NCBI RefSeq assembly: GCF_001047375.1
Contig: NZ_LFVU01000026.1
Location: forward strand, 248,001 to 312,000
Direction: 5' to 3'
DNA: 64,000 nucleotides
Source of the DNA: Clostridium cylindrosporum DSM 605
GTDB taxonomy: Bacteria > Bacillota > Clostridia > Clostridiales > Caloramatoraceae
Position numbers and translations under genes: made by a program
The notes under the pieces: model-generated
Databases searched by the model: none
What the model saw: the letters and a program-made list of their open reading frames with translations, nothing else
Told to the model about the DNA's origin: nothing
Part shown: piece after piece, positions 1 to 64,000 of the stretch
Layout of the letters: each line of letters begins with the position of its first letter
Numbering within the stretch: position 1 is the first letter of the stretch

Positions 1-1233
1 CAATTACTTACAGAGAGTCTTTGGTCAACTGTTATATTTATTCTAAATGGGATTGTATTCTTATTATTAGGATTAAACATTCCTTCATCAATGGATGAAA
101 CTGTAGCTAATCCTAATATAAGCAATTGGTTAGCTGTAGGATATGTAATTGCAATCGGTGTTAGTATACTAGGGATTCGATTTATTTGGTCTTATATATT
201 TTCTAACTATGAATATTACATTAGAAGAGTAAATGATTGTGCAAAGCCAAGTATTAAAGCATCATTATTAATTAGTTTAACTGGTGTTCGTGGCGGAGTT
301 ACAATGGCAGGGGTTTTATCAATACCTTATCTTTTAATGAGTGGAGAAGAATTTCCACAGCGTTCACTTATTCTCTTTTTAGCAGCTGGGGTTATCTTGT
401 TTACACTAATTATTGCAACGGTGTTTTTACCTCTCTTAAGTAAAGTAGAGGTTGTAGAAGGTGAGGAAAAGGGCCTAATTGATATAAATGAGGCAAAAAG
501 TAGACTTTTAATAGCAGCTATTAAAAAGATTAAGGAAGAAATAAATGAGGAAAATAGATCCGCAGCCTATGAGTTAATTAATGAATATAGAGTTATGTTT
601 CAAAATACTCATCATGAAGAAAATTCAATTGAAAAAGGTTCAAGTGAATATCAACAGAGATTAAGAGAAGTACTATTAAAGGCTTTAAAAGCAGAAAGAA
701 AGTACATTCATGATTTAAGAGAAAAGAATGGAATAGATGAAGAAGTCTTTAAAACATTTGAAAAATCTCTTGATCATAGAGAAGAAGCTATATCAAATAA
801 TGTTCTGTCTCGTACAAGATATCTTATTGGGAAAATAATAAGGAGCTTAAAGGACTATTTTAGTCGTTATAATAAAAATAGTGAAAGTAAAGCTACACAG
901 CTACGTCTAGCAAAGGATATTCAAGTAAAGGTTTTATATAAGGTTCTTAGGAGATTAGCAGAGTATGCAAAGGAATATGAAAGACCGGAGATTGTTTTAT
1001 CAGTGATTTTAGACTATAGAAAAATGGTTAATCGATTAAAAAGATCAACAACATCCTATAATCAAGAAATTGAAGTGCAGAAAGAAGAATTAAGGATTAA
1101 GGTTATAGATGTAGAGCGCTCTGAAATTCATAGAATGTATGAACTCGGTGAGATTAGTAGAGAACAGGTAAAGGAATTAAGAAGAGTTATTAACTATATT
1201 GAAAGTGTTACTTTATATGAACACGTTGAATAA
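1..1233 (+). CDS. Na+/H+ antiporter, CPA1 family, C-terminal part (5' end outside window)
   Basis: The frame is open from base 1, so the gene began upstream; the first in-frame ATG at 91 lies inside the protein. The visible part opens with hydrophobic helices (residues near ILNGIVFLLLGLNIP and the SLTGVRGGVTMAG motif). SxxRGxxxxA is typical of the last transmembrane helices of CPA1 sodium/proton exchangers. After about residue 150 follows a long charged, helical cytoplasmic tail of roughly 250 residues, as in bacterial NhaP/YjcE-type proteins. The family swaps cytoplasmic Na+ for external H+. The next gene starts 22 bases later. The ion-binding ND/DD helix is off the window, so activity cannot be judged. 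Confidence 0.8.
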   Translation, partial: QLLTESLWSTVIFILNGIVFLLLGLNIPSSMDETVANPNISNWLAVGYVIAIGVSILGIRFIWSYIFSNYEYYIRRVNDCAKPSIKASLLISLTGVRGGVTMAGVLSIPYLLMSGEEFPQRSLILFLAAGVILFTLIIATVFLPLLSKVEVVEGEEKGLIDINEAKSRLLIAAIKKIKEEINEENRSAAYELINEYRVMFQNTHHEENSIEKGSSEYQQRLREVLLKALKAERKYIHDLREKNGIDEEVFKTFEKSLDHREEAISNNVLSRTRYLIGKIIRSLKDYFSRYNKNSESKATQLRLAKDIQVKVLYKVLRRLAEYAKEYERPEIVLSVILDYRKMVNRLKRSTTSYNQEIEVQKEELRIKVIDVERSEIHRMYELGEISREQVKELRRVINYIESVTLYEHVE

Positions 1234-1255
1234 ATAATAAAAAAGGATTGTAATT

Positions 1256-1978
1256 ATGAAGAAGAAATTAATATTTATAGGAATAGGAATTATTATATTA
1301 TTCCTTGTATTACTTGGTACGTACAAGTTAATGGCCTCTAGAGAATATCAGTTATTTGGAGGGTTAACTAATTCCGTAAAGACAGATCAAAAAGTAGTGG
1401 CATTAACCTTTGATGATGGTCCCACGAAAAACGTAGATAAGATTTTACCTCTACTAGATAAATACAAGGCAAAGGTTACATTTTTTCTAATAGGAAGAGA
1501 AGTAGAGGAGAATCCTAAGGAAGCTAAAAAGATTATAGATGCAGGGCATCAAGTTGGAAACCATACATATTCACATAATCGAATGGTATTTAAAACTCCT
1601 TCCTATATAAAGAAAGAAGTAAATAAAACAGATAGGTTAATTAAATCCCAAGGATATAAGGGTAAAATTGACTTTAGACCACCAAATGGCAAGAAACTTA
1701 TAGGCCTTCCGTATTACCTACATAAAAGAAATAAAGATACTATTATGTGGAATATGGAACCTGATACTTACTATAGTAATGCATCAGATAAGATAAAGTA
1801 TGTTAAGGATAATGTAAAGCCAGGCTCTATAATACTAATGCATCCTATGTATGATAAGACTAATGAAGAATTTAAAGCAATCGAGGGAGTGCTTAAAGAG
1901 CTTTCTAAAGAAGGATATAAGTTTATAACAGTAGATGAACTTCAAAAACTTGAGGTTAATAAGTCTTTAAAACAATAA
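1256..1978 (+). CDS. polysaccharide deacetylase family protein (NodB domain)
   Basis: The 240-residue protein starts with a membrane anchor or signal helix (residues 5-26) and is predicted to act outside the cell. The NodB domain shows TFDDGPT (catalytic base Asp plus metal Asp, about residues 51-57) and the metal-binding HTYSH (about 103-107). RPPNG stands where most members have RPPYG. LMHP near the end matches the last conserved motif. The family removes N-acetyl groups from peptidoglycan or chitin-like sugars using Zn2+. ATG 1256 follows AAAGGATTGTAATT. It may be co-transcribed with the antiporter. A strong terminator follows. Confidence 0.85.
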   Translation: MKKKLIFIGIGIIILFLVLLGTYKLMASREYQLFGGLTNSVKTDQKVVALTFDDGPTKNVDKILPLLDKYKAKVTFFLIGREVEENPKEAKKIIDAGHQVGNHTYSHNRMVFKTPSYIKKEVNKTDRLIKSQGYKGKIDFRPPNGKKLIGLPYYLHKRNKDTIMWNMEPDTYYSNASDKIKYVKDNVKPGSIILMHPMYDKTNEEFKAIEGVLKELSKEGYKFITVDELQKLEVNKSLKQ

Positions 1979-2026
1979 AAAGTTGTCTGAAAGTATATAT
2001 TTATACTTTCAGTCAGCTTTTTTTAT
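1979..2026 (+). terminator. rho-independent terminator after the deacetylase gene
   Basis: AGTTGTCTGAAAGTATA pairs with TATACTTTCAGTCAGCT across a 4-base loop and runs into seven T. Confidence 0.85.
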
Positions 2027-2282
2027 ATATACTTTATACATTGAATTTTTAATAAGATAAATGTATAAAAATAGAAAAGTATGATGCATTTTGAAAATTG
2101 TATTTGAAATACATATTGGAGTGTAGTAACAAAGTTCTATATACTTTCTTTGTAGAAAATAGAAAACTAATTATGATAATAAGAATAATGAAAGATAGGT
2201 TTTGTATGAATTACTAACCCTATTTTTCTCTATATAGAAGTTTATAAAAAACTTAAATATATTATATGAGGAGCATAACCAT
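2027..2282. other. intergenic region, no gene seen
   Basis: A/T-rich spacer ahead of the MATE gene. It has stop codons in all frames and no riboswitch motif that I recognise. GAGGAG just before 2283 is the ribosome site. Confidence 0.5.
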
Positions 2283-3644
2283 ATGAGGACAGGAAGAATG
2301 ACAGATATGACACAGGGGAATCCCTTTAAGCTAATAGCGGCCTTTGCCATTCCAATGCTTTATGGAAATATTCTCACCCAATTATACAACGTAGTAGATA
2401 GTGTTATTGTAGGTAAGTTTGTAGGTGATTATGCACTAGCAGCGGTTGGAACAGGGTTCCCAGTTATATTTATGATAACTTCCATTTTCTCTGGATTTTC
2501 TACCGGTGCTACCATACTTGTAGCCCAATTTTATGGAAGTAAGAATATTGAAAGGGTATCTAGAACCGCAGATACTGTATACGGAGCAATTATGATAGGT
2601 ATTGTACCTTTAACTGTTATAGGAGTAATATTCTGTGAACCATTATTACATATTATAAATGTTCCAGCAGATGTGTTTGAAGGAGCAAAGACATACATAA
2701 GTATTATTTTAGCTGGTATGTTTTGTTCTTTAGGGTATCATGTAAACACTGGAATTTTGCAGGGTCTAGGGGATAGCAAAACACCATTGATTTTTCTTCT
2801 CATATCCTGCGTAATTAATATTATATTAGACTTGATTTTGGTCATAGTGTTTAAGCAGGGAATTGCAGGGGTTGCCATATCTACAGTTATAGCAGAGTTT
2901 TTCTCGTGGCTTGCAGGATATATATACATAAAGAAAAAGTATAACTTTTTAAGGCTTAATCCCTTTCATATGGACAAGCATCTTTTTATGAAAGTTTTAA
3001 AAATAGGCATTCCGTATGGAGTGCAGCAGTCAATCTTTTCTATTGGAACACTTGGAATACAGTCACTTGCAAATTCATTTGGGTCAAGCTTTATGGCTGG
3101 ATTTAATGTTGCAGGGAAGATAGATAGTTTTGCATACATGCCAATACAGAGTTTTAATAATGCAATTGTAACCTATACTGGACAAAATATTGGTGCAAAA
3201 AAGATGGATAGAGTTAAAAAGGGAACACATGCAGCTATGATATTATCATGCAGCGTTAGTATTGTAATTGGTGGATTACTAATAATATTTGCGAAAGAGA
3301 TTATGTCTATATTTACTTCGAATGAGGAGGTTATTGCAGCTGGAAGTGCATATCTTTATAGAATATTGCCATTTTATTGTATGGTTTCAGTATTCGATGT
3401 TTGGAATTCTGTAATGAGAGGGGCAGGGGATATGGTTATCCCTATGCTATCTACAATAATATCACTATGGATAGCAAGAGTTCCTGTAGCATATTTATTT
3501 GCAGATATTTTTGGTAAGGAGAGCATGTTCTTTTGCTATGCAGCTGGTTGGGTAATTGGACTTATGATAACTGGATATTTCTATTTTAATGGTAAATGGC
3601 GTAATGTTGTAGAACAAGAGAAAAGTAATTTAGCTTGCCATTAA
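2283..3644 (+). CDS. MATE family efflux transporter
   Basis: The 453-residue protein has about 12 hydrophobic segments in two similar halves and starts with MTDMTQGNPFKLIAAFAIPM, the usual amino end of clostridial NorM/DinF-like MATE exporters. The first helices carry the family pattern with GNILTQLYNVVDSVIVGKFVG. Members export cationic drugs or metabolites in exchange for Na+ or H+. It stands alone, with no regulator next to it, so its substrate cannot be told from context. Confidence 0.9.
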   Translation: MRTGRMTDMTQGNPFKLIAAFAIPMLYGNILTQLYNVVDSVIVGKFVGDYALAAVGTGFPVIFMITSIFSGFSTGATILVAQFYGSKNIERVSRTADTVYGAIMIGIVPLTVIGVIFCEPLLHIINVPADVFEGAKTYISIILAGMFCSLGYHVNTGILQGLGDSKTPLIFLLISCVINIILDLILVIVFKQGIAGVAISTVIAEFFSWLAGYIYIKKKYNFLRLNPFHMDKHLFMKVLKIGIPYGVQQSIFSIGTLGIQSLANSFGSSFMAGFNVAGKIDSFAYMPIQSFNNAIVTYTGQNIGAKKMDRVKKGTHAAMILSCSVSIVIGGLLIIFAKEIMSIFTSNEEVIAAGSAYLYRILPFYCMVSVFDVWNSVMRGAGDMVIPMLSTIISLWIARVPVAYLFADIFGKESMFFCYAAGWVIGLMITGYFYFNGKWRNVVEQEKSNLACH

Positions 3645-3715
3645 AAATTACAGTAGAAAGTTAATGTTAAAGGGTATTTATTTTAATATCTAAATATATA
3701 TTAAGGAGTAAAGAT

Positions 3716-4999
3716 ATGGGTACTATTAATTATAAAAAAGGTAATATGCAAACAATTACTACTGAAAGATTAAAAGAGGTTTTAGATGATCCAAATTGGG
3801 TTGTTGTAGATACTAGAAGAAGTGAGGCCTTTAGTGGTTGGAAAATGGATGGACTTGAAATAGAAGGGCATATTAAGGGAGCTACAGATTTTGCTGCACA
3901 CTGGCTTACTATCAATGGTGAGAAGGTTCAAGAAGAGCTTCTTAATTCTATGAACTTTAAGGGGATAACAGAAGATAAGAACATTGTACTTTATGATGGA
4001 AACAGTAAAGATGCAAAAGAGGTTGCAAAGTTTTTGATTGAAAAGGGTTGTGAAAATCTTTACTATTTTGACTTGAAAAATTGGGATGGAGAAGTAGAAG
4101 CCTATCCTCATTATGAGAGAGTAGTTACAGTACAGTGGGTAAAGGATGTTATTGATGGCAAGATACCAGAGCATTTTAAAGGTGGAAAGTATAAGATTTT
4201 TGAAGTTTCTTGGAAAGAAGCATCTGAAAAGTTTATTAAGCATCATATTCCAGGCTCCGTACATATAGATTCTGATGAGTTTGAATGCCTTCCTGCGTGG
4301 ACACATCGCCCAGATGATGAACTTAAGCAGTTTGCAATAAATAACGGTATTGATGTAGATACAACAGTTATACTTTATGCCTGTGAACCTAATTCCTGTG
4401 CGGATTATAAATTAGCAACTATGCTTCAATATATGGGTGTAAATGATGTTCGTCCTATTAGTGGAGGACTAGATGCATGGATAGAAGCAGGATTTGAAAC
4501 TGAATCAGGTAATCCTGAAAAACAGCCAGGTATATCCTTTAGTGGAGATATACCTAGTAAACCAAATATTATTGTACCTATTGAAGAGGCAAAGTATATA
4601 CTCTCTAATTCAGAAGCTGGTCAACTTATAGATATAAGAGGATGGAAGCAATTTATAGGAGAGGACACAGGTTACGATTATTGTCCTAAGGCAGGAAGAA
4701 TCCCTGATTCATTTTGGGTAGGAGGAATCAAAACCACTAATGTTGATGGCACAATGAGAAACCTTTCAGAGGTAGAGAAGCTTTGGAAGGGTCAGGATAT
4801 TGATAAAAATAAAAGACTTGCTTTTTACTGTGGCTCTGCAGCTTGGGGTGGTGCTAGATCAAAGTTTTTTGCTGATATAGCTGGGTTTACTAGCACAGCT
4901 ATATTTGAAGGTGGATGGTTTGAATGGCAACTTGATGATAATAATAAATATGAAACAGGTATACCAGAAGGATATACAGATAGTGGAATGAGAATATAA
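3716..4999 (+). CDS. sulfurtransferase with three rhodanese domains
   Basis: Three rhodanese folds follow each other in 427 residues. Domain 1 (about 10-135) has DTRRSEAF and HIKGA but no Cys in its active loop (YDGNSKDAKE), so it looks inactive. Domain 2 (about 140-265) has HHIPGSVHID and the loop CEPNSCA. Domain 3 (about 285-425) has LIDIRGW and the loop CGSAAWGGA. Rhodaneses move sulfane sulfur through a persulfide on the loop Cys. Most two-domain members have one active loop; here two Cys loops are kept. AAGGAG precedes ATG 3716. No sulfur-metabolism gene is adjacent. Confidence 0.88.
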   Translation: MGTINYKKGNMQTITTERLKEVLDDPNWVVVDTRRSEAFSGWKMDGLEIEGHIKGATDFAAHWLTINGEKVQEELLNSMNFKGITEDKNIVLYDGNSKDAKEVAKFLIEKGCENLYYFDLKNWDGEVEAYPHYERVVTVQWVKDVIDGKIPEHFKGGKYKIFEVSWKEASEKFIKHHIPGSVHIDSDEFECLPAWTHRPDDELKQFAINNGIDVDTTVILYACEPNSCADYKLATMLQYMGVNDVRPISGGLDAWIEAGFETESGNPEKQPGISFSGDIPSKPNIIVPIEEAKYILSNSEAGQLIDIRGWKQFIGEDTGYDYCPKAGRIPDSFWVGGIKTTNVDGTMRNLSEVEKLWKGQDIDKNKRLAFYCGSAAWGGARSKFFADIAGFTSTAIFEGGWFEWQLDDNNKYETGIPEGYTDSGMRI

Positions 5000-5021
5000 A
5001 ATAGTTAAATATATATTAATT

Positions 5022-5064
5022 TAGAAGGTCCAATGCATTTTAGCGTTGGACTTTCTAAGTTTTA
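5022..5064 (+). terminator. terminator after the rhodanese gene
   Basis: AGAAGGTCCAATGC pairs with GCGTTGGACTTTCT with one mismatch; T-rich sequence follows. Confidence 0.75.
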
Positions 5065-5082
5065 TCTAAAATAAAATACATA

Positions 5083-5113
5083 TTGACCTTAACGTAGCGG
5101 CATCCCTTATTAT
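5083..5113 (+). promoter_or_regulatory. MerR-type promoter with 19-base spacer
   Basis: TTGACC (5083-5088) and TATTAT (5108-5113) are 19 bases apart, the over-long spacing that MerR activators correct by twisting DNA. The spacer begins TTAACGT, like operators of TipA-type regulators. It points to autoregulation of the gene at 5133. Confidence 0.65.
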
Positions 5114-5132
5114 AGAATTTGGAGGTGATGAA

Positions 5133-5891
5133 ATGGAATATACGATTAAAACATTAGCTCAAATGGCAGGTATTAGTTCAAGAACCTTAAGATATTATGA
5201 TGAAATTGGTTTATTAAAGCCTTCTCGTATTAATTCATCTGGATATCGCATTTATGGACAAAGAGAAGTTGACCTTCTACAACAAATATTATTTTATAAA
5301 TCAATAGAGATGAAACTAGAAGAGATACAACATATAATTTCACATCCTAATTTTGATATTAATAAGTCATTAATGGAACATCACCAAAGACTTATTGATA
5401 AACGAAATGAACTTGATAAGTTGATTTTAACTGTTGAAAAAACATTAGCATATAACAAAGGGGAGATAATAATGTCAGATAAAGAAAAGTTTCAAGGATT
5501 TAAAAAAGAAAAATTAGCTGAGAATGAAGAAATGTATGGGAATGAAATTAGAGAAAAGTATGGGAGGGAAACTGTAGAGGCCTCTAATAAAAAGTTTATG
5601 AACATGAGTGAAGGGGATTTTGAAAATATGAAAGAGATTGAAAATCAAATGTTTAAATCTCTTTCAGAGGTTGTGAAAACAAGTGATTTAGATTCACAAG
5701 CTGCTAAGGATGTTTATGAGAAACATAAAGCTTGGTTAAGCTTCTCATGGGAAAATTATTCTAAAGAAGCCCATATAGGCCTTGCTGAAATGTATGTTGC
5801 AGATGAAAGATTTGCTAAATATTATAATGACAGACTAGAATTAGAGGTAGTAACAGTACTACGTGATATTATTGTTAAATATGCAAAGTAA
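5133..5891 (+). CDS. MerR family regulator with C-terminal TipAS drug-binding domain
   Basis: Residues 1-70 form a MerR helix-turn-helix (LAQMAGISSRTLRYYDEIGL), followed by a coiled coil to about residue 110 and a TipAS domain to residue 252 (ending YYNDRLELEVVTVLRDIIVKYAK). TipAS domains trap thiopeptide-like or other drugs and cause the MerR part to activate transcription. GGAGGTGATG precedes ATG 5133. A second ribosome site, AAAGGGGAG (5457-5465), precedes an in-frame ATG at 5472 exactly where TipAS begins, so a short drug-binding form may also be made, as in Streptomyces TipAL/TipAS. The likely operator lies in its own promoter. Confidence 0.88.
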   Translation: MEYTIKTLAQMAGISSRTLRYYDEIGLLKPSRINSSGYRIYGQREVDLLQQILFYKSIEMKLEEIQHIISHPNFDINKSLMEHHQRLIDKRNELDKLILTVEKTLAYNKGEIIMSDKEKFQGFKKEKLAENEEMYGNEIREKYGRETVEASNKKFMNMSEGDFENMKEIENQMFKSLSEVVKTSDLDSQAAKDVYEKHKAWLSFSWENYSKEAHIGLAEMYVADERFAKYYNDRLELEVVTVLRDIIVKYAK

Positions 5892-5932
5892 AAAAGTCCT
5901 CTTAAGCAGAAATATGCTTAAAAGGACTTAAT
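5891..5932. terminator. bidirectional terminator between convergent genes
   Basis: AAGTCCTCTTAAGCA pairs with TGCTTAAAAGGACTT; it can serve the MerR gene (+) and the SMR pair (-). Confidence 0.8.
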
Positions 5933-5936
5933 ACTT

Positions 5937-6251
5937 TTATACAAGTAATTTTAATCCAACTGCTGAGGATAAAACCATTAATATAAAAAGGATTCGTTTC
6001 CAGTCTCTTGATTCACCGAAGAAAATCATTCCTAGTATTGCACTACCAGAGGTGCCTATTCCTGTCCAAACTGCATAGGCTGTACCCATAGGTATTGATT
6101 TCATTGAATAAGAAAGAAGTATGAAACCTGATATAAAGCTAAGCATTACCATAATTAAAAATAATATTTTACGTGTTTGTTGGAATTTATTTATCATAGC
6201 AACACCAAGGATTTCACATAATCCAGCTACTATTATTGATGCCCACGCCAT
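5937..6251 (-). CDS. SMR family transporter subunit (paired, guanidinium exporter type)
   Basis: A 104-residue protein with four transmembrane helices and the conserved membrane Glu in helix 1 (LCEILGVAMI, near residue 13). It is the second gene of an SMR pair; its ATG overlaps the stop of the partner by one base (TAATG). Paired SMR proteins work as heterodimers with opposed topology, as in YkkCD. The guanidine-I riboswitch upstream makes guanidinium (or a guanidinyl compound) the likely substrate, exported in exchange for protons. Confidence 0.88.
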   Translation of the reverse strand: MAWASIIVAGLCEILGVAMINKFQQTRKILFLIMVMLSFISGFILLSYSMKSIPMGTAYAVWTGIGTSGSAILGMIFFGESRDWKRILFILMVLSSAVGLKLLV

Positions 6252-6592
6252 TATAAATCAACTCCTTTCTCATCCTTAACAGGAGTAATTAACTTTAACC
6301 CAATTACTCCTGCAAGTAAAAGTAGAATCAAAGCTACTTTTTCAAATTTAAGTGGTTCTCCAAAAAATATTATTTCAGATAAAACAGTTCCTCCTGTACC
6401 TAATCCTACAAAAACTGCATAAACAGTTCCTACAGGGAGCTTTTTACTAGCTTCTATCATTAAGTAAAAGCTTAATATAATAGAAAAAATAGTTCCTGTC
6501 CATGTCCAAAATCCATCGGCATGTTTTAAGCCAATAACCCATAGAACCTCGAAAAAAGCACCTATAAATACCTTGATCCATTGTGTATTCAT
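6251..6592 (-). CDS. SMR family transporter subunit (paired, guanidinium exporter type)
   Basis: A 113-residue protein with four transmembrane helices. Helix 1 reads [13 protein letters not shown], with the essential Glu and the Gdx-type Trp nearby. Helix 2 has [19 protein letters not shown], the family signature. Translation starts at ATG 6592 behind GGAGG. It lies first after the guanidine-I riboswitch and forms a two-gene operon with the next SMR gene. Known Gdx proteins exchange guanidinium for protons. The heterodimeric pair, rather than a single Gdx protein, fits the YkkC/YkkD arrangement. Confidence 0.9.
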
Positions 6593-6623
6593 AAAAAACC
6601 TCCAATATTAATATTTCTAAAAG

Positions 6624-6681
6624 TCAAAAGCCTAGGAGAACTATTAAATAAATTGTTTAATAGTATCTCCCAGGCTTTTAT
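6624..6681 (-). terminator. regulated terminator of the guanidine-I riboswitch
   Basis: On the minus strand AAAGCCTGGGAGA and the following ACTATTAAA pair with TTTAATAGT and TCTCCTAGGCTTT, then T-rich sequence. The left arm is also the conserved 3' part of the aptamer, so ligand binding and termination exclude each other (on-switch). Confidence 0.85.
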
Positions 6682-6755
6682 CCTTCCGTGGCACAGCGAT
6701 AACTGTGTGTCTTCTCTCGGTCCAGACCAACAAAATTGCTGCGGAACCCTAGAAA
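6664..6755 (-). ncRNA. guanidine-I (ykkC) riboswitch
   Basis: The minus strand carries the ykkC core in the right order: CTAGGGTTCCGC, then GGTCTGGACCGAGAGA, then ACACACAG, then CCACGGAAGGATAAAAGCC, GGGAGA. These match the conserved blocks of guanidine-I aptamers. It sits in the leader of the SMR pair and overlaps a terminator, so guanidine should allow read-through and export. Confidence 0.93.
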
Positions 6756-6764
6756 ACATTTAAC

Positions 6765-7007
6765 ATATATTCTATTACTACAAATTATACACAAATTTGA
6801 AGCTTATTCAAGTGTTAGATCAAGGCCTAAAAGCACTATGCTTATAGGACAAGGAATAGAGATGCAAAGTATTTCATCTCCAGTACAACATCCAGAAGGG
6901 CATGTTTATTGAGCTTGAACAGAATTATTAATATTGATTGACATAAATATCACTCTCCTTTTTTCGGGATATATTATGTGAATTTTTATAAAGTGTGAAT
7001 AGAAATT
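6765..7007. other. intergenic region; possible remnant of a reading frame on the plus strand
   Basis: From about 6782 to 6912 one plus-strand frame is open for some 40 codons (ending PVQHPEGHVY, stop at 6910-6912). It has no start codon with a ribosome site and I do not recognise the peptide. It could be the tail of a decayed gene or chance. Nothing else is seen here. Confidence 0.25.
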
Positions 7008-7041
7008 AAAAAATCTTAGTGTTAATATCACTAAGATTTTT
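7008..7041 (-). terminator. terminator after the ferritin-like gene
   Basis: AAAAATCTTAGTG and CACTAAGATTTTT form a near-perfect stem with a 7-base loop. Confidence 0.8.
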
Positions 7042-7063
7042 ATGTTAAGTATTAATATAAAGT

Positions 7064-7591
7064 TTAATAACATTCGATAGGGCCATAGTGGTCCTTATCT
7101 AAAAGAGTTAATGCAAGTGTTAATTCCTCTACATGTTCCTTCTCATCCTTAGTTATTTTCTTTATTAACTTAATAAGATTCTTATCACATAGGTTTTCTA
7201 TAAAGTGTTCATATAGTACTATAGCTTCAAGTTCCCCTTTAATAGCATCTCGAATACTTATAAGTAGATTATGTTTGCTCTCCTTTGAAAAGCTAGATTC
7301 TTTGTATTTATCTCTATCCCTATGAGGAATTTTCACATGATCCTTAGCTTTAACTCTAAGGTGATCTTGCTCTAGATCAATTTCTCTTAGAGCATTAAGG
7401 AACATTCCATAGTGTTCCTTTTCTTCCTCCATGATATGATGGAAGATATCCTTTACTTCTTTGTTGCTTGTTAAAGTAATGAATTTACTATAATCATTAA
7501 TAGCAACAATTTCAGCAATCATTCCTTCTCTTAAAAATGCTTCCTTATTCATGAGGATGCCTTGAGGTTGTCTGTTAGTTGTATAGCTCAT
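7064..7591 (-). CDS. ferritin-like (rubrerythrin-type) di-iron protein
   Basis: A 175-residue helical protein with two metal-binding helix pairs: EIVAIN then EEEKEHYG, and GELEAIVLYEHF then KDEKEHVEEL. The spacing of Glu and ExxH is that of rubrerythrin/ferritin-like four-helix bundles, which hold two irons and remove peroxide or store iron. There is no C-terminal rubredoxin domain with Cys pairs. A longer frame opens at TTG 7603, but GGAG (7598-7601) lies inside it, 6 bases before ATG 7591, so 7591 is the start. It stands alone with its own terminator. Confidence 0.8.
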   Translation of the reverse strand: MSYTTNRQPQGILMNKEAFLREGMIAEIVAINDYSKFITLTSNKEVKDIFHHIMEEEKEHYGMFLNALREIDLEQDHLRVKAKDHVKIPHRDRDKYKESSFSKESKHNLLISIRDAIKGELEAIVLYEHFIENLCDKNLIKLIKKITKDEKEHVEELTLALTLLDKDHYGPIECY

Positions 7592-7891
7592 AAAAAACTC
7601 CAAAAAAATACTTTATATTATCATATTCATAATTAAAAACATATGTTACAAAATATAACTTTTTCTTTTGTTTTGTAATAGAATTAACAAATGGCCTATC
7701 ACAATTTAGAAGTTCATTTATTTAGATTATATTTGTTGTAATATTTTGACTAAAAAGTAAATAGGTATCAGGAAAAATAAATTACATTTAATTTAGTATT
7801 GAAAAAACCAATAACTATTTAAATGATAGGATACATGGGATATAATCTACTCGACAATATTTTGTAAGAATTTAAAAGGAAAGTGATTAAA

Positions 7892-8965
7892 TTGAATAAT
7901 ATATCACAGAATATGACCCCAAAGGAAAGAATATCAGAATACTTTAAAGGAAATGAAGTAGACAGATTGCCCTATGTACTTATGCTTGGAGAAACTGCTG
8001 CAAAATATGCAGGGGTTAAGGTAAAGGATTACTATTTTAATGTTGACTTAATGGTTGAAGTAGAGAAATATGCAATTAGAGAACTTGGTGCAGAATCCGC
8101 AATTTCAAAACTTACTTTAAGGGGAATAGCAGAGGCTATAGGAAGTAAAATTAAGTACACTGAGGATAGCATTTCTTATGTAGAGGAATTTATACTTGAT
8201 GATTATAGTAAACTAGGTAGTTTGAAACTAATTGACCCATATAAAGATGGTAGAATTCCAATTGTACTAGAAGGATTAAAAAGACTACAAAAAGAAGTAG
8301 GAGACTTTGTTCCAGTTGGTACAGATATAGCAGCTCCTGTAAGTTTAGCAGCTTTAGTAAGGGGAGCGGACAAGCTTCTACGTGACTTTAGGAAAAATAA
8401 AGAAGAGCTACATACATTATTAGAATATTTAACAGAATGTAATTTGATTTTTGTTAAAACTGTTTATGATAACTTTGGAATTGCATGTGGAATAGATGAT
8501 CCATTTATTTCAGGAAATCTTATAAGTTATAAGGTTTTTGAGGAATTTGGTAAACCATATCTTGAAAAAACTATAGATGGTATATATAAAATAACAGGAC
8601 AAAAACCAGGATTACATATATGTGGAAAGACAAAACACCTATGGAATGATATAGGTAATATGAATATAGGGAACTTTAGTGTAGATAACTGTGAAGATAT
8701 AGGTGAATTAAAGCAAGCTATAGGAAATAAGGTTTGTATAGTAGGTAATGTAGAACCTGTAGATACTTTAAGATATGGAAGTGTAGATGATATTTATAGG
8801 GAAGTAAAAACCTGCATTGAAAAAGCATCAGATAGCCCAAAGGGATATATTGCAGGACCAGGATGTCAAATGCCAATAGATACACCAATAGAGAATATAA
8901 GGGCATTTGGTGATGCTGTTAAAAAGTATTCAAAGGGAGCTAAAATAGGTACTAAATGTATCTAA
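7892..8965 (+). CDS. uroporphyrinogen decarboxylase-family corrinoid methyltransferase (MtaA/CmuA type)
   Basis: About 357 residues of the UroD barrel fold. LHICGKT near residue 245 (His-x-Cys) and a Cys in GPGCQMPIDTPIENI near the end give the zinc ligand set of MtaA/CmuA methyltransferases, which true heme-pathway HemE lacks. Such enzymes move methyl groups between a corrinoid protein and a thiol or folate. No corrinoid protein, activator or substrate methyltransferase gene is adjacent, so substrate and partner are unknown. The frame can also start at GTG 7883, but AAAGGAAAGTGAT is better placed for TTG 7892. Confidence 0.82.
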   Translation: MNNISQNMTPKERISEYFKGNEVDRLPYVLMLGETAAKYAGVKVKDYYFNVDLMVEVEKYAIRELGAESAISKLTLRGIAEAIGSKIKYTEDSISYVEEFILDDYSKLGSLKLIDPYKDGRIPIVLEGLKRLQKEVGDFVPVGTDIAAPVSLAALVRGADKLLRDFRKNKEELHTLLEYLTECNLIFVKTVYDNFGIACGIDDPFISGNLISYKVFEEFGKPYLEKTIDGIYKITGQKPGLHICGKTKHLWNDIGNMNIGNFSVDNCEDIGELKQAIGNKVCIVGNVEPVDTLRYGSVDDIYREVKTCIEKASDSPKGYIAGPGCQMPIDTPIENIRAFGDAVKKYSKGAKIGTKCI

Positions 8966-8995
8966 GTATATTTTAAATTAAAGTAAATAAATTGC

Positions 8996-9030
8996 TAATA
9001 GCCTAGAGAAATAATGTCTCTAGGCTATTC
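8996..9030. terminator. bidirectional terminator between convergent genes
   Basis: AATAGCCTAGAGA pairs with TCTCTAGGCTATT across a 7-base loop. Confidence 0.8.
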
Positions 9031-9053
9031 TAATACAGTCCTTATTATGGAAT

Positions 9054-9362
9054 CTATTTATTTATCCATTCAACAACACCTGGAGTTAATGATGCGACGT
9101 CATCCTTATCAACCTTAGTAACAAATATTAAGTCATTACTCTCAACACAATCCTTAAGCTTTGCTAGGATTTCATTTGATGATAATTCTGTTCTAACTAA
9201 GAAACTAGTAGGCATAAAGTGAGCCCATGTACCTAGTGTTTTTATATGAGAAGTGATTTCATAGTCATCGCGTCCATGGTGATGATGATCGTGATCATGA
9301 TCTTCACAGCCACATGAATGTGATTCTTCCTTCAGATAATAAGTTATTGCATAAATTGACAT
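9054..9362 (-). CDS. Cas2/SinR-like small protein with His/Cys-rich insert
   Basis: A 102-residue protein. The start (MSIYAITYYL), the middle (IKTLGTWAHFMPTSFLVRT) and the later stretch (LKDCVESNDLIFVTKV) follow the pattern of SinR-type proteins of the Cas2/VapD ferredoxin-like fold (Y-I-Y-L strand, LG-W-H-then-WLV-T, ND-L). After strand 1 an insert of about 20 residues holds CGCEDHDHDHHHH, a probable transition-metal site. No cas genes or repeats are near, so it is not a CRISPR adaptation protein. AAGGTGG precedes ATG 9362. Family assignment is from memory of the pattern; function is unknown. Confidence 0.6.
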   Translation of the reverse strand: MSIYAITYYLKEESHSCGCEDHDHDHHHHGRDDYEITSHIKTLGTWAHFMPTSFLVRTELSSNEILAKLKDCVESNDLIFVTKVDKDDVASLTPGVVEWINK

Positions 9363-9391
9363 AAGTATACCACCTTAAATTTATATTTGTG

Positions 9392-9478
9392 TTCGTCATA
9401 ATTGAAATTATTGCTAAAACATATAAAAATGATAACATAGTTGATAATTAATTTCAATTAGGAAGGTGACGAAATTTA
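9392..9478. repeat. long interrupted inverted repeat in the promoter region
   Basis: TAATTGAAATTA (9399-9410) faces TAATTTCAATTA (9449-9460), a perfect 12-base pair of arms. TTCGTCA just left of the first arm is matched by TGACGAA right of the second after a 6-base insertion. The arms flank the probable promoter of the His-rich gene. It may be an operator or a transcribed hairpin. Confidence 0.5.
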
Positions 9479-9633
9479 ACATATGAGAAGACTTTAAAAA
9501 GCTTTCTTGTTATACATTATAGTCTAGAAAAGGTGTTAATAATCATTTATTCTTTTTGTAATAGAGTGTACTAATAGCTTTTATATCTTATAATTGTATA
9601 GTAATTATTTTTAGAATTTCGGAGGATTATAAG

Positions 9634-10305
9634 ATGAAAAAATCTTTATTAACTTTGTTAAAGTTATTTTTAGGTCTTTTCCTATATGCAGTTGGTATAG
9701 CATTGACTATTAATGCAGACTTAGGGTTATCCCCTTGGGATGTTTATCATCAAGGATTATCAAAACTTACTAGCATTACAATGGGGCAAGCAAACATCGT
9801 AACTGGATTAGTAATTTTGATTATTGACTGGAAACTTGGAGAGAGAATTGGAATCGGAACTATATGCAATATGTTTTTTATAGGTATATTTATGGATCTA
9901 CTTATGCTAAATGATGTAATTCCAGTATTCCATAGCATGATATTAAGAGTTATAACTATGCTTATTGGAATATTTATTATGGGAATCGCTACTTACTTCT
10001 ATATTAGTGTAGGACTAGGTTCAGGACCTCGTGATGGGATAATGGTAGCAATAACGAAAAAGACTAATAAGTCTGTTAGATTTGTTAGAAACTCTATGGA
10101 GTTTTCAGTACTAATTATTGGCTATCTTTTAGGAGGAAGTGCAGGGATTGGAACTTTAATTATGGTAGTCGGGGTAGGCTACAGTGTACAATTTGCATTT
10201 AAAATATTTAAGTTTGATGTTAGAAAGCTTGAGCATAAGTACATTGATGATCATGTAAAGTACTTAAAGGAAAAATTATCAGAGAAGAAAAATGTACAAG
10301 TTTAA
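9634..10305 (+). CDS. YczE/YitT-like integral membrane protein
   Basis: A 223-residue protein with five to six hydrophobic segments. It shares the block ALTINADLGLSPWDVYHQGLSKLT, a later GSGPRDGIMVAITKK and the C-terminal GGSAGIGTL with YczE/YyaS proteins; a paralogue with the same blocks lies at 58249. The GPRDG motif is family-wide, but the biochemical role is not known (B. subtilis yczE affects secondary-metabolite production). CGGAGGATTATAAG gives the ribosome site before ATG 9634. It is monocistronic. Confidence 0.8.
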   Translation: MKKSLLTLLKLFLGLFLYAVGIALTINADLGLSPWDVYHQGLSKLTSITMGQANIVTGLVILIIDWKLGERIGIGTICNMFFIGIFMDLLMLNDVIPVFHSMILRVITMLIGIFIMGIATYFYISVGLGSGPRDGIMVAITKKTNKSVRFVRNSMEFSVLIIGYLLGGSAGIGTLIMVVGVGYSVQFAFKIFKFDVRKLEHKYIDDHVKYLKEKLSEKKNVQV

Positions 10306-10502
10306 ATAAATATATAGTAAGGGTTGCCTCAGCGAGGGTTTGTCGAGATAGTAATACTATGATAGTATATAAGCATATAAGAAAAACTTTATATTACTTT
10401 TTATGTAAATAAGATTATTTGATTAATATCATAATAGAAATTATAAAATTAAGTTTAAAATAATTATTATATAAATAAGTTAATTATTGGAGGAAAAAAA
10501 TT

Positions 10503-10844
10503 ATGTCTAACATACCAAATTGCCCAAAGTGCAATTCAGAATATACTTATGAAGATGGAAATCTAATTATTTGCCCAGAATGTGCACATGAATGGACTGC
10601 AGGTTCTGAAGGTGGAAGTAGTGAAGACGAAAGCGTTGTTAAGGATTCAAATGGAAATGTCCTAAATGATGGGGATACTGTAATAGTAATCAAAGACCTT
10701 AAGGTAAAGGGAGCATCATCAGACATAAAAAAAGGTACTAAGGTAAAAAATATACGTTTAGTTGATGGTGATCACAATATCGATTGTAAAATAGATGGAT
10801 TCGGAGCTATGAGCTTAAAGTCTGAATTCGTTAAGAAGGCATAA
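10503..10844 (+). CDS. PhnA/YjdM-type zinc-ribbon protein
   Basis: A 113-residue protein. An N-terminal zinc ribbon (CPKC at residues 8-11, CPEC at 25-28) is followed by an acidic linker and a C-terminal beta domain ([25 protein letters not shown]), the two-part structure of PhnA/YjdM. The old name 'alkylphosphonate utilization' is misleading: the protein is not a proven phosphonate enzyme, and no phosphonate genes are near. GGAGG lies before ATG 10503. Confidence 0.88.
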
Positions 10845-10888
10845 TAAATTCGATATAAGATTTTAAATAATAAAGTAAAGTTTATAAG

Positions 10889-10926
10889 AAAAATATAGCT
10901 AGGCATTTTGCCTAGCTTTTTATATT
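10889..10926. terminator. bidirectional terminator
   Basis: AAATATAGCTAGGCA pairs with TGCCTAGCTTTTTATATT between two convergent genes. Confidence 0.85.
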
Positions 10927-10928
10927 CA

Positions 10929-11474
10929 TTAAGCATTTTTAATAAAATCATCCACTGTTATAACCTTAGCGAAGGTAGAAAGTGAAGCCATGAAGGAGTT
11001 GTGGACATTTTCCCAGTTAACTTTCTTTTCTCCTATAACAAGGTCACGGGTTGTACAGCAGTCTTCAACCAATGTACATTTAAGTCCTAGTTCAAAGCCA
11101 CCTCTAACAGTAGAGTCTATACACATATGAGACATCATTCCACATACAACAACATTCTTGATATCTTCCTTTTCTAAGATTTCCATAAGGTTAGTTTTAA
11201 AGAAGGAGTTTGGATAATTCTTTTGAACTAAATGTTCTCCATCTATTGGTGTTACACCCTTATAAATTTCAACTCCAACAGAATCCTTTATGAAAAAAGT
11301 TGCATCTTCACTTAAAGAAATATGTTGAATATGAATAATAGGGTAGGAGTTATCTCTAAAGTAATCTAGAAGTTTTCTTATATTTTTAACTGTATTTGAA
11401 GTATTAGCAAGTTCAAATTTTCCACCAGGAAAGTAGTCATTTTGAATATCAACTAAAATAAGAGCTTGTTTCAT
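10929..11474 (-). CDS. cysteine hydrolase, isochorismatase-like family
   Basis: A 181-residue protein with the family triad: Asp in VDIQNDYFPGG (residue 8), Lys in VQKNYPNSF (about 104) and nucleophilic Cys in HMCIDSTVRGG (about 118). Members hydrolyse amide or vinyl-ether bonds (nicotinamide, peroxyuramido groups, isochorismate); the substrate here is not evident. The fold is Rossmann-like, cytoplasmic and has no signal peptide. It is transcribed away from the Lrp-type regulator at 11599, which might control it. Confidence 0.85.
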   Translation of the reverse strand: MKQALILVDIQNDYFPGGKFELANTSNTVKNIRKLLDYFRDNSYPIIHIQHISLSEDATFFIKDSVGVEIYKGVTPIDGEHLVQKNYPNSFFKTNLMEILEKEDIKNVVVCGMMSHMCIDSTVRGGFELGLKCTLVEDCCTTRDLVIGEKKVNWENVHNSFMASLSTFAKVITVDDFIKNA

Positions 11475-11598
11475 AAAAGCACCACCTATTAAAAAATTTT
11501 TGTTTTAGTATAATTAGATTATAATAAAATTGTAAAAATCGGGTAATAACTTGATGAAAGGGAAACAATGAATTACTTTCGCCATGAAAGGATTGTGT

Positions 11599-12015
11599 AT
11601 GATGATAGATGAAATTGATTTTAAGATATTAAATATATTAAAGAAAAATTCTAAGGTTAAGTGGAAGGACATAGGAAATGAGATTCATATGACAGGACAG
11701 GCTGTCGGTATGAGAATCAAAAGACTTGAAGAAAAGGAGATTATAAAGGCATATACCATACTTATAGATGAACTTAAGATATGTAAATGTTATATTGCGT
11801 TTATCACTGTAATTATGAAATCAAACAATCATGCAGGATTTCAAATTTACATAAAAAATGAACCTTCAATAATAGAGGCTCATAGAATTAGTGGAGACGG
11901 CTGCTATATGCTTAAGGTAAAGGTAGAGTCAGAAGAGGAGTTAAATATCCTTTTAGATGATGTGTTAAAGCATGGGAATTATAGGCTAAATATATCTATA
12001 AGCATGATAAAATAA
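11599..12015 (+). CDS. Lrp/AsnC family transcriptional regulator
   Basis: An N-terminal winged helix-turn-helix (DEIDFKILNILKKNSKVKWKDIG and then GQAVGMRIKRLEEKEII) is followed by a RAM/AsnC ligand-binding half ending near residue 138. Lrp-type proteins form octamers that sense amino acids. A longer frame opens at ATG 11584, but AAAGGA (11587-11592) inside it is six bases before ATG 11599, which I take as the start. The neighbouring amino-acid transporter operon is a reasonable target, but no operator is recognised. Confidence 0.85.
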   Translation: MMIDEIDFKILNILKKNSKVKWKDIGNEIHMTGQAVGMRIKRLEEKEIIKAYTILIDELKICKCYIAFITVIMKSNNHAGFQIYIKNEPSIIEAHRISGDGCYMLKVKVESEEELNILLDDVLKHGNYRLNISISMIK

Positions 12016-12019
12016 TCAT

Positions 12020-12060
12020 AAAAAGAGTGATTAGACAATAAATCTAACCACTCTTTTATT
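12020..12060. terminator. bidirectional terminator
   Basis: AAAAGAGTGATTAGA pairs with TCTAACCACTCTTTT between the Lrp-type gene and the ABC operon. Confidence 0.85.
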
Positions 12061-12078
12061 ATATGAATAAAAGGAGAA

Positions 12079-12969
12079 CTATTTTAATATTCCACCTTCA
12101 ACAACTACCTCAGCAGGATTCTTTACTGCATTACCAAATTCATTTTTAAGGTATTTGTCATAAAGTGTGTGTAGGTATTTTTCTTTTCCAAGGTTTTCAA
12201 GTTCTTTGTTTATCCAATCTTGAAGTTCCTTGTTTCCCTTCTTAACGGCAGGTGCTATTGTAGCTGGTTCATCAAATGTTTCATCTAGAACTTTAAAGTC
12301 CTTGTTGTCCTTAACCCATCCAAATAGAAGTAGGTTGTCATTTGAGTAAGCAGCACCACGTCCATCCTTAAGTGCGTTAAATGATTCTGTAACGTTGTCA
12401 AATTTTAGAAGTTCAACATCAAGCTTCTTTTCAAGAACTAGTTTTGAGAAGAATATATCAGCTGTTGTTCCCTTAGTAACTATAAGCTTCTTGCCCTTTA
12501 GTGATTCAACAGAATCTACTCCTGAGCCCTTCTTAGTTGCTAATTGTATAGAAACCTTAAGGATTGGGTTTGTGAAATCAACCTTTTCTTTTCTTTCATC
12601 AGTTACAGTCATGTTAGCCATAATTAGATCAACCTTGTTTGATTCAAGATATGGTACTCTGTTAGCTGGCTCTAATGGTACATATTCAATTTTTGATTCG
12701 TCTCCAAGTAGATCCTTTACAAATCTTCTTGCAAGTTCAACGTCGAATCCATCGTTTTTGCCCTTTTCATCTACGAATCCAAATGGAGGTTTATCTGTAA
12801 ATACACCAATCTTAATTTTTCCGTTTTTCTTTATTTGTTCGATTGAACTTATATTAGAAGATTTATTTGATTCTGTATTAGATGATGTTGCAGCTTCTTT
12901 AGTACCGCATCCAACGAATACTCCTATTGATAGTAATAAGATTGTTATTAGTGCTAAAAGTTTTTTCAT
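12079..12969 (-). CDS. amino-acid ABC transporter substrate-binding lipoprotein
   Basis: A 296-residue SBP family 3 protein. The lipoprotein signal is LLLSIGVFVGC (lipobox Cys near residue 21), then a Ser/Thr/Asn linker. KIGVFTDKPPFGFVDEKG and the later NRVPYLESNKVDLIMANMT then RKEKVDFT are hallmarks of polar or acidic amino-acid binders (glutamate/aspartate/glutamine group). It is the last gene of a four-gene operon; its ATG overlaps the ATPase stop by four bases (ATGA). It is exported and anchored to the outer face of the membrane. The exact amino acid is not determined. Confidence 0.88.
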   Translation of the reverse strand: MKKLLALITILLLSIGVFVGCGTKEAATSSNTESNKSSNISSIEQIKKNGKIKIGVFTDKPPFGFVDEKGKNDGFDVELARRFVKDLLGDESKIEYVPLEPANRVPYLESNKVDLIMANMTVTDERKEKVDFTNPILKVSIQLATKKGSGVDSVESLKGKKLIVTKGTTADIFFSKLVLEKKLDVELLKFDNVTESFNALKDGRGAAYSNDNLLLFGWVKDNKDFKVLDETFDEPATIAPAVKKGNKELQDWINKELENLGKEKYLHTLYDKYLKNEFGNAVKNPAEVVVEGGILK

Positions 12970-13754
12970 TTAATATCCCTTCCTTTCATGTTTTCTATAT
13001 ATGTGAATTGGCTTAAGAAGTGACGAGCTCTTTCTGTTTTAGGATTTTTAAAGAAAGACACTGGGTCACTTATTTCACAAATTTCACCTTCATTGATAAA
13101 GATAATTCTGTCGGCTACGGCCCTTGCAAAGCCTATTTCGTGGGTTACTATTGCCATAGTTCTTCCTTCATTAGCAAGTGATAGAATAACCTCTAGAACC
13201 TCCTTGACCATTTCAGGATCAAGAGCTGCTGTAACTTCATCAAAGAGCATAAGCTCAGGATTCATAGCTAGTGACCTAACTATTGCAATTCTTTGTTTTT
13301 GCCCACCTGATAACTCTCTAGGGTAGGAGTTCTTTTTGTCTAGAAGGCCTACCTTTTTAAGTAGAACTTCAACTTCTCCTAGGACCTCTTCCTTCTTTTT
13401 CCTTTGAACCTTTAGTGGTCCAAGAAGTATGTTATCCATTACGGTCATATGGGGAAAAAGTTCATAACTTTGAAAAACCATTCCTATATCTTGTCTTATC
13501 TGTCTCCAGTTTGTTTTTTTAGAGGTGAGTAGCTTAGTTTTAAAGTTTATTTCACCTGACTGAACATCCTCAAGCCCATTAAGACACCTTAGTAGTGTGC
13601 TTTTTCCACAGCCACTTGGGCCTAGGATTACAATAACTTCACCTTTATGAATTTGTAAGTTTATATTCTTTAAGATGTGCTTGTCCCCGAAGAATTTATT
13701 AACATTATGAAGTTCAATTAAAACTTCCTCTTCTTTAAATATCTTTTCTTCCAT
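12966..13754 (-). CDS. amino-acid ABC transporter ATP-binding protein (GlnQ type)
   Basis: A 262-residue ABC ATPase: Walker A GPSGCGKST, Q-loop VFQSYELFPHMTV, signature LSGGQKQR, Walker B LMLFDEVTAALDPE and switch His in VTHEIGFA. The DEVTAALDPE variant is normal in polar amino-acid importers. AAAAGGAGG precedes ATG 13754. It supplies energy for the two permeases upstream and the binding protein downstream. Confidence 0.93.
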   Translation of the reverse strand: MEEKIFKEEEVLIELHNVNKFFGDKHILKNINLQIHKGEVIVILGPSGCGKSTLLRCLNGLEDVQSGEINFKTKLLTSKKTNWRQIRQDIGMVFQSYELFPHMTVMDNILLGPLKVQRKKKEEVLGEVEVLLKKVGLLDKKNSYPRELSGGQKQRIAIVRSLAMNPELMLFDEVTAALDPEMVKEVLEVILSLANEGRTMAIVTHEIGFARAVADRIIFINEGEICEISDPVSFFKNPKTERARHFLSQFTYIENMKGRDIK

Positions 13755-13790
13755 AACTAATCCTCCTTTTCAACATGATTTACTATCGGA

Positions 13791-14447
13791 TTAAAGCGAG
13801 AATTTTCCTTCAAGTTTTTTAGAGTATAGTGAAAGAGGGTAGCAAAGCAGAAAATATATAACAAATAAGCTTGTATATATAACTGCTGATTGACTAGTTC
13901 TTTCAATAATTTGTTGTCCAACTTTTATAAGCTCCACAACCCCAATTAAAACTGTAAGGGAAGTAGTTTTTATAACTCTTGTACACACATTTATACTTGA
14001 TGGTATGGTTCTTTTAATAGCCTGTGGTAAAAGAACATATCTATATAGTTCTAGTCTATTAAGTCCTAGTGACTTTCCAGCCTCTACTTGTCCCTTTGGA
14101 ATGGACTCTATGGAACCTCTAACTATTTCACCTATTTCGGTAATAGCCCAAAGTGAAAAAACTATAATAGATGTAGATTTAGCAGAGATATCCATATTAA
14201 ATGCAAGTGGAAGACCGAAGAAAAATATAAACAGCCATACTAAAAGTGGAACAGCCCTAAAAAACTCAATAAATATTCTTGTTATGATTCCAAATAATAT
14301 GTTTTTAGAAGATCTTATAATTCCAAATAATATACCACCTAATATCCCTATTATGATTGAGACCACTGCTACATATAGTGTTTGCTGTAGTCCATCCCAT
14401 AAAAGTGGCAGTGATTTTATAACAAGGTTAAGCCCCGTATTGTCCAT
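13791..14447 (-). CDS. amino-acid ABC transporter permease (HisM/GlnP type)
   Basis: A 218-residue permease with five predicted helices. The EAA loop is EAGKSLGLNRLELYRYVLLPQA, where the ATPase docks. The N-terminal half is the His/Glu/Gln/Arg opine family. It overlaps the upstream permease by 20 bases, so the two are translated together and probably form a heterodimer. Confidence 0.92.
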   Translation of the reverse strand: MDNTGLNLVIKSLPLLWDGLQQTLYVAVVSIIIGILGGILFGIIRSSKNILFGIITRIFIEFFRAVPLLVWLFIFFFGLPLAFNMDISAKSTSIIVFSLWAITEIGEIVRGSIESIPKGQVEAGKSLGLNRLELYRYVLLPQAIKRTIPSSINVCTRVIKTTSLTVLIGVVELIKVGQQIIERTSQSAVIYTSLFVIYFLLCYPLSLYSKKLEGKFSL

Positions 14448-15093
14448 ATTTCATCCTCCTTTCTAAAAAGGATAGTAATAGTGAAATTGGTACAAATAAA
14501 ACCACATAGAAAATTGTTAGCATAAGAAGCATTTCATATGTTTTGTAGTAGATTGCTATAAGTCCAGTTGTAGTGTGTAAAAGTTCTGGAACAGCTATAG
14601 CAGATGCTACTGATGTTTCCTTAAGTAGGAATATAGCGTTTGTAATTAAGGCTGGTATTGATATGTTTACAGCCTGTGGAAGTATCACATACTTAAGAAG
14701 TTCGAATCTGCTTAGTCCAATTGATAATCCAGATTCAATTTGTGGTTTTGAAATTGCTTCTATCCCTGCCCTAAAACTTTCTGTCATATATCCTCCCCCT
14801 AAGAAGCTAAGACCAATAGTTGCAGCAACAAATCCACTAAGCTTTATTCCAAAGGTCGGTAGAACAAAATACAGAAAAAATAACTGTATTAAAAAAGGAG
14901 TGTTACGTGCAACCTCAACATAAGCCTTAACAATAAATGAGAGGGGTTTAATATTTAGTTGATATATGAAGTTGTTCATAATAGCTATTCCTATAGATAG
15001 CGCTATAGCTATAAGTGCTATCTGGAAGGTTAAGATGCTTGCATCTATAAAAACAGGTATATGCTTCTGCATAAATGAAAGGTCCAAATTCAT
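14428..15093 (-). CDS. amino-acid ABC transporter permease (first gene of operon)
   Basis: A 221-residue permease with five helices and the EAA loop IESGLSIGLSRFELLKYVILPQ. It is the first gene of the operon permease-permease-ATPase-binding protein. GTGATTAG precedes ATG 15093. The leader (15094-15180) has no riboswitch or T-box that I can see. Confidence 0.92.
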   Translation of the reverse strand: MNLDLSFMQKHIPVFIDASILTFQIALIAIALSIGIAIMNNFIYQLNIKPLSFIVKAYVEVARNTPFLIQLFFLYFVLPTFGIKLSGFVAATIGLSFLGGGYMTESFRAGIEAISKPQIESGLSIGLSRFELLKYVILPQAVNISIPALITNAIFLLKETSVASAIAVPELLHTTTGLIAIYYKTYEMLLMLTIFYVVLFVPISLLLSFLERRMKYGQYGA

Positions 15094-15369
15094 ATCTAAT
15101 CACCTACTTTTAACTTAAGAGTTATTTTATAGTATACTAAACCCATGTGAATAATGTGAATTATATCAGGAATAATTTTACATGTCAATTACTGGTTAAA
15201 ACATAATTTTAATTATATATGAGAAGTGAAGGTAGAAGGGTATGGAAATGAGCTGTTTATGAGGATGTTTTAGAATAATGAAAAAAATGTTAATATATAA
15301 AATAACAATTTACTATACAGATAAATAGCTTAGAGGACTAAAATATTACAAGAATAGAGAGTGATACAT

Positions 15370-16563
15370 ATGCCAAAGGTAAGTAAGCGTTTAGACTTTT
15401 TTACTGAGTCTATAATTAGAAAAATGACTAGAATATCTAACCAATATGGTGCCATTAATCTATCTCAAGGCTACCCTGACTTTGACCCACCTAAAGAGTT
15501 ATTGAAGGAGCTTAAGAAGGTAGCAAAGGAAGGCCCTCATCAATATGAGATAACATGGGGTTCTGAGGAATTTAGAAAGGCACTTGCTAAGAAGCAGTCA
15601 AAATTTATGGGAATAGATATTGACCCATACACTGATATAGTAGTTAGCTGTGGAAGTACTGAAGCTATGATGGTAGCTATGATGACTGCTTGTGAACCAG
15701 GAGATAAGGTTATAGTGTTTTCTCCTTTTTATGAAAATTATGTAGCTGATGTTGTTTTATCAGGTGCAGAGCCTATATATGTTCCATTAAACCCTCCTAA
15801 TTTTAACTTTGATAAGGATGAATTGACCCGTGCATTTGAACAAAAGCCAAAGGCTATTATTATATGTAATCCTTCTAACCCTACAGGGAAGGTATTTACA
15901 AAGGAAGAATTGCAGTTTATAGCGGATTTGGCAGAGAAGCATGATACCTTTGTTATAACTGATGAGGTATATGAGCATATAGTTATGAAACCAAATAAAC
16001 ATGTTTACTTTGCTTCATTAAAGGGGATGTTTGAGAGAACTATTTCATGTAGTTCGCTATCAAAAACCTATGCTATAACTGGATGGAGACTTGGCTATAT
16101 AATAGGGCCATCATATATTATAGATAAAGCCCGTACGGTACATGACTTTTTAACTGTTGGGGCTGCATCACCACTTCAAAAGGCAGCGATTCCAGGGCTT
16201 GAGATGCCAGATAAATATTATGAGGATCTTCAAGAATTATATACAAAGAAAAGGGACTTATTCATAAAGGGTCTAGATGAAGCGGGACTAAAATTTATAA
16301 CTCCACAAGGTGCATACTATGTACTTGTTGATATAAGTGAATTTACTGGTGGTAAAATTGCTGATGTAGAATTCTGTGAATGGATGATTAAAGAAGTAGG
16401 GGTAGCAGCTGTCCCAGGCTCTAGTTTCTTTAAGGAACCAGTGAATCATCTAATAAGACTGCATTTTGCGAAGAAGACAGAAACTCTAAAGGATGCAGTA
16501 GATAGACTAAAGACATTAAGGGATAAATGGAATAAGAATAACATAGATATATCTACAAAATAA
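15370..16563 (+). CDS. class I/II pyridoxal-phosphate aminotransferase
   Basis: A 397-residue fold-type I aminotransferase. INLSQGYPDFDPP near the start, CNPSNPTGKVF, ITDEVYEHI and the PLP lysine in SSLSKTYAITGWRLGY are all in place, and the C-terminal substrate Arg is in HLIRLHFAKK. It is closest in style to aspartate/aromatic or methionine-type class I enzymes (MtnE/YbdL-like). GTG 15361 is also in frame, but GAGAGTGAT lies right before ATG 15370. It stands next to the amino-acid transporter operon on the other strand, which suggests amino-acid catabolism. Confidence 0.9.
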   Translation: MPKVSKRLDFFTESIIRKMTRISNQYGAINLSQGYPDFDPPKELLKELKKVAKEGPHQYEITWGSEEFRKALAKKQSKFMGIDIDPYTDIVVSCGSTEAMMVAMMTACEPGDKVIVFSPFYENYVADVVLSGAEPIYVPLNPPNFNFDKDELTRAFEQKPKAIIICNPSNPTGKVFTKEELQFIADLAEKHDTFVITDEVYEHIVMKPNKHVYFASLKGMFERTISCSSLSKTYAITGWRLGYIIGPSYIIDKARTVHDFLTVGAASPLQKAAIPGLEMPDKYYEDLQELYTKKRDLFIKGLDEAGLKFITPQGAYYVLVDISEFTGGKIADVEFCEWMIKEVGVAAVPGSSFFKEPVNHLIRLHFAKKTETLKDAVDRLKTLRDKWNKNNIDISTK

Positions 16564-16566
16564 TAA

Positions 16567-16606
16567 TAAAAGGGATTAGAGAAAGTATTCTAATCCCTTT
16601 TATTTT
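16567..16606 (+). terminator. terminator after the aminotransferase gene
   Basis: AAAAGGGATTAGA pairs with TCTAATCCCTTTT, followed by ATTTTA. Confidence 0.85.
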
Positions 16607-16643
16607 ACTTTATAAAAATATTTCAAAAAAATTTTAAAAAACT

Positions 16644-16684
16644 TTGCAAGGATTTATAAAGCTAAATCGTATTATGTATAGAAG
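16644..16684 (+). promoter_or_regulatory. ECF-type promoter, copy 1
   Basis: TGCAAGG, 16 bases, then CGTATTATGTATAGAAGG. The GCAAGG-N16-CGTW geometry is that of extracytoplasmic-function sigma promoters (compare TGAAAC-N16-CGT). Two further copies with identical spacing lie at 19777 and 20836. The leader to the next start codon is about 290 bases and holds a small hairpin (ATTGTG/CACAAT near 16708-16725) but no ORF that I support. Confidence 0.7.
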
Positions 16685-16973
16685 GGGTTGAAAGTGAGTC
16701 TTTAGAAATTGTGATTAACCACAATATAAAAATAAAAACCATGTAGACATGATTTATATAATTTCTATATCACATATTCAGTACATATAACTTTGGCTAT
16801 CAAATAAGCATTTTTAAAGGTTACAACTTTGAAGCCCTTTAATAGTGACTAATATAAATGCTAACTTAAACTTAGGTTAAATCAAATAAGATCTAAAGAC
16901 TCAACGAATTAACTACACTAAAGATAAATACAATCCCTGGTATATTTAGTAGATATGATGGAGGGTAAACTAT

Positions 16974-17987
16974 ATGAAAAAGAAAATTGCAATAGCAACA
17001 TGTATGGCAGTTTTATGTTTAGGTGGAGGGGGAGCTGCATATGCTCAATACAAGACACCAGTATCATACCTTAGCTTAGACATTAATCCAAGTGTAGAAA
17101 TAGGAGTAAATGCATTTGGTAAGGTTATAAAGGTTGAGGGAAGTAATAAAGATGGTAGCAAGATACTTAATGGAGTAAAGATAACAGGTCTTAATGTTAA
17201 GAAGGCTGTTAATACACTACTTCTATCAGCTATCCAAAAGAATTACATAGCTAAGGATGGTTCATCAGTTGTTGCACTTACAGCAGAAACAGACGATAAA
17301 GAAACTTCAAATGAGATAAAAACAGCAGCAGAAGCAGGTGCTACTGAAGCTTTAAAGGAAAGCGATAAAACAGCAGCTATAGCAAAGGGAGAGGTTTCAC
17401 TATCTCTTCGTGAAGAAGCAATGAAGTACAATATAACTCCAGGAAAGCTTAATCTAATAAAGAAGCTTCAAGTATTAGACAAGACTGCTACTGTAGAAAA
17501 GTACAAAGATGAAAGCGTAAAGAATATTATGTACGCTATAAAGGTGAAGAAGGGTAAGGGCAATGTTGCTAATAAAGCTGAAACTACTGTAACTGATAAG
17601 ACAGAAGGAACAACAGCGTCAACAACAAATACACCAGGAACTTCAACAACACCAACTACGTCTACAAATACAAATACAACTACAGATACAACTAAAACTA
17701 CAGCAACTACACCAGGAACTACAACAACTGACACTACAACTGACAAGACTGATGTAAGTACTAAAGATAATGTAGAAGAAACTAAGAAGGCTACAAGCAC
17801 TAAGACTAAGAATATTACTGTAGTTAATAAGAATAAGACAATGACGATAAATAAGACAATGACTAAGTCAAACAACACTACTACAAAGAGTATGGTAAAG
17901 ACTACAGTTAAGAACACTTCAAACAACAAAACAAATAATGCTAGTGCAAACGGTAAAGCAAGCAGCAACGGCAAAGGTAACAAGTAA
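16974..17987 (+). CDS. secreted RsgI-like domain protein with Thr-rich tail
   Basis: A 337-residue protein. A signal peptide (residues 1 to about 25, ending AYAQ) leads into the extracytoplasmic RsgI-type domain: YLSLDINPSVEIGVNAFGKV is its hallmark and holds the Asn-Pro where RsgI anti-sigma factors cut themselves. A helical region follows, then from about residue 205 a low-complexity Thr/Lys/Asn tail. The cytoplasmic sigma-binding domain and transmembrane helix of true RsgI are missing, so it is not a classical anti-sigma factor. GGAGGG precedes ATG 16974. A shorter paralogue is at 20053. Its expression from an ECF-type promoter suggests it belongs to the signalling circuit. Confidence 0.78.
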   Translation: MKKKIAIATCMAVLCLGGGGAAYAQYKTPVSYLSLDINPSVEIGVNAFGKVIKVEGSNKDGSKILNGVKITGLNVKKAVNTLLLSAIQKNYIAKDGSSVVALTAETDDKETSNEIKTAAEAGATEALKESDKTAAIAKGEVSLSLREEAMKYNITPGKLNLIKKLQVLDKTATVEKYKDESVKNIMYAIKVKKGKGNVANKAETTVTDKTEGTTASTTNTPGTSTTPTTSTNTNTTTDTTKTTATTPGTTTTDTTTDKTDVSTKDNVEETKKATSTKTKNITVVNKNKTMTINKTMTKSNNTTTKSMVKTTVKNTSNNKTNNASANGKASSNGKGNK

Positions 17988-18207
17988 AATATAGACATTA
18001 CTACAAAATAGACATTACTATAAACAGAATTCTTGAATCAGGGGATTTTTAATACCATTGATTTTTAGAAGTCTTTATCTAGTAGCTTAGCATCGCCTAT
18101 ACCACCGCCCATCCCACCACTTATAAAAGCGGGGGTATTAGCGCTAGTTAGCTATTGAACAAATTAAGCAAACAAGTTAATAGAATAGATCACTCTATAA
18201 TAAGTCT
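17988..18207. other. spacer with a hairpin element shared with the queE-queC gap
   Basis: TCTTGAATCAGGGGATTTTT and TTGATTTTTAGA (18031-18070) align to 56458-56498 over about 40 bases with few differences, and both can fold. A C/G-rich stretch with CCACCGCCCATCCCACC (18100-18118) stands out from the A/T background. No gene is seen. Confidence 0.4.
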
Positions 18208-18244
18208 AAAAGGTGCAATTGTTTTAAACAATTGCACCTTTTGA
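18208..18244. terminator. bidirectional terminator
   Basis: AAAAGGTGCAATTGTTT pairs almost perfectly with AAACAATTGCACCTTTT. Confidence 0.85.
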
Positions 18245-18261
18245 TTATTCTTAAAAGTGTT

Positions 18262-19494
18262 TTATATTCCAGATATATATTCGTCGATTGCATCTGCTAC
18301 TTTTTTAGAGAACTTTACTGCTTCTACAACGGTTCTAGCACCAGTTACTACGTCTCCTGATGCGAAAACACCATCACGACTTGTACGTCCGAATTCATCT
18401 GCCTTAACTAGTCCAAATTCATTTAATTCAAGGTCCTTTGAGTAGGAGAAGGTATTCATACGTGCCATTTGACCAGTTGCTATAATAATAGAGTCTGCCT
18501 CAAATAGTTTCTTAGAAGCTTCTAAGGTTATTACTTTTTCATTGCCGTCCTCTGTAACCTTTTCAGTATCTAAGTATATTATTCCATCGTCATTAAATTC
18601 AACAGGGGTTTTGTAGAATTCAAAGTTAACTCCATCAAGCTTAGCATATGTTATTTCATGCTTACTAGCTGACATATCCTCTTCGCCTTTTCTATACATT
18701 ATGTCTACTTTCTTTATGCCTTTTCTTAGAGCTGTTCTAGCTACATCTATAGCTACATTTCCTGCGCCAATTACACAAACCTTCTTACCTAGGTTATGTA
18801 CATCAGGATTTTTTAGGTAGTCTATAGCGTAGTGTACATGACCTAGATGTTCTCCTTTAATGTTTAAAGGATTAGGTCTCCAAACCCCTGTACCAATAAA
18901 TATAGCCTTATATCCGTCTCTAAATATATCATTGATAGTAGGAACAGAGCCTATTAAGCTATTAGGTTTTATCTTAACTCCTATAGATTTTAGTTTTTCC
19001 GTTAATCTATCTATAATAGTATTAGGTAATCTAAATTCTGGTATTCCGTATCTTAGAACCCCACCTATCTTATCATTCATTTCAAATAGTGTAATATCAT
19101 AACCCCTTGATGCAAGAATAATTGAAATTGTAATTCCAGCAGGCCCTGAACCTACAATAGCTACTTTCTTGTTTGGGTCTATCGTAGTATTTATATTTAC
19201 TTTATCTAGATAGTAGTCAGATATATAATGCTCAATAGAACTCCAGTGAATAGGGTTGCTTTTATGTGAAAGTACACAATGACCTTCACAGTATCTTTCG
19301 TGTGGACATACTAATGAACAAACAATTGAAAGAGGGTTGTTTGAGAATAACTTTTCTCCAGCCTCCACAATATTGCCCTCTAAAAGCATAGCAATAGCCT
19401 CATTTATAGGAGTATTAACTGGACAACCTGTTCTACATCTAGGTACCTTACATTGTAAACATCTTTTAGCTTCTTCAACAATATGATGAGCCAC
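18262..19494 (-). CDS. NAD(P)H-dependent glutamate-synthase-small-subunit-like oxidoreductase
   Basis: A 410-residue flavoprotein like GltD/NfnB/SudA. Two N-terminal [4Fe-4S] ligand sets are visible: CLQCKVPRCRTGCPV and CSLVCPHERYCEGHC. Then comes the FAD Rossmann motif VAIVGSGPAGITIS (near residue 110), a second nucleotide motif VCVIGAGNVAIDVA and the final FASGDVVTGARTVVEA. No glutamate synthase large subunit is adjacent, so it may be a stand-alone sulfide/ferredoxin-NADP-type reductase or feed an unlinked partner. It lies between the two RsgI-like genes on the other strand. Confidence 0.88.
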   Translation of the reverse strand: MAHHIVEEAKRCLQCKVPRCRTGCPVNTPINEAIAMLLEGNIVEAGEKLFSNNPLSIVCSLVCPHERYCEGHCVLSHKSNPIHWSSIEHYISDYYLDKVNINTTIDPNKKVAIVGSGPAGITISIILASRGYDITLFEMNDKIGGVLRYGIPEFRLPNTIIDRLTEKLKSIGVKIKPNSLIGSVPTINDIFRDGYKAIFIGTGVWRPNPLNIKGEHLGHVHYAIDYLKNPDVHNLGKKVCVIGAGNVAIDVARTALRKGIKKVDIMYRKGEEDMSASKHEITYAKLDGVNFEFYKTPVEFNDDGIIYLDTEKVTEDGNEKVITLEASKKLFEADSIIIATGQMARMNTFSYSKDLELNEFGLVKADEFGRTSRDGVFASGDVVTGARTVVEAVKFSKKVADAIDEYISGI

Positions 19495-20052
19495 AAAATC
19501 ACATCCTTTCCGAGTAATAATTAATATCGTATTATTTTAATATAAAAAATATAAAACATTATCTTTTACATGTTAATTCTATTTAATTTAATACATTAAT
19601 CATTATACAAAGAGAATTGGAGTAAGGGAATATAGTATTTAAGTTTTTAAGAAAAAATTAAGCGGTAAGTTTGGTAGCTTAAGGGTTTTGCTGTTAAATA
19701 AATAACTGATTATACACAATTAACGAAGGAATATTGCATATAAATTTTTTATTATTAAATATAAATAGCTTAAAAGTGCAAGGATTTCTTATGGTGAATC
19801 GTTTTATATATGGAAGGGATTATTAATGTATTCTTAGTAGAAAATTTAACTTAAATTATCAAAGTGAATTAAACAACCAAAAATGAGATTTGTAGAATTT
19901 TTTACCACGTAACAATATTACACCTATATACTTTGAAGATTTAAGTTCTATCAATATTAGGAAGATATTAAATTTGTATATAAAGCATATTAACAGATGC
20001 ATTAAGACAAATGGAATCCCAAGAAAAATTTAATTACTAAGGAGGAAATCTT
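19495..20052. other. long intergenic region with leader of the second RsgI-like gene
   Basis: Apart from the ECF-type promoter near 19777 and a leader of about 240 bases I see no ORF with a ribosome site. The leader contains CTTAGTAGAAAAT, resembling CTTTAGAAATT and CCTTAGAAACT in the other two copies at the same distance from the promoter. Confidence 0.5.
19776..19817 (+). promoter_or_regulatory. ECF-type promoter, copy 2
   Basis: TGCAAGGATT, then ATCGTTTTATATATGGAAGGG with the same 16-base gap between GCAAGG and CGTT as in copies 1 and 3. It drives the RsgI-like gene at 20053. Confidence 0.7.
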
Positions 20053-20700
20053 ATGAAAAAGAAAATAGCAGCTGCAACTTGTATGGCGGTTTTATGCCTT
20101 GGGGGTAGTTCAGCACTTGCTAGTATTCAAAAGCCAGTATCATACCTTAGCCTAGATAGTAAGCCAAGTATAGAACTTGGATTAAATGCATCTGGTAAGG
20201 TTATAAAGGTTGAAGTGAGTAATAAAGAAGGTAAGAAGGTATTAAGCGGTGTAAAGATAACAGGTCTTAGTGTTAAAAATGCTGTTAACACAATAGTTTC
20301 ATCTTCTGTACGTAATAACTATATTACAAAGGATGGATCAACAGTTGTTGCAATTACATCAGAAACAAATAATAAAACAACTGCGGATAAAATAAAGTGT
20401 GAAGCAAATGCAGGTGCTGCTGAAGCTTTAAAGAAAAATAAGAAAAAAGCAGTTATACAAAATGAAAGCGTTTCATTATCTCTTCATGATGAGGCAAAGA
20501 AGTATGGCATAACTCCAGGGAAGCTTAACCTAATAAAGAAGCTTCAAGCACTAGATTCAACTGCTACTATCCAAAAGTACAAGGATGAAAGTGTAAAAAA
20601 CATTATGTATGCTATAAAAGTAAAGAAGGCTAAGGGGAATGTAGCTAATAAAGCTAAGACTCCTGTGAGTAGTACAACAACTACTACAACTACTAAGTAA
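20053..20700 (+). CDS. secreted RsgI-like domain protein, short paralogue
   Basis: A 215-residue protein, clearly homologous to the product at 16974 over residues 1-205 (same signal peptide MKKKIAAATCMAVLCLGG, same KYKDESVKNIMYAIKVKK). It ends in a short Thr run instead of the long tail. The key motif reads SLDSKPSIELG: the Asn before Pro is Lys, so self-cleavage of the RsgI type should be lost. AAGGAGG precedes ATG 20053. The pair looks like a local duplication followed by divergence. Confidence 0.75.
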   Translation: MKKKIAAATCMAVLCLGGSSALASIQKPVSYLSLDSKPSIELGLNASGKVIKVEVSNKEGKKVLSGVKITGLSVKNAVNTIVSSSVRNNYITKDGSTVVAITSETNNKTTADKIKCEANAGAAEALKKNKKKAVIQNESVSLSLHDEAKKYGITPGKLNLIKKLQALDSTATIQKYKDESVKNIMYAIKVKKAKGNVANKAKTPVSSTTTTTTTK

Positions 20701-20749
20701 AACATAGTACACCAATTAACTATTTCAATATAAAAATCGCTACATAATA

Positions 20750-20789
20750 GGAGAGTGTGTAAAGATTAGTCTTACACACTCTTTTTATT
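20750..20789 (+). terminator. terminator after the second RsgI-like gene
   Basis: AGAGTGTGTAA pairs with TTACACACTCT, followed by TTTTTATT. Confidence 0.88.
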
Positions 20790-20834
20790 AAAAAATTTGA
20801 GTAATTAGGAAAATATGTGCAAAGTATTTAAATT

Positions 20835-20876
20835 TTGCAAGGATTACAAATTATAAATCGTATTATATATAGAAAG
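20835..20876 (+). promoter_or_regulatory. ECF-type promoter, copy 3
   Basis: TGCAAGGATT, then ATCGTATTATATATAGAAAGG with the same 16-base spacer. No protein gene follows before the terminator at 21003. Confidence 0.68.
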
Positions 20877-21045
20877 GACTTAAACTTAGGTCCTTAGAAA
20901 CTAGCTACATCATAAAAAATACTGTAAAATGATGTGGTAAGGTGTAGAATTAGTTTTTTATAATATAAGTTTAATGGGGTAATTGACTAAAATATGGTGA
21001 GGAAAGAGTTGCAGTGGTATTTATATCGCTGCAACTCTTTTTTTA
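20870..21045 (+). ncRNA. candidate small structured RNA under ECF-type promoter
   Basis: Between the third promoter copy and a strong terminator lie about 170 bases without a supported ORF. They can fold into AAGGAC/GTCCTT (20873-20894), ACATCAT/ATGATGT (about 20904-20935) and the terminator stem AAAGAGTTGCAG/CTGCAACTCTTT. It could be a small RNA of the same regulon, a leader/attenuator for 21123, or the relic of a third lost paralogue. Confidence 0.45.
21003..21045 (+). terminator. terminator of the candidate small RNA
   Basis: AAAGAGTTGCAG pairs with CTGCAACTCTTT and runs into seven or eight T. Confidence 0.85.
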
Positions 21046-21122
21046 TATAAGTATAAAAAATAATCTTAGTGGGTAATCTTTTAATTAAGTAATAAAGGAT
21101 ATTAAGAGAGGTTGAATTTGTC

Positions 21123-22094
21123 ATGAGAGTCTTTAAGAAACCTACTATTTTAATAAGTAATTGTATAGAAAATGAAGCTTGCAGATATAATGGGGCAGTT
21201 GCAAAAAGTCCATTTGTTAATAAACTTAAGCCATACGTAAATTTTGTATTAGTGTGTCCAGAAGTTGCTGTAGGACTACCAATTCCTAGAGAGGCATTAA
21301 GGATAATTTCAAATGATAATGGAAAAAGAATAGTCTTCTCTAAATCAGGAGAGGACTTAACTGATAAGGTAAATGAATTCTCTGATAAATTTATAGAGGA
21401 ATTGTCATCTGATGAGATACATGGGGCAATACTAAAGAGTCGTTCCCCTTCCTGTGGAGTTAGAGATGTAAAGGTATATAATAATCATGGAAAGTCTGCA
21501 TCTGTAGTAGAAAAAGGTAGAGGGTTATTTGCAGACAAGATTGTAACTAGGTTTAATCAAGTCCCTATTGAAGATGAGGGGAGACTTACAAACTATAATA
21601 TAAGAGAACATTTTTTAACTAAAATATTCACTTTTGTTGATTTTAGAGAGATTAAGAAAAGGAAATGTATAGAATCTTTAATTGGGTTTCAAAGTGAGAA
21701 TAAGTATCTACTTATGGCACATAGTCCAGGAAATCAAAAGAAGCTAGGTCAAATAATAGGTGACCATAAGAAAATAGATATCGATGATTTATTTAATGAG
21801 TATGAGCATTATCTACATAAAGCTCTATCTATTGCACCAACTACTATGCGTAATATAAATATGCTTCTTCATCTATTTGGGTATTTTTCAAATGAGCTTT
21901 CCCAGGAAGAAAAGGCGTTTTTCCTTGATAGTTTAGAAAATTATCGTACTAAGAAGGTGCCATTTTCTGTTCCATTAGCAATTGTTCATTCCTGGGTTAT
22001 AAGATTTCAAAATGAGTATTTATTAAGTCAAACCATATTCGAAACCTTTCCAGGAGACCTTGTAGATGTTACAGATTCAGGAAAAGGTGTATAG
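21123..22094 (+). CDS. DUF523-DUF1722 (YbgA-like) protein
   Basis: A 323-residue two-domain protein. The DUF523 part (1 to about 150) has ISNCIENEACRYNG, CPEVAVGLPIPRE and SRSPSCG, conserved Cys positions suggestive of metal or thiol chemistry. The DUF1722/YbgA part (about 185-310) has LLMAHSPGNQKKLGQII. The fused architecture is common in bacteria and sometimes linked to photolyase-like genes, but function is not established. ATG 21123 has only a weak ribosome site (GAGAGGTT). It follows the candidate small RNA by about 80 bases. Confidence 0.85.
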   Translation: MRVFKKPTILISNCIENEACRYNGAVAKSPFVNKLKPYVNFVLVCPEVAVGLPIPREALRIISNDNGKRIVFSKSGEDLTDKVNEFSDKFIEELSSDEIHGAILKSRSPSCGVRDVKVYNNHGKSASVVEKGRGLFADKIVTRFNQVPIEDEGRLTNYNIREHFLTKIFTFVDFREIKKRKCIESLIGFQSENKYLLMAHSPGNQKKLGQIIGDHKKIDIDDLFNEYEHYLHKALSIAPTTMRNINMLLHLFGYFSNELSQEEKAFFLDSLENYRTKKVPFSVPLAIVHSWVIRFQNEYLLSQTIFETFPGDLVDVTDSGKGV

Positions 22095-22257
22095 TAACAC
22101 TAAGTAAAATAAGGTTTTTAGAGTATTTAAGGTTAATATTTATACGAAAATGAACGATATTGTAATAAAAGGTAAAAATGTAATAAAGTTATGTTTATAA
22201 TAAAAGATGTATAATTAGTAATAGGACTACTTCCTACAAAACTTAATATTAGATTGA
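22095..22257. other. promoter and leader region of the riboswitch transcript
   Basis: A/T-rich sequence with no gene. ATGTATAATTAG near 22208 looks like a -10 region for the c-di-GMP riboswitch transcript. Confidence 0.4.
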
Positions 22258-22346
22258 CGATAATAGCAAACTTATCGAAAGGTAAGGACGCAAAGCCATG
22301 GGTCTAAAGATAATAAATTATTCAATGATAGCCAGGTTGCCGAATT
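22258..22346 (+). ncRNA. c-di-GMP-I (GEMM) riboswitch
   Basis: The core blocks are present in order: AGCAAACTTATCGAAAGGTAAGGACGCAAAGCC with the GAAA tetraloop, then ATGGGTCTAAAG, then ATGATAGCCAGGTTGCCG. The GGACGCAAAGCC block and the closing GGTTGCCG are the most diagnostic. It lies upstream of a terminator and a chemoreceptor gene, a common regulon member. Confidence 0.95.
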
Positions 22347-22385
22347 ATATTAACTATAGTTATTAAAACTGTAATTTTAATTATT

Positions 22386-22418
22386 AAGCACCTATGATTT
22401 CATAGGTGCTTTTTTTTG
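22386..22418 (+). terminator. terminator downstream of the c-di-GMP riboswitch
   Basis: AAGCACCTATG pairs with CATAGGTGCTT, followed by a T run. It lies between aptamer and start codon and is the likely expression platform. Confidence 0.9.
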
Positions 22419-22440
22419 AAAATAAAGGAGATGTGGGGAA

Positions 22441-24147
22441 ATGTTTAAAAGTATGAAATTGTATCAAAAGATAGGAGTAGGTTTTCTTATTGTTATTTTA
22501 CTTTCTGGAGTTTTAGGAGGTATAGGGGTTAAATACTTAACAGATTTAAGTAAATTAACAGAAAAGATGTACAAGCAGTCATTTACGATAAGCAATACGG
22601 CACTACAGATAGAAACCGATATAGTCAAGATTCATAGAGAAATGAAGGATGTAGTAATGTCTACAAATCCATTAGAAATCGAAAACTCTGTAAAGATTGC
22701 AGCGGATCTTGAAGAAAAGATTTTAAAGGAATTTGATGCTGTTTATCAAGGTTTTGAGGGGGATAAGTCCATAGTTAATAATGCACGTGATGCATTTAAT
22801 GACTGGAAGCCAATAAGAGAGGAGACTACAAGGTTAACTCTAGAAGGAAAGTATGAAGAGGCTAAAGCTAATACAAAGACAGTATGTGCAAGTCAAGTTA
22901 AGTTAATAAGTGAGAACATGTCTAAGTTAATTAATTCAACAAAGAGCCATGCACAGGAAATACACAATATAACTATTAATAGTAGCAACATGGCAAAGAG
23001 CATTATTATAACCGTAATTATAAGTATCATAGTAATATCTATACTAATAGCATTTGTAATCACTACTAGTATAACGAGACCAATACATACTGCTGTAAAC
23101 TTTGCAAGGGAAATTGCTAATAGAAATTTAGCAATACAGGAATTAGACCATGACAGTAGAGATGAAGTTGGCGTACTAGTTAATTATTTAAATGAAATGC
23201 ATAAAAACCTAAGGTCTATTATTCAAGATATAATAGACAAATCTCATAATTTAGGTTCTTCTAGCCAGGAGCTAAGTGCTGCAGTTGAGGTTATAAATGG
23301 ACAAACCCAAAGTATAAACTCAGGTTCGCAAGAAATAGCTGCAGGTATGGAGGAAACAAGTGCTTCAACAGAAGAAATTATTAATTCTAGTAAAGACATA
23401 CATTTATCAACAGAGGACTTACTAAGTAGGGCAACTGAAGGCAATAAATCAGCTAAGGACATAGAAGTTAGAGCAAAGGAAATGAACAACAATGCAGTAA
23501 GATCTAAGGAAGTAGCTGAGATTACATATAAAGAAAAACAAGAAAAAATTATAAATGCAATTGCTGATGGTAAAGTGGTAGAAGAAATAGGAGTTATGGC
23601 AAATGTTATTTCTAGCATTTCAGATCAAATTAACCTGTTAGCTTTAAACGCAGCTATAGAAGCTGCAAGGGCAGGTGAGCAAGGAAAGGGATTCGCAGTT
23701 GTAGCCTCAGAAGTTCGAAAGCTATCAGAACAATCAGCGGAAACTGTAACTAGCATTCAACAAATGACAAAACAGGTTCAGGATGCATTTAAAAACCTAT
23801 CAGAAAATGCAGAGGGTATATTAAACTTTATTGATGAAAAGGTAATTGTTGATTATCAGGTTTTAGTAGATACTGGATTACAATACCAAAGGGATGCGGA
23901 GTATGTAGGTGCACTAGTACACGACTTTGCAGATAGAACAGATCAAATATCAACAAAAACTCAGCAGATTAATGTAGGGGTAGAGGCTATAGCAAGTGCA
24001 GTTGAGGAAGCTACAGCAAGTACCTATGAAATCTCTGAAAATGTTACGGAGACTACAAATTCAATAGAGGAAGTTACAAGAGTTGCAAAGGATCAAGCTG
24101 AACTTGCACAGGAGCTTAGCAGTTTAGTTGCGAAGTTTAATATATAA
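22441..24147 (+). CDS. methyl-accepting chemotaxis protein (membrane receptor)
   Basis: A 568-residue receptor: TM1 (about 11-32), an extracellular helical domain of the 4HB type (about 35-185), TM2 (about 188-212), HAMP ([23 protein letters not shown]) and a signalling hairpin with the tip [23 protein letters not shown] (near residues 398-420). It should feed CheW/CheA. It has no C-terminal CheR-docking pentapeptide. Expression is under a c-di-GMP-I riboswitch, so receptor level depends on the second messenger; a GGDEF protein is encoded at 52503. AAAGGAGATG precedes ATG 22441. Confidence 0.93.
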
Positions 24148-24175
24148 GAATAATTAAAGAAAATAAATTTATAGT

Positions 24176-24224
24176 TGAGAATAACAATATTAAAGTAGGT
24201 ATATTGTTATTCTCTTAATTTTTA
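24176..24224 (+). terminator. terminator after the chemoreceptor gene
   Basis: GAGAATAACAATAT pairs with ATATTGTTATTCTC, followed by TTAATTTTT. Confidence 0.88.
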
Positions 24225-24339
24225 CACAGTATATATTTTATACTAAAGTACATTTAAGTATCTACTTGATGAATTAATACTCTAGGGATACAATAATAAC
24301 AATACTTTCAAAGGATTTACTCTAGGAAGAGGTGAAGAT

Positions 24340-26871
24340 ATGAAAAATCAAAATGTAAATATAGTTGTAACAGGTGATATAGCAGTAAATTTATTTCAAT
24401 GGAGAACTAACGATAAGGATACAAAGGGATTAAGTTTTAAGGCTTATCCTAGGGTACATAAAAGTGTGAAGTTAGGTGATGACTTTCTTCTATCAAAGCT
24501 TGTTGCTTTAGGTACAGAGGCAAATGTCATTTCACCAAAGATAGATTTAAGTCTAGGTAATATAAATGAAGAAGCTCTTATTTCAACAGTAGAGCTAGGT
24601 ACTTTTCCGAAAAGAAAAAATGGTAAAGAGAAGGTTTTTCGTGTAAAGGAATACCTTGGATTTCAAGGGCCTAAATCAGGAGTACCTAAATTATTTAATA
24701 TTATAAATGACGATGAGAATGCGGATATAGTTATACTAGATGATGAGAATAATGGATTTAATTCTAGTGAAGAGTTTTGGCCAGTAGCATTAAAGACTAG
24801 TGGAAAATCCCCAATAATAATTTATAAGACAAATAACCTTGCAAGTTCAAATAATCTTTGGAATCATTTAGAGAAGAATCATCTGAAAAATACCATAGTA
24901 GTTATTAATGCAGATGATTTGCGTTCAAAGGGAGTTAATATAAGTAAAAGTCTTTCATGGGAGAGAACAGCACTTGATTTTGTATGGCAAATGAATAATA
25001 ATCCTAATCTTACGAGACTTTCAAAATGCCATAACTTAATAATTCCACTAGGTGTTGAAGGTGCTATTCATTATAAAAATGCAGGAAAATCTGAGTCTGA
25101 ATTATATTTTTTAACCTATGAGTTTGAAGGCGGGTTTATTAAAGAAGATCAGGGGAAGATGTTTGGACTTACTTCTTGCTTCGTTGCTGGACTTGCACGT
25201 AATATTGTTTCAGGAATTCGAAATAAAGAGGATTTTGAAGGGTCCCTTAGTGAAGGTATACGTGAAGGAATTGTTGCTGCACAAAAGTACTTCATTAATG
25301 GGCTTGGAAGTAGCGTAGAGGAGAGTCTTTATCCAGATCCTATAATGTTTACTGAAGGCGAAAACGACTTTATATATAAAGAAAATATCCAAGATGTAAA
25401 AATACGAAATACAAAGAATCCTAATTGTAGGGCTTGTTGGTATATTATAAAGGATAAAAACTCATTTAACTTAGCAGAAATAGCCTATGATATAGTTAAA
25501 AATGGTGAGAAAAGTGCGCTGAAGTTTATACCTATAGCACAGTTTGGAAAGTTAAAAACAGTTGATAGAACAGAGATAGAAGCATATAGAAGTATTAAAA
25601 ACCTTATGTCAGAGTATATCTCATCTAAGAATACAGTTAGACCACTTTCTATAGCGGTATTTGGAACTCCAGGCTCTGGAAAGTCATTTGGGGTTACAGA
25701 AATAGCATCAAGTATTGCTCCAAATCTTATAGAGAAACTAGACTTTAACCTATCTCAGTTCCAAACATTATCAGATTTAATCGTTGCATTCCATAAGGTA
25801 AGGGATTTGTCTCTAGAGGGAAAACTTCCTTTAGTGTTTTTCGATGAATTTGATAGTGCATTTGAAAGAAAACTAGGATGGCTTAAGTATTTCCTTGCAC
25901 CTATGCAGGACGGGAAGTTTAGAGAAGGGGATGCTACTCACCCTATAGGAAAGGCTATTTTCGTATTTGCTGGAGGAACAAGTAGTACCTTTAATGAGTT
26001 CTGTGGTGAGGATATAGTAAGCGAAATAGAAAAGAAAGAATTTAAAAGAGAATTTCAAGCCTCTAAGGGTCCAGACTTTGTAAGTCGTTTAAGGGGATAT
26101 GTTAACATACTTGGACCAAACCAAACCGATGAACAGTGGGACCAATTATTTATTATAAGACGTGCAATGCTGCTACGTACGCTTTTAGAGCGTAAGGTGC
26201 CTCATCTTATAGGTGGAGAAGGTGAAGCCCAAATAGATGATGGTGTTTTAAGAGCTCTACTTAAGGTGCCAAGATATAAGCATGAATCAAGATCAATGGA
26301 AGCAATCCTTGAGATGAGTATGTTAAATGAAGCTAAAAAGTGGGAGCAGGCTCATCTACCATCAAAGGAACAGTTAAAACTTCATGTAGATGAAGAGGAG
26401 TTTTCAAGACTTCTAATGCAGGAAGAGTTTTTCAGTGAAAAAATAGAAAAGCTTGCTAGAGAATTATATGAAAAGCATATAGAAGTGTATGGAAACGAAA
26501 ACAAAACATCTATAAGGCGTCAGGCAAGACATATTCCTATAGCACTGCACAAGGTAAATTATGATCTTATATCTGTTATGGAAAAGCCAGAGGTTATAAG
26601 TTTTACAGAAAAGGAATTAAGTATCCTAGCAGAATATGAACATAAGCGCAGTTCCCTTGAGAAGAAGGAAGCAGGATGGACCTATGGTGAGAAGTTAGAT
26701 AAAAAGAAGAAAACACATCCTTCACTTGTGCCATGGGATAGTCTACCAAGTGAGTATAAAGATAAGATAATAGAAAATGTTAAATCATGGCCAGAGATTT
26801 TGGCAAATTCAAACTTCAAGATAGAACGTCTAAAATTCCTATGTAATTGTGAAACTCAGCTTTTACCATAG
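24340..26871 (+). CDS. three-part protein: PfkB/ribokinase-like domain, AAA+ ATPase, RyR domain
   Basis: An 843-residue cytoplasmic protein with no membrane segment. Residues 1 to about 340 follow a ribokinase-like pattern (IVVTGDIAVN at the start; NLIIPLGVEGAIHYK like the late strand of PfkB kinases; GLTSCFVAGLA in place of GAGDxFxAGxA). The catalytic Asp is Ser there, so a pseudokinase is likely. Residues about 435-640 are AAA+: Walker A GTPGSGKS (442-449), Walker B PLVFFDEFDSAF (near 500) and arginines after DFVSRLRGYV. Residues about 745-830 match the RyR domain: AEYEHKRSSLEKKEAGWTYGE and HPSLVPWDSLPSEYKDK. Bacterial RyR domains are thought to bind nucleotide-like signals. It is monocistronic with its own terminator; role unknown. 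Confidence 0.75.
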   Translation: MKNQNVNIVVTGDIAVNLFQWRTNDKDTKGLSFKAYPRVHKSVKLGDDFLLSKLVALGTEANVISPKIDLSLGNINEEALISTVELGTFPKRKNGKEKVFRVKEYLGFQGPKSGVPKLFNIINDDENADIVILDDENNGFNSSEEFWPVALKTSGKSPIIIYKTNNLASSNNLWNHLEKNHLKNTIVVINADDLRSKGVNISKSLSWERTALDFVWQMNNNPNLTRLSKCHNLIIPLGVEGAIHYKNAGKSESELYFLTYEFEGGFIKEDQGKMFGLTSCFVAGLARNIVSGIRNKEDFEGSLSEGIREGIVAAQKYFINGLGSSVEESLYPDPIMFTEGENDFIYKENIQDVKIRNTKNPNCRACWYIIKDKNSFNLAEIAYDIVKNGEKSALKFIPIAQFGKLKTVDRTEIEAYRSIKNLMSEYISSKNTVRPLSIAVFGTPGSGKSFGVTEIASSIAPNLIEKLDFNLSQFQTLSDLIVAFHKVRDLSLEGKLPLVFFDEFDSAFERKLGWLKYFLAPMQDGKFREGDATHPIGKAIFVFAGGTSSTFNEFCGEDIVSEIEKKEFKREFQASKGPDFVSRLRGYVNILGPNQTDEQWDQLFIIRRAMLLRTLLERKVPHLIGGEGEAQIDDGVLRALLKVPRYKHESRSMEAILEMSMLNEAKKWEQAHLPSKEQLKLHVDEEEFSRLLMQEEFFSEKIEKLARELYEKHIEVYGNENKTSIRRQARHIPIALHKVNYDLISVMEKPEVISFTEKELSILAEYEHKRSSLEKKEAGWTYGEKLDKKKKTHPSLVPWDSLPSEYKDKIIENVKSWPEILANSNFKIERLKFLCNCETQLLP

Positions 26872-26873
26872 TT

Positions 26874-26912
26874 AAAGCCCCTAAAGCCAAATGTAGGTTT
26901 AGGGGCTTTTGT
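26874..26912 (+). terminator. terminator after the AAA+/RyR gene
   Basis: AAAGCCCCTAAAGCC pairs with GGTTTAGGGGCTTTT, then TGTTT. Confidence 0.9.
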
Positions 26913-26943
26913 TTATAGTATAACTTAGCGCTTCTAGATTAAT

Positions 26944-29001
26944 TTAAATCTTAAATTTTTCGATATCTTTAACAAGAGTTTCAGCCATATCTGAAAGAGA
27001 ATGTACAAATTCCCCGACCTCTTGTATACCTGCAGCCTGCTCCTCTGTTGTAGCTGCAGTAGAACTAGTTTCATTAATTATCTCATCTGAAATGCTATTT
27101 AGACTTATCATCGTCTCTGAAATAGCTTCCTTCTTTTCTTCAAGACTTGCTGAATTTGAAGCTATGATATTGATGTTATTTTTAGTGTCATTTATAAGTT
27201 CAGTAATACTCTTAAATGCTACACCAGCATTTTCAGCGATTTCCTCACCTTTAACTACACTGTCTATACCCTTTTCCATAGCATCTACTGCAAGCTTAGT
27301 GTTTTGTTGATTTTTTGCTATAAGCTCACGTATAATTCTTGCAGATTGATTTGATTGTTCAGCAAGCTTTCCAACTTCACCTGCAACAACAGCAAATCCT
27401 CTTCCAGCATCACCAGCTCTTGCAGCCTCTATTGATGCATTTAGAGCAAGAAGGTTAGTTTGCTCAGCTATTGATTCTATTGAATCTGTTATTCCTGTAA
27501 TTTCAGCAGAACTTTTATCTAGTATATTTATAATTTCTCTTACTTCCTCAGTAGAAGCTTTAATGTTCTTTATTTGTCTTACAGTATTTTCTATAGAATC
27601 CATACCATAATCTGATTTTTCCATAACTTTATTTACTAGAAGTGAAACATTATCAACATTTGATTTAATAGTTTCAATACCATCTTCTACAATTTTAATT
27701 TGTTCATTACTTTCTATTACAAGCTTTCCTTGATCATTTATGATTGAAGAGATATGAACCGTAGATGATGAAGTTTGTTCAACTGCTTTGCTTATTTCTC
27801 CAAATGAGCTATTAAGCTGCTCCGATGCCTCAGCAGTTGTTTGTGCCGATTTTTTAAGGCTAGTTATTAGGTTAAGTATATTACTCGCCATTCTATTCAT
27901 GCTTACTTCTATTAACCTAATTTCACCTTTACCATCCTCATTAAACTTAACAGTTAGGTCTCCTTCAGCAATTCTATTTATACCTTCTTGAAGTTTAACT
28001 AAAGGATTTATAAGCTTTGAAGAAATTAGTATAATAACACATGCAAGAATTGCTATAGTTATAGTTATTAATATTCCCTGTGTTACCTTAAAGGCAGTAA
28101 GATTTTTATTAAGTAGTTCTGTATTATATGTAATTTCAACTATCTTTCTTACATCTCCAGTATCAGGACCATAACCATTTGCTACATATATATATTTTTT
28201 AGTGTTAACACCTGTGTTATCTACATAGTTTTTAGCGTTTTTTGCTACGTTCTTTACAGTTTCCTGTGTTTTATTATCTATATTAGCTTCAGGATCACTT
28301 ATAAGTTTTCCTGCACTTCCAAATATTCTTATGTCAGATATATGCTTATCCTTCTTTAGGTCTTCAACTATATTGTTATAGTCTATTTCCTTTAGCATAT
28401 CCTTATAGTCCTCAGAGGTAACGCTCATTTGAAGAAGGTCCTTATGATTCTCAGTAGGCATAAATGCATACTTAGTTAATACACTAGAGTTTTGTGCGGT
28501 TATAAATGGATCGCTTACGAATTCATTACCCTTTCTTCTTTCTTGAAGAACATTATAAAAGTCTCCAAGAACTTTATAATCAAATCCTAAGTCATCTTTG
28601 TTTGTGGTATATCTAGTTATTCCATCTTCACCATTAATGTATAAATGATATTTTCCACCAAATTTTTGTCTTAAAGCTTCAAGATTTAATTTTTCTGGGG
28701 AACCAGCTTTTTTATATTCTTCAGCGAATGCATTCATTTTACCTCTTAAGTTGTCATCAAGACTTTTAGAAAGAAGATTATATCCGCTATTGGACATTGT
28801 TATTGCATTTACAACAGAGTTTTCTACTTGTTTTTGAAGGGTTTCATTATTTTCTGTTAGGCTTTTGCTTTGATTAAAATATCCAATGAAACTATAAATG
28901 CATATTATTGGGATTATAAATAGTACTAGCCAAAACATAAGAATATATTTTAGACTAGTGAAGCCCTTAGATTTGTTTTTACTATTTTTTACTTCTGTCA
29001 T
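26944..29001 (-). CDS. methyl-accepting chemotaxis protein with Cache-type sensor
   Basis: A 685-residue receptor: TM1 (about 18-40), an extracellular region of about 270 residues resembling a double Cache domain ([30 protein letters not shown]), TM2 near residues 310-332, HAMP ([20 protein letters not shown]) and a signalling hairpin with the tip [24 protein letters not shown] longer frame opens at 29067, but AAAGGAG lies just before ATG 29001. Cache sensors bind small organic ligands directly; the ligand is unknown. There is no visible riboswitch in its short leader, unlike the receptor at 22441. Confidence 0.92.
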
Positions 29002-29123
29002 TAGTCGACTCCTTTTCCTAAGATTGTTTAAAATTACATATAATTCTACAAGTATTATCGTAAACATTAAAGGTTTCTTAACAGATAGTTAACATTTGAA
29101 TAAGCTATAATTGTTATAAGTAA

Positions 29124-29158
29124 AAGAAATCCACCTAGGTATCTAGGTGGATTTTTAG
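29124..29158 (-). terminator. terminator after the nitroreductase gene
   Basis: AAATCCACCTAG and CTAGGTGGATTT form a perfect stem with a 4-base loop, T-rich on both sides. Confidence 0.85.
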
Positions 29159-29166
29159 TAAATTAA

Positions 29167-29685
29167 TTAAAACTTATTGTATGTAACAACCTCTGAAATA
29201 TCTTTTCTATTTGTATGATTAGGATGTGGCTTTGCCTCAACGCTTGGATAACCTAAAGGTAGTATACAAACAGGTTCAAGTTCATTAGGAATATTAAAGG
29301 ACTTACAAACAGCCTCTGGGTCAAAGTGACCAACCCATGTTGTGCCAAGACCAAGTTCAGTTGCTTGTAACATCATATGGGTTGCAACTATACTTCCGTC
29401 TATATCTGTATGAACTTTTCCATCATACTTACGTGTCCAAGCTTCCTCTTTATTAGCACATATAAGTATAGCCATAGGTGCATTAAAGTGGTAGATTGTA
29501 CATTCTTTTAGTTTCTCAAGTGCCTCATTACTTTCAATTACTAGTATTCTTTGAGGTTGACGATTTGCAGCAGTTGGTGAAACCTGTCCTGCTTCTAAAA
29601 TTAAATCTAACTTCTCCTTTTCAACCTTTCTAGTATCAAAGCTTCTTAGAGAATATCTTTCCTTTGCAAGCTCTATAAGTTTCAT
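29167..29685 (-). CDS. nitroreductase family protein
   Basis: A 172-residue FMN-dependent enzyme. RYSLRSFDTRKVEKEKLDLIL and SPTAANRQPQRILVI hold the FMN-binding residues. LGLGTTWVGHF and a late LPLGYP complete the fold. Members reduce nitroaromatics, quinones or flavins with NAD(P)H as obligate homodimers. It is the short clostridial type. AAAGGAGGC precedes ATG 29685. No neighbouring redox gene suggests a specific substrate. Confidence 0.9.
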   Translation of the reverse strand: MKLIELAKERYSLRSFDTRKVEKEKLDLILEAGQVSPTAANRQPQRILVIESNEALEKLKECTIYHFNAPMAILICANKEEAWTRKYDGKVHTDIDGSIVATHMMLQATELGLGTTWVGHFDPEAVCKSFNIPNELEPVCILPLGYPSVEAKPHPNHTNRKDISEVVTYNKF

Positions 29686-30178
29686 ATAAATGCCTCCTTT
29701 GCCTGCTTTTTATTATATTATTTCATAAAAGTCTATTAACATCTAGATTAGTTATGTATTTATAAGGAATAAAGATATAATATCAAAGTATGATATGATA
29801 TTTGCAAAGGCCAAGTATAGCATAAAAATAGGTGATGTAGCTCCTAGAATCAATAATAATGGAAATTGATTGTGAAATTTTACAAAATACTGAAGTTTAT
29901 ATAAAAAATAATGAATTATACTAGTTAGAAAACCCTCTTAGGTTAGTACTTAAGAGGATTTTTCATTTATAAGGCTAATATCCATGAAATTTAATATTTG
30001 GAAACATAGGGAAAACTACTGTTGTTACTTGTATATATTAGGCTAGGATTTATTAATATTATCATTGAAAATATTATATTTTAATAATAATATTAATCTT
30101 ATGCAATACAAAATGAAAACAAAATTTAGAAGTTTTGTATAAAAATTATTAATTATCCTTTGGAGGAGATAAAAGTAT
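29686..30178. other. long intergenic region, possible small RNA
   Basis: About 490 bases without a gene. A terminator-like hairpin at 29929-29966 ends a stretch containing TAGGTGATGTAGCTCCTA (29828-29847) and TCAAT/ATTGA arms, so a small RNA of 100-150 bases is possible. The rest is A/T-rich promoter sequence for the cluster that starts at 30179. Confidence 0.35.
29929..29966 (+). terminator. terminator with no gene upstream on the same strand
   Basis: AAACCCTCTTA pairs with TTAAGAGGATTTTT. Confidence 0.7.
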
Positions 30179-30532
30179 ATGAAAAAAGTATTAATCGTAG
30201 ATGATATGTTGTTTATGAGAAACTTATTAAAAACAATGCTTGAAGAAAATGGATTTGAAGTTGTTGCTGAGGCTGGGGATGGTTTAGAAGCAATAGAAAA
30301 GTACTCAGAATTTAGACCAGATGTTGTTACTATGGATATAACAATGAAGGAAATGGATGGAATAGAAGCAATTAAAGGAATTCGTGAAATAGATGAAAAC
30401 TGCAAGGTGGTAGTAATTTCTGCACTTGGAATGGAAAGTATGGTTATGAAGGCAATCGCTGCAGGTGCAAAGGGATTTATTAGAAAACCATTTGAAAAGG
30501 AAAATGTTATCAAAACACTAAATGAGATTTAA
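30179..30532 (+). CDS. CheY-like single-domain response regulator
   Basis: A 117-residue receiver domain alone: acidic pocket VDD (residues 8-9), phospho-acceptor Asp in VVTMDITM (about 54) and Lys in IRKPF (about 102). The TMDIT form is shared with the CheY at 44466. It is the first gene of the stressosome/chemosensory cluster, preceded by GGAGG. With no output domain it must act by protein contact, most likely with the histidine kinase or Hpt proteins downstream, or with a motor if the cell has one. Confidence 0.92.
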   Translation: MKKVLIVDDMLFMRNLLKTMLEENGFEVVAEAGDGLEAIEKYSEFRPDVVTMDITMKEMDGIEAIKGIREIDENCKVVVISALGMESMVMKAIAAGAKGFIRKPFEKENVIKTLNEI

Positions 30533-30573
30533 AGGTTCTAATATAAAAATTTATGTCGATAAAAGGAGAAGAT

Positions 30574-31428
30574 ATGATTAGTAGTTTAGAAGAATTAAAT
30601 AATATATTATCAAGTGGAGAAAATGATGTTTTTCAGATGTGGCTTGAAGAAATAAATACAAATAAGGTTGTTAAAAAAGGATTATTCTCTGAAAGAGATA
30701 TTATTGATATTTCAAGTAAGTTATATAGGACATTTTTAAAGTTAAGAGATTATGATTTTAATAATGGATTAGTAGAGATTACAACATCTTCAGGTAAGGA
30801 ATCTCTTGAGGAATTTTCTAAGATAATGGCAATAAAAAATCAAACTCCAACAGCAACAAGTATGTATATATATTCTTTGAAAAGTGTTATGTATAAATTT
30901 TTACAGAAACAAATTGAAGATTCAAGTTTGCTAAATAAGGAGATTTTAAGAACATCTGAGGTTATAGATAAAATGGGGCTTTATACCTTTAATTATTTTG
31001 TTAAGGAAAGAGAATCTATAATTCAAATGCAGCAGCAAGATATGATGGAGTTATCTACCCCTGTAATTAAAGTATGGGAAAATGTACTTGCTATTCCTCT
31101 TATTGGGACACTTGACAGCAAAAGAACACAAATGATTATGGAAAAACTTCTTGATATGATAGTAACTACATCCTCAAAGGTTGCAATAATAGATATTACA
31201 GGGGTTCCTACAGTAGATACCCTTGTTGCAAATCATTTAATTAAAACAGTAGCAGCTACAAGACTTCTTGGAGCTGAAATAATAATAACAGGTATAAGCC
31301 CAGTTATCGCTCAAACGATGGTACACTTAGGAATTGATTTGTCAGAGGTTATTACAAAGGCGGTTATGGAAGATGGAATAAAAACTGCACTTGAAATATG
31401 TGACTTTAAAATTCTTAAATTGAAATAG
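30574..31428 (+). CDS. RsbR-like stressosome sensor (STAS domain)
   Basis: About 284 residues. The N-terminal helical domain (1 to about 155) is of the RsbRD/non-heme globin type and is the presumed sensor. The C-terminal STAS domain carries AIIDITGVPTVDTLVANHL and TGISPVIAQTMVHLGID, with the two Thr regions that RsbT phosphorylates in B. subtilis RsbR. AAAAGGAG stands before ATG 30574, so the in-frame ATG 30553 is not the start. With RsbS and RsbT next to it, it should build the stressosome shell. Confidence 0.9.
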   Translation: MISSLEELNNILSSGENDVFQMWLEEINTNKVVKKGLFSERDIIDISSKLYRTFLKLRDYDFNNGLVEITTSSGKESLEEFSKIMAIKNQTPTATSMYIYSLKSVMYKFLQKQIEDSSLLNKEILRTSEVIDKMGLYTFNYFVKERESIIQMQQQDMMELSTPVIKVWENVLAIPLIGTLDSKRTQMIMEKLLDMIVTTSSKVAIIDITGVPTVDTLVANHLIKTVAATRLLGAEIIITGISPVIAQTMVHLGIDLSEVITKAVMEDGIKTALEICDFKILKLK

Positions 31429-31449
31429 TATAAAATGGAGTGTTGATTT

Positions 31450-31869
31450 ATGGTAAAGATACCTATACTAAAAATTAATGATATTTTGATTGTTTCTATA
31501 CAGGAGGAATTAACCGACAAGGTAGCTCTTAAATTTCAGATGGATATTTTAAATAAAATATATTCATCAAAAGCAAAGGGAGTATTAATGGATATATCTT
31601 TACTGGATATCGTAGATTCATTTTTAGGAAAGGTTATATCGGAAACTGCAAAAATGATTAGACTTTTAGGGGCAGAACTTGTTCTTGTGGGAATGAAACC
31701 AGAGGTAGCTATAACAATAGTAGAACTCGGCCTTGAGATTAATGGAGTACATACATCATTAAACATTGAAGATGGAATAGAAAATCTAAATAACATTATA
31801 AAATCAAAGGCAATTCAAGAGATTACTAGGGAAGAGTTGCTGAAAGAGGAAAAACATGCTGAGATATGA
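31450..31869 (+). CDS. rsbS: RsbS-like stressosome scaffold protein
   Basis: A 139-residue STAS protein. LMDISLLDIVDSFLGKVISETAKMIR is nearly the B. subtilis RsbS sequence, with the phosphorylated Ser in IVDSF. VGMKPEVAITIVELGLEI follows. It has a C-terminal extension of about 20 residues that overlaps the next gene by 14 bases. It forms the icosahedral stressosome core with RsbR and holds RsbT until phosphorylated. Confidence 0.93.
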   Translation: MVKIPILKINDILIVSIQEELTDKVALKFQMDILNKIYSSKAKGVLMDISLLDIVDSFLGKVISETAKMIRLLGAELVLVGMKPEVAITIVELGLEINGVHTSLNIEDGIENLNNIIKSKAIQEITREELLKEEKHAEI

Positions 31870-32251
31870 AGTTGTTATTGAAGAAGAGAAGGATATTGTT
31901 ATTGCAAGACAAGTAACAAGAGAGGCTGCAAAACAAATGAAATTTGGAATAGTTGACCAAACTCGAATTATAACTGCGGTAAGCGAACTTTCAAGAAATA
32001 TATTTCAGTACGCGGGAAAAGGTTATGTTGTATTAGAGGAAGTTGTAGAAAATAATAAACATGGTCTTATGATATCCTTTGTTGATGAGGGACCTGGAAT
32101 CCAAGACATTGATTATGTAATGCAGGGAGGAAACTCCTCAGGTAATGGAATGGGACTAGGCTTATGTGGAAGTAAAAGGCTTATGGACAATTTCTCTATT
32201 TGCTCACAGCTTGGCAAAGGTACTATTGTTATTATAAAAAAGTGGCTTTAA
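31856..32251 (+). CDS. rsbT: RsbT-like serine/threonine kinase (HATPase)
   Basis: A 131-residue GHKL-type kinase: N box SELSRNIFQYA, G1 box DEGPGIQD, G2 box GNGMGLGLCGSKRLMD and final GTIVIIKKWL. It phosphorylates RsbR and RsbS; once freed it activates a downstream partner. In Bacillus that is RsbU, but no RsbU, RsbV, RsbW or sigma B gene is present here, so the freed kinase must have another partner. Translation overlaps rsbS. Confidence 0.93.
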   Translation: MLRYEVVIEEEKDIVIARQVTREAAKQMKFGIVDQTRIITAVSELSRNIFQYAGKGYVVLEEVVENNKHGLMISFVDEGPGIQDIDYVMQGGNSSGNGMGLGLCGSKRLMDNFSICSQLGKGTIVIIKKWL

Positions 32252-32255
32252 TGAG

Positions 32256-33311
32256 GTGAGAAAGATAGAATCATTTGAAATCAAAAATGAATGGGATATA
32301 GGCAGTGCAAGAAGATATATAGCTAATAGCTGTAGAGATTTAGGCTTTAATGAAATTGAAGTAGGAGAAATCTCTATTGTAGTTAATGAGCTTTGTACAA
32401 ATATTATTAAGCATGGATGTGTTGAGGGAAAGATAAAATTTAGTAAAATTAATAATGGTTTAGAAAGTGGCATTGAAATAATCTCCCATGATAAGGGCCC
32501 TGGTATTGAAAATATCGATGAGGTTATTAAAGATGGATTTTCTTCAAAGGGAACAATTGGGGGAGGGTTCGGTGCTATAAAGCGGTTAATGGATGATATG
32601 GAGGTATACTCTCAATTTAATGGAGATAGCTGTAATTATAACCCTTATAGTTATAATCTTAAGTTAAATTGTACAGGTACGATAATAGTTGCGAAAAAGT
32701 GGTTAAAAAGCGTAAAAAATATTGCAAGTCAGGATATAAAAATTAGCGTTATGAGTAGACCCCATCCAAACAGTAATGTAAATGGAGATGGGTATTATAT
32801 TAAGCACTTAAAGGGTAAAAGTATTATTGCGGTTATTGATGGAATAGGTCATGGCACTGAAGCTAATAAGGCATCTAAAAAGGCATGTGAATTAATAGAA
32901 GAAAATATTAGTAAATGTCTAAAGGAAATAATATTAAGCTTAGATACAGGATTAAGGCATACAAGAGGTGTGGTTATAGGATTATTAGCTATTGATGAAT
33001 TTAAAGGGGAGCTTACCTATGTTGGAATTGGCAATATTCAATTTACATATATTTTTGAGGATAATGTAGTTAGGATTTTACCTACAAGTGGAATATTAGG
33101 AGTTACCCCTAATAATAAAGTAAGGATTCAAAAAGTATTCTATCAGAAGGGATCAATTTTAATTATGAATACAGATGGCATATCTAATAAATGGCAAATT
33201 GATAACTATTCTAGGGAAGTTAGAGATAATCCTTCTTTTCTTTCAAATAGTATTCTTAAAGATTTTGGTAAAAATAATGATGATTCTACTGTTTTAGTAG
33301 CAGTTCTCTAG
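32256..33311 (+). CDS. fusion of RsbT-like kinase domain and RsbX/SpoIIE-type PP2C phosphatase
   Basis: A 351-residue protein. Residues 1 to about 150 are a GHKL ATPase of the RsbT/RsbW type (N box VVNELCTNIIKHG, DKGPGIENIDE, GGGFGAIKRLMD, GTIIVAKKW). Residues about 160-351 are a PP2C domain like RsbX: VIDGIGHGTEANKAS with the metal Asp, NTDGIS and the final NDDSTVLVAVL. Kinase and opposing phosphatase in one chain could set the phosphorylation level of RsbR and RsbS. The start is GTG 32256, four bases after the rsbT stop, with a poor ribosome site, so translational coupling is likely. Confidence 0.88.
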   Translation: MRKIESFEIKNEWDIGSARRYIANSCRDLGFNEIEVGEISIVVNELCTNIIKHGCVEGKIKFSKINNGLESGIEIISHDKGPGIENIDEVIKDGFSSKGTIGGGFGAIKRLMDDMEVYSQFNGDSCNYNPYSYNLKLNCTGTIIVAKKWLKSVKNIASQDIKISVMSRPHPNSNVNGDGYYIKHLKGKSIIAVIDGIGHGTEANKASKKACELIEENISKCLKEIILSLDTGLRHTRGVVIGLLAIDEFKGELTYVGIGNIQFTYIFEDNVVRILPTSGILGVTPNNKVRIQKVFYQKGSILIMNTDGISNKWQIDNYSREVRDNPSFLSNSILKDFGKNNDDSTVLVAVL

Positions 33312-33318
33312 GTGACTT

Positions 33319-34314
33319 ATGTATAGGGATAATTTTGAACTTTATTTAGCTATAGCACACCTAGTGAACCTTAAAGAAAGTCTTGAGCATAATAATTCTA
33401 AGTTAACAGAGGAACTTATAAAAACAAACCAAGATATACTAGCCTTACTACAGGAATTTGAGAATATTAATTTAGGTGATGTAGAAAAAAATGGATTCTT
33501 AGAAAACTTAAAAAGAACTAACAAGGAGCAAATGGAAAAAATAAGAGAACAGGAAAAAGCCCTTGTTCAAGCTGATAAAATGGCATCATTAGGGCAGCTT
33601 ATTGCGGGTATTGCCCATGAAATAAATAATCCTACAACATATATAAAGTCAAATATTGAGCTTATGAAAAGATATTGGAAAGTGATTTTACCATGTATTG
33701 ATATAAATAATAATAAAAAAGCTAAGATTGTAGTAGATGATGTAGAGGAAGTTCTAAATTCAATGTATAGGGGAACCGATAGAATAGTTGAAATTGTTAG
33801 TGGACTTAAGTACTTTTCAAGACAAGAAAAAGCCGATTTTAAACCTTTAAGCTTAAAGGATTGTATTGATGATGCCTATAAACTTGTTAAAAATGAATTA
33901 ATGAAAAATAACATAGATTTTAAAAGTTTTATAGAATTAAATCAACATATGATATTTGGAGCAAAGCAACAAATAGAACAAGTTATTATAAATCTAATAT
34001 TAAACTCTATTAATGCTATTAAATCTATTAGATCTAAGAATAATTTAAGTGGATTAATAGAAATTAAAGCATATCAAAATGATGATAAAGATTCTATTTG
34101 TTTATCTATAGAAGATAATGGATGTGGAATAAAGCAGGAAGAGATTAGTATGGTGTTTAATCCTTTTTTTACAACTAACCTTAAGGATGGGGGCACGGGA
34201 CTCGGCCTTTCAATTGTTTATGGAATTATAGAAGAACATGGTGGAAGTATAAATGTTATTAGTGAAGAAAATATATTTACTAAGTTTACAATTATATTCC
34301 CATTATATAAATAG
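33319..34314 (+). CDS. cytoplasmic sensor histidine kinase
   Basis: A 331-residue protein without membrane segments. A coiled coil (about 10-80) leads to HisKA with the phospho-His in IAGIAHEINNPTTY (His100) and a HATPase domain (N box LILNSINAI, G1 DNGCGI, G2 GGTGLGLSIVYGI). AQADKMASLGQL-style sequence before the His box is typical of stress-sensing kinases with bound sensor partners. There is no sensor domain, so input probably arrives by contact with the stressosome proteins encoded just upstream. It probably phosphorylates the receiver at 35724 or the Hpt-STAS protein. Confidence 0.92.
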   Translation: MYRDNFELYLAIAHLVNLKESLEHNNSKLTEELIKTNQDILALLQEFENINLGDVEKNGFLENLKRTNKEQMEKIREQEKALVQADKMASLGQLIAGIAHEINNPTTYIKSNIELMKRYWKVILPCIDINNNKKAKIVVDDVEEVLNSMYRGTDRIVEIVSGLKYFSRQEKADFKPLSLKDCIDDAYKLVKNELMKNNIDFKSFIELNQHMIFGAKQQIEQVIINLILNSINAIKSIRSKNNLSGLIEIKAYQNDDKDSICLSIEDNGCGIKQEEISMVFNPFFTTNLKDGGTGLGLSIVYGIIEEHGGSINVISEENIFTKFTIIFPLYK

Positions 34315-34331
34315 GCGAAGAAGGTGAATAT

Positions 34332-35702
34332 ATGAATAACTTAAGTCAAATGTACTTTGAAGAAACAGATGAACTTATACAGGAAGCTGAATACTATATG
34401 TTAGAACTTGAAAAGGAATATACTCAAGACAATATAAATGGTGTATTTAGATGTATTCACTCAATAAAAGGTTCATCGGCATCAATGGATTTTGTTGAAA
34501 TAGCTAATCTATCCCATAGTCTAGAGGATATGTTGAATTTTATAAGAGAGGGTAAGTTAGAGTCAAGTCAGCTTATTTTAAATCTATGTTTTGAGGCAAT
34601 AGATCAGGTGAAGTTTTTAGTTAATCATATGAAGAGTAATAAAGAGGTTAACTTAAATAGCATACAGTTAAATAAGTTAAATGAAATTCAAAGCTCAATT
34701 GAGGATATCCTAAAGGGAGTGTCCCTTGGTGTAAGTGAAGAAAAGGAAGAAACTCTAACATTTAAGGTGAATAGTGGCAACTACATTAATAAGTTTTTCA
34801 TTAGAGTTTCCTTTGATGATGATATGTTTCATACAGTTACTAGATTTTTAGTAGTTAATACTATTAATGAACTAGGTTTTTTAGAATATTCAAGTCCTGG
34901 ACTTTCTTTAATAGGTAATCCAAATTACGAAGAGTTTACGGAATATTATGAGTGTATTTTAAATACAAACTATGAGGAAGAGGATATACACATTAAACTT
35001 AACATAAATTATGTTAATAATGTACAAGCTATAAACCTATCAAATGATTCATTAATGAAAGCTGATTTTAAAGCTACTAAGGAACATAAAGAGGAGCTTG
35101 ATAAAATTCTAAGTGACTTTAAAAATATAGGAAAGATACTTAAAACAAATAGTTTAGAAGCTAGTTATTATGAGTTAGAAAAGTCATTTATGTTAAGTTT
35201 AGAAAGCTTTGATTCTTTAGATAATGATGAATATTTAGGTCATTTAGTGAGGGAAATTTATAATTTTGAAGAATTATTCTTTATTTGTGCTAAAAGCCAT
35301 AATGAAAGGGCCATTGAGGAATTTAAGAATTTAAGATATATACATAACAAGTTATCTGAAAAGATATATACAGCTTTAAGAAACAAGGTTATTTTTAAGT
35401 ACCATAAATTAAAGTGTGAAAAGACAGTTTTAAATGAGTTAAAGAATTTCTTTGAAAAACTTGATAAAGAAATGTTTAAATATATTTTAGTAGATATAAG
35501 TAATTTAGAAATTATTCAGGTTGATGAATTAAAATACCTTATAAATATATATAAAAGTCTAAGGGAAAAAAACATTAGTATAGGCTTTATAAACAGAGGA
35601 ATATATAAAAAAAGGATATTTAATATTTTTGACTCTATTGATGAGATATGTTGTTTCAATCAGTATAATGATGAGTTTTCAGCAGTTAAAGAGTGCATTT
35701 AA
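34332..35702 (+). CDS. Hpt domain protein with C-terminal STAS-like domain
   Basis: A 456-residue protein. Residues 1-110 are an Hpt domain of the CheA P1 type with phospho-His in FRCIHSIKGSSASM (His43). A middle region of about 230 residues resembles no family that I know (mixed alpha/beta, then coiled coil). The last 80 residues (KYILVDISNLEIIQVDELKYLI) look like a STAS fold with a hydrophobic strand and the loop where STAS Ser/Thr sit, here without Ser. It couples phosphorelay (Hpt) to stressosome-type scaffolds (STAS), a natural bridge in this cluster. Confidence 0.72.
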   Translation: MNNLSQMYFEETDELIQEAEYYMLELEKEYTQDNINGVFRCIHSIKGSSASMDFVEIANLSHSLEDMLNFIREGKLESSQLILNLCFEAIDQVKFLVNHMKSNKEVNLNSIQLNKLNEIQSSIEDILKGVSLGVSEEKEETLTFKVNSGNYINKFFIRVSFDDDMFHTVTRFLVVNTINELGFLEYSSPGLSLIGNPNYEEFTEYYECILNTNYEEEDIHIKLNINYVNNVQAINLSNDSLMKADFKATKEHKEELDKILSDFKNIGKILKTNSLEASYYELEKSFMLSLESFDSLDNDEYLGHLVREIYNFEELFFICAKSHNERAIEEFKNLRYIHNKLSEKIYTALRNKVIFKYHKLKCEKTVLNELKNFFEKLDKEMFKYILVDISNLEIIQVDELKYLINIYKSLREKNISIGFINRGIYKKRIFNIFDSIDEICCFNQYNDEFSAVKECI

Positions 35703-35723
35703 GTAATAGGGAGGAAATAGATT

Positions 35724-36134
35724 ATGAAGCAAAGTTATAAAATATTGATAGTAGACGATGAAAGTGAAATTCTTGATTCCTTAAGAAAAAATCTTACTTT
35801 AGAAGGATACAGTGTAGACATAAGTTCAAATCCCTTAGAAGCTATAGAAAAAGTAAAGAATAATAAGTATCATATAGTTTTAACGGATATAGTTATGCCG
35901 GAAATGGACGGTATAGAACTTCTAAGAGAAGTTAAAACCTATGATTCATTAACACAGGTAATAATGATGACAGGATACTCAACTATGGATAAAACACTAC
36001 AATCCTTAGAATATGGTGCAAATGATTATATTTTAAAACCATTTAAAAGCATAGAATTTGTAATGGATATAATAGACTATTCTATTCAAAAACTAGAAAG
36101 ATGGAGAGAGTCTATTAAGGGTATGATTAAATAA
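35724..36134 (+). CDS. response regulator, single receiver domain
   Basis: A 136-residue receiver: VDDES at the start, phospho-Asp in VLTDIVMPEMDG (about residue 54), Thr in MMTGYSTMDK and Lys in YILKPFK. A C-terminal helix of about 20 residues extends past the usual end. There is no DNA-binding domain. It follows the Hpt-STAS gene by 21 bases, so it is the likely last step of the histidine kinase branch. A terminator closes this sub-operon. Confidence 0.9.
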   Translation: MKQSYKILIVDDESEILDSLRKNLTLEGYSVDISSNPLEAIEKVKNNKYHIVLTDIVMPEMDGIELLREVKTYDSLTQVIMMTGYSTMDKTLQSLEYGANDYILKPFKSIEFVMDIIDYSIQKLERWRESIKGMIK

Positions 36135-36147
36135 TAAGTAGAATTTT

Positions 36148-36181
36148 TAAGAGGGAGTTTAAACTCCCTCTTATTTTTTTG
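36148..36181 (+). terminator. terminator ending the stressosome sub-operon
   Basis: AAGAGGGAGTTTAAACTCCCTCTTATTTTTTT is a perfect hairpin followed by a T run. Confidence 0.93.
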
Positions 36182-36499
36182 TAGTTATCTAGAGGATTAA
36201 GCATGATTATCTATAGGATAATTACTTATAGAAAATAATTGTTATTAAGCATACCTTGGTACTCTGAGTAAATATATTCTAGTTTTTCAATTAAAAGTTA
36301 ATATTTTTTAAATAAAGTTAATATTTTTTAAAAAAATGGTTAAAAAATATTTACTAGAAATTAAAAAAAGCGTATTATTTTAGTATAAATTAGCACATAA
36401 TGTTTAAAAATGTATTAATTTGGATTAAAACTATTTAATACAATTATATATGTATATATACATATGAGTAAGGTACAAGAAAAACTATGGGGGTATAGT
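36182..36499. other. intergenic region ahead of the chemosensory sub-operon
   Basis: About 310 bases, very A/T-rich, with a direct repeat TTAATATTTTTTAAA (36298-36331, two copies). No ORF or riboswitch is recognised. It must hold the promoter for 36500 onward. Confidence 0.45.
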
Positions 36500-38449
36500 A
36501 TGGAAAAGAAACTTGCAAAACCAACTAATAATTTACGTTCTGATTCAAGGCCAAATCCAAACACTGAAAATGGTGGAGGGGATATAGAAAAAAAGAGACA
36601 GCTTGCTAGAAAACAAGCGCAGGAAAAAATGAGAGCAAGAACTTTAGCTAAACAACAACAAATAGCAGAAAGAATTGCTACAGCTACTGAACAACTAGCA
36701 GCTGGTATTGAACAGGCAAGTGCTGCATCTAGAGAACTTGGAGCTACTACTGAGGAAATCGCAACTGGGGCTAATCAAGCTTCATCAGCTGCAGAGCAAA
36801 CTAGAGCCGCTATAAATCAAATTAATAAAACAGCAATAGTATCAGATAAAAGAGCTCAAGAATCAATTGAAAGAATAAATGCTGCACAAACACTAGTTAT
36901 AAATACATCTAAGGAGATTGAACTTCTTGTTAATGGAATAAAGGAAGCAGCTGAAACTAATCTAGGATCAGTTGAGCTTATAACAGAACTTGAAAAGCAA
37001 TCTAATGAGGTTGGGGATATTGTACAAGCTGTAGTTAGAATAGCGGATCAAACTAACTTACTTGCATTAAACGCTGCAATAGAAGCAGCAAGAGCAGGTG
37101 AACATGGTAGAGGTTTTGCAGTTGTAGCTGACGAGGTTAGAAACCTTGCAGAGATATCAGAAAAGTCAGCTAGAAATATAACGGAATTAGTAGATGAAAT
37201 ACAAAAAAATGTAAAGATTGTTGTTAAGGATATAGAAACAGCGGGAAGTGCAGCTAATGAAGAAGTGGAAAAAGCAAAGGAGATTACTTCAGATTTAATT
37301 GTAATAGAAGATGATATGGCTATTGTACAACAAGCAGTTGCAGAGGTTTCAGAAAATGCAGTTGATACTAACACTGGAGCCGGAGAATTCCTAGCTATTG
37401 CAGAGCAAATAGCAGCTGCAGCTGAGGAACAAGCAAGCGCTGCAGAGGAAGTAGATAGATCACTAGAGGAACAAAACAAAGCATTTGAAGAGCTAAATAT
37501 AGCAGCATCTGAACTTTCACACATGTCAGAGGAGCTTAAGATATCAACAGATGTTCAAAAGTCATCAGAGGTATTAGCAGCTACTGCAGAGGAACTTTCA
37601 GCAAATGTGGAGGAATCAAATACTGTTGCGAGCCAAATAATGCAGGCAATTGAACAGGTAGCAATAGGAGCAGAAGCTCAAGCTCAACTTACTGATAAAG
37701 CATCTTCTCTTTCAGCGAGATTAGCAACTGCATCTGCTCAGATGAGCGGAAGAGCAATAGAATCAACAGAAAAGGTAGCGAAACTTCAAGCTTTACTAGA
37801 GGGTAATAAGTCAAGAGTTGATAACTTAATTCAAGGGATATCTTTATCAGCTGAATCTAGCATTGAGTCTTCAGGTAATATAAAAGTGCTTGAGGATACA
37901 ACAAGAAAAATAGACAAAATCGTTGATGCAATTGTTAATGTTACAATACAAACAAATATGCTTGCAGTAAATGGATCTATTGAAGCTGCAAGAGCAGGAG
38001 AGTTTGGAAGAGGTTTCTCAGTTGTAGCAGGAGACATAAGAACTCTTGCTAATGAATCAGCAGAAAATACAGATCAAATAAAGGATTTAGTTAGGGCAAT
38101 TCAAAGCCAGATTTTAAGAGTTGCAACAGATATTGAAGTTTCAGGTAGAACATCATTAGCAGAGGTAGAAAAGGCAAAGAAAATTACATATGGCCTTAAT
38201 CTAATACAAGATGATATGATTACGATTCTATCAGGGGTTACTGAGGTTGCAAAATCTGCAGAGGAATCTATGAAGGCTCTTGAACAAGCTAGAACTGGAG
38301 TTGAACAAATATCAGCAGCAGCTCAAGAGGCAGCAAGATCTACAGAGGAAGCTACAAATGTTGCAATGGAACAATCAAGTGGTATGCAGGAACTTGCTGA
38401 AGCAATTGAAGAGATATCAGGGCTTGCAGATGAACTGCAAAATATGTAA
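36500..38449 (+). CDS. soluble chemoreceptor with two signalling domains in tandem
   Basis: A 649-residue, wholly helical protein with no membrane or sensor domain. Two full MCP signalling hairpins follow one another, with tips [23 protein letters not shown] (near 180-215) and [23 protein letters not shown] (near 485-520). Both keep the CheA/CheW contact residues; the second tip has N-G-S in place of N-A-A. The tandem could fold as one intrachain four-helix bundle, standing in for a receptor dimer. ATG 36500 is chosen because GGGGGT (36489-36494) precedes it; the longer start at 36464 has no ribosome site. It probably nucleates a cytoplasmic array with the CheW and CheA encoded next. Confidence 0.9.
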
Positions 38450-38467
38450 TAAGCGGGAGGTAGAGAA

Positions 38468-39934
38468 ATGGCTTCTCTAGAAACAGATTTAAATATATCA
38501 GAGAGACAACTAGTTACCTTCCACCTTGGAAACGATGAATTTGGAGCAGACATAATGAATGTGAAAGAAATAGTAAGAGTTTCTGAGATAACTAAAGTAC
38601 CTAATGCACCTTTTTATGTTGAAGGAATTTGTAATCTTAGGGGAAAAGTACTTCCAATAATTGATGGAAGATTAAGGTTTAATATGCACAAAAAGGATAA
38701 GGATGAAAATAGCAGAGTACTTGTTATAGATATAAATGGTAAGGCAACTGGGGTAATTGTAGATAGAGTTTCAGAGGTAATAAGAATAAATTCATCAGAG
38801 ATTGAAGCAACTCCAAGTATTATGAGAAATGAGAATATGGATTATCTAAATGGGGTAGTTAAATTAGATAGTGGAAAAAGGCTTATAATGCTTCTTGACC
38901 TAATTAAAGTACTAAATGTTGAGGAAATTCAAAGTATTATTACAGATGGTAGCGATATAATTGATGGTGTTGCAGAGTTTAAAGAAAAGGAAAATATTGA
39001 TGAGGAACATCTAGTTTCTTTTATACTAAACAAGGAAGAGTATGCAATAGATATAATGCAGGTAAAAGAAATTATAAGGATTATTGATATTGTAAAGGTT
39101 CCTAATTGTGAAGGCTATATAGAGGGAGTCGTTTCTATAAGAAATAACCTAGTTCCAATACTAAACCTAAGAAAATACTTTGGAATGGGAGAAATTGATA
39201 TAACTGACCATACCAGAATACTAATTGTTGATATGGGTGCATTTACCTGTGGAATCATGGTTGATAAGGTATCTGAGGTTATACGTGTTTCGAAAAATGT
39301 TGTAGAGTCACCTCCAAATGTTTTCTATGATACAGAGGGGCAGCAGCTAAAAGGGGTTGCTAAGCTAAATGAAGGGAAACGATTAATTCTTCTTTTAGAA
39401 CCAACAAAGTTATTAACTCAGGATAAAATCGCAGGTATTACAGAGGTTGAGTTAAGCTTAGAAGACCAAGGTGTAAAAAGCATTGAAAAGCAGCTTTTAG
39501 ATGAGGAACAGTTAGTAACATTTAGGTTAGCTGATGAAGAGTATGCTATAAATATAGGATATGTAGAAGAGATTAATAGAATGACGGAAATAACAGAAAT
39601 TCCAAGGGCTCCAATATTCATCAAAGGGATTGTAAACCTAAGAGGGAATGTAATACCTGCACTTGACCTTAGAAAGTTATTTAGTCTTGAAGAAAAAGAG
39701 ATAACAGATGCTACAAGAATAATAATAGTTGATATAGATAATAGAAGAACTGGAATTATAGTAGATGCTGTTTCAGAGGTTTTAAGATTTGAAAAAAGCC
39801 TTATAGAGGAGCCTTCAAGTATACTTAGTAGCGGAGTAGATGCGGAGTATATTGATGGTGTTGGAAAACTAGACGAAGGAAAGAGAATGGTATTAATACT
39901 TAATCTTTTTAAGGTTCTAAACTTTAATAAATAA
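38468..39934 (+). CDS. triple CheW adaptor protein
   Basis: A 488-residue protein with three complete CheW domains: residues about 15-160 (LVTFHLGNDEFGADIMNVKEI), about 175-325 (LVSFILNKEEYAIDIMQVKEI) and about 345-485 (LVTFRLADEEYAINIGYVEEI). Each keeps the NLRG/SIRN and RILIVD-like strands. One CheW domain normally links a receptor tip to CheA; three in one chain could bridge several tips and stiffen an array without the usual CheW rings. It pairs logically with the two-tip receptor before it. Confidence 0.93.
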   Translation: MASLETDLNISERQLVTFHLGNDEFGADIMNVKEIVRVSEITKVPNAPFYVEGICNLRGKVLPIIDGRLRFNMHKKDKDENSRVLVIDINGKATGVIVDRVSEVIRINSSEIEATPSIMRNENMDYLNGVVKLDSGKRLIMLLDLIKVLNVEEIQSIITDGSDIIDGVAEFKEKENIDEEHLVSFILNKEEYAIDIMQVKEIIRIIDIVKVPNCEGYIEGVVSIRNNLVPILNLRKYFGMGEIDITDHTRILIVDMGAFTCGIMVDKVSEVIRVSKNVVESPPNVFYDTEGQQLKGVAKLNEGKRLILLLEPTKLLTQDKIAGITEVELSLEDQGVKSIEKQLLDEEQLVTFRLADEEYAINIGYVEEINRMTEITEIPRAPIFIKGIVNLRGNVIPALDLRKLFSLEEKEITDATRIIIVDIDNRRTGIIVDAVSEVLRFEKSLIEEPSSILSSGVDAEYIDGVGKLDEGKRMVLILNLFKVLNFNK

Positions 39935-39957
39935 TATTTAAAATAAGAAACATATAA

Positions 39958-40002
39958 AATGTGAGAATACTGAAAACTAAAATGTTTAAGGTATTTTCAC
40001 AT
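39958..40002. repeat. inverted repeat before cheB
   Basis: ATGTGAGAATAC and GTATTTTCACAT pair at 11 of 12 positions. It lies where a longer cheB frame would be coding, which supports the later cheB start. Confidence 0.5.
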
Positions 40003-40026
40003 TTATCTATAAAAAGGGTGGGAACA

Positions 40027-41106
40027 TTGTTAAGTAAAATTAAAGTATTATTAGTAGATGATTCAGCATTAATGAGAAGAGTTATTAAAGAAATATTGAT
40101 AACAGATAGTGAAATAGAAATTGTTGGGGCGGCTAGAGATGGCGAAGATGCAGTGCAGAAGGTTAGAGAATTAAGGCCAGACGTTGTTACAATGGATATT
40201 AACATGCCGGTTATGGATGGATTAACATCTATGCAATATATTTTAAATGATTTTCCTGATATACCAGTTATTATATTAAGCTCCTTAACTACAGCGGGGG
40301 CTTTAACAACATTTGAAGCATTAGAACTAGGAGCCTTTGATTATATTGGAAAGCCATCTGGAACTGTATCTGCGGATTTACATATTATTGGTAGGGAAAT
40401 AATACAAAAGGTAAAAGCAGCTTATAAAAGTTCAAGAAAAAATAGATTGAAAAGAAAGATTCATGAGTCTAAAAGAACTATAGTTGAAACTGTAAGTTGT
40501 TTAGAAAAAAGTAATCCTAGGAATAGTGTATCTAAGGTTGTAGTTATTGGAATTTCTACTGGAGGACCTAATACATTAATGGAAATAGTTCCTCATATAC
40601 CTAGTAACCTTAAGGCGTCAATAATTATTGTACAGCATATGCCACCTACATTTACGAGCACCTTTGCAAAGAGAATTGATTCTGCAAGTCCATTTAGATT
40701 TAAGGAAGCTGAAGCAGGTGATGCTATTGTTGATGGACAAGGATTTGTTGTTCCTGGAGGGTATCATTTTATATCTAGGGAAAATAAATATAAAGGTGGT
40801 CATATAGTAAGGCTAACAGAGGAGCCGAAAACACTTTTTATACCATCCGTTAACATAGTTATGGAGTCTGCACTTGAATGCTTCGGAGCTAAAAAGACCA
40901 TTGGAGTGATTATGACAGGCATGGGGGATGATGGAGCAGATGCAATGGTTAAAATAAGAAAAGCAGGTGGAGTTACAATAGCTCAAGATGAAAAAACATC
41001 AACTATTTTTGGGATGCCTAAGGAAGCTATAGAAAGAGGGGGAGCTGGAATTGTAGTTCCTTCATATAGAATTCCACAGGAAATAATTAGAGCAGTAAAT
41101 AATTAA
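40027..41106 (+). CDS. cheB: CheB protein-glutamate methylesterase
   Basis: A 360-residue CheB: receiver domain (VDDSALMRRVIKE, phospho-Asp in VVTMDINMPVMDG), linker, and catalytic domain with the Ser-His-Asp triad in GISTGGPNTL, IVQHMPPTFTSTFA and MTGMGDDGAD. It removes methyl groups from receptor Glu residues when phosphorylated by CheA. The frame is open from GTG 39961, but AGGGTGGGA lies directly before TTG 40027, so I use this start. Together with CheR it provides adaptation for the cytoplasmic array. Confidence 0.92.
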   Translation: MLSKIKVLLVDDSALMRRVIKEILITDSEIEIVGAARDGEDAVQKVRELRPDVVTMDINMPVMDGLTSMQYILNDFPDIPVIILSSLTTAGALTTFEALELGAFDYIGKPSGTVSADLHIIGREIIQKVKAAYKSSRKNRLKRKIHESKRTIVETVSCLEKSNPRNSVSKVVVIGISTGGPNTLMEIVPHIPSNLKASIIIVQHMPPTFTSTFAKRIDSASPFRFKEAEAGDAIVDGQGFVVPGGYHFISRENKYKGGHIVRLTEEPKTLFIPSVNIVMESALECFGAKKTIGVIMTGMGDDGADAMVKIRKAGGVTIAQDEKTSTIFGMPKEAIERGGAGIVVPSYRIPQEIIRAVNN

Positions 41107-41138
41107 ATATAAGGTGAAGGATACAATTTCCTAGGTTT

Positions 41139-41234
41139 ATGGCGATAAAAGAACAGAAAATAATAATTAGAAGATTAGCTAATGTGTTTACTGAGCTATT
41201 ACTAGATTGGAAGTGTAAATATGAAATTAGATGA
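41139..41234 (+). CDS. possible small ORF between cheB and cheR
   Basis: An open frame of 31 codons (MAIKEQKIIIRRLANVFTELL and 10 more) that overlaps the cheR start by 14 bases. It lacks a well-placed ribosome site. Basic and hydrophobic residues alternate as in a helix. It may simply be spacer. Confidence 0.2.
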   Translation: MAIKEQKIIIRRLANVFTELLLDWKCKYEIR

Positions 41235-42057
41235 TGTCCTTTACAAGAAATATACCGACTTAATCTACAGCAAGACAGGTCTTTCATATGAACTTAATAA
41301 AAAGTACTTTGTTGAAAAAAGAATAGAAAACTGTATGGAGGATATAAATATTAGTGATTTTTTAGAGTATTATCACTTTATAAGATTTTCTCCAAATGAA
41401 AAAGAATTTTATAAATTAATTAATGAATTAACTGTAAATGAAACATACTTTTTTAGAGACTTTCCACAGCTAAGAAATTTTGCAGAGGATGTACTTCCTA
41501 TTATAGTTAAGGAAAAGGAAAGAAAAAAAGATTATAGTATAAAAATATGGAGTGCTGCATGTGCAACAGGAGAGGAAGCCTATACACTTGCAATAATTTT
41601 GCTTGAAATGCTTGATAAGCCAGAGGTTTGGGATATTAAAATTATTGCTTCAGATATAAATAATAAGGTTCTTGATGCTGCTAAAAAAGGCATATATGAT
41701 GATAGGGCAATGAGGGAAATGCCACAGGAATATTTAGTTAAGTATTTTACAGTGAAAGGTGATAGATACCATATTGATTTAAAGGTTAAAAAGTATGTAG
41801 AGTTTAAAAGGTTAAATTTGTTTAACTCAGATGAAATATTTAAAATAGGTAATTGTGATTTTATATTTTGCAGAAATGTACTTATATATTTTAGTACTGA
41901 ATCAAGAAAAAAGGTAGTGGAAGCCCTTTACCATAGTTTAAGTCCTGGGGGATTTATTTTTCTTGGTCATTCTGAATCAATTGCTAGAATTTCATCTAGC
42001 TATAAAGCACAAAAAATTGGAGATACTATTGTTTATTCAAAACAATTACATAAATAA
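41221..42057 (+). CDS. cheR: CheR receptor methyltransferase
   Basis: A 278-residue CheR: N-terminal helical domain, then the SAM fold with WSAACATGEEAYTLAI (motif I), IIASDINNKVLDAAKKGIY, FIFCRNVLIYF and GGFIFLGHSES. It transfers methyl from SAM to receptor Glu. No receptor in this window ends with the NWETF-like docking peptide, so it must find its substrates by the signalling domain itself. GGAAGTGTAAAT precedes ATG 41221. Confidence 0.93.
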   Translation: MKLDDVLYKKYTDLIYSKTGLSYELNKKYFVEKRIENCMEDINISDFLEYYHFIRFSPNEKEFYKLINELTVNETYFFRDFPQLRNFAEDVLPIIVKEKERKKDYSIKIWSAACATGEEAYTLAIILLEMLDKPEVWDIKIIASDINNKVLDAAKKGIYDDRAMREMPQEYLVKYFTVKGDRYHIDLKVKKYVEFKRLNLFNSDEIFKIGNCDFIFCRNVLIYFSTESRKKVVEALYHSLSPGGFIFLGHSESIARISSSYKAQKIGDTIVYSKQLHK

Positions 42058-42111
42058 TAGTATAAATTAGTACTACAATAGAAGAACTTGTTGGAAAAGG
42101 GCGTGTATAAA

Positions 42112-44403
42112 ATGACTTATATTTTTGAAAACAGGGACTTAGACATATTAAATTCATATATAGAGGAAGCAGTAGAATACTTAGATGCCTTAGAAGAAGG
42201 ATTACTTAACCTTGAAGCAAACACAGAAAAAAGTGAAGAAATAATAAATGACGTATTTAGAATGGTTCACAGTATAAAGGGAGGCTCATCCTTTCTAGGG
42301 CTTGTATGTATTACGAAGTTAAGTCATTCAATTGAAAATACATTAGATAGTTTAAGAAAGAAAAAAATCCAAATTAGTAGAAATATAATTGATAATCTAA
42401 TAGAGGGAATAGACTTGCTTGGAGGACTTATATATGATATTAGATCTAAAATTAAAGATATAGATGATAGTAAGTCAGAGGACAATTTCCAAGTTGTATT
42501 AGATAATGAAGATAAAGTAGATGAGCTTATAACAAAAATTCAGGAAATTGTTGATATTAATAAAAATCCTAAGGACATAGGTGAATTAACTATAGAATCT
42601 AATAATCTAACTTCAGATGATAATAATGAAATAAGTGATAAAAGTACTACCAATCTCCATGATGAAAATTCTGTTGATATTTTGGAATCTGATGAATTTA
42701 AAAATACGGTTTTAAAAGAGATTAAGGATCAGTTTGTTGAGGAAACTTTCGAGCATTTAGAAAGAATCGAAAGTGAGTACTTAGTTAAACTTGATAAAGA
42801 CAGTGATGATAGTGATGCTATGAATAATATGTTTAGAAGTATACATAGCACCAAGGGAGGAATTGGGGTACTGTTAAGTGTTTTAACAGCGGTAAACCCT
42901 ATCTTATCTATTGCAAAAAATATATCCCAAGTAACCCATTCATTTGAGTCTTTACTTGTGATGTTTAGAGATAAATTAATTATATTTACAAAGGAAATGG
43001 TAGATTTAAGTTATGAGGTTGTTGATTACTTAAAGGCCTGCGTTAGTATTATTAATAATAATGAGTCAACTAATTTACCTAAGGATTCAATTTTAAGTAA
43101 GATAAATAAAATCCTAGAGCAAGGATTAGAATCATCAGATAAAAGAGATTTAAGTGAAGAATCTACAAAAAACGAAGTAGTAAACAATGTAGCAAGTGAT
43201 AATTTAAAAAGAGATACTAGCTTACAGAGTATAAGAGTTAATCAGGATAAGATAGATAATATGATGAATATGATTGGGGAGTTAATGATAACCAAAAATT
43301 CATTTATGCATCTAGCTAAAAAGTTAAGTATAGAATATGACATTCCAGAACTTGCTAAGGAAGTTAAGGAAATTGGAGGCTCAGTTAATAGAATATCCGA
43401 TGAACTTCAAAATGCTATTATGTCAATTCGAATGATAGAAATAAAAAATGTATTTCAGAAAATGCCAAGGATTATCAGAGATGTTTCTCAGGTTAGTAAT
43501 AAAAAGATTAATTTAATAACAGAGGGAGAAACAACAGAAATAGACAAAACAATCATTGAACAAATAAGTGATCCACTTGTTCATATAATAAGAAATTCAG
43601 CTGACCATGGTATTGAAAGTTCAGAAAAGAGAAGAAGTAAAGGAAAGAATGAAATAGGAACAATATTTTTAAGAGCATACAACAAAAACAAATACGTTTA
43701 TATTGAAGTAGAGGATGATGGTAAGGGAATAGACCATGAGGAAATAAAGCAAAAAGCTATTGAAAAAGGTTTTGTTAGTGTTAGTGATGCAAACAAGTTA
43801 AGCAAAAGTCAAATACTTAGTTTGATATTTATACCTGGATTTAGTACCGCAAAAAAGGTAACAGAAATATCAGGTAGAGGGGTAGGTATGGACGTTGTTA
43901 AAAGTAATATTACAAGTATTAGTGGAACTATAAGTATTGATAGCGAGGTAGATAAGGGAACTAAAATAACAATAAAACTACCTTTAACCTTAGCTATTTC
44001 TAGAGGGCTTTTAGTTGGAAGTCAAGGTCAGACTTATATAATACCTATCGAAAACGTAGTTGAAACTGTAAAAATTAATAATAATAATATTTATGAATTT
44101 GGGAAAAAGCACTTTACTCATCTTCGAGGAGATGTAATTGGTATAGAGTGGTTAAGTAGGATTTTAAATATTGGACAAGGTTCAGTTGTAAATGAAGAAT
44201 TGAACATAGTTATAATTTCTAACGGAGTAGATAAAGTTGGAATTGTAGTAGACAAGTTAGTTAGTGAACAGGAATTTGTAATAAAGCCATTAATAGATTA
44301 TCTTGCTAACATTCCTGGTATTTCAGGTTCAACGATTTTAGGAGATGGACAAGTAGTACTTATACTAAATGCTGGGGACATTATGAAAATGGCAGCATAT
44401 TAA
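42112..44403 (+). CDS. cheA: CheA histidine kinase with two Hpt domains
   Basis: A 763-residue CheA. Two P1-type Hpt domains are seen: FRMVHSIKGGSSFL (His53) and FRSIHSTKGG (His245). Then the P3 dimerization helices (IRVNQDKIDNMMNMIGELM), P4 kinase (HIIRNSADHGIE, EDDGKGIDHEE, STAKKVTEISGRGVGMDVV) and P5 CheW-like regulatory domain (SRGLLVGSQGQTYIIPIENVVE). A P2 domain is not obvious. Two Hpt domains could serve two receivers (CheY, CheB, or the stressosome-side regulators). TTG 42088 is in frame, but AAAAGGG sits before ATG 42112. Confidence 0.93.
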   Translation: MTYIFENRDLDILNSYIEEAVEYLDALEEGLLNLEANTEKSEEIINDVFRMVHSIKGGSSFLGLVCITKLSHSIENTLDSLRKKKIQISRNIIDNLIEGIDLLGGLIYDIRSKIKDIDDSKSEDNFQVVLDNEDKVDELITKIQEIVDINKNPKDIGELTIESNNLTSDDNNEISDKSTTNLHDENSVDILESDEFKNTVLKEIKDQFVEETFEHLERIESEYLVKLDKDSDDSDAMNNMFRSIHSTKGGIGVLLSVLTAVNPILSIAKNISQVTHSFESLLVMFRDKLIIFTKEMVDLSYEVVDYLKACVSIINNNESTNLPKDSILSKINKILEQGLESSDKRDLSEESTKNEVVNNVASDNLKRDTSLQSIRVNQDKIDNMMNMIGELMITKNSFMHLAKKLSIEYDIPELAKEVKEIGGSVNRISDELQNAIMSIRMIEIKNVFQKMPRIIRDVSQVSNKKINLITEGETTEIDKTIIEQISDPLVHIIRNSADHGIESSEKRRSKGKNEIGTIFLRAYNKNKYVYIEVEDDGKGIDHEEIKQKAIEKGFVSVSDANKLSKSQILSLIFIPGFSTAKKVTEISGRGVGMDVVKSNITSISGTISIDSEVDKGTKITIKLPLTLAISRGLLVGSQGQTYIIPIENVVETVKINNNNIYEFGKKHFTHLRGDVIGIEWLSRILNIGQGSVVNEELNIVIISNGVDKVGIVVDKLVSEQEFVIKPLIDYLANIPGISGSTILGDGQVVLILNAGDIMKMAAY

Positions 44404-44465
44404 AAGAACTTGTATGTTTATATAAAGCAATTAATAAAAAATAAGTTACAAAAAGGGGATTATAT

Positions 44466-44834
44466 ATGGAAAGTAATAGAATTTTAATAGTAGATGATTC
44501 TCCAATGATACATAGCATAATAAAGAGAGCATTAGAACCTAATGGATTTGTGGTGTGTGGATGTGCTAAAAATGGAAAGCAAGGTATAGAACAGTTTAAT
44601 GAATTAAATCCAGATTTAATTACAATGGATATAACTATGCCTATTATGGATGGACTTTGTGCATCTAGGGAAATAATGAATATTAATCCTAATGCAAATA
44701 TACTTATGCTTAGTGCAATGGGAGATGAAGAGGTAATGAGTGAAGCAAAGGGAATAGGGGTAAAACATTTTTTAAAGAAGCCTTTTAAAGAAGATGAAAT
44801 GCTTGAAGCTGTAAGAAATATTTTAAAGGGGTAA
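44466..44834 (+). CDS. cheY: CheY response regulator
   Basis: A 122-residue receiver with VDDSPMIHSIIKRAL, phospho-Asp in LITMDITMPIMDG (about residue 54), LSAMGDE and Lys in FLKKPF. It lies between cheA and the CheX genes, its kinase and its phosphatases. AAAAGGGG precedes ATG 44466. Confidence 0.93.
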   Translation: MESNRILIVDDSPMIHSIIKRALEPNGFVVCGCAKNGKQGIEQFNELNPDLITMDITMPIMDGLCASREIMNINPNANILMLSAMGDEEVMSEAKGIGVKHFLKKPFKEDEMLEAVRNILKG

Positions 44835-44838
44835 AAAA

Positions 44839-45318
44839 GTGATGGATAGAAAATTAATAGAAGCTTTTACGGTTAATATACTTGAAATTTTTGATCAAAT
44901 GATTGGAATTAAAATTGAAGCTGAAAAGGAAATTAATGAGGACTCTGATAGCATAGTATCATATGGAGTTTCAAGTATTGTTTCATATACTGGGGAGCTA
45001 AAGGGAAGACTTCTTTTAGATATGGAGGCAAATCTTGCTATAAGTATTGCAAAATGTATTACAGGAGAAGAGTTTAGTGATGAAAGAGAAGATATGGTAT
45101 TAGCCTCAGTTTCAGAATTAAATAACATAATAGCGGGTAGTGCAATAACTCAACTAAATAATGATTTAAAACTTAAGTTGAGACTTGCTCCACCAGTTGT
45201 ATTTGCGGGAAAAGGTGCAGTGGTTTCTATTCCGAAGATTAACTCCATATCAGAGATGTATATATCACCATATGGTAAACTTAAAATAAACATAGCCTTT
45301 GAAGGAGGGCTAGATTAA
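44839..45318 (+). CDS. CheX-like CheY-P phosphatase
   Basis: A 159-residue CheX/CheC-family protein with one active-site helix ASVSELNNIIAGSAI carrying the E-x2-N pair that attacks the aspartyl phosphate of CheY. One such helix is the CheX form. It overlaps the next gene by one base. It differs clearly from the two near-identical CheX paralogues after it. Confidence 0.85.
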   Translation: MMDRKLIEAFTVNILEIFDQMIGIKIEAEKEINEDSDSIVSYGVSSIVSYTGELKGRLLLDMEANLAISIAKCITGEEFSDEREDMVLASVSELNNIIAGSAITQLNNDLKLKLRLAPPVVFAGKGAVVSIPKINSISEMYISPYGKLKINIAFEGGLD

Positions 45319-45779
45319 TGGATGTAAAGAATATTAATCCTTTTTTAGACTCATTAAAAGGCATACTTGAACAGTTTGGTGTAACGGATATTAAGGTTGC
45401 GGATTTATCTAGAAAAGAAAAAATGCTTGTAGAAAAGGAAGTTAGCGCTATTATCGGGATAGTAGGTGACTTAAAGGGAAATGTATCCTATTGTATGTCA
45501 GAGGATACTGCAAAAAAGGTTATTTCAGCTATGATGATGGGGATGTGTATTGAAGAGATAGATGAGATAGGAAGAAGTGCAGTAGGGGAACTTACTAATA
45601 TGATTACAGGAAATGCAATTACTAGTATGTGTGAAAATGGTCGTAGTATAGATATAACTACACCATCTATGGTATTTGGTAGAGATATGTATTTTATTAT
45701 TAGTACAGTTGATACAATAAGTGTAATTATGGATACATCAATTGGAGAATTTGAAGTAAATATAGGCTTAGAGATTTAG
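45318..45779 (+). CDS. cheX: CheX-like CheY-P phosphatase
   Basis: A 153-residue protein. The catalytic helix is SAVGELTNMITGNA (E-x2-N). SEDTAKKVISAMMMGM and the strand MDTSIGEFEVNIGL are shared with the copy at 46160. It is the last gene before a terminator. Having several CheX proteins suggests that more than one receiver is dephosphorylated (CheY, 30179 and 35724 are candidates). Confidence 0.88.
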   Translation: MDVKNINPFLDSLKGILEQFGVTDIKVADLSRKEKMLVEKEVSAIIGIVGDLKGNVSYCMSEDTAKKVISAMMMGMCIEEIDEIGRSAVGELTNMITGNAITSMCENGRSIDITTPSMVFGRDMYFIISTVDTISVIMDTSIGEFEVNIGLEI

Positions 45780-45816
45780 ATTACATGCAGGAATATAAAT
45801 AATTATATTCTTAGGG

Positions 45817-45858
45817 CAAAACACCCCTTTGACAGAAATGTCAAAGGGGTGTTTTAAT
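45817..45858 (+). terminator. terminator after the second CheX gene
   Basis: AAAACACCCCTTTGAC pairs perfectly with GTCAAAGGGGTGTTTT across AGAAAT. Confidence 0.93.
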
Positions 45859-46159
45859 ATATATTTTCTTTGGTTAGATAGAGAATGAATTAATTCTTTG
45901 AAAATATTATTATAAGTTTGGGTAAAGTTTATAAATAATTCTGAAGTAATGTACGATAAATGTATAAATTAGCATATATTACAGAATATTGAAAATAAAA
46001 TAATATATTATTAAAGAAATTCTCTAAGAAAGTTTTTCATCTAAAGGTATTTATGCACCATTCAGTGAGGTTAGGTGTAAAATATATTATAGGAAATTAT
46101 TTGAATAATTAAAGTGAGTTTTATTTGTAATATGTGTATGTGAAAAGTAGGAGGAATAT
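45859..46159. other. intergenic region between CheX copies
   Basis: A/T-rich, about 300 bases. It must contain a separate promoter for the gene at 46160 because a strong terminator precedes it. No other element is seen. Confidence 0.45.
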
Positions 46160-46621
46160 ATGGATATAAAAAATATTGATCCATTTTTAGATTCTATGAA
46201 AAGTGTACTTGGGCAGTTTGGTATAACAGATATTAAGGTTTCAGGGATTAAGAAAAAAGAGGAAATGTTTGTAGGTAAGGAAGTAACATCTATAATAGGG
46301 CTTATAGGAGATTTAAAGGGGAATGTATCCTACTGTATGTCTGAGGATACAGCTAAAAAGGTTATATCCGCTATGATGATGGGAATGTCTATTGATGAGA
46401 TAGATGAGATGGGAAGAAGTGCAGTAAGTGAACTTACTAATATGATTACAGGTAATGCAGCAACGATTATGGGTGAGAATGGATGCAGTGTAGATATATC
46501 AACACCTTCAATGATATTTGGAAAAGATGTACATCTTATGATAAGTAAAAATGAAGTAATTAGTGTTAATATGGATACATCTATTGGAGAATTTGAAGTA
46601 AACATTGGTCTTAAGGTTTAA
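46160..46621 (+). CDS. CheX-like CheY-P phosphatase, recent duplicate
   Basis: A 153-residue paralogue of the previous CheX; long stretches are identical (GDLKGNVSYCMSEDTAKKV, MDTSIGEFEVNIGL). The active helix is SAVSELTNMITGNA, so it should be active. It has its own promoter region and terminator, which separates its control from the operon. GTAGGAGG precedes ATG 46160. Confidence 0.88.
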   Translation: MDIKNIDPFLDSMKSVLGQFGITDIKVSGIKKKEEMFVGKEVTSIIGLIGDLKGNVSYCMSEDTAKKVISAMMMGMSIDEIDEMGRSAVSELTNMITGNAATIMGENGCSVDISTPSMIFGKDVHLMISKNEVISVNMDTSIGEFEVNIGLKV

Positions 46622-46635
46622 AATATAACTTTCTA

Positions 46636-46698
46636 AAAAAGGTCTGTGACCTCTTTATAGATAATTTCTACAAAGAGGATTCACAGACTATTTTTATG
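46636..46698. terminator. bidirectional terminator
   Basis: GTCTGTGACCTCTTT pairs with AAAGAGGATTCACAGAC (small bulge); T-rich on both sides. Confidence 0.8.
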
Positions 46699-46719
46699 AT
46701 AGAGATTTTATTTAACTAA

Positions 46720-47010
46720 TTAAATTCTATCCTTAGACTTGTTATAAACATCTAGTAATTGTTCAGTAGGTGCACTATAAGGTTTCGCCCATTCTTTTTT
46801 TACTATTAGTTCTGTAAGAGCAGAATGCCCTCCTAGAACTTGTGTTAGGTTTCCTAGATATATTGCTCTAAGTTCTGGAGTAGTAGAAGTCATACCAGCA
46901 CTTAGGTATGCTCCTGCACCAGCAGAAGCACTAGCTATCATACTAGTTGCTATAACATCATCAGTTATTTCCATAGTATCTTTAATTCTATTTGTAATGA
47001 AAGAAGCCAT
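46720..47010 (-). CDS. spore coat protein, CotF-like
   Basis: A 96-residue protein with KDTMEITDDVIATSMIASASAGAGAYLSA and TPELRAIYLGNLTQVLGGHSALTEL then KKEWAKPYSAPTEQL. This is the usual pattern of small clostridial coat proteins of the CotF family, a helical pair that coats the spore. AAAGGAGGT precedes ATG 47010, which rules out the longer frame starting at 47070. It is the second gene of a two-gene operon, one base after its partner. Confidence 0.8.
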   Translation of the reverse strand: MASFITNRIKDTMEITDDVIATSMIASASAGAGAYLSAGMTSTTPELRAIYLGNLTQVLGGHSALTELIVKKEWAKPYSAPTEQLLDVYNKSKDRI

Positions 47011-47011
47011 A

Positions 47012-47230
47012 TTATAGTACCTCCTTTGTAAATGTAACTTGGTTTTCGTTAATGAATTGTTGGATTCCATTTATTCTACACTCTGTTGCAAGGATACCAG
47101 CTTCAGCTTGTCTTTTAAGGTCATCGTCTTTGATTAATGCTTGCATAGCCTTAGCAACTGTTAGTCCGTCATTTTCCATCTTAAGTAGTCCAGATAGTGA
47201 TAGTACTTCAGCTTCAGTAAGTCTTCTCAT
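47012..47230 (-). CDS. small spore-coat-associated helical protein
   Basis: A 72-residue protein (starting MRRLTEAEVLSLSGLLKMEN) that is fully helical with the pattern of the N-terminal partner of CotF-like coat proteins. GAGGTGAAT stands before ATG 47230; the frame from 47251 has no ribosome site. Expression is presumably late in sporulation; I could not fix a sporulation promoter with confidence. Confidence 0.65.
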   Translation of the reverse strand: MRRLTEAEVLSLSGLLKMENDGLTVAKAMQALIKDDDLKRQAEAGILATECRINGIQQFINENQVTFTKEVL

Positions 47231-47474
47231 ATAATTCACCTCTAATTTCATTATTAATATTTACAACACTCTTAGTATGTGAAATAAAGGTCAAATTATG
47301 TCGTGTAATAATTATAATAATAGGAACTTATTTGTAATTATATGATTATCCTTGGAATTGCTAAAAGACAAGGGAATGGTTAATAATAAGTTTTAGTGGA
47401 AATATATAATAAGGTATTCTGAGTATACATGCTAAAATATAATATAAATATAATTATTAAATGGAGGAGTGAAT

Positions 47475-48908
47475 ATGCAGAGTTTAGATAATACATATAA
47501 AAAACGATGGTCAATTCTATTTATATTAGTAGTTCTACCATTTATGGCATCCTTAGATGCAAGTATAGTAAATGTAGCACTTCCTATTATGGCGAAAAAG
47601 CTTTCTGTAGGAATGGCGTCAATTGGCTGGGTTGTAACAAGTTATTTGATTGTAATTTCAGCTACGATTATAATTTTTGGAAGACTCGGTGATATTAAGG
47701 GAAAGACAACGATGTTTAACTTTGGTATTTGTTTGTTTACTATTGGTTCACTTCTTTGTGGCATTTCAAGTTCAATATCATTTTTAGTATTTTCAAGAAT
47801 AGTTCAAGGTATTGGTGCAGCAGCAGCAATGGCGAATAATCAAGGAATAATAACTGAAATTTTTCCAGCTAATGAAAGAGGAAGGGCACTTGGTATATCT
47901 GCTACCTTTGTTGCTATAGGAAGTATGGTAGGCTCGCCTTTAGGAGGATTTATTGTTTCCTTTCTAAGTTGGCATTATATATTCTTAATAAATGTTCCTG
48001 TTGGGATAATAACATTTTTACTTGCTATTAAAATTCTTCCAAAGATGCAAAGAAAGCTTGATGAAAAACTTGATATAAAAGGAGCATTATTATTTGCAAT
48101 TGTTATAGTTGTATTATTCTTCTCTATAATGAAGGGAGAACAGCTAGGATATGATAATCCAATTATTATTGCAGGATTTGTTGTTGTAATAATATCTAGT
48201 ATTATCTATGTTAAATTTGAAAAGAAAACTAGTAATCCATTAATTGAATTAGAAATATTTAAGAATAAGTTATTCTCTATAAGTTTGTTTTGTGCATTTA
48301 CTTCATATATAGCCATTATATGTGTAAATATAGTTCAGCCTTTTTATCTTCAAGATGTATTAAAATTTTCACCTGCATCTACAGGACTTATTATGTTTAT
48401 ATCTCCAATAATTGTTTCACTAATAGCTCCTATAAGTGGCTATATTTCAGATAAGGTAGGATCTGAGTCTATATCCTGTCTAGGTTTATTTTTAACAACT
48501 ACAGCATTAGTTTTAATGAGTATGTTAAATGAAAGTTCAAGTTTAGTAACTATAATAATCTATATTTCAGTATTATCAATTGGAAATGGATTATTCCAAT
48601 CACCTAATAACTCCTTAGTAATGTCTATGGTACCAAAGAATAAACTTGGAATTGCAGGAAGTATTAATGCATTAGTTAGAAACCTAGGTATGGTTTTTGG
48701 TGCATCAATTGCCACCGCACTTCTTTATAGTAGAATGAGTCATAAAATAGGCTATAAAGTGGCGGATTATATTAAGGGAAGGGAAGATGTATTCATATAT
48801 GGAATGAGATTTGTATATATGACAACAGCAGTTATATGCTTCATTGGAGTAGTATTTACTGCATATAGGTTATATAAAAAAAGGCATAGAAATTTATCCA
48901 ATAGTTAG
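47475..48908 (+). CDS. MFS multidrug exporter, DHA2 family (14 helices)
   Basis: A 477-residue transporter with about 14 helices. Motif A reads FGRLGDIKGKT and motif C lies in IFPANERGRALGISATFVAIGSMVGSPLGG. MASLDASIVNVALP is the DHA2 helix 1 signature with its membrane Asp. It exports lipophilic or cationic compounds in exchange for protons. GGAGG precedes ATG 47475 (GTG 47469 also in frame). No regulator is adjacent. Confidence 0.92.
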   Translation: MQSLDNTYKKRWSILFILVVLPFMASLDASIVNVALPIMAKKLSVGMASIGWVVTSYLIVISATIIIFGRLGDIKGKTTMFNFGICLFTIGSLLCGISSSISFLVFSRIVQGIGAAAAMANNQGIITEIFPANERGRALGISATFVAIGSMVGSPLGGFIVSFLSWHYIFLINVPVGIITFLLAIKILPKMQRKLDEKLDIKGALLFAIVIVVLFFSIMKGEQLGYDNPIIIAGFVVVIISSIIYVKFEKKTSNPLIELEIFKNKLFSISLFCAFTSYIAIICVNIVQPFYLQDVLKFSPASTGLIMFISPIIVSLIAPISGYISDKVGSESISCLGLFLTTTALVLMSMLNESSSLVTIIIYISVLSIGNGLFQSPNNSLVMSMVPKNKLGIAGSINALVRNLGMVFGASIATALLYSRMSHKIGYKVADYIKGREDVFIYGMRFVYMTTAVICFIGVVFTAYRLYKKRHRNLSNS

Positions 48909-48977
48909 ACCTTTGCTTCGAGACTTAATCTATAATTAAATTCTATATTGTTAATGAAAAATTAATATCCAGAAAAA

Positions 48978-49020
48978 GAATTAAATGTCAATATATTTAT
49001 ATATTGACATTTAATTTTTG
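48978..49020 (+). terminator. terminator after the MFS gene
   Basis: TTAAATGTCAATATA pairs with TATATTGACATTTAA, followed by TTTTT. Confidence 0.88.
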
Positions 49021-49111
49021 CGTTAGTATCATAGAAGTTAAATCATATAAAGTACCTTGGAATAATAGGAAATATTTTACATGATTTAATTCTATTTAAA
49101 GGAGGATAATT

Positions 49112-49660
49112 ATGAAGAAACTAGACATTAAAACTATGGTTGCCATAGGTATAGGGGCAGCTCTATTTTTCGTACTTGGAAGATTTGTTGCTATTCCAAG
49201 TCCTATACCAGATACAAGCATCAATATCCAATATGCTGTTTTAGGACTATTTGCATTATTATTTGGACCTATTGCAGGTTTTTTAATTGGTATAATTGGG
49301 CATACACTGGTAGACCTCTCCTGGGGTGCACCATGGTGGAGTTGGATACTAGCATCAGGAATATTTGGTTTAGTTGTTGGATTAGGAAAGAATATTATTG
49401 ATCTAGAAACAAAAAGTCTTGGACTAAAGGGAATTATTGCTTTTAATTTATCTCAAATATGTGGACATGCTGTAGCTTGGATGTTAGTTGCACCTGGACT
49501 TGATATTCTTATATATGGTGAACCAATAGATAAGGTATTTGCACAGGGAGCCTTTGCAGGATTATCAAATACTGCAACTACTGCAATTATAGGGACTATA
49601 CTTTTAGTAGCCTTTTCAAAGACAAAGGTGAAAAAGGGAAGTTTACACATTGAACAATAA
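49112..49660 (+). CDS. ECF transporter S component (UPF0397 family)
   Basis: A 182-residue membrane protein with five to six helices, starting with the basic stretch MKKLDIKTMVAIGIGAALFFVLGRF. Many S components interact with the T component through such helix 1 small-residue patterns. UPF0397 proteins are found beside a fused dual ATPase and an EcfT-type protein, as here. The substrate is unknown. No vitamin riboswitch is in the leader (48909-49111). AAAGGAGG precedes the ATG. Confidence 0.88.
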   Translation: MKKLDIKTMVAIGIGAALFFVLGRFVAIPSPIPDTSINIQYAVLGLFALLFGPIAGFLIGIIGHTLVDLSWGAPWWSWILASGIFGLVVGLGKNIIDLETKSLGLKGIIAFNLSQICGHAVAWMLVAPGLDILIYGEPIDKVFAQGAFAGLSNTATTAIIGTILLVAFSKTKVKKGSLHIEQ

Positions 49661-49723
49661 GCCTATAGCCCTAAGATAATATTTTTTATCTATTAATCAA
49701 AGAGCATAATTAGGAGATATTAA

Positions 49724-51430
49724 ATGAAGAAACCAATAATAGAATTTAAAGACTTTACTTTTAAGTATTTATCACAGGCTGAACCAACATTACGTAATAT
49801 TGACCTAACTATATATGAAGGTGAAAAAGTATTAATAGCTGGGGCTTCAGGTAGTGGTAAGAGTACACTTGCACATTGTATAAATGGACTTATACCTCAT
49901 AGTTATAAAGGAGATATGAGTGGAGTTTTTAGAATTAATGGAAATGATACTAAAAACATGACTTTGTTCGATATTAGTAAAGATGTAGGTACAGTACTTC
50001 AGGATACCGATGGGCAGTTCATTGGCTTAACAGTTGGGGAGGACATTGCATTTACCCTTGAAAATGACCTTATAGATAGAGACGAGTTAATAGGTAAAAC
50101 AAAGGTTACTGCAAAAATAGTTAGTATGGAGGATTACCTAGAGGTTTCTCCACATGATTTATCAGGGGGTCAAAAGCAAAGAGTATCTATGGCAGGGGTT
50201 ATAGTAGGAGATGTAAAGATTCTATTATTTGATGAACCTCTTGCAAGTCTAGACCCAGCTACTGGGAAGAAAACAATTGAACTCATTGATGAGATAATGA
50301 AACAAAGAAGCTCTACTGTAGTTATTATAGAGCATAGACTTGAAGAAGTATTATATAAAGAAGTAGACCGTATTATACTTTTGGAAAATGGAATTATTAA
50401 AGCTGATATGTCACCAGATGAACTTTTATCAAGTTGCTTCTTAGTTAATGCTGGAATAAGGGAACCTTTATATCTATCTGCATTAAAGTATGCAGGGTGC
50501 CCAATTACTAAGGATATAAATCCAAGTGGAATAGATTCTATTAGTATAGATGATGATAACAAGAAAAAGGTTCAAAATTGGTGCTACGGTGTACAATTAT
50601 CTGAAAGTCCAAGAAAAGATAAAGTCTTACTAGAACTTAAGGATATATCATTTAACTATAACATGGATAAGAATATATTAAAGCAAATAAGCTTTAAGGT
50701 GCATAAAGGTGAAATGCTAGGTATTGTAGGATGTAACGGTGCTGGGAAAAGTACACTTGCAAAGGTTATATGTGGCTTTGAGTCTAACTTTACTGGAGAA
50801 ATACACCTAAATGATAATGATATATCAAATGAGGACATTAAAGAGAAGGCAAAGCATATAGGATATGTAATGCAAAACCCTAATCAAATGATTTCTAAAA
50901 GCATGATATTTGATGAGGTTGCACTTGTGCTTTATGCACAGGGAATTAGTGAAGAGGAAGTAAAGAAAAGGGTAGAGGATACATTAAAGGTCTGTGGTTT
51001 ATATGAATTCCGTAATTGGCCTATTTCAGCCCTTAGTTTTGGACAGAAGAAAAGAGTTACTATAGCTAGTATATTAGTAACAAATCCCGAGATTATTATA
51101 TTAGATGAACCTACAGCAGGTCAGGATTTTCGTCATTATACAGAGTTTATGGAATTTTTGAAAAGACTAAATTCTGAGGGGGTTACGGTTATTATGATTA
51201 CACATGATATGCACCTTATGCTTGAATATATATCAAGGGTTTTGGTTTTTTCAGATGGTGAGATTATAGCCGACAATACACCTGTAGAAATTCTAACTAA
51301 TCATGAGATTATAGAAAAAGCTAATTTAAAGGAAACTTCACTATTTAATCTAGCAGAGAAATGTAATATATCAGATCCTAAGGAATTTATAAAGAAGTTC
51401 ATACATTATGATAGGCAGGTGAGAGGGTAA
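49724..51430 (+). CDS. ECF transporter dual ATP-binding protein
   Basis: A 568-residue protein with two complete ABC ATPase units: Walker A GASGSGKST and GCNGAGKST, signatures LSGGQKQR and LSFGQKKR, Walker B ILLFDEPLAS and IIILDEPTAG. This is the fused form of EcfA1/EcfA2 (YkoD-like). It overlaps the T-component gene by one base. Confidence 0.93.
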   Translation: MKKPIIEFKDFTFKYLSQAEPTLRNIDLTIYEGEKVLIAGASGSGKSTLAHCINGLIPHSYKGDMSGVFRINGNDTKNMTLFDISKDVGTVLQDTDGQFIGLTVGEDIAFTLENDLIDRDELIGKTKVTAKIVSMEDYLEVSPHDLSGGQKQRVSMAGVIVGDVKILLFDEPLASLDPATGKKTIELIDEIMKQRSSTVVIIEHRLEEVLYKEVDRIILLENGIIKADMSPDELLSSCFLVNAGIREPLYLSALKYAGCPITKDINPSGIDSISIDDDNKKKVQNWCYGVQLSESPRKDKVLLELKDISFNYNMDKNILKQISFKVHKGEMLGIVGCNGAGKSTLAKVICGFESNFTGEIHLNDNDISNEDIKEKAKHIGYVMQNPNQMISKSMIFDEVALVLYAQGISEEEVKKRVEDTLKVCGLYEFRNWPISALSFGQKKRVTIASILVTNPEIIILDEPTAGQDFRHYTEFMEFLKRLNSEGVTVIMITHDMHLMLEYISRVLVFSDGEIIADNTPVEILTNHEIIEKANLKETSLFNLAEKCNISDPKEFIKKFIHYDRQVRG

Positions 51431-52266
51431 TGGCAGGTAGTGTAACACTTTCCTATATAAAAAAAGATTCAATTATTCATAATCTTACAGGTGCTACAAA
51501 GTTAGTTTTTTTCCTGCTTTGGAGCATAGCTGCAATGTTTACCTATGATACCCCTGTACTTCTAAGTATGTTTATAATTAGTTTGGTACTTTTTAGAGTT
51601 TCCAAGATTAAGTTTAAGGAAGTTAAAGTTGCTTTAACATTTATGGCTGTTTTAATAATCATGAATATAATTGCAATATATATATTCTCCCCTGAACATG
51701 GTGTCAAGGTATATGGAACAAGGCATGAGGTTTTACACATTATTGGGAATTATACTATTACACTAGAACAATTATTTTATATGTTTAACTTTATGTTAAA
51801 GTATCTTGCGGTAATCCCTGTGGCATTATTATTTATTTTAGCAACAGACCCTAGTGAATTTGCATCAAGTTTAAATAGAATAGGTGTAAGTTATAAGGTA
51901 GGGTATGCAGTTGCTATAGCATTAAGATATATTCCAGACATACAAAAAGATTACTACAATATATCTAAGGCCCAGCAGGCTAAGGGAGTAGAACTTAGTA
52001 AAAAGGATAAGTTTCATAGAAGGCTTAAAAATTCAGCAACAATACTACTTCCTTTAATAATATCAAGTATAAATAGAATAGATGTAATATCTAATGCAAT
52101 GCAGCTAAGAGGGTTTGGAAAGAATAAGAAGCGTACATGGTATGCTGAGAAACCCCTTAGAAAGCTTGATATTATTACACTAATTATTGTTATTATAGTA
52201 CTCATATTATCATTTATAGTAACTTTTTATGATGGAAATAGATTTTATAATCCTTTTGTTAAGTAA
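51430..52266 (+). CDS. ECF transporter T component (EcfT)
   Basis: A 278-residue membrane protein. The two Ala-Arg-Gly coupling motifs are visible as AQQAKG (near residue 182) and QLRGFG (near 225). Four to five helices come before them. It couples the ATPases to the S component encoded upstream. A terminator closes the operon. Confidence 0.92.
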   Translation: MAGSVTLSYIKKDSIIHNLTGATKLVFFLLWSIAAMFTYDTPVLLSMFIISLVLFRVSKIKFKEVKVALTFMAVLIIMNIIAIYIFSPEHGVKVYGTRHEVLHIIGNYTITLEQLFYMFNFMLKYLAVIPVALLFILATDPSEFASSLNRIGVSYKVGYAVAIALRYIPDIQKDYYNISKAQQAKGVELSKKDKFHRRLKNSATILLPLIISSINRIDVISNAMQLRGFGKNKKRTWYAEKPLRKLDIITLIIVIIVLILSFIVTFYDGNRFYNPFVK

Positions 52267-52278
52267 ATATATTATTTT

Positions 52279-52325
52279 GAGGATGGAGGAATTCAAATAA
52301 GAGTTCCTCCATTCTTATTCTTTTA
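52279..52325 (+). terminator. terminator after the ECF operon
   Basis: GGATGGAGGAATTC pairs with GAGTTCCTCCATTC, T-rich after it. Confidence 0.8.
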
Positions 52326-52502
52326 AATTGCAGTGTTTTACTATATTAAAGATAAATTCAATGATACATATAGCGAATATAAAGCCTAAAGCTTTAAATA
52401 GTTCATGTTAAAAGATTGTCATAAACACTTTTCCTCTATAATTAAGTATACGATAATATAAGTGAAATTGATTTAAGCAATATGCTTTAGGAGGATTTAC
52501 AA

Positions 52503-54065
52503 ATGAAGAACAATAATCCTAAGACATCGATTTATGCCTCGATGGCTTTATACATAGTATTATATTATCTTTGGATAACATTTTTTAATGAAAACTTATA
52601 TTTTAATTTTATATCTAATATATTTCAAACTATTCCTCTTTTAGTTGCAGCAGCATGTCTTATATATACTTATAAAAAAGAATGCAGTAAAAAGAGTTAC
52701 TTCTGGCTTATTCTCTCAATAGGTTCTATAGTAAACCTTATGGGGCAAGTGGTAGTGGATTACTATGAGATGATTTTGGGGGTAAAAGTACCTACTGCAG
52801 GATGGGAACATTTTTTCTGGACATTATCAGCAGTGATATTTTTAATTTCCCTAGTTTATAAGTTTCATAATAAAATAAATAAATATCCTACCCTGCTATT
52901 AATACTAGACACTATGACAGTAGTATGTATAGCAGTTGCTTTAACCTGGGTTTATGTAATATTACCTAATATTATTAAAGTAGAAGTTACGAACTTTTTA
53001 GATTTAACCTTCTATATTATATATCCTGTAGTGGATATTGGGATTTTATTTATATTAACCTGTTATCTATTCTTAAAGGACCTACGTGATGAAAAGAAAA
53101 GTATGTCTATGATTGCAGCAGCTTTCTTTGTTCTGCTTATTGCTAATTCAGCCTATTGCTATCTACAGACAACTGGGAGTTATTTTACAGGAAGTCGTAT
53201 AGACCCTTTATGGTCGATGTTTGCATTTTTATTAAGTAGTGCAGGGTTAAAGTTTAGGAAAGAATCAGGGAATGAATATATATCTGAAAATCAAACAATA
53301 GAATATAATAAAGTATTCAGATTCATGTTTTTTTTACCAGGAATGAGTGTGATATTACTATTTGTTTTACTTTTTATAAAAGAAGATATAGTAGTGTGGA
53401 TTTGCTCCGGTATAAGTATAATCCTAATTAATATACGACAAGTAACAATAAATCTTCAAAACAAAGCTTTAATTAAAAAGCTAAAAGCACTAAATGAAAC
53501 CTTGGAAACAAAGGTAGTAGAGAGGACAGAGGAACTTTTTCATTTGGCATTTTATGATTATTTAACTAATTTGCCTAATAGAAGATTTTTCGAAAATAGA
53601 CTTCGAAGCTTAATGAATTCTAATAGAAAAGATAATAGTATGATAGCGGTAATGTTTATAGACTTAGATAGATTCAAATATGTTAACGATACATTTGGTC
53701 ATTCCTGTGGTGATTTACTTCTTCAGATTGCTGCAAAACGTATAGAGGATAGTGTTGATAGAAGGGGAATTGTTTGTAGGCAAGGTGGAGATGAGTTTGC
53801 GATTATAATTAATGGTGTAGAGGATAAGATAGATGTTAAAAACACTGCTAATAAAATAATTAGTGATTTAAGCAGATGTATGGATTTAAATGGACATTGT
53901 TTACATATTACATGTAGTATTGGAATTGCCATTTATCCAATTGATGGTAATGATTATGAGAGTATAATTAAGCATGCAGATGCGGCAATGTATCACTCTA
54001 AGGAGAAAGGAAAAAACACATATAGCCTTTATTGTGATAAAATGGATAAGGAAAGTGTTGTTTAG
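52503..54065 (+). CDS. membrane-bound diguanylate cyclase (GGDEF)
   Basis: A 520-residue protein. Eight to nine hydrophobic segments fill residues 10-315. A short coiled coil (LNETLETKVVERTEEL) leads to a GGDEF domain (about 345-510): DYLTNLPNRRFF, FIDLDRFKYVND and an intact RQGGDEFAII. The inhibitory RxxD site five residues before GGDEF is absent (DRRG there), so product inhibition at that site is unlikely. No EAL domain. It makes c-di-GMP, which the riboswitch at 22258 would sense. AGGAGG precedes the ATG. Confidence 0.93.
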   Translation: MKNNNPKTSIYASMALYIVLYYLWITFFNENLYFNFISNIFQTIPLLVAAACLIYTYKKECSKKSYFWLILSIGSIVNLMGQVVVDYYEMILGVKVPTAGWEHFFWTLSAVIFLISLVYKFHNKINKYPTLLLILDTMTVVCIAVALTWVYVILPNIIKVEVTNFLDLTFYIIYPVVDIGILFILTCYLFLKDLRDEKKSMSMIAAAFFVLLIANSAYCYLQTTGSYFTGSRIDPLWSMFAFLLSSAGLKFRKESGNEYISENQTIEYNKVFRFMFFLPGMSVILLFVLLFIKEDIVVWICSGISIILINIRQVTINLQNKALIKKLKALNETLETKVVERTEELFHLAFYDYLTNLPNRRFFENRLRSLMNSNRKDNSMIAVMFIDLDRFKYVNDTFGHSCGDLLLQIAAKRIEDSVDRRGIVCRQGGDEFAIIINGVEDKIDVKNTANKIISDLSRCMDLNGHCLHITCSIGIAIYPIDGNDYESIIKHADAAMYHSKEKGKNTYSLYCDKMDKESVV

Positions 54066-54338
54066 CTCCTGTGAATAATATACCATATATTCCATTATAT
54101 ATACAAAAAATATTACAGTTTTGTCCTATATATCCGATATATTTATAGGGTATACATAATAAGTAAAGTATAATAATGGATATATGATAAATTTTTATCT
54201 TACTATGGTTAAATTTGTTGATAAAACTTTATAAGTTTTATATAATAAAATTAAAATTCTACACAATATGTATATAGTTACGTGATAAAATATAGGAAGT
54301 TACAAAAGGGTTACAAGTTTTTAAGGGGGAAATTACAC

Positions 54339-55025
54339 ATGTTAAAGATTAAGAAGTTAATACCTATGGCTGCAATAATGATAATGTTAACTTGCTCCAG
54401 CGTATTTGCAAGTGGGGTTAGTTTAATTAATAAAACTGCTACTATTACTGTTGGGGGATTAAATGTTAGAAAAACTCCAAAGATTGAAAGTGGAAATGTA
54501 ATATCCACAGTTTCTAAGGGAGCTAACTTTCAAATAGTAGGTCAGCAAAGTGGATGGTATAAGATAAAGCTAAGTAGTAATAAGTACGGATGGGTTAGCT
54601 CAAAGTATGTTAAGTTAAATAGCCAAGTAAGTAAAGAAGAAGCTGAAAAGGTTAAACGTGATAAAATAGTAAAGCTAGCTAAGGCACAAATTGGAAAGCC
54701 TTATGTATGGGGAGCACAAGGTCCTAGGTCTTTTGATTGCTCGGGACTTGTTACATACGTGTATAAAAATGCAGGTGATATTAAGGCTCCTAGAACATCA
54801 GCAGAACAATCAAAAATGGGGACAACCGTAAAGCGTTCAAACTTAAAGCCAGGTGATTTAGTATTTTCTAGTACAAATGGCACAGGACGTGTAAGTCATG
54901 TTGGTATTTATGTAGGAAGCGGACAAATGATACACGCTCCAAGAGCAGGGTCTGTAGTACAGAAAACTAGTATAAATACAACATACTGGAATAAGGCCTA
55001 TCTTTGGTCAAAGGATATTATCTAA
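54339..55025 (+). CDS. secreted NlpC/P60 cell-wall peptidase with SH3b domain
   Basis: A 228-residue protein: signal peptide (MLKIKKLIPMAAIMIMLTCSSVFA), an SH3b domain (about residues 32-95, TATITVGGLNVRKTPK) and an NlpC/P60 domain with Cys in SFDCSGLVTYVYK, His in VSHVGIYVG and His in IHAPRAG. It cuts D-gamma-glutamyl bonds in peptidoglycan peptides. AAGGGGG lies before ATG 54339; the longer frame (54282) would put 19 residues before the signal peptide. Confidence 0.93.
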   Translation: MLKIKKLIPMAAIMIMLTCSSVFASGVSLINKTATITVGGLNVRKTPKIESGNVISTVSKGANFQIVGQQSGWYKIKLSSNKYGWVSSKYVKLNSQVSKEEAEKVKRDKIVKLAKAQIGKPYVWGAQGPRSFDCSGLVTYVYKNAGDIKAPRTSAEQSKMGTTVKRSNLKPGDLVFSSTNGTGRVSHVGIYVGSGQMIHAPRAGSVVQKTSINTTYWNKAYLWSKDII

Positions 55026-55090
55026 CAGAAATAAGCATTTGAATATAATATTCTAATGTGTTAGAATACATAATGTAAATTATAAATAAT

Positions 55091-55132
55091 GGACAGTTCA
55101 TTTAGACCATCCTGTCCTTAAAAAAAACTAGG
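55091..55132 (+). ncRNA. preQ1-I riboswitch, first of tandem pair
   Basis: P1 GGACAG/CTGTCC encloses the loop TTCATTTAGACCATC, and an A-rich tail TTAAAAAAAACTAGG follows. The CTAG of the tail can pair with the TTAG/CTAA-like loop to form the H-type pseudoknot of preQ1-I aptamers. It lies ahead of the queuosine-precursor operon. Confidence 0.88.
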
Positions 55133-55156
55133 CAAAAATTTTAAGTAAGAATACTT

Positions 55157-55206
55157 AAGGTTTGTTTATTATACTAGTTTTGTGTAATAAACAAACCTTT
55201 TTTATT
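55157..55206 (+). terminator. regulated terminator of the first preQ1-I riboswitch
   Basis: AAGGTTTGTTTATTA pairs with TAATAAACAAACCTT, followed by a T run. The loop holds CTAGTTTT, exact complement of AAAACTAG in the aptamer tail; that pairing would break the terminator when preQ1 is absent. Confidence 0.88.
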
Positions 55207-55225
55207 AGAAAAATAAAAAAATAAC

Positions 55226-55266
55226 AGACAGTTCGTTAGACCATCCTGTCTATAAATAAAACTAGG
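55226..55266 (+). ncRNA. preQ1-I riboswitch, second of tandem pair
   Basis: AGACAG/CTGTCT with loop TTCGTTAGACCATC and tail ATAAATAAAACTAGG. Nearly the same layout as the first copy, including the following TTAAGT/ACTTAA hairpin. Confidence 0.88.
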
Positions 55267-55290
55267 CAAAAATTTTAAGTGAAATTACTT

Positions 55291-55338
55291 AAGGTTTATA
55301 TTTTTGCACTAGTTTAGCAGGAATATAAACCTTTTTTA
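55291..55338 (+). terminator. regulated terminator of the second preQ1-I riboswitch
   Basis: AAGGTTTATATT pairs with AATATAAACCTT, then TTTTTT. The loop again holds CTAGTTT, complementary to the aptamer tail. Confidence 0.88.
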
Positions 55339-55356
55339 GTTTAAGGAGAAATAATT

Positions 55357-55785
55357 ATGTTTAAGATAAAAAGTGAAGTAGGATTTGACATGGCACATTA
55401 TCTATGTGGATATGAAGGAAAGTGTGCAAATATACATGGGCATAGATATAGACTAGTTGCAACATTAAAGTCAGAGACGTTGCAGGAATCTGGACAATGT
55501 AGAGGAATGGTTGATGACTTTACAAATTTTAAAAAGGCATTAAAGGAGATTGCAGAGGACTTTGACCATAAGCTTCTTATAGAGGATAATGAAGAAGGGA
55601 GAGAGCTTGCTGCAAAGCTAGAGGTGCTTCCAAATAACTTTGACATTGTCTTTGTACCATACAGAACAACAGCTGAGGAAATGTCTAGGGATGTTTTTAA
55701 TAGACTAAAGTCTAAGGGATTTAAGATTTATGAAGTAGAACTATTTGAAACGCCAACAAATAGCTGCATATATACGGAGGAATAA
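55357..55785 (+). CDS. queD: 6-carboxytetrahydropterin synthase QueD
   Basis: A 142-residue pterin synthase-fold protein: zinc ligands in CANIHGHRY and the N-terminal FDMAHYL, catalytic Cys in CANIHGH, FDHKLL and the final VELFETPTNSC. It makes 6-carboxy-5,6,7,8-tetrahydropterin from dihydroneopterin triphosphate in the preQ0 pathway. First gene of the operon queDECF; AAGGAG precedes ATG 55357. Confidence 0.95.
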   Translation: MFKIKSEVGFDMAHYLCGYEGKCANIHGHRYRLVATLKSETLQESGQCRGMVDDFTNFKKALKEIAEDFDHKLLIEDNEEGRELAAKLEVLPNNFDIVFVPYRTTAEEMSRDVFNRLKSKGFKIYEVELFETPTNSCIYTEE

Positions 55786-55787
55786 AA

Positions 55788-56450
55788 ATGTTTAATATAA
55801 TAGAAAAATTTTTATCTGTTGATGGAGAAGGTCCAACTTCTGGAGAACTTGCTACATTTATAAGATTTTTTAATTGTAATCTAAGATGTTCATGGTGTGA
55901 TACTACCTATTCATGGGATAGGTATAATATAAGTGAGGTTTTATCAGCTAGAGATATCTATGATTATATAAAGGGAAATGGAGCTAGAAATGTTACATTA
56001 ACAGGTGGAGAGCCATTAATTCAAGATGGAATTGAAAACCTTCTTGATATGCTTAATAAAGATAGTGATTTAGTAGTTCATATAGAAACTAACGGGTCTA
56101 TTGATATATTACCTTTTAAGGAAAGGTTTCAAAATATAAGTTTTATAGTTGATTATAAGCTACCTAAAAGCGGAATGACAAATCGCATGAACACAGGAAA
56201 TCTAAAAAGTGTTGAAATAGATGATGTGTATAAGTTTGTAGTAGGAAGTCGTGAGGATTTAGATGTAGCATATAGCATTATTAAAGAACATGAATTAACA
56301 TCTAAATGCTTAGTTTACTTTAGCCCTGTTTTAGGGGAGATTGAAATGGAGACAATTGTAGATTTTATGAAGGAGAAGAAGCTTAATGAAGTTAGGCTTC
56401 AGGTTCAGCTGCATAAGGTTATATGGGATAAGGATGCTAGAGGAGTATAA
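55788..56450 (+). CDS. queE: 7-carboxy-7-deazaguanine synthase QueE (radical SAM)
   Basis: A 220-residue radical SAM enzyme: CNLRCSWCDTTYSWD holds the CxxxCxxC cluster ligands; LTGGEPL is the SAM GGE motif. VDGEGPTSGELATFIRF at the start is typical for QueE. It rearranges carboxytetrahydropterin to carboxydeazaguanine. It starts two bases after queD. Confidence 0.95.
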   Translation: MFNIIEKFLSVDGEGPTSGELATFIRFFNCNLRCSWCDTTYSWDRYNISEVLSARDIYDYIKGNGARNVTLTGGEPLIQDGIENLLDMLNKDSDLVVHIETNGSIDILPFKERFQNISFIVDYKLPKSGMTNRMNTGNLKSVEIDDVYKFVVGSREDLDVAYSIIKEHELTSKCLVYFSPVLGEIEMETIVDFMKEKKLNEVRLQVQLHKVIWDKDARGV

Positions 56451-56457
56451 ACAAAGA

Positions 56458-56498
56458 TCTTGAATCAAGGGAGTTTTTACTCACTTGATTCTTAGAGA
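56458..56498 (+). repeat. hairpin element between queE and queC, also at 18031
   Basis: TCTTGAATCAAGGGAGTTTTT...TTGATTCTTAGA folds as GAATCAAG/CTTGATTC. It has no T run and so is not a standard terminator. The 40-base core matches 18031-18070. Confidence 0.4.
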
Positions 56499-56544
56499 TT
56501 GTTATCCAGGAACAAGTAGTTATCGGATAGAAAGGATAGGAGAT

Positions 56545-57201
56545 ATGAATAAGAAAGCGGTAGTTGTATTTAGTGGTGGACAGGATTCTACTACATGTTT
56601 GTTTTGGGCACTTAAGGAATTTGATGAGGTAATAGCGGTTACATTTAACTATAACCAAAAACATAGTTTAGAAATAGATTGCGCAAAGGATATTGCAAAG
56701 GAACTTGGGGTTGAACATCATATACTTGATATGGAACTTCTTAATCAATTAGCCCCAAATGCACTAACTCGTGATGATATAAAGATAGAAAAAGGTGAGG
56801 ATGGAGAGCTTCCATCAACCTTTGTTGAAGGGCGAAACATGCTGTTTTTAACATTCGCAGGTGTGTTAGCTAAGGTTAAAGGTGCAAAGCATATAGTAAC
56901 AGGGGTATGTGAAACAGACTTTAGTGGATATCCTGACTGTAGAGACGTGTTCATAAAGTCCCTAAATGTTACACTAAACCTAGCTATGGACTATGATTTT
57001 GTAGTTCATACACCTTTAATGTGGCTAGATAAGGCCCAAACTTGGGAGATGGCGGATAAGTTCGGAAAACTTGACTATGTAAGAGAAAAGACACTTACAT
57101 GCTACAATGGGATAATAGGGGATGGGTGCAAGGAATGTCCATCTTGCATACTTCGTAACAATGGACTAAATAAATACTTAGAAGATAAGAAGGAGAAATA
57201 G
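56545..57201 (+). CDS. queC: 7-cyano-7-deazaguanine synthase QueC
   Basis: A 218-residue PP-loop ATPase: SGGQDSTTC near residue 10 and four Cys ([14 protein letters not shown] and CYNG) for zinc near the end. It turns carboxydeazaguanine to preQ0 with ammonia and ATP. The frame from 56485 has no ribosome site; AGGAGAT stands before ATG 56545. Confidence 0.95.
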
Positions 57202-57203
57202 TT

Positions 57204-57707
57204 ATGAGTCACAGTGGAAGAAAAGAATCAGAATTAGATAACATAACACTACTTGGAAATCAAGGAACAAAGTATGATTTTGGATATAACCCAGATATAC
57301 TAGAAGCCTTTGATAATAAGCATCCTAATAACGACTACTTTGTAAAGTTTAATTGTCCAGAGTTTACAAGTCTATGCCCAATAACAGGTCAACCAGATTT
57401 TGCAACTATATATATAAGCTATATACCATCAATTAAAATGGTAGAAAGTAAGTCTTTGAAGTTATATCTATTTAGCTTTAGAAACCATGGAGATTTCCAT
57501 GAGGATTGTATGAATATAATCATGAAGGACCTAATTAAGTTAATGGACCCTAAATATATAGAGGTATGGGGAAAGTTCACTCCAAGGGGAGGAATAAGTA
57601 TAGACCCATATTGCAACTATGGAAAGCCAGGTACTAAGTATGAGGAAATGGCAAACTACAGACTAATGAATCATGATATGTATCCTGAAAAAGTAGATAA
57701 TAGATAA
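57204..57707 (+). CDS. queF: NADPH-dependent preQ0 reductase QueF
   Basis: A 167-residue unimodular QueF: catalytic Cys in [14 protein letters not shown], the tunnel-fold substrate Glu in [18 protein letters not shown] and [10 protein letters not shown]. It reduces preQ0 to preQ1, the riboswitch ligand upstream, so the operon is shut off by its end product. AAGGAG precedes ATG 57204. Confidence 0.95.
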
Positions 57708-57709
57708 TA

Positions 57710-57746
57710 CTGTTCCCTAAGGATTATGCCCTTAGGGAACTTTTAG
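57710..57746 (+). terminator. terminator after queF
   Basis: GTTCCCTAAG pairs with CTTAGGGAAC, followed by TTTTAG. Confidence 0.85.
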
Positions 57747-57795
57747 TATATTAGGTAGTTTAACTCCTTGATAAATCTTAGTTTAGGGTATATAC

Positions 57796-57807
57796 TTACC
57801 TAGGTAA
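57796..57807. promoter_or_regulatory. perfect palindrome, likely MarR operator
   Basis: TTACCTAGGTAA is a 12-base perfect palindrome of the kind bound by MarR/OhrR-family dimers, placed about 20 bases before the MarR start codon. Confidence 0.6.
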
Positions 57808-57829
57808 CTATTTTAAGAGGTGAATAAAG

Positions 57830-58237
57830 TTGGATTTATATGGACATAGAGCAAATCAATTAGCTAGGTATTTTAATAAAAGACTAAATGAGAGGATATC
57901 TCCACATGGATTGTACACTTCTCAATGGGGAATCATATTATATTTATACCAAAGGGGAGAGTGTACACAGGTTGAACTGTGTCAATATCTTTGCGTTGAG
58001 GCCCCAACTATTACTAGAACATTAAGTAGAATGGAAGAAATGGGCTGGATAATTAGAGGAGAAGGGAAGGATAAAAGGCAAAGGCTTATTAGTTTAACAG
58101 ATAAGGCCTATGAAATGTTTCCTAAATGGAGTGCAGAATCATATAATCTAGAACAAGAGGCTATGCAAAACATAGATAAAGAAGAATTAGAAATATTTAA
58201 AAAGGTTTTACTTCAAATGATGAAAAACCTAGAATAG
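57830..58237 (+). CDS. MarR family transcriptional regulator
   Basis: A 135-residue winged-helix protein with TQVELCQYLCVEAPTITRTLSRMEEMGWIIR and the wing KDKRQRLISLT. It starts at TTG 57830 behind AGAGGTGA. The palindrome TTACCTAGGTAA in its leader suggests autorepression. The YczE-like gene begins 11 bases after its stop, so both are in one operon and the membrane protein is the likely target. Confidence 0.9.
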   Translation: MDLYGHRANQLARYFNKRLNERISPHGLYTSQWGIILYLYQRGECTQVELCQYLCVEAPTITRTLSRMEEMGWIIRGEGKDKRQRLISLTDKAYEMFPKWSAESYNLEQEAMQNIDKEELEIFKKVLLQMMKNLE

Positions 58238-58248
58238 GGGAGATAACT

Positions 58249-58947
58249 ATGGAAGAAAAAAGTAATGAGATAATAGATGATAACAAGGAAAAGAAGAATA
58301 GTGATATAGTTGATACACACAAAGAAACTGCATTGGCATATATAATTAGAGTTATGGTATTTGTAGGAGGAATATTTGTCTTAGCACTAGGTGCTGCAAC
58401 CTCAATTACAGCGAATCTTGGAGTGGCTACATGGGATGTTCTTCACATAGGACTTTCTAATTTAAGTGGTTTATCTGTAGGTAGATGGGTTCAAATAGTA
58501 GGTATAATCATGGTTTTAACTACTTGTATTCTTGAGAGGGAAAAGCCAGCTATAGGAAGTATATTAAATATATTAATAGTTGGTTACTTTCTAAATCTTA
58601 TACTAGACCTAGGATTTATACCTAATTTTACAGAAATACTACCAAGAAGCATACTTCTACTAATTGGTATTGTTCTCATGGGAACAGGATCAGGAATGTA
58701 TGTAGCATCTAAGGTAGGGGCAGGACCAAGGGACGGAATGACACTTTATTTATCAAAGAGATTTTCAATTTCTGTTAGACTGGCTAGAACTATACTTGAA
58801 ATATCAGCTCTAACAATAGGATGGTTAATAGGTGGACCAGTTGCAATAGGTACATTTTTATCAGTACCATTAGTAGGGCCAGTAATGCAAGCATCATTAA
58901 GATTTTGGATGAAGCAATTAACTAGGCTTCCTAAGACAAGTAATTAA
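58249..58947 (+). CDS. YczE/YitT-like integral membrane protein (paralogue of 9634)
   Basis: A 232-residue protein with a charged N-terminal 30 residues followed by five to six helices. SITANLGVATWDVLHIGLSNLSGLSVGRW and GAGPRDGMTLYLSKR match the paralogue at 9634. Here the gene is co-transcribed with a MarR regulator, so its expression is probably induced by a small ligand of that regulator. The transported compound, if any, is not known. Confidence 0.82.
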   Translation: MEEKSNEIIDDNKEKKNSDIVDTHKETALAYIIRVMVFVGGIFVLALGAATSITANLGVATWDVLHIGLSNLSGLSVGRWVQIVGIIMVLTTCILEREKPAIGSILNILIVGYFLNLILDLGFIPNFTEILPRSILLLIGIVLMGTGSGMYVASKVGAGPRDGMTLYLSKRFSISVRLARTILEISALTIGWLIGGPVAIGTFLSVPLVGPVMQASLRFWMKQLTRLPKTSN

Positions 58948-59000
58948 AAAATATATGGAAAAGTTTTAAAATTTAGATATAATGTATATATAAAACCAAA

Positions 59001-59088
59001 TAACTTGCTAGGGGTGCCAATATGGCTGAGAGGTTTAATACTAACCCTTGTACCTGATCTGGATAATGCCAGCGTAGGAAAGCTTTAT
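59001..59088 (+). ncRNA. TPP riboswitch
   Basis: The core blocks GGGGTGCC, ATATGGCTGAGAGG, TAACCCTTGTACCTGATCTGGATAATGCCAGCGTAGGAA are the standard TPP aptamer. A terminator follows at 59159, so thiamin pyrophosphate should stop transcription of the tenA operon. Confidence 0.97.
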
Positions 59089-59157
59089 GAAATATAATAC
59101 TAAAGGTATGCATAAATTTAAGCATACTTTCGATTATATTTGTTTTTGTGCACCTTT

Positions 59158-59196
59158 GCAGCTATTTACCAATTAGGTAGGTAGCTGTTTTTTATT
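59158..59196 (+). terminator. terminator controlled by the TPP riboswitch
   Basis: CAGCTATTTACC pairs with GTAGGTAGCTG, followed by TTTTTT. It lies between aptamer and start codon. Confidence 0.88.
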
Positions 59197-59261
59197 TGTA
59201 AAAAGGAGGGTAGCACACTAGATTTAAATTAAAAAACAATAAAAATAAAGGGGATAATAAA

Positions 59262-59924
59262 ATGAAGTTTACTGATTACTTATTTGAAGAAGTAAATGAA
59301 ATTTGGAATGGATATTTAGAACATCCTTTTGTAAAGGAGATAGGGGAAGGAATACTTAATAGGGAAAAGTTTAAGAACTATCTCATTCAAGACTACCTCT
59401 ACTTAAAGGAATACATAAAGGTTTATGCAATAGGCATAACTAAAGCAAATGGACTTAAGGAAATGAAGTTTTTCTATGAAGCGATAGAAGGAATCATAGA
59501 GGATGAAGCTGCTGTACATATAAAATATCTAAAAGACTTTGGAATAAGCAAGGAGGAAGCTGAAAGATATGATATAGAAATTCCCAACTTAAGCTACACA
59601 AGCTATATGCAGTCAGTTGCACTTAAAGGGAACATTAAGGAGATAGCTATGGCTGTTATGCCATGTACATGGAGTTATAACTATATAGGAAAGAAGCTTT
59701 ATGAAAAGTATAAGAATAATTTAGATAATAATTTTTATAAGCCTTGGATAGAAAGTTACGAGTCTGAAGGTTATACAGAATTTACAAACAAATGGATAGA
59801 TTACATAAATGAAATATGCAAAGATGTTTCAGGGGAAGAAAAGAAGAATCTATTAGATATATTTATTAAATCAAGTATATACGAAATGGATTTTTGGAAC
59901 ATGGCATATAAAAAGGAGATGTAG
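59262..59924 (+). CDS. tenA: aminopyrimidine aminohydrolase/thiaminase II TenA
   Basis: A 220-residue helical TenA protein. KFKNYLIQDYLYLKEYIKVYA, catalytic Cys in MPCTWSYNYIG and Glu in WIESYESEGYTEF agree with TenA-C enzymes. It hydrolyses aminomethyl-HMP to HMP and salvages breakdown products of thiamin. It is first in the TPP-riboswitch operon. AAAGGGG precedes ATG 59262. Confidence 0.95.
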   Translation: MKFTDYLFEEVNEIWNGYLEHPFVKEIGEGILNREKFKNYLIQDYLYLKEYIKVYAIGITKANGLKEMKFFYEAIEGIIEDEAAVHIKYLKDFGISKEEAERYDIEIPNLSYTSYMQSVALKGNIKEIAMAVMPCTWSYNYIGKKLYEKYKNNLDNNFYKPWIESYESEGYTEFTNKWIDYINEICKDVSGEEKKNLLDIFIKSSIYEMDFWNMAYKKEM

Positions 59925-59930
59925 CTAAAG

Positions 59931-60695
59931 GTGACAAGTAGTATATTGAATTTTTCCGATGTTACATTTAAATACAAATCTGAAGAGTTTAATTTAATAG
60001 AAAAACTAAATCTAAACATAAATAATGGAGAGTTTGTAAGTATAATAGGTCCAAGTGGATGCGGAAAAAGTACATTGTTTAGACTTATAACAAAGCTTGA
60101 AAAGGCTAGTAATGGAGAAATTATAATCAATAATCAAGATGTAGAAGGTAGAAAGGATTCTGTAGGTTATATGCCTCAAAGAGATTTGTTAATTCCATGG
60201 AGAACTATCCTTGAAAATGCATGTCTACCTTTAGAAATTAAAGGTGTTCCTAAGAAAGAAGCTATATCAAGAGGTAGGGAATACCTAAAAATATTTAAGC
60301 TTGAGGATTGTGAAAACAAGTATCCTAGGGAGCTTTCAGGAGGTATGAGACAAAGAGTATCCTTTTTAAGAACTCTTTTAACAGGATCTAACTTGTTACT
60401 ACTTGATGAACCATTTAGTGCTTTAGATGCAATTACTAAGGTTACACTACAAGAGTGGCTACAGGAGCAGTGGATTAAACTTAAAAAAACGATAATCTTC
60501 ATAACACATGACGTAGAAGAAGCGATGTTTTTATCAAGTAGAATATTTGTAGTTACAGATAAACCTATAAGTAAATTAAAAGAAATTGAAATTCCTTTAG
60601 ACTATCCTAGAAATAGGCATATGTTAGCAAGGGAAGACTTAGTTAAGATTAAGGAACAACTTATAGATGAGTTAAAACAGAAGGTGAAAATATGA
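59931..60695 (+). CDS. thiZ: ABC transporter ATPase, ThiZ type
   Basis: A 254-residue ABC ATPase of the nitrate/taurine/HMP group: Walker A GPSGCGKST, signature LSGGMRQRV, Walker B LLLLDEPFSALDA. GTG 59931 is preceded by AAAAGGAG. It overlaps the permease by four bases. The place in the tenA operon makes formyl-aminopyrimidine or HMP the likely substrate. Confidence 0.9.
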   Translation: MTSSILNFSDVTFKYKSEEFNLIEKLNLNINNGEFVSIIGPSGCGKSTLFRLITKLEKASNGEIIINNQDVEGRKDSVGYMPQRDLLIPWRTILENACLPLEIKGVPKKEAISRGREYLKIFKLEDCENKYPRELSGGMRQRVSFLRTLLTGSNLLLLDEPFSALDAITKVTLQEWLQEQWIKLKKTIIFITHDVEEAMFLSSRIFVVTDKPISKLKEIEIPLDYPRNRHMLAREDLVKIKEQLIDELKQKVKI

Positions 60696-61432
60696 GAAAG
60701 TACACTCCAGCAATAATACTCACAAGTATTCTTCTAATTATATGGGAAGCAGTAGCTAGGAGTATAAACATAATGTTTATATTGCCATCTCCTACAAGGA
60801 TACTAGTAAAGATATGGGAACTAAGAGAAATATTATTTACGGTACATTTGTCAGCAAGTTTAACAGTAACGGTTATAGGTCTTTTAATTTCTATATTACT
60901 AGGGGTAGGAGTAGCTGTTCTTATGAGTATTAATGAAAATATAAAAAATGCGGTATATCCTATTTTAGTTGCAACACAGACTATACCTATAACTGCATTA
61001 GCGCCGCTATTTATACTATGGTTTGGATATACAATATGGAGTAAAGTCTTAGTTGCAACATTAATAACCTTTTTTCCTATAGCAGTAAATGTTTTTGATG
61101 GGCTTTCATCTACTAAAAGGGAAATGGAAGAGCTTTTAATAACATACGGTGCTACTAAGAAGGATATTTTCTTAAAGCTAAGGATTCCATCATCTTTACC
61201 ATACTTCTTTTCAGCCCTTAAAATATCAGTACCATTTGCAGTTATAGGTGCTGCAATAGGGGAATGGCTAGGGTCTCAAAGCGGACTTGGCTATCTTAGT
61301 AAAAGAATGATGACACAGCTGGATGGAGCAGGGGTATTTGCACCTATAGTTATATTATCCTTAATAGCTATTATATTTGTAAGTATAGTAAGGGTAATAG
61401 AAAGAAAAGTAATAACATGGAGGAATGAGTAG
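60692..61432 (+). CDS. thiX: ABC transporter permease, ThiX type
   Basis: A 246-residue permease with six helices and the EAA-like loop ELLITYGATKKDIFLKLRIPSSLPY. The SsuC/TauC-type fold fits the ATPase. It overlaps both neighbours (4 bases and 1 base). Confidence 0.9.
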   Translation: MRKYTPAIILTSILLIIWEAVARSINIMFILPSPTRILVKIWELREILFTVHLSASLTVTVIGLLISILLGVGVAVLMSINENIKNAVYPILVATQTIPITALAPLFILWFGYTIWSKVLVATLITFFPIAVNVFDGLSSTKREMEELLITYGATKKDIFLKLRIPSSLPYFFSALKISVPFAVIGAAIGEWLGSQSGLGYLSKRMMTQLDGAGVFAPIVILSLIAIIFVSIVRVIERKVITWRNE

Positions 61433-62439
61433 TGAAAAAATTTATAGTACTTGTAATCTTTATTGCATTGCTGTTTACATCTTGTGGGACAAGCAATACA
61501 AGTAGTAATAAAGAGAGTGGTAAGAAGTTAGAAGAAGTTAATTTGGTACTAGATTGGTATCCAAATGCTATACATAGTTTTATATATGCTGCAATTGAAA
61601 ATGGATATTTTGAAGATGAGGGTATTAAGGTAAATATACAATTTCCATCTAATGCTACAGATGGACTGAGCTTAGTAGCAGCTGGGAAAGCAACCTTAGG
61701 TATAGACTATCCAAGTAATCTTATAATGAGTAAGGCTAAGGAAAACATACCTGTAAAATCTGTAGGTGCTGTGGTTCACTCATCATTAAGTATTCTAATG
61801 TCTTTAGATGAGAAAAAGATAAAATCACCTAAGGATTTAGAAGGAAAAAATGTTGGGTATTCAGGAAATCCACTAAATGAAGAATACGTAAGGACTATGG
61901 TAAAACAAGATGGTGGTGATCCGAATAAAGTTAAATTTACAGATGTAGGATTTGAAATGTTATCAGCAATTATGACTAAAAGAGTAGATTCAGTAAGTGG
62001 AGCACTTGTAAATCATGAGGTACCGGTTTTAGAAGATAAGGGATACAAGGTAAATTATTTAAATCCTTCAGACTATGGAGTGCCAAGGGAATATACTATG
62101 ATATTTGTAGCTAATGATAAAACCATTAATAATGATAGAGAAAAGTTAGAAAAATTTATGAGAGGAGCTAAAAGGGGATTTGAATTCATGAAGAAAAACC
62201 CAGATAAGGCTCTAGAAATACTTCTTAAAAATCAACAAAAGGATAACTTCCCACTAACAGAATCTGTAGAAAAGAAGAGTATGAAAATCCTGCTACCTGG
62301 AATGGATTCAGTTGAAGAACCTTTCTTATCACAGGATAAGAAACATTGGGAAGATAATGCTAAATGGCTAAAGGAAAAGGGAATAATAGATAAGATTCCA
62401 AGTTCAGATGATTTGTTTGTTAATATATTAAATAAGTAA
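61432..62439 (+). CDS. thiY: ABC transporter pyrimidine-binding lipoprotein, ThiY type (NMT1 domain)
   Basis: A 335-residue SBP. The lipoprotein signal ends LLFTSC (lipobox near residue 18). VNLVLDWYPNAIHSFIYAA is the THI5/NMT1 signature; pyrimidine-binding ThiY proteins have WYPNA-H there. It is the last gene of the operon and starts at GTG behind GGAGG. It binds the thiamin-breakdown pyrimidine outside the cell. Confidence 0.9.
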   Translation: MKKFIVLVIFIALLFTSCGTSNTSSNKESGKKLEEVNLVLDWYPNAIHSFIYAAIENGYFEDEGIKVNIQFPSNATDGLSLVAAGKATLGIDYPSNLIMSKAKENIPVKSVGAVVHSSLSILMSLDEKKIKSPKDLEGKNVGYSGNPLNEEYVRTMVKQDGGDPNKVKFTDVGFEMLSAIMTKRVDSVSGALVNHEVPVLEDKGYKVNYLNPSDYGVPREYTMIFVANDKTINNDREKLEKFMRGAKRGFEFMKKNPDKALEILLKNQQKDNFPLTESVEKKSMKILLPGMDSVEEPFLSQDKKHWEDNAKWLKEKGIIDKIPSSDDLFVNILNK

Positions 62440-62451
62440 AATATAAATTTT

Positions 62452-62491
62452 TAAAGCTGCTTATGATGTGAATTGTAAGCAGTTTTTTATT
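62452..62491 (+). terminator. terminator after the thi operon
   Basis: AAGCTGCTTA pairs with TAAGCAGTTTTTTATTTG. Confidence 0.8.
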
Positions 62492-62631
62492 TGAGCTGCT
62501 GTGTTGCAGTAGTGTAACTAACCCTAAACACCACTACTTGCAGGACTCTATGTGCTGATAAACGACCATATCCATGGATAACATTTCTAAACCTACACAT
62601 AATATATTTAAACAAATTTCAAGGAGCTATT

Positions 62632-63357
62632 ATGAGTTATACAAATTTCATAGGAGACCTAGATATAATACTTAGAAGTGTAGTGTCTGTTGTTGTTTTA
62701 TTCCTACTTAGTAGGGCTATGGGTAAGAAGCATATTGCTAATTTAACATTTTTTGATTATGTTATAGGGATTTCTATAGGCTCTATAGCAGCATCATTTG
62801 CAGTAGATGAGAGTATACCATATGTTCATGGAGTTATAGCCCTTGTAGTATATGCAGTATTCGCCTTAATTGTCTCTAAGATTTCCTTAAAGGGAGTTAG
62901 GCTTCGTAATATATTAGGAGGCACTCCTACAATTCTTATTCAAAATGGCAATTTAATTGAGAAGAATCTTAAGAAGGAAAAATTCAGTATAAACGATTTA
63001 CTTGAGGAGTGTAGACTAAATGGTGTATTCAATATCTCAGATGTAGATTATGCCATATTAGAGACTAATGGAAAGGTTAGTTTTTTACTTAAAGCTAAGA
63101 GTATGGGAGTTACATTAGGAGATATGAATATAAAGGGTAAAGATACCGGAATTCAAATTGAGTTAATCATTGATGGCTTCATAGTATATGACCATCTAAA
63201 AGAAATAAATAAAAATAAGTCTTGGTTACTTAATGAACTTAAAAAAAGAAATATAAATTCTCCTAAGAATGTACTTTTAGCAAGCATAGATAGTGTAGGG
63301 AACATGATAATACAGTTTAAGAATGATGATATAAATATTATTAATGGCCTAAAATAA
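62632..63357 (+). CDS. DUF421 membrane protein (YetF family)
   Basis: A 241-residue protein with three N-terminal helices and a cytoplasmic alpha/beta domain. RAMGKKHIANLTFFDYVIGISIGSIAASFAV is the DUF421 signature, GGTPTILIQNG follows and LLEECRLNGVFNISDVDYAILETNG is the conserved C-terminal block. YetF-type proteins are often sporulation-linked in firmicutes. Function is not established. AAGGAG precedes ATG 62632. Confidence 0.88.
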   Translation: MSYTNFIGDLDIILRSVVSVVVLFLLSRAMGKKHIANLTFFDYVIGISIGSIAASFAVDESIPYVHGVIALVVYAVFALIVSKISLKGVRLRNILGGTPTILIQNGNLIEKNLKKEKFSINDLLEECRLNGVFNISDVDYAILETNGKVSFLLKAKSMGVTLGDMNIKGKDTGIQIELIIDGFIVYDHLKEINKNKSWLLNELKKRNINSPKNVLLASIDSVGNMIIQFKNDDINIINGLK

Positions 63358-63422
63358 AAGGTTAAGTTAAAAAGTAAATGCCAATTAGTGATAATTTTAA
63401 ATTTATATAGGAAGGTGATATT

Positions 63423-63632
63423 TTGAGTAAGGAACCTATTCAAGAGAATTTTAAGTTTTTAGTATTTGATAAGGAAAGTGAGATTCCAATGGGAAGGATA
63501 ATTCAGGTTAATGCAGAGGATTTAAGGTCAGCAGAGGATAGAGTAGAAAGATATATGGAAAAGCATAAGATATTTGAATCCGACTCAGTTACACTTTTTA
63601 TATTAGAGGGAGAAACTTTAACTTTAGTATAA
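63423..63632 (+). CDS. hypothetical small protein
   Basis: A 69-residue protein starting at TTG 63423 behind AGGAAGGTGAT. It has a short acidic/aliphatic composition with no signal peptide, no Cys and no motif that I recognise. The frame is kept open with good codon use, so it is probably real. It may be co-transcribed with DUF421. Confidence 0.55.
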   Translation: MSKEPIQENFKFLVFDKESEIPMGRIIQVNAEDLRSAEDRVERYMEKHKIFESDSVTLFILEGETLTLV

Positions 63633-63736
63633 CTCTAAAGTTCTATTTATAAGACTACAAATGTCTAAGACAGAGAATATTAAAGATAAACTGGGAAATA
63701 ATAATTAAAAATATAATAAAAGAGAGGTGGAGTCTA

Positions 63737-64000
63737 ATGGGAGGAATACACGAAACTGATACTTTTAAAGAGGCATATGGAGACAGAGGTTTTGATGGAT
63801 TAGATGGTGGTGCAAGTTTTAGTATAGAAGAAATAAAAGACATAATAGAAAAGTTTAATAGCATTAAAGACTCAGATGATGAGAATCTAGTTATATTAGA
63901 AGATGATGTATATGGAAATATAGACCTTGGTGAAACAGTTCGCCGATTATTATATCATAAGCTTCATGACATTTATATTTTAGCTACTGTTCAATTTAAT
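63737..64000 (+). CDS. hypothetical protein, 3' end outside window
   Basis: ATG 63737 follows AGAGAGGTGG, and the frame stays open for all 88 codons to the edge (MGGIHETDTFKEAYGDRGFD then an acidic helix and LLYHKLHDIYILATV). I do not recognise the family. It starts about 100 bases after the small gene before it. Confidence 0.5.
   Translation, partial: MGGIHETDTFKEAYGDRGFDGLDGGASFSIEEIKDIIEKFNSIKDSDDENLVILEDDVYGNIDLGETVRRLLYHKLHDIYILATVQFN

Follow-up and report, generated by a model that had tools for sequence, protein, structure and literature searches.

The window analysed here is a stretch of 64,000 nucleotides from Clostridium cylindrosporum DSM 605, in which positions 30179-46621 hold 17 co-directional open reading frames on the + strand, with domains assigned by Pfam. 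An earlier note on this DNA had listed these genes from the letters alone: every one is present, and their names were right. First comes a lone receiver of 117 amino acids (RR1; Response_reg, 30179..30532), with orthologues of 53-61% identity at corresponding clusters; their genes lie 5' of that for a double-tip chemoreceptor in several relatives, and at the far cluster end in genome G039. There follow RsbR (RsbRD_N plus STAS, 30553..31428), RsbS (a single STAS domain, 31450..31869), RsbT (a GHKL switch kinase, 31856..32251), an RsbT-like HATPase fused to an RsbX-like phosphatase of the SpoIIE/PP2C type (32256..33311), a soluble HisKA-HATPase histidine kinase with an N-terminal coiled-coil linker (LTEELIKTNQDILALLQEFE; 33319..34314), a kinase-less protein in which CheA-type P1 (Hpt) and P2 domains precede a helical domain and a C-terminal STAS domain (Hpt-P2-STAS, 34332..35702), and a second lone receiver (RR2, 35724..36134). 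Beyond a strong hairpin lie the chemosensory genes: a soluble chemoreceptor (MCP) with two hairpin tips (36464..38449), triple CheW (38468..39934), CheB (39961..41106), CheR (41221..42057), a CheA that carries two Hpt domains but lacks P2 (42088..44403), CheY (44466..44834) and three CheX proteins (44839..45318, 45318..45779 and 46160..46621). The note had placed one terminator in this region; there are two strong intrinsic ones on the + strand, at 36148..36173 and 45818..45855, and the second of these makes the third cheX a separate transcription unit. By inspection, the catalytic residues of the receivers, Hpt domains and kinases are present.

The stressosome core can be aligned with solved structures: RsbR matches Listeria RsbR at 7e-33, with both phospho-Thr positions kept, and RsbS matches its Bacillus subtilis counterpart at 1e-31, with the phospho-Ser kept. 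The HATPase domain of RsbT has ATP-binding boxes that are conserved across che-linked clusters, and the protein is 60-66% identical to the RsbT of four other che-linked stressosomes. As for the fusion protein, the closest matches of its PP2C half are RsbX-type feedback phosphatases, here joined to an RsbT-like domain: the nearest solved relative is the Moorella phosphatase (3zt9, 7e-18), followed by B. subtilis RsbX (3w40, 3e-15). The absence of RsbU, RsbV, RsbW and sigma B, which the note had remarked upon, extends across the 96%-complete genome. Outside the cluster, SpoIIAB is its sole RsbW-type gene and lies next to those for SpoIIAA and sigma F, and SpoIIE is the one remaining phosphatase of the SpoIIE type. 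The cluster encodes no DNA-binding output.

On the chemosensory side, Pfam recognises the array set of CheA, CheW, CheB and CheR. The receptor was described at the outset as soluble and two-tipped, and this holds: it has two MCPsignal stretches, no membrane segment, and a maximum hydropathy of 1.07 versus 2.90 for a membrane MCP. The second Hpt domain of CheA is likewise real; an apparent insertion after its phospho-His is common to orthologues, which rules out a gene defect. In relatives of the cluster, a gene for a ParA-like ATPase lies next to that of a second triple CheW. In the window genome the search for this array ParA gave no clear orthologue, and none is claimed, since the best match is the chromosomal Soj/ParB pair.

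Whether the two halves belong together can be asked of other genomes, and the co-occurrence check suggested in the note was run. Because a single-sequence search for Hpt-P2-STAS among named genomes gave no match, we searched with a triple CheW alignment instead. Six more genomes, spread over several families, have both halves together: one of the Clostridium family, Petroclostridium, Pseudobacteroides, an Eubacteriales MAG and two Heliobacterium. All six have stressosome genes, RsbS and RsbT among them, and the same kinase in a cluster with MCP, triple CheW, CheB, CheR and CheA; in five, the stressosome genes and kinase are nested between cheB and cheR, and in Pseudobacteroides cellulosolvens, Petroclostridium and Heliobacterium mobile all of the genes form one operon. 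Gene order differs among these clusters while gene content is the same. RsbT is rare in the class (seven in a sample of 391 genomes), and this cluster accounts for four of the seven (Fisher p = 1e-6, phylogeny ignored). In genome G355, whose che cluster contains no stressosome, one of another type is encoded at a separate, unlinked locus.

Nesting in five genomes, together with constant content in varied orders, rules out chance neighbours. That the halves are adjacent with no functional connection at all is a reading that we consider extremely improbable: it can point to the terminator between them in the window genome and to the lack of a stressosome in most che clusters of this kind, but it has to accommodate the cheB-cheR nesting, the shared content in different orders and the co-occurrence of the kinase with RsbT. 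Nor does the terminator at 36.15 kb form a functional border between systems, because Hpt-P2-STAS and RR2 lie upstream of it and are nevertheless members of the che cluster in relatives. As this gene block is conserved even in distant relatives, the stressosome with its kinase and the soluble chemosensory array very probably form one signalling system, as judged from their genes.

Another informative comparison is with 13 related che clusters that have no stressosome. Twelve of these also lack the kinase, yet keep Hpt-P2-STAS and its receiver RR2; both thus belong to the chemosensory system, and RsbR, RsbS, RsbT, the PP2C fusion and the kinase make up an optional input module. It also follows that the stressosome is not required by clusters of this kind, most of which do without it. 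The kinase, on the other hand, tracks the stressosome: it is present in every che cluster with RsbT (seven of seven) versus one of 13 without, and that single exception (Megamonas) has no N-terminal coiled coil. In stressosome clusters its gene directly adjoins that of Hpt-P2-STAS or RR2. The protein has no Pfam sensor domain; no Pfam match to RsbU_N was obtained on it or on the Heliobacterium kinase, although a short divergent domain could escape such a search. Fusions of RsbT-like domains to kinases occur in stressosome operons of Deinococcus, Paraburkholderia and the clostridial genome G115.

The protein that the note called Hpt-STAS does contain those two domains, but Pfam and fold comparison add a P2 and a helical domain to the list. 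Its fold matches are P1 with Z 20.8 (1.7 Å over 128 residues), P2 with Z 12.6 (1.8 Å over 83) and STAS with Z 13.0 (2.1 Å over 101), the last being below the Pfam cut-off and detected by fold. The phospho-accepting histidine candidate of P1, His43, is invariant. P2 is a CheA-type receiver-docking domain, which the array's own CheA lacks, and in place of the P3-P4-P5 domains (dimerization, kinase and CheW-like) there are a helical bundle and the STAS domain. The bundle has four helices; because its matches are all generic (best Z 12.1), we give it no family name. Matches of the Hpt protein to phage sequences were weak and partial, and were set aside.

This architecture invites a comparison with split CheA proteins, in which Hpt-P2-STAS would mainly be a trans substrate of the array CheA, much as CheA3 serves CheA4 in the cytoplasmic cluster of Rhodobacter sphaeroides; the role of the stressosome kinase would be confined to RR2, as phosphate source or sink, and flow would run from array to Hpt-P2-STAS, not from stressosome to array. 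In the 12 che clusters that have Hpt-P2-STAS without a stressosome or such a kinase, CheA is the only evident kinase; it has no P2 of its own, and the R. sphaeroides cluster offers a precedent for a P1-bearing CheA without a kinase domain (PMC6829392). We nonetheless hold this arrangement to be rather unlikely, given that the CheA already carries two P1-type Hpt domains and that, in stressosome clusters, the kinase gene is the immediate neighbour of Hpt-P2-STAS or RR2. Less likely again is a physical integration, by which the STAS domain would co-assemble into the RsbR:RsbS shell and the stressosome would be a scaffold that brings Hpt to the array or sequesters it. The STAS fold is confirmed, RsbS-type structures are among its matches (Z 11.7-11.8), and a helical bundle precedes it, as in RsbR; against this, the domain shares no more than some 5-11% identity with RsbS structures, and Hpt-P2-STAS persists in genomes with no linked RsbT or RsbR. 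Such persistence rules out a purely stressosomal component and indicates that the STAS is not there solely for docking to the stressosome. Across 13 orthologues, the residue aligned to the Ser/Thr acceptor in the DS(S/T)G motif of SpoIIAA/RsbV-type STAS domains varies (V, S, N, T, Y, E or A); this lack of a conserved acceptor also speaks against the integration, and it leaves phosphorylation of this STAS by RsbT, or its being a PP2C target, without support.

The reading that we favour, as somewhat the more probable, has a stressosome without sigma B feeding a cytoplasmic chemosensory array as an accessory input. In other stressosomes, a signal leads RsbT to phosphorylate RsbR and RsbS and to depart. 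Here, RsbR and RsbS would hold RsbT, and the kept residues suggest that it would be released in the same way. Once free, RsbT may target the histidine kinase at its coiled-coil linker, as the RsbT-kinase fusions and kinase-RsbT co-occurrence suggest; the kinase would phosphorylate RR2, and RR2, to judge by gene adjacency in che clusters and one fusion of the pair in Aneurinibacillus, would exchange phosphoryl groups with His43. We infer the order RsbT, kinase, receiver, Hpt-P2-STAS from these two kinds of fusion. P2 might next dock CheY and/or CheB and hand the phosphoryl group on; naming CheY, CheB or RR1 as the partner at this third step is guesswork. Driven by the double-tip receptor, CheA would feed the same receivers, so that stress and chemosensory signals would converge on one receiver/Hpt pair. 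Resetting of the stressosome would fall to the RsbT-like/PP2C fusion, in the manner of RsbX, and CheX would drain the CheY-P pool. What the system finally controls is probably the motor or motility, proposed because the cluster has no DNA-binding output; this is the least supported step. The hairpin terminator between the two halves counts against the path, as do the many related clusters without a stressosome, the unlinked stressosome of G355 and the lack of a Pfam RsbU_N match on the kinase, and phosphoryl flow is not readable from gene order.

Gene linkage by itself is symmetrical, and control could in principle run in reverse, with CheA or RR2 signals setting a kinase or phosphatase that resets RsbR and RsbS, and the stressosome serving as output via RsbT. 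We regard this as very unlikely: the only RsbT targets encoded nearby are the kinase and the PP2C fusion, the sigma-B pathway is missing, and it is the stressosome that comes and goes between genomes. The note's own inference, of a stressosome phosphorelay that meets the array, stands as far as the linkage of stressosome, phosphorelay and array is concerned; its bridging protein, however, is an array component, and the optional part is the stressosome plus kinase. Returning to the accessory-input reading, we can tentatively imagine, at somewhat less than even chances, a hub in which stressosome shell and chemoreceptor array share one phosphorelay (kinase, RR2 and Hpt-P2-STAS), such that stress would fix the set point of array and motor directly, with no transcription step. 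If true, a phosphorelay would be common to two large signalling assemblies that are usually investigated separately, and those three proteins are a small soluble set suited to testing it. Many bacteria lack sigma B, and what their stressosomes target is a standing question; the candidate output here is a complete chemosensory array, in a system that offers a defined linker protein and species with all genes in one operon. We found no report of a stressosome feeding a chemosensory array in the literature searched, where the only two papers to mention stressosome, CheA and CheW together are reviews, to judge by title and abstract, and do not concern this connection; Pane-Farre 2005 and 2017, which the Vibrio papers cite and which lay outside that search, could mention such a link.

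Among known arrays, those of R. sphaeroides CheOp3 and Vibrio cholerae, which have ParA-type positioning, resemble the predicted array of this cluster in combining a soluble receptor, a CheA that lacks or splits standard domains, CheW, CheB, CheR and CheY; the two-tip receptor, triple CheW, Hpt-P2-STAS, a HEAT protein and a stressosome are not described for them in the parts of these sources available to us (PMC3964821, PMC6829392). Bacillus cereus RsbK/RsbM, a methylated sensor kinase on a stress pathway, is also a case of chemotaxis-like parts meeting stress signalling, but controls sigma B without a stressosome core or array (PMC4574943).

Stressosome-phosphorelay modules have been published for Vibrio vulnificus (VvRsbRSTX-VvD1-VvD2): as here, sigma B is absent, and RsbR-S-T and an RsbX-type phosphatase are directly followed by a histidine kinase and receiver (PMC9237108, PMC10014275). 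The same papers list downstream modules with HisKA, REC and HPT domains, controlling PP2C, c-di-GMP or kinase/receiver relays, and report reduced motility of V. vulnificus mutants; unlike the window cluster, their listed domains include no MCP, CheW, CheA, CheB or CheR. The V. vulnificus RsbR has a globin sensor whereas ours has RsbRD_N, and the phosphatase of the window cluster is fused to an RsbT-like domain. Moorella thermoacetica also has a clostridial stressosome without sigma B; there, however, the stressosome controls a diguanylate cyclase, the output protein combining GGDEF with the N-terminal domain of RsbU (Quin 2012 via PDB 3ztb/3zt9; PMC12143880). The operons RsbR-S-T-(RsbT/PP2C)-(RsbT::HK) of Deinococcus radiodurans MP1 and Paraburkholderia sp. 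D15 share both the gene order and the RsbT-like/PP2C fusion, but their kinase, unlike ours, is itself fused to an RsbT-like domain and also has a receiver; within their 6 kb flanks, no chemosensory genes were seen. The linker of the Deinococcus kinase shares an LxxELxxTNxxVxAL-type motif with that of the window kinase.

The 17 genes at 30179-46621 are all on the plus strand, with the domains that an earlier note had named. Eight genes with intergenic gaps of -14 to 21 bases are followed by a 329-base gap containing a hairpin terminator (36148-36173, plus strand). Eight more genes then run up to another, stronger terminator (45818-45855, plus strand), beyond which lies the third cheX. RsbR and RsbS are bona fide stressosome proteins whose phospho-sites are conserved. 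The PP2C part of the RsbT/PP2C fusion (32256-33311) is closest to the phosphatase of the Moorella stressosome and to RsbX of B. subtilis. The array CheA carries two Hpt domains; domain analysis found no P2 domain on it. The reported absence of RsbU, RsbV, RsbW and sigma B extends genome-wide: the window genome (2.7 Mb, 96% complete) encodes the sporulation set (SpoIIAA/SpoIIAB/sigma F, SpoIIE) and no second set fit for that role. It also encodes FliG and, within the same region of its contig, another che operon, as well as a third CheA and about 30 receptor genes; a third cluster of this genome, CheA-CheB-CheR-MCP-MCP-CheW, lies at G000:C28:252912-260585 (L048).

The linkage of the stressosome to the chemosensory cluster is well supported by comparative evidence. 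Our marker for relatives, the C-terminal part of the Hpt-P2-STAS protein (34332-35702), is present in six of 225 other genomes of the order, always beside the double-tip receptor and triple CheW and adjoined by the lone receiver RR2 (35724-36134 in the window); CheB, CheR and CheA accompany it in five. In one of these six, the Clostridium-family genome G039, RsbR-RsbS-RsbT-RsbT/PP2C-kinase occupies the same run as the che genes. A class-level search yielded further clusters of this kind, with stressosome genes nested between cheB and cheR in Petroclostridium sp. X23 (G398) and a Eubacteriales MAG (G476), and a triple CheW scan of named genomes found the same nesting in Pseudobacteroides cellulosolvens, Heliobacterium mobile and H. 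chlorum. The co-occurrence that the earlier note proposed to look for is thus seen in six other genomes, five of them nested, giving seven clusters with a stressosome, window included. The G476 module has shrunk to RsbS-RsbT-kinase, and its genome yielded no RsbR. In H. mobile the RsbT/PP2C fusion (L098:14191-15171) shows changed active-site motifs in its PP2C half (DASGRG, TTAG), and this half may have no phosphatase activity.

Thirteen readable clusters are stressosome-less: Clostridium magnum, C. thailandense, C. bowmanii, two further Clostridium, Lutispora, Paenibacillus, Cohnella, Gordonibacillus, Aneurinibacillus, a Megamonas MAG, a Bacillota MAG (G355) and G250. In G250 (L071/L072, C1:3700242-3711643) MCP and CheA are each broken into two ORFs, which suggests decay. 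Hpt-P2-STAS and RR2 are kept in these clusters, whereas the histidine kinase (33319-34314) tracks RsbT, occurring in 7/7 clusters with a stressosome and 1/13 without; the sole exception, from Megamonas, is shortened and its N-terminal coiled coil is absent. The terminator, where the earlier note divided the halves, is therefore not the functional boundary.

For Hpt-P2-STAS, that note's Hpt and STAS assignments stand, but its domain list was incomplete: on this protein, and on its orthologues, Pfam matches Hpt and also a CheA P2 receiver-binding domain. A structure model built from 13 orthologues (mean pLDDT 81; pTM 0.46, so that domain packing is not reliable) matches CheA P1 (Z 20.8, 1.7 Å over 128 residues), CheA P2 (Z 12.6, 1.8 Å over 83) and STAS domains (Z 13.0, 2.1 Å over 101; RsbS-type 11.7-11.8). 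P2 and STAS are separated by a bundle of four helices, for which the fold matches were only generic. The phospho-His is invariant; the orthologue alignment shows no conservation of the STAS acceptor residue. Because CheA lacks P2, the docking function appears, from domain content, to sit on Hpt-P2-STAS instead.

We propose a mechanism that, as a whole, is a testable model. RsbT would act on the kinase, a step supported by B. subtilis, in which RsbT activates RsbU by ordering its coiled-coil linker, and by the same authors' proposal that such linkers make input interchangeable with histidine kinases (PMC12143880). The step is further supported by three other stressosome operons in which an RsbT-like domain is fused to a histidine kinase (clostridial G115, Deinococcus radiodurans MP1, Paraburkholderia sp. 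D15); the Deinococcus linker LNQELQDTNRGVVALYAELEE aligns with LTEELIKTNQDILALLQEFEN of the window kinase, directly before the phospho-His region. The G115 fusion (L062:279-1532) belongs to a stressosome operon with no chemosensory genes nearby. Phosphotransfer between Hpt-P2-STAS and RR2 would follow, as supported by their union in one 611-residue ORF in a stressosome-less che cluster of Aneurinibacillus terranovensis (L099:9736-11571); the phosphoryl group could then pass through P2 to CheY or CheB. The output may be motility, the precedent being Vibrio vulnificus, which becomes less motile when it loses the stressosome or the kinase that goes with it (PMC10014275).

Stressosomes are rare in these groups: RsbT (E 1e-15 or better) occurs in 3/226 genomes of the order and 7/391 sampled from the class. 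Of the latter seven, four belong to the cluster described here; Fisher's test gives p = 1e-6 without correction for relatedness. G313 and G509 have another type, with the RsbX-like PP2C as a protein of its own and a large protein that combines kinase and receiver, and the G228 RsbT also belongs to another type of module; unlinked modules occur too in G115 (order sample) and G355. The G398/G476 pair is recovered in both the RsbS+RsbT+kinase and the MCP+CheW+CheB+CheR trees; the window and G039 group in the RsbS+RsbT tree, a grouping unresolved once the kinase is added. Heliobacterium may stand apart, so that the trees fit either one or two acquisitions.

Modules joining a stressosome to a kinase and receiver are already published (PMC9237108), but the downstream modules listed there include no chemosensory array, and our literature search found no research paper on such a link. 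In relatives of the cluster a ParA-like ATPase adjoins a second triple CheW, and several also encode a HEAT-repeat protein; none of these was found in the window. These additions resemble the positioning machinery of cytoplasmic arrays (PMC3964821). In Petroclostridium X23 (L069:5965-8479 and 13294-15213), as also in G039, G089 and G355, the second triple CheW has an N-terminal extension, and its pairing with the ATPase is ParC/ParP-like.

Elsewhere in the window, 16974-17987 and 20053-20700 encode two related secreted proteins, apparently a local duplication. They may correspond to RsgI-type anti-sigma factor regions.
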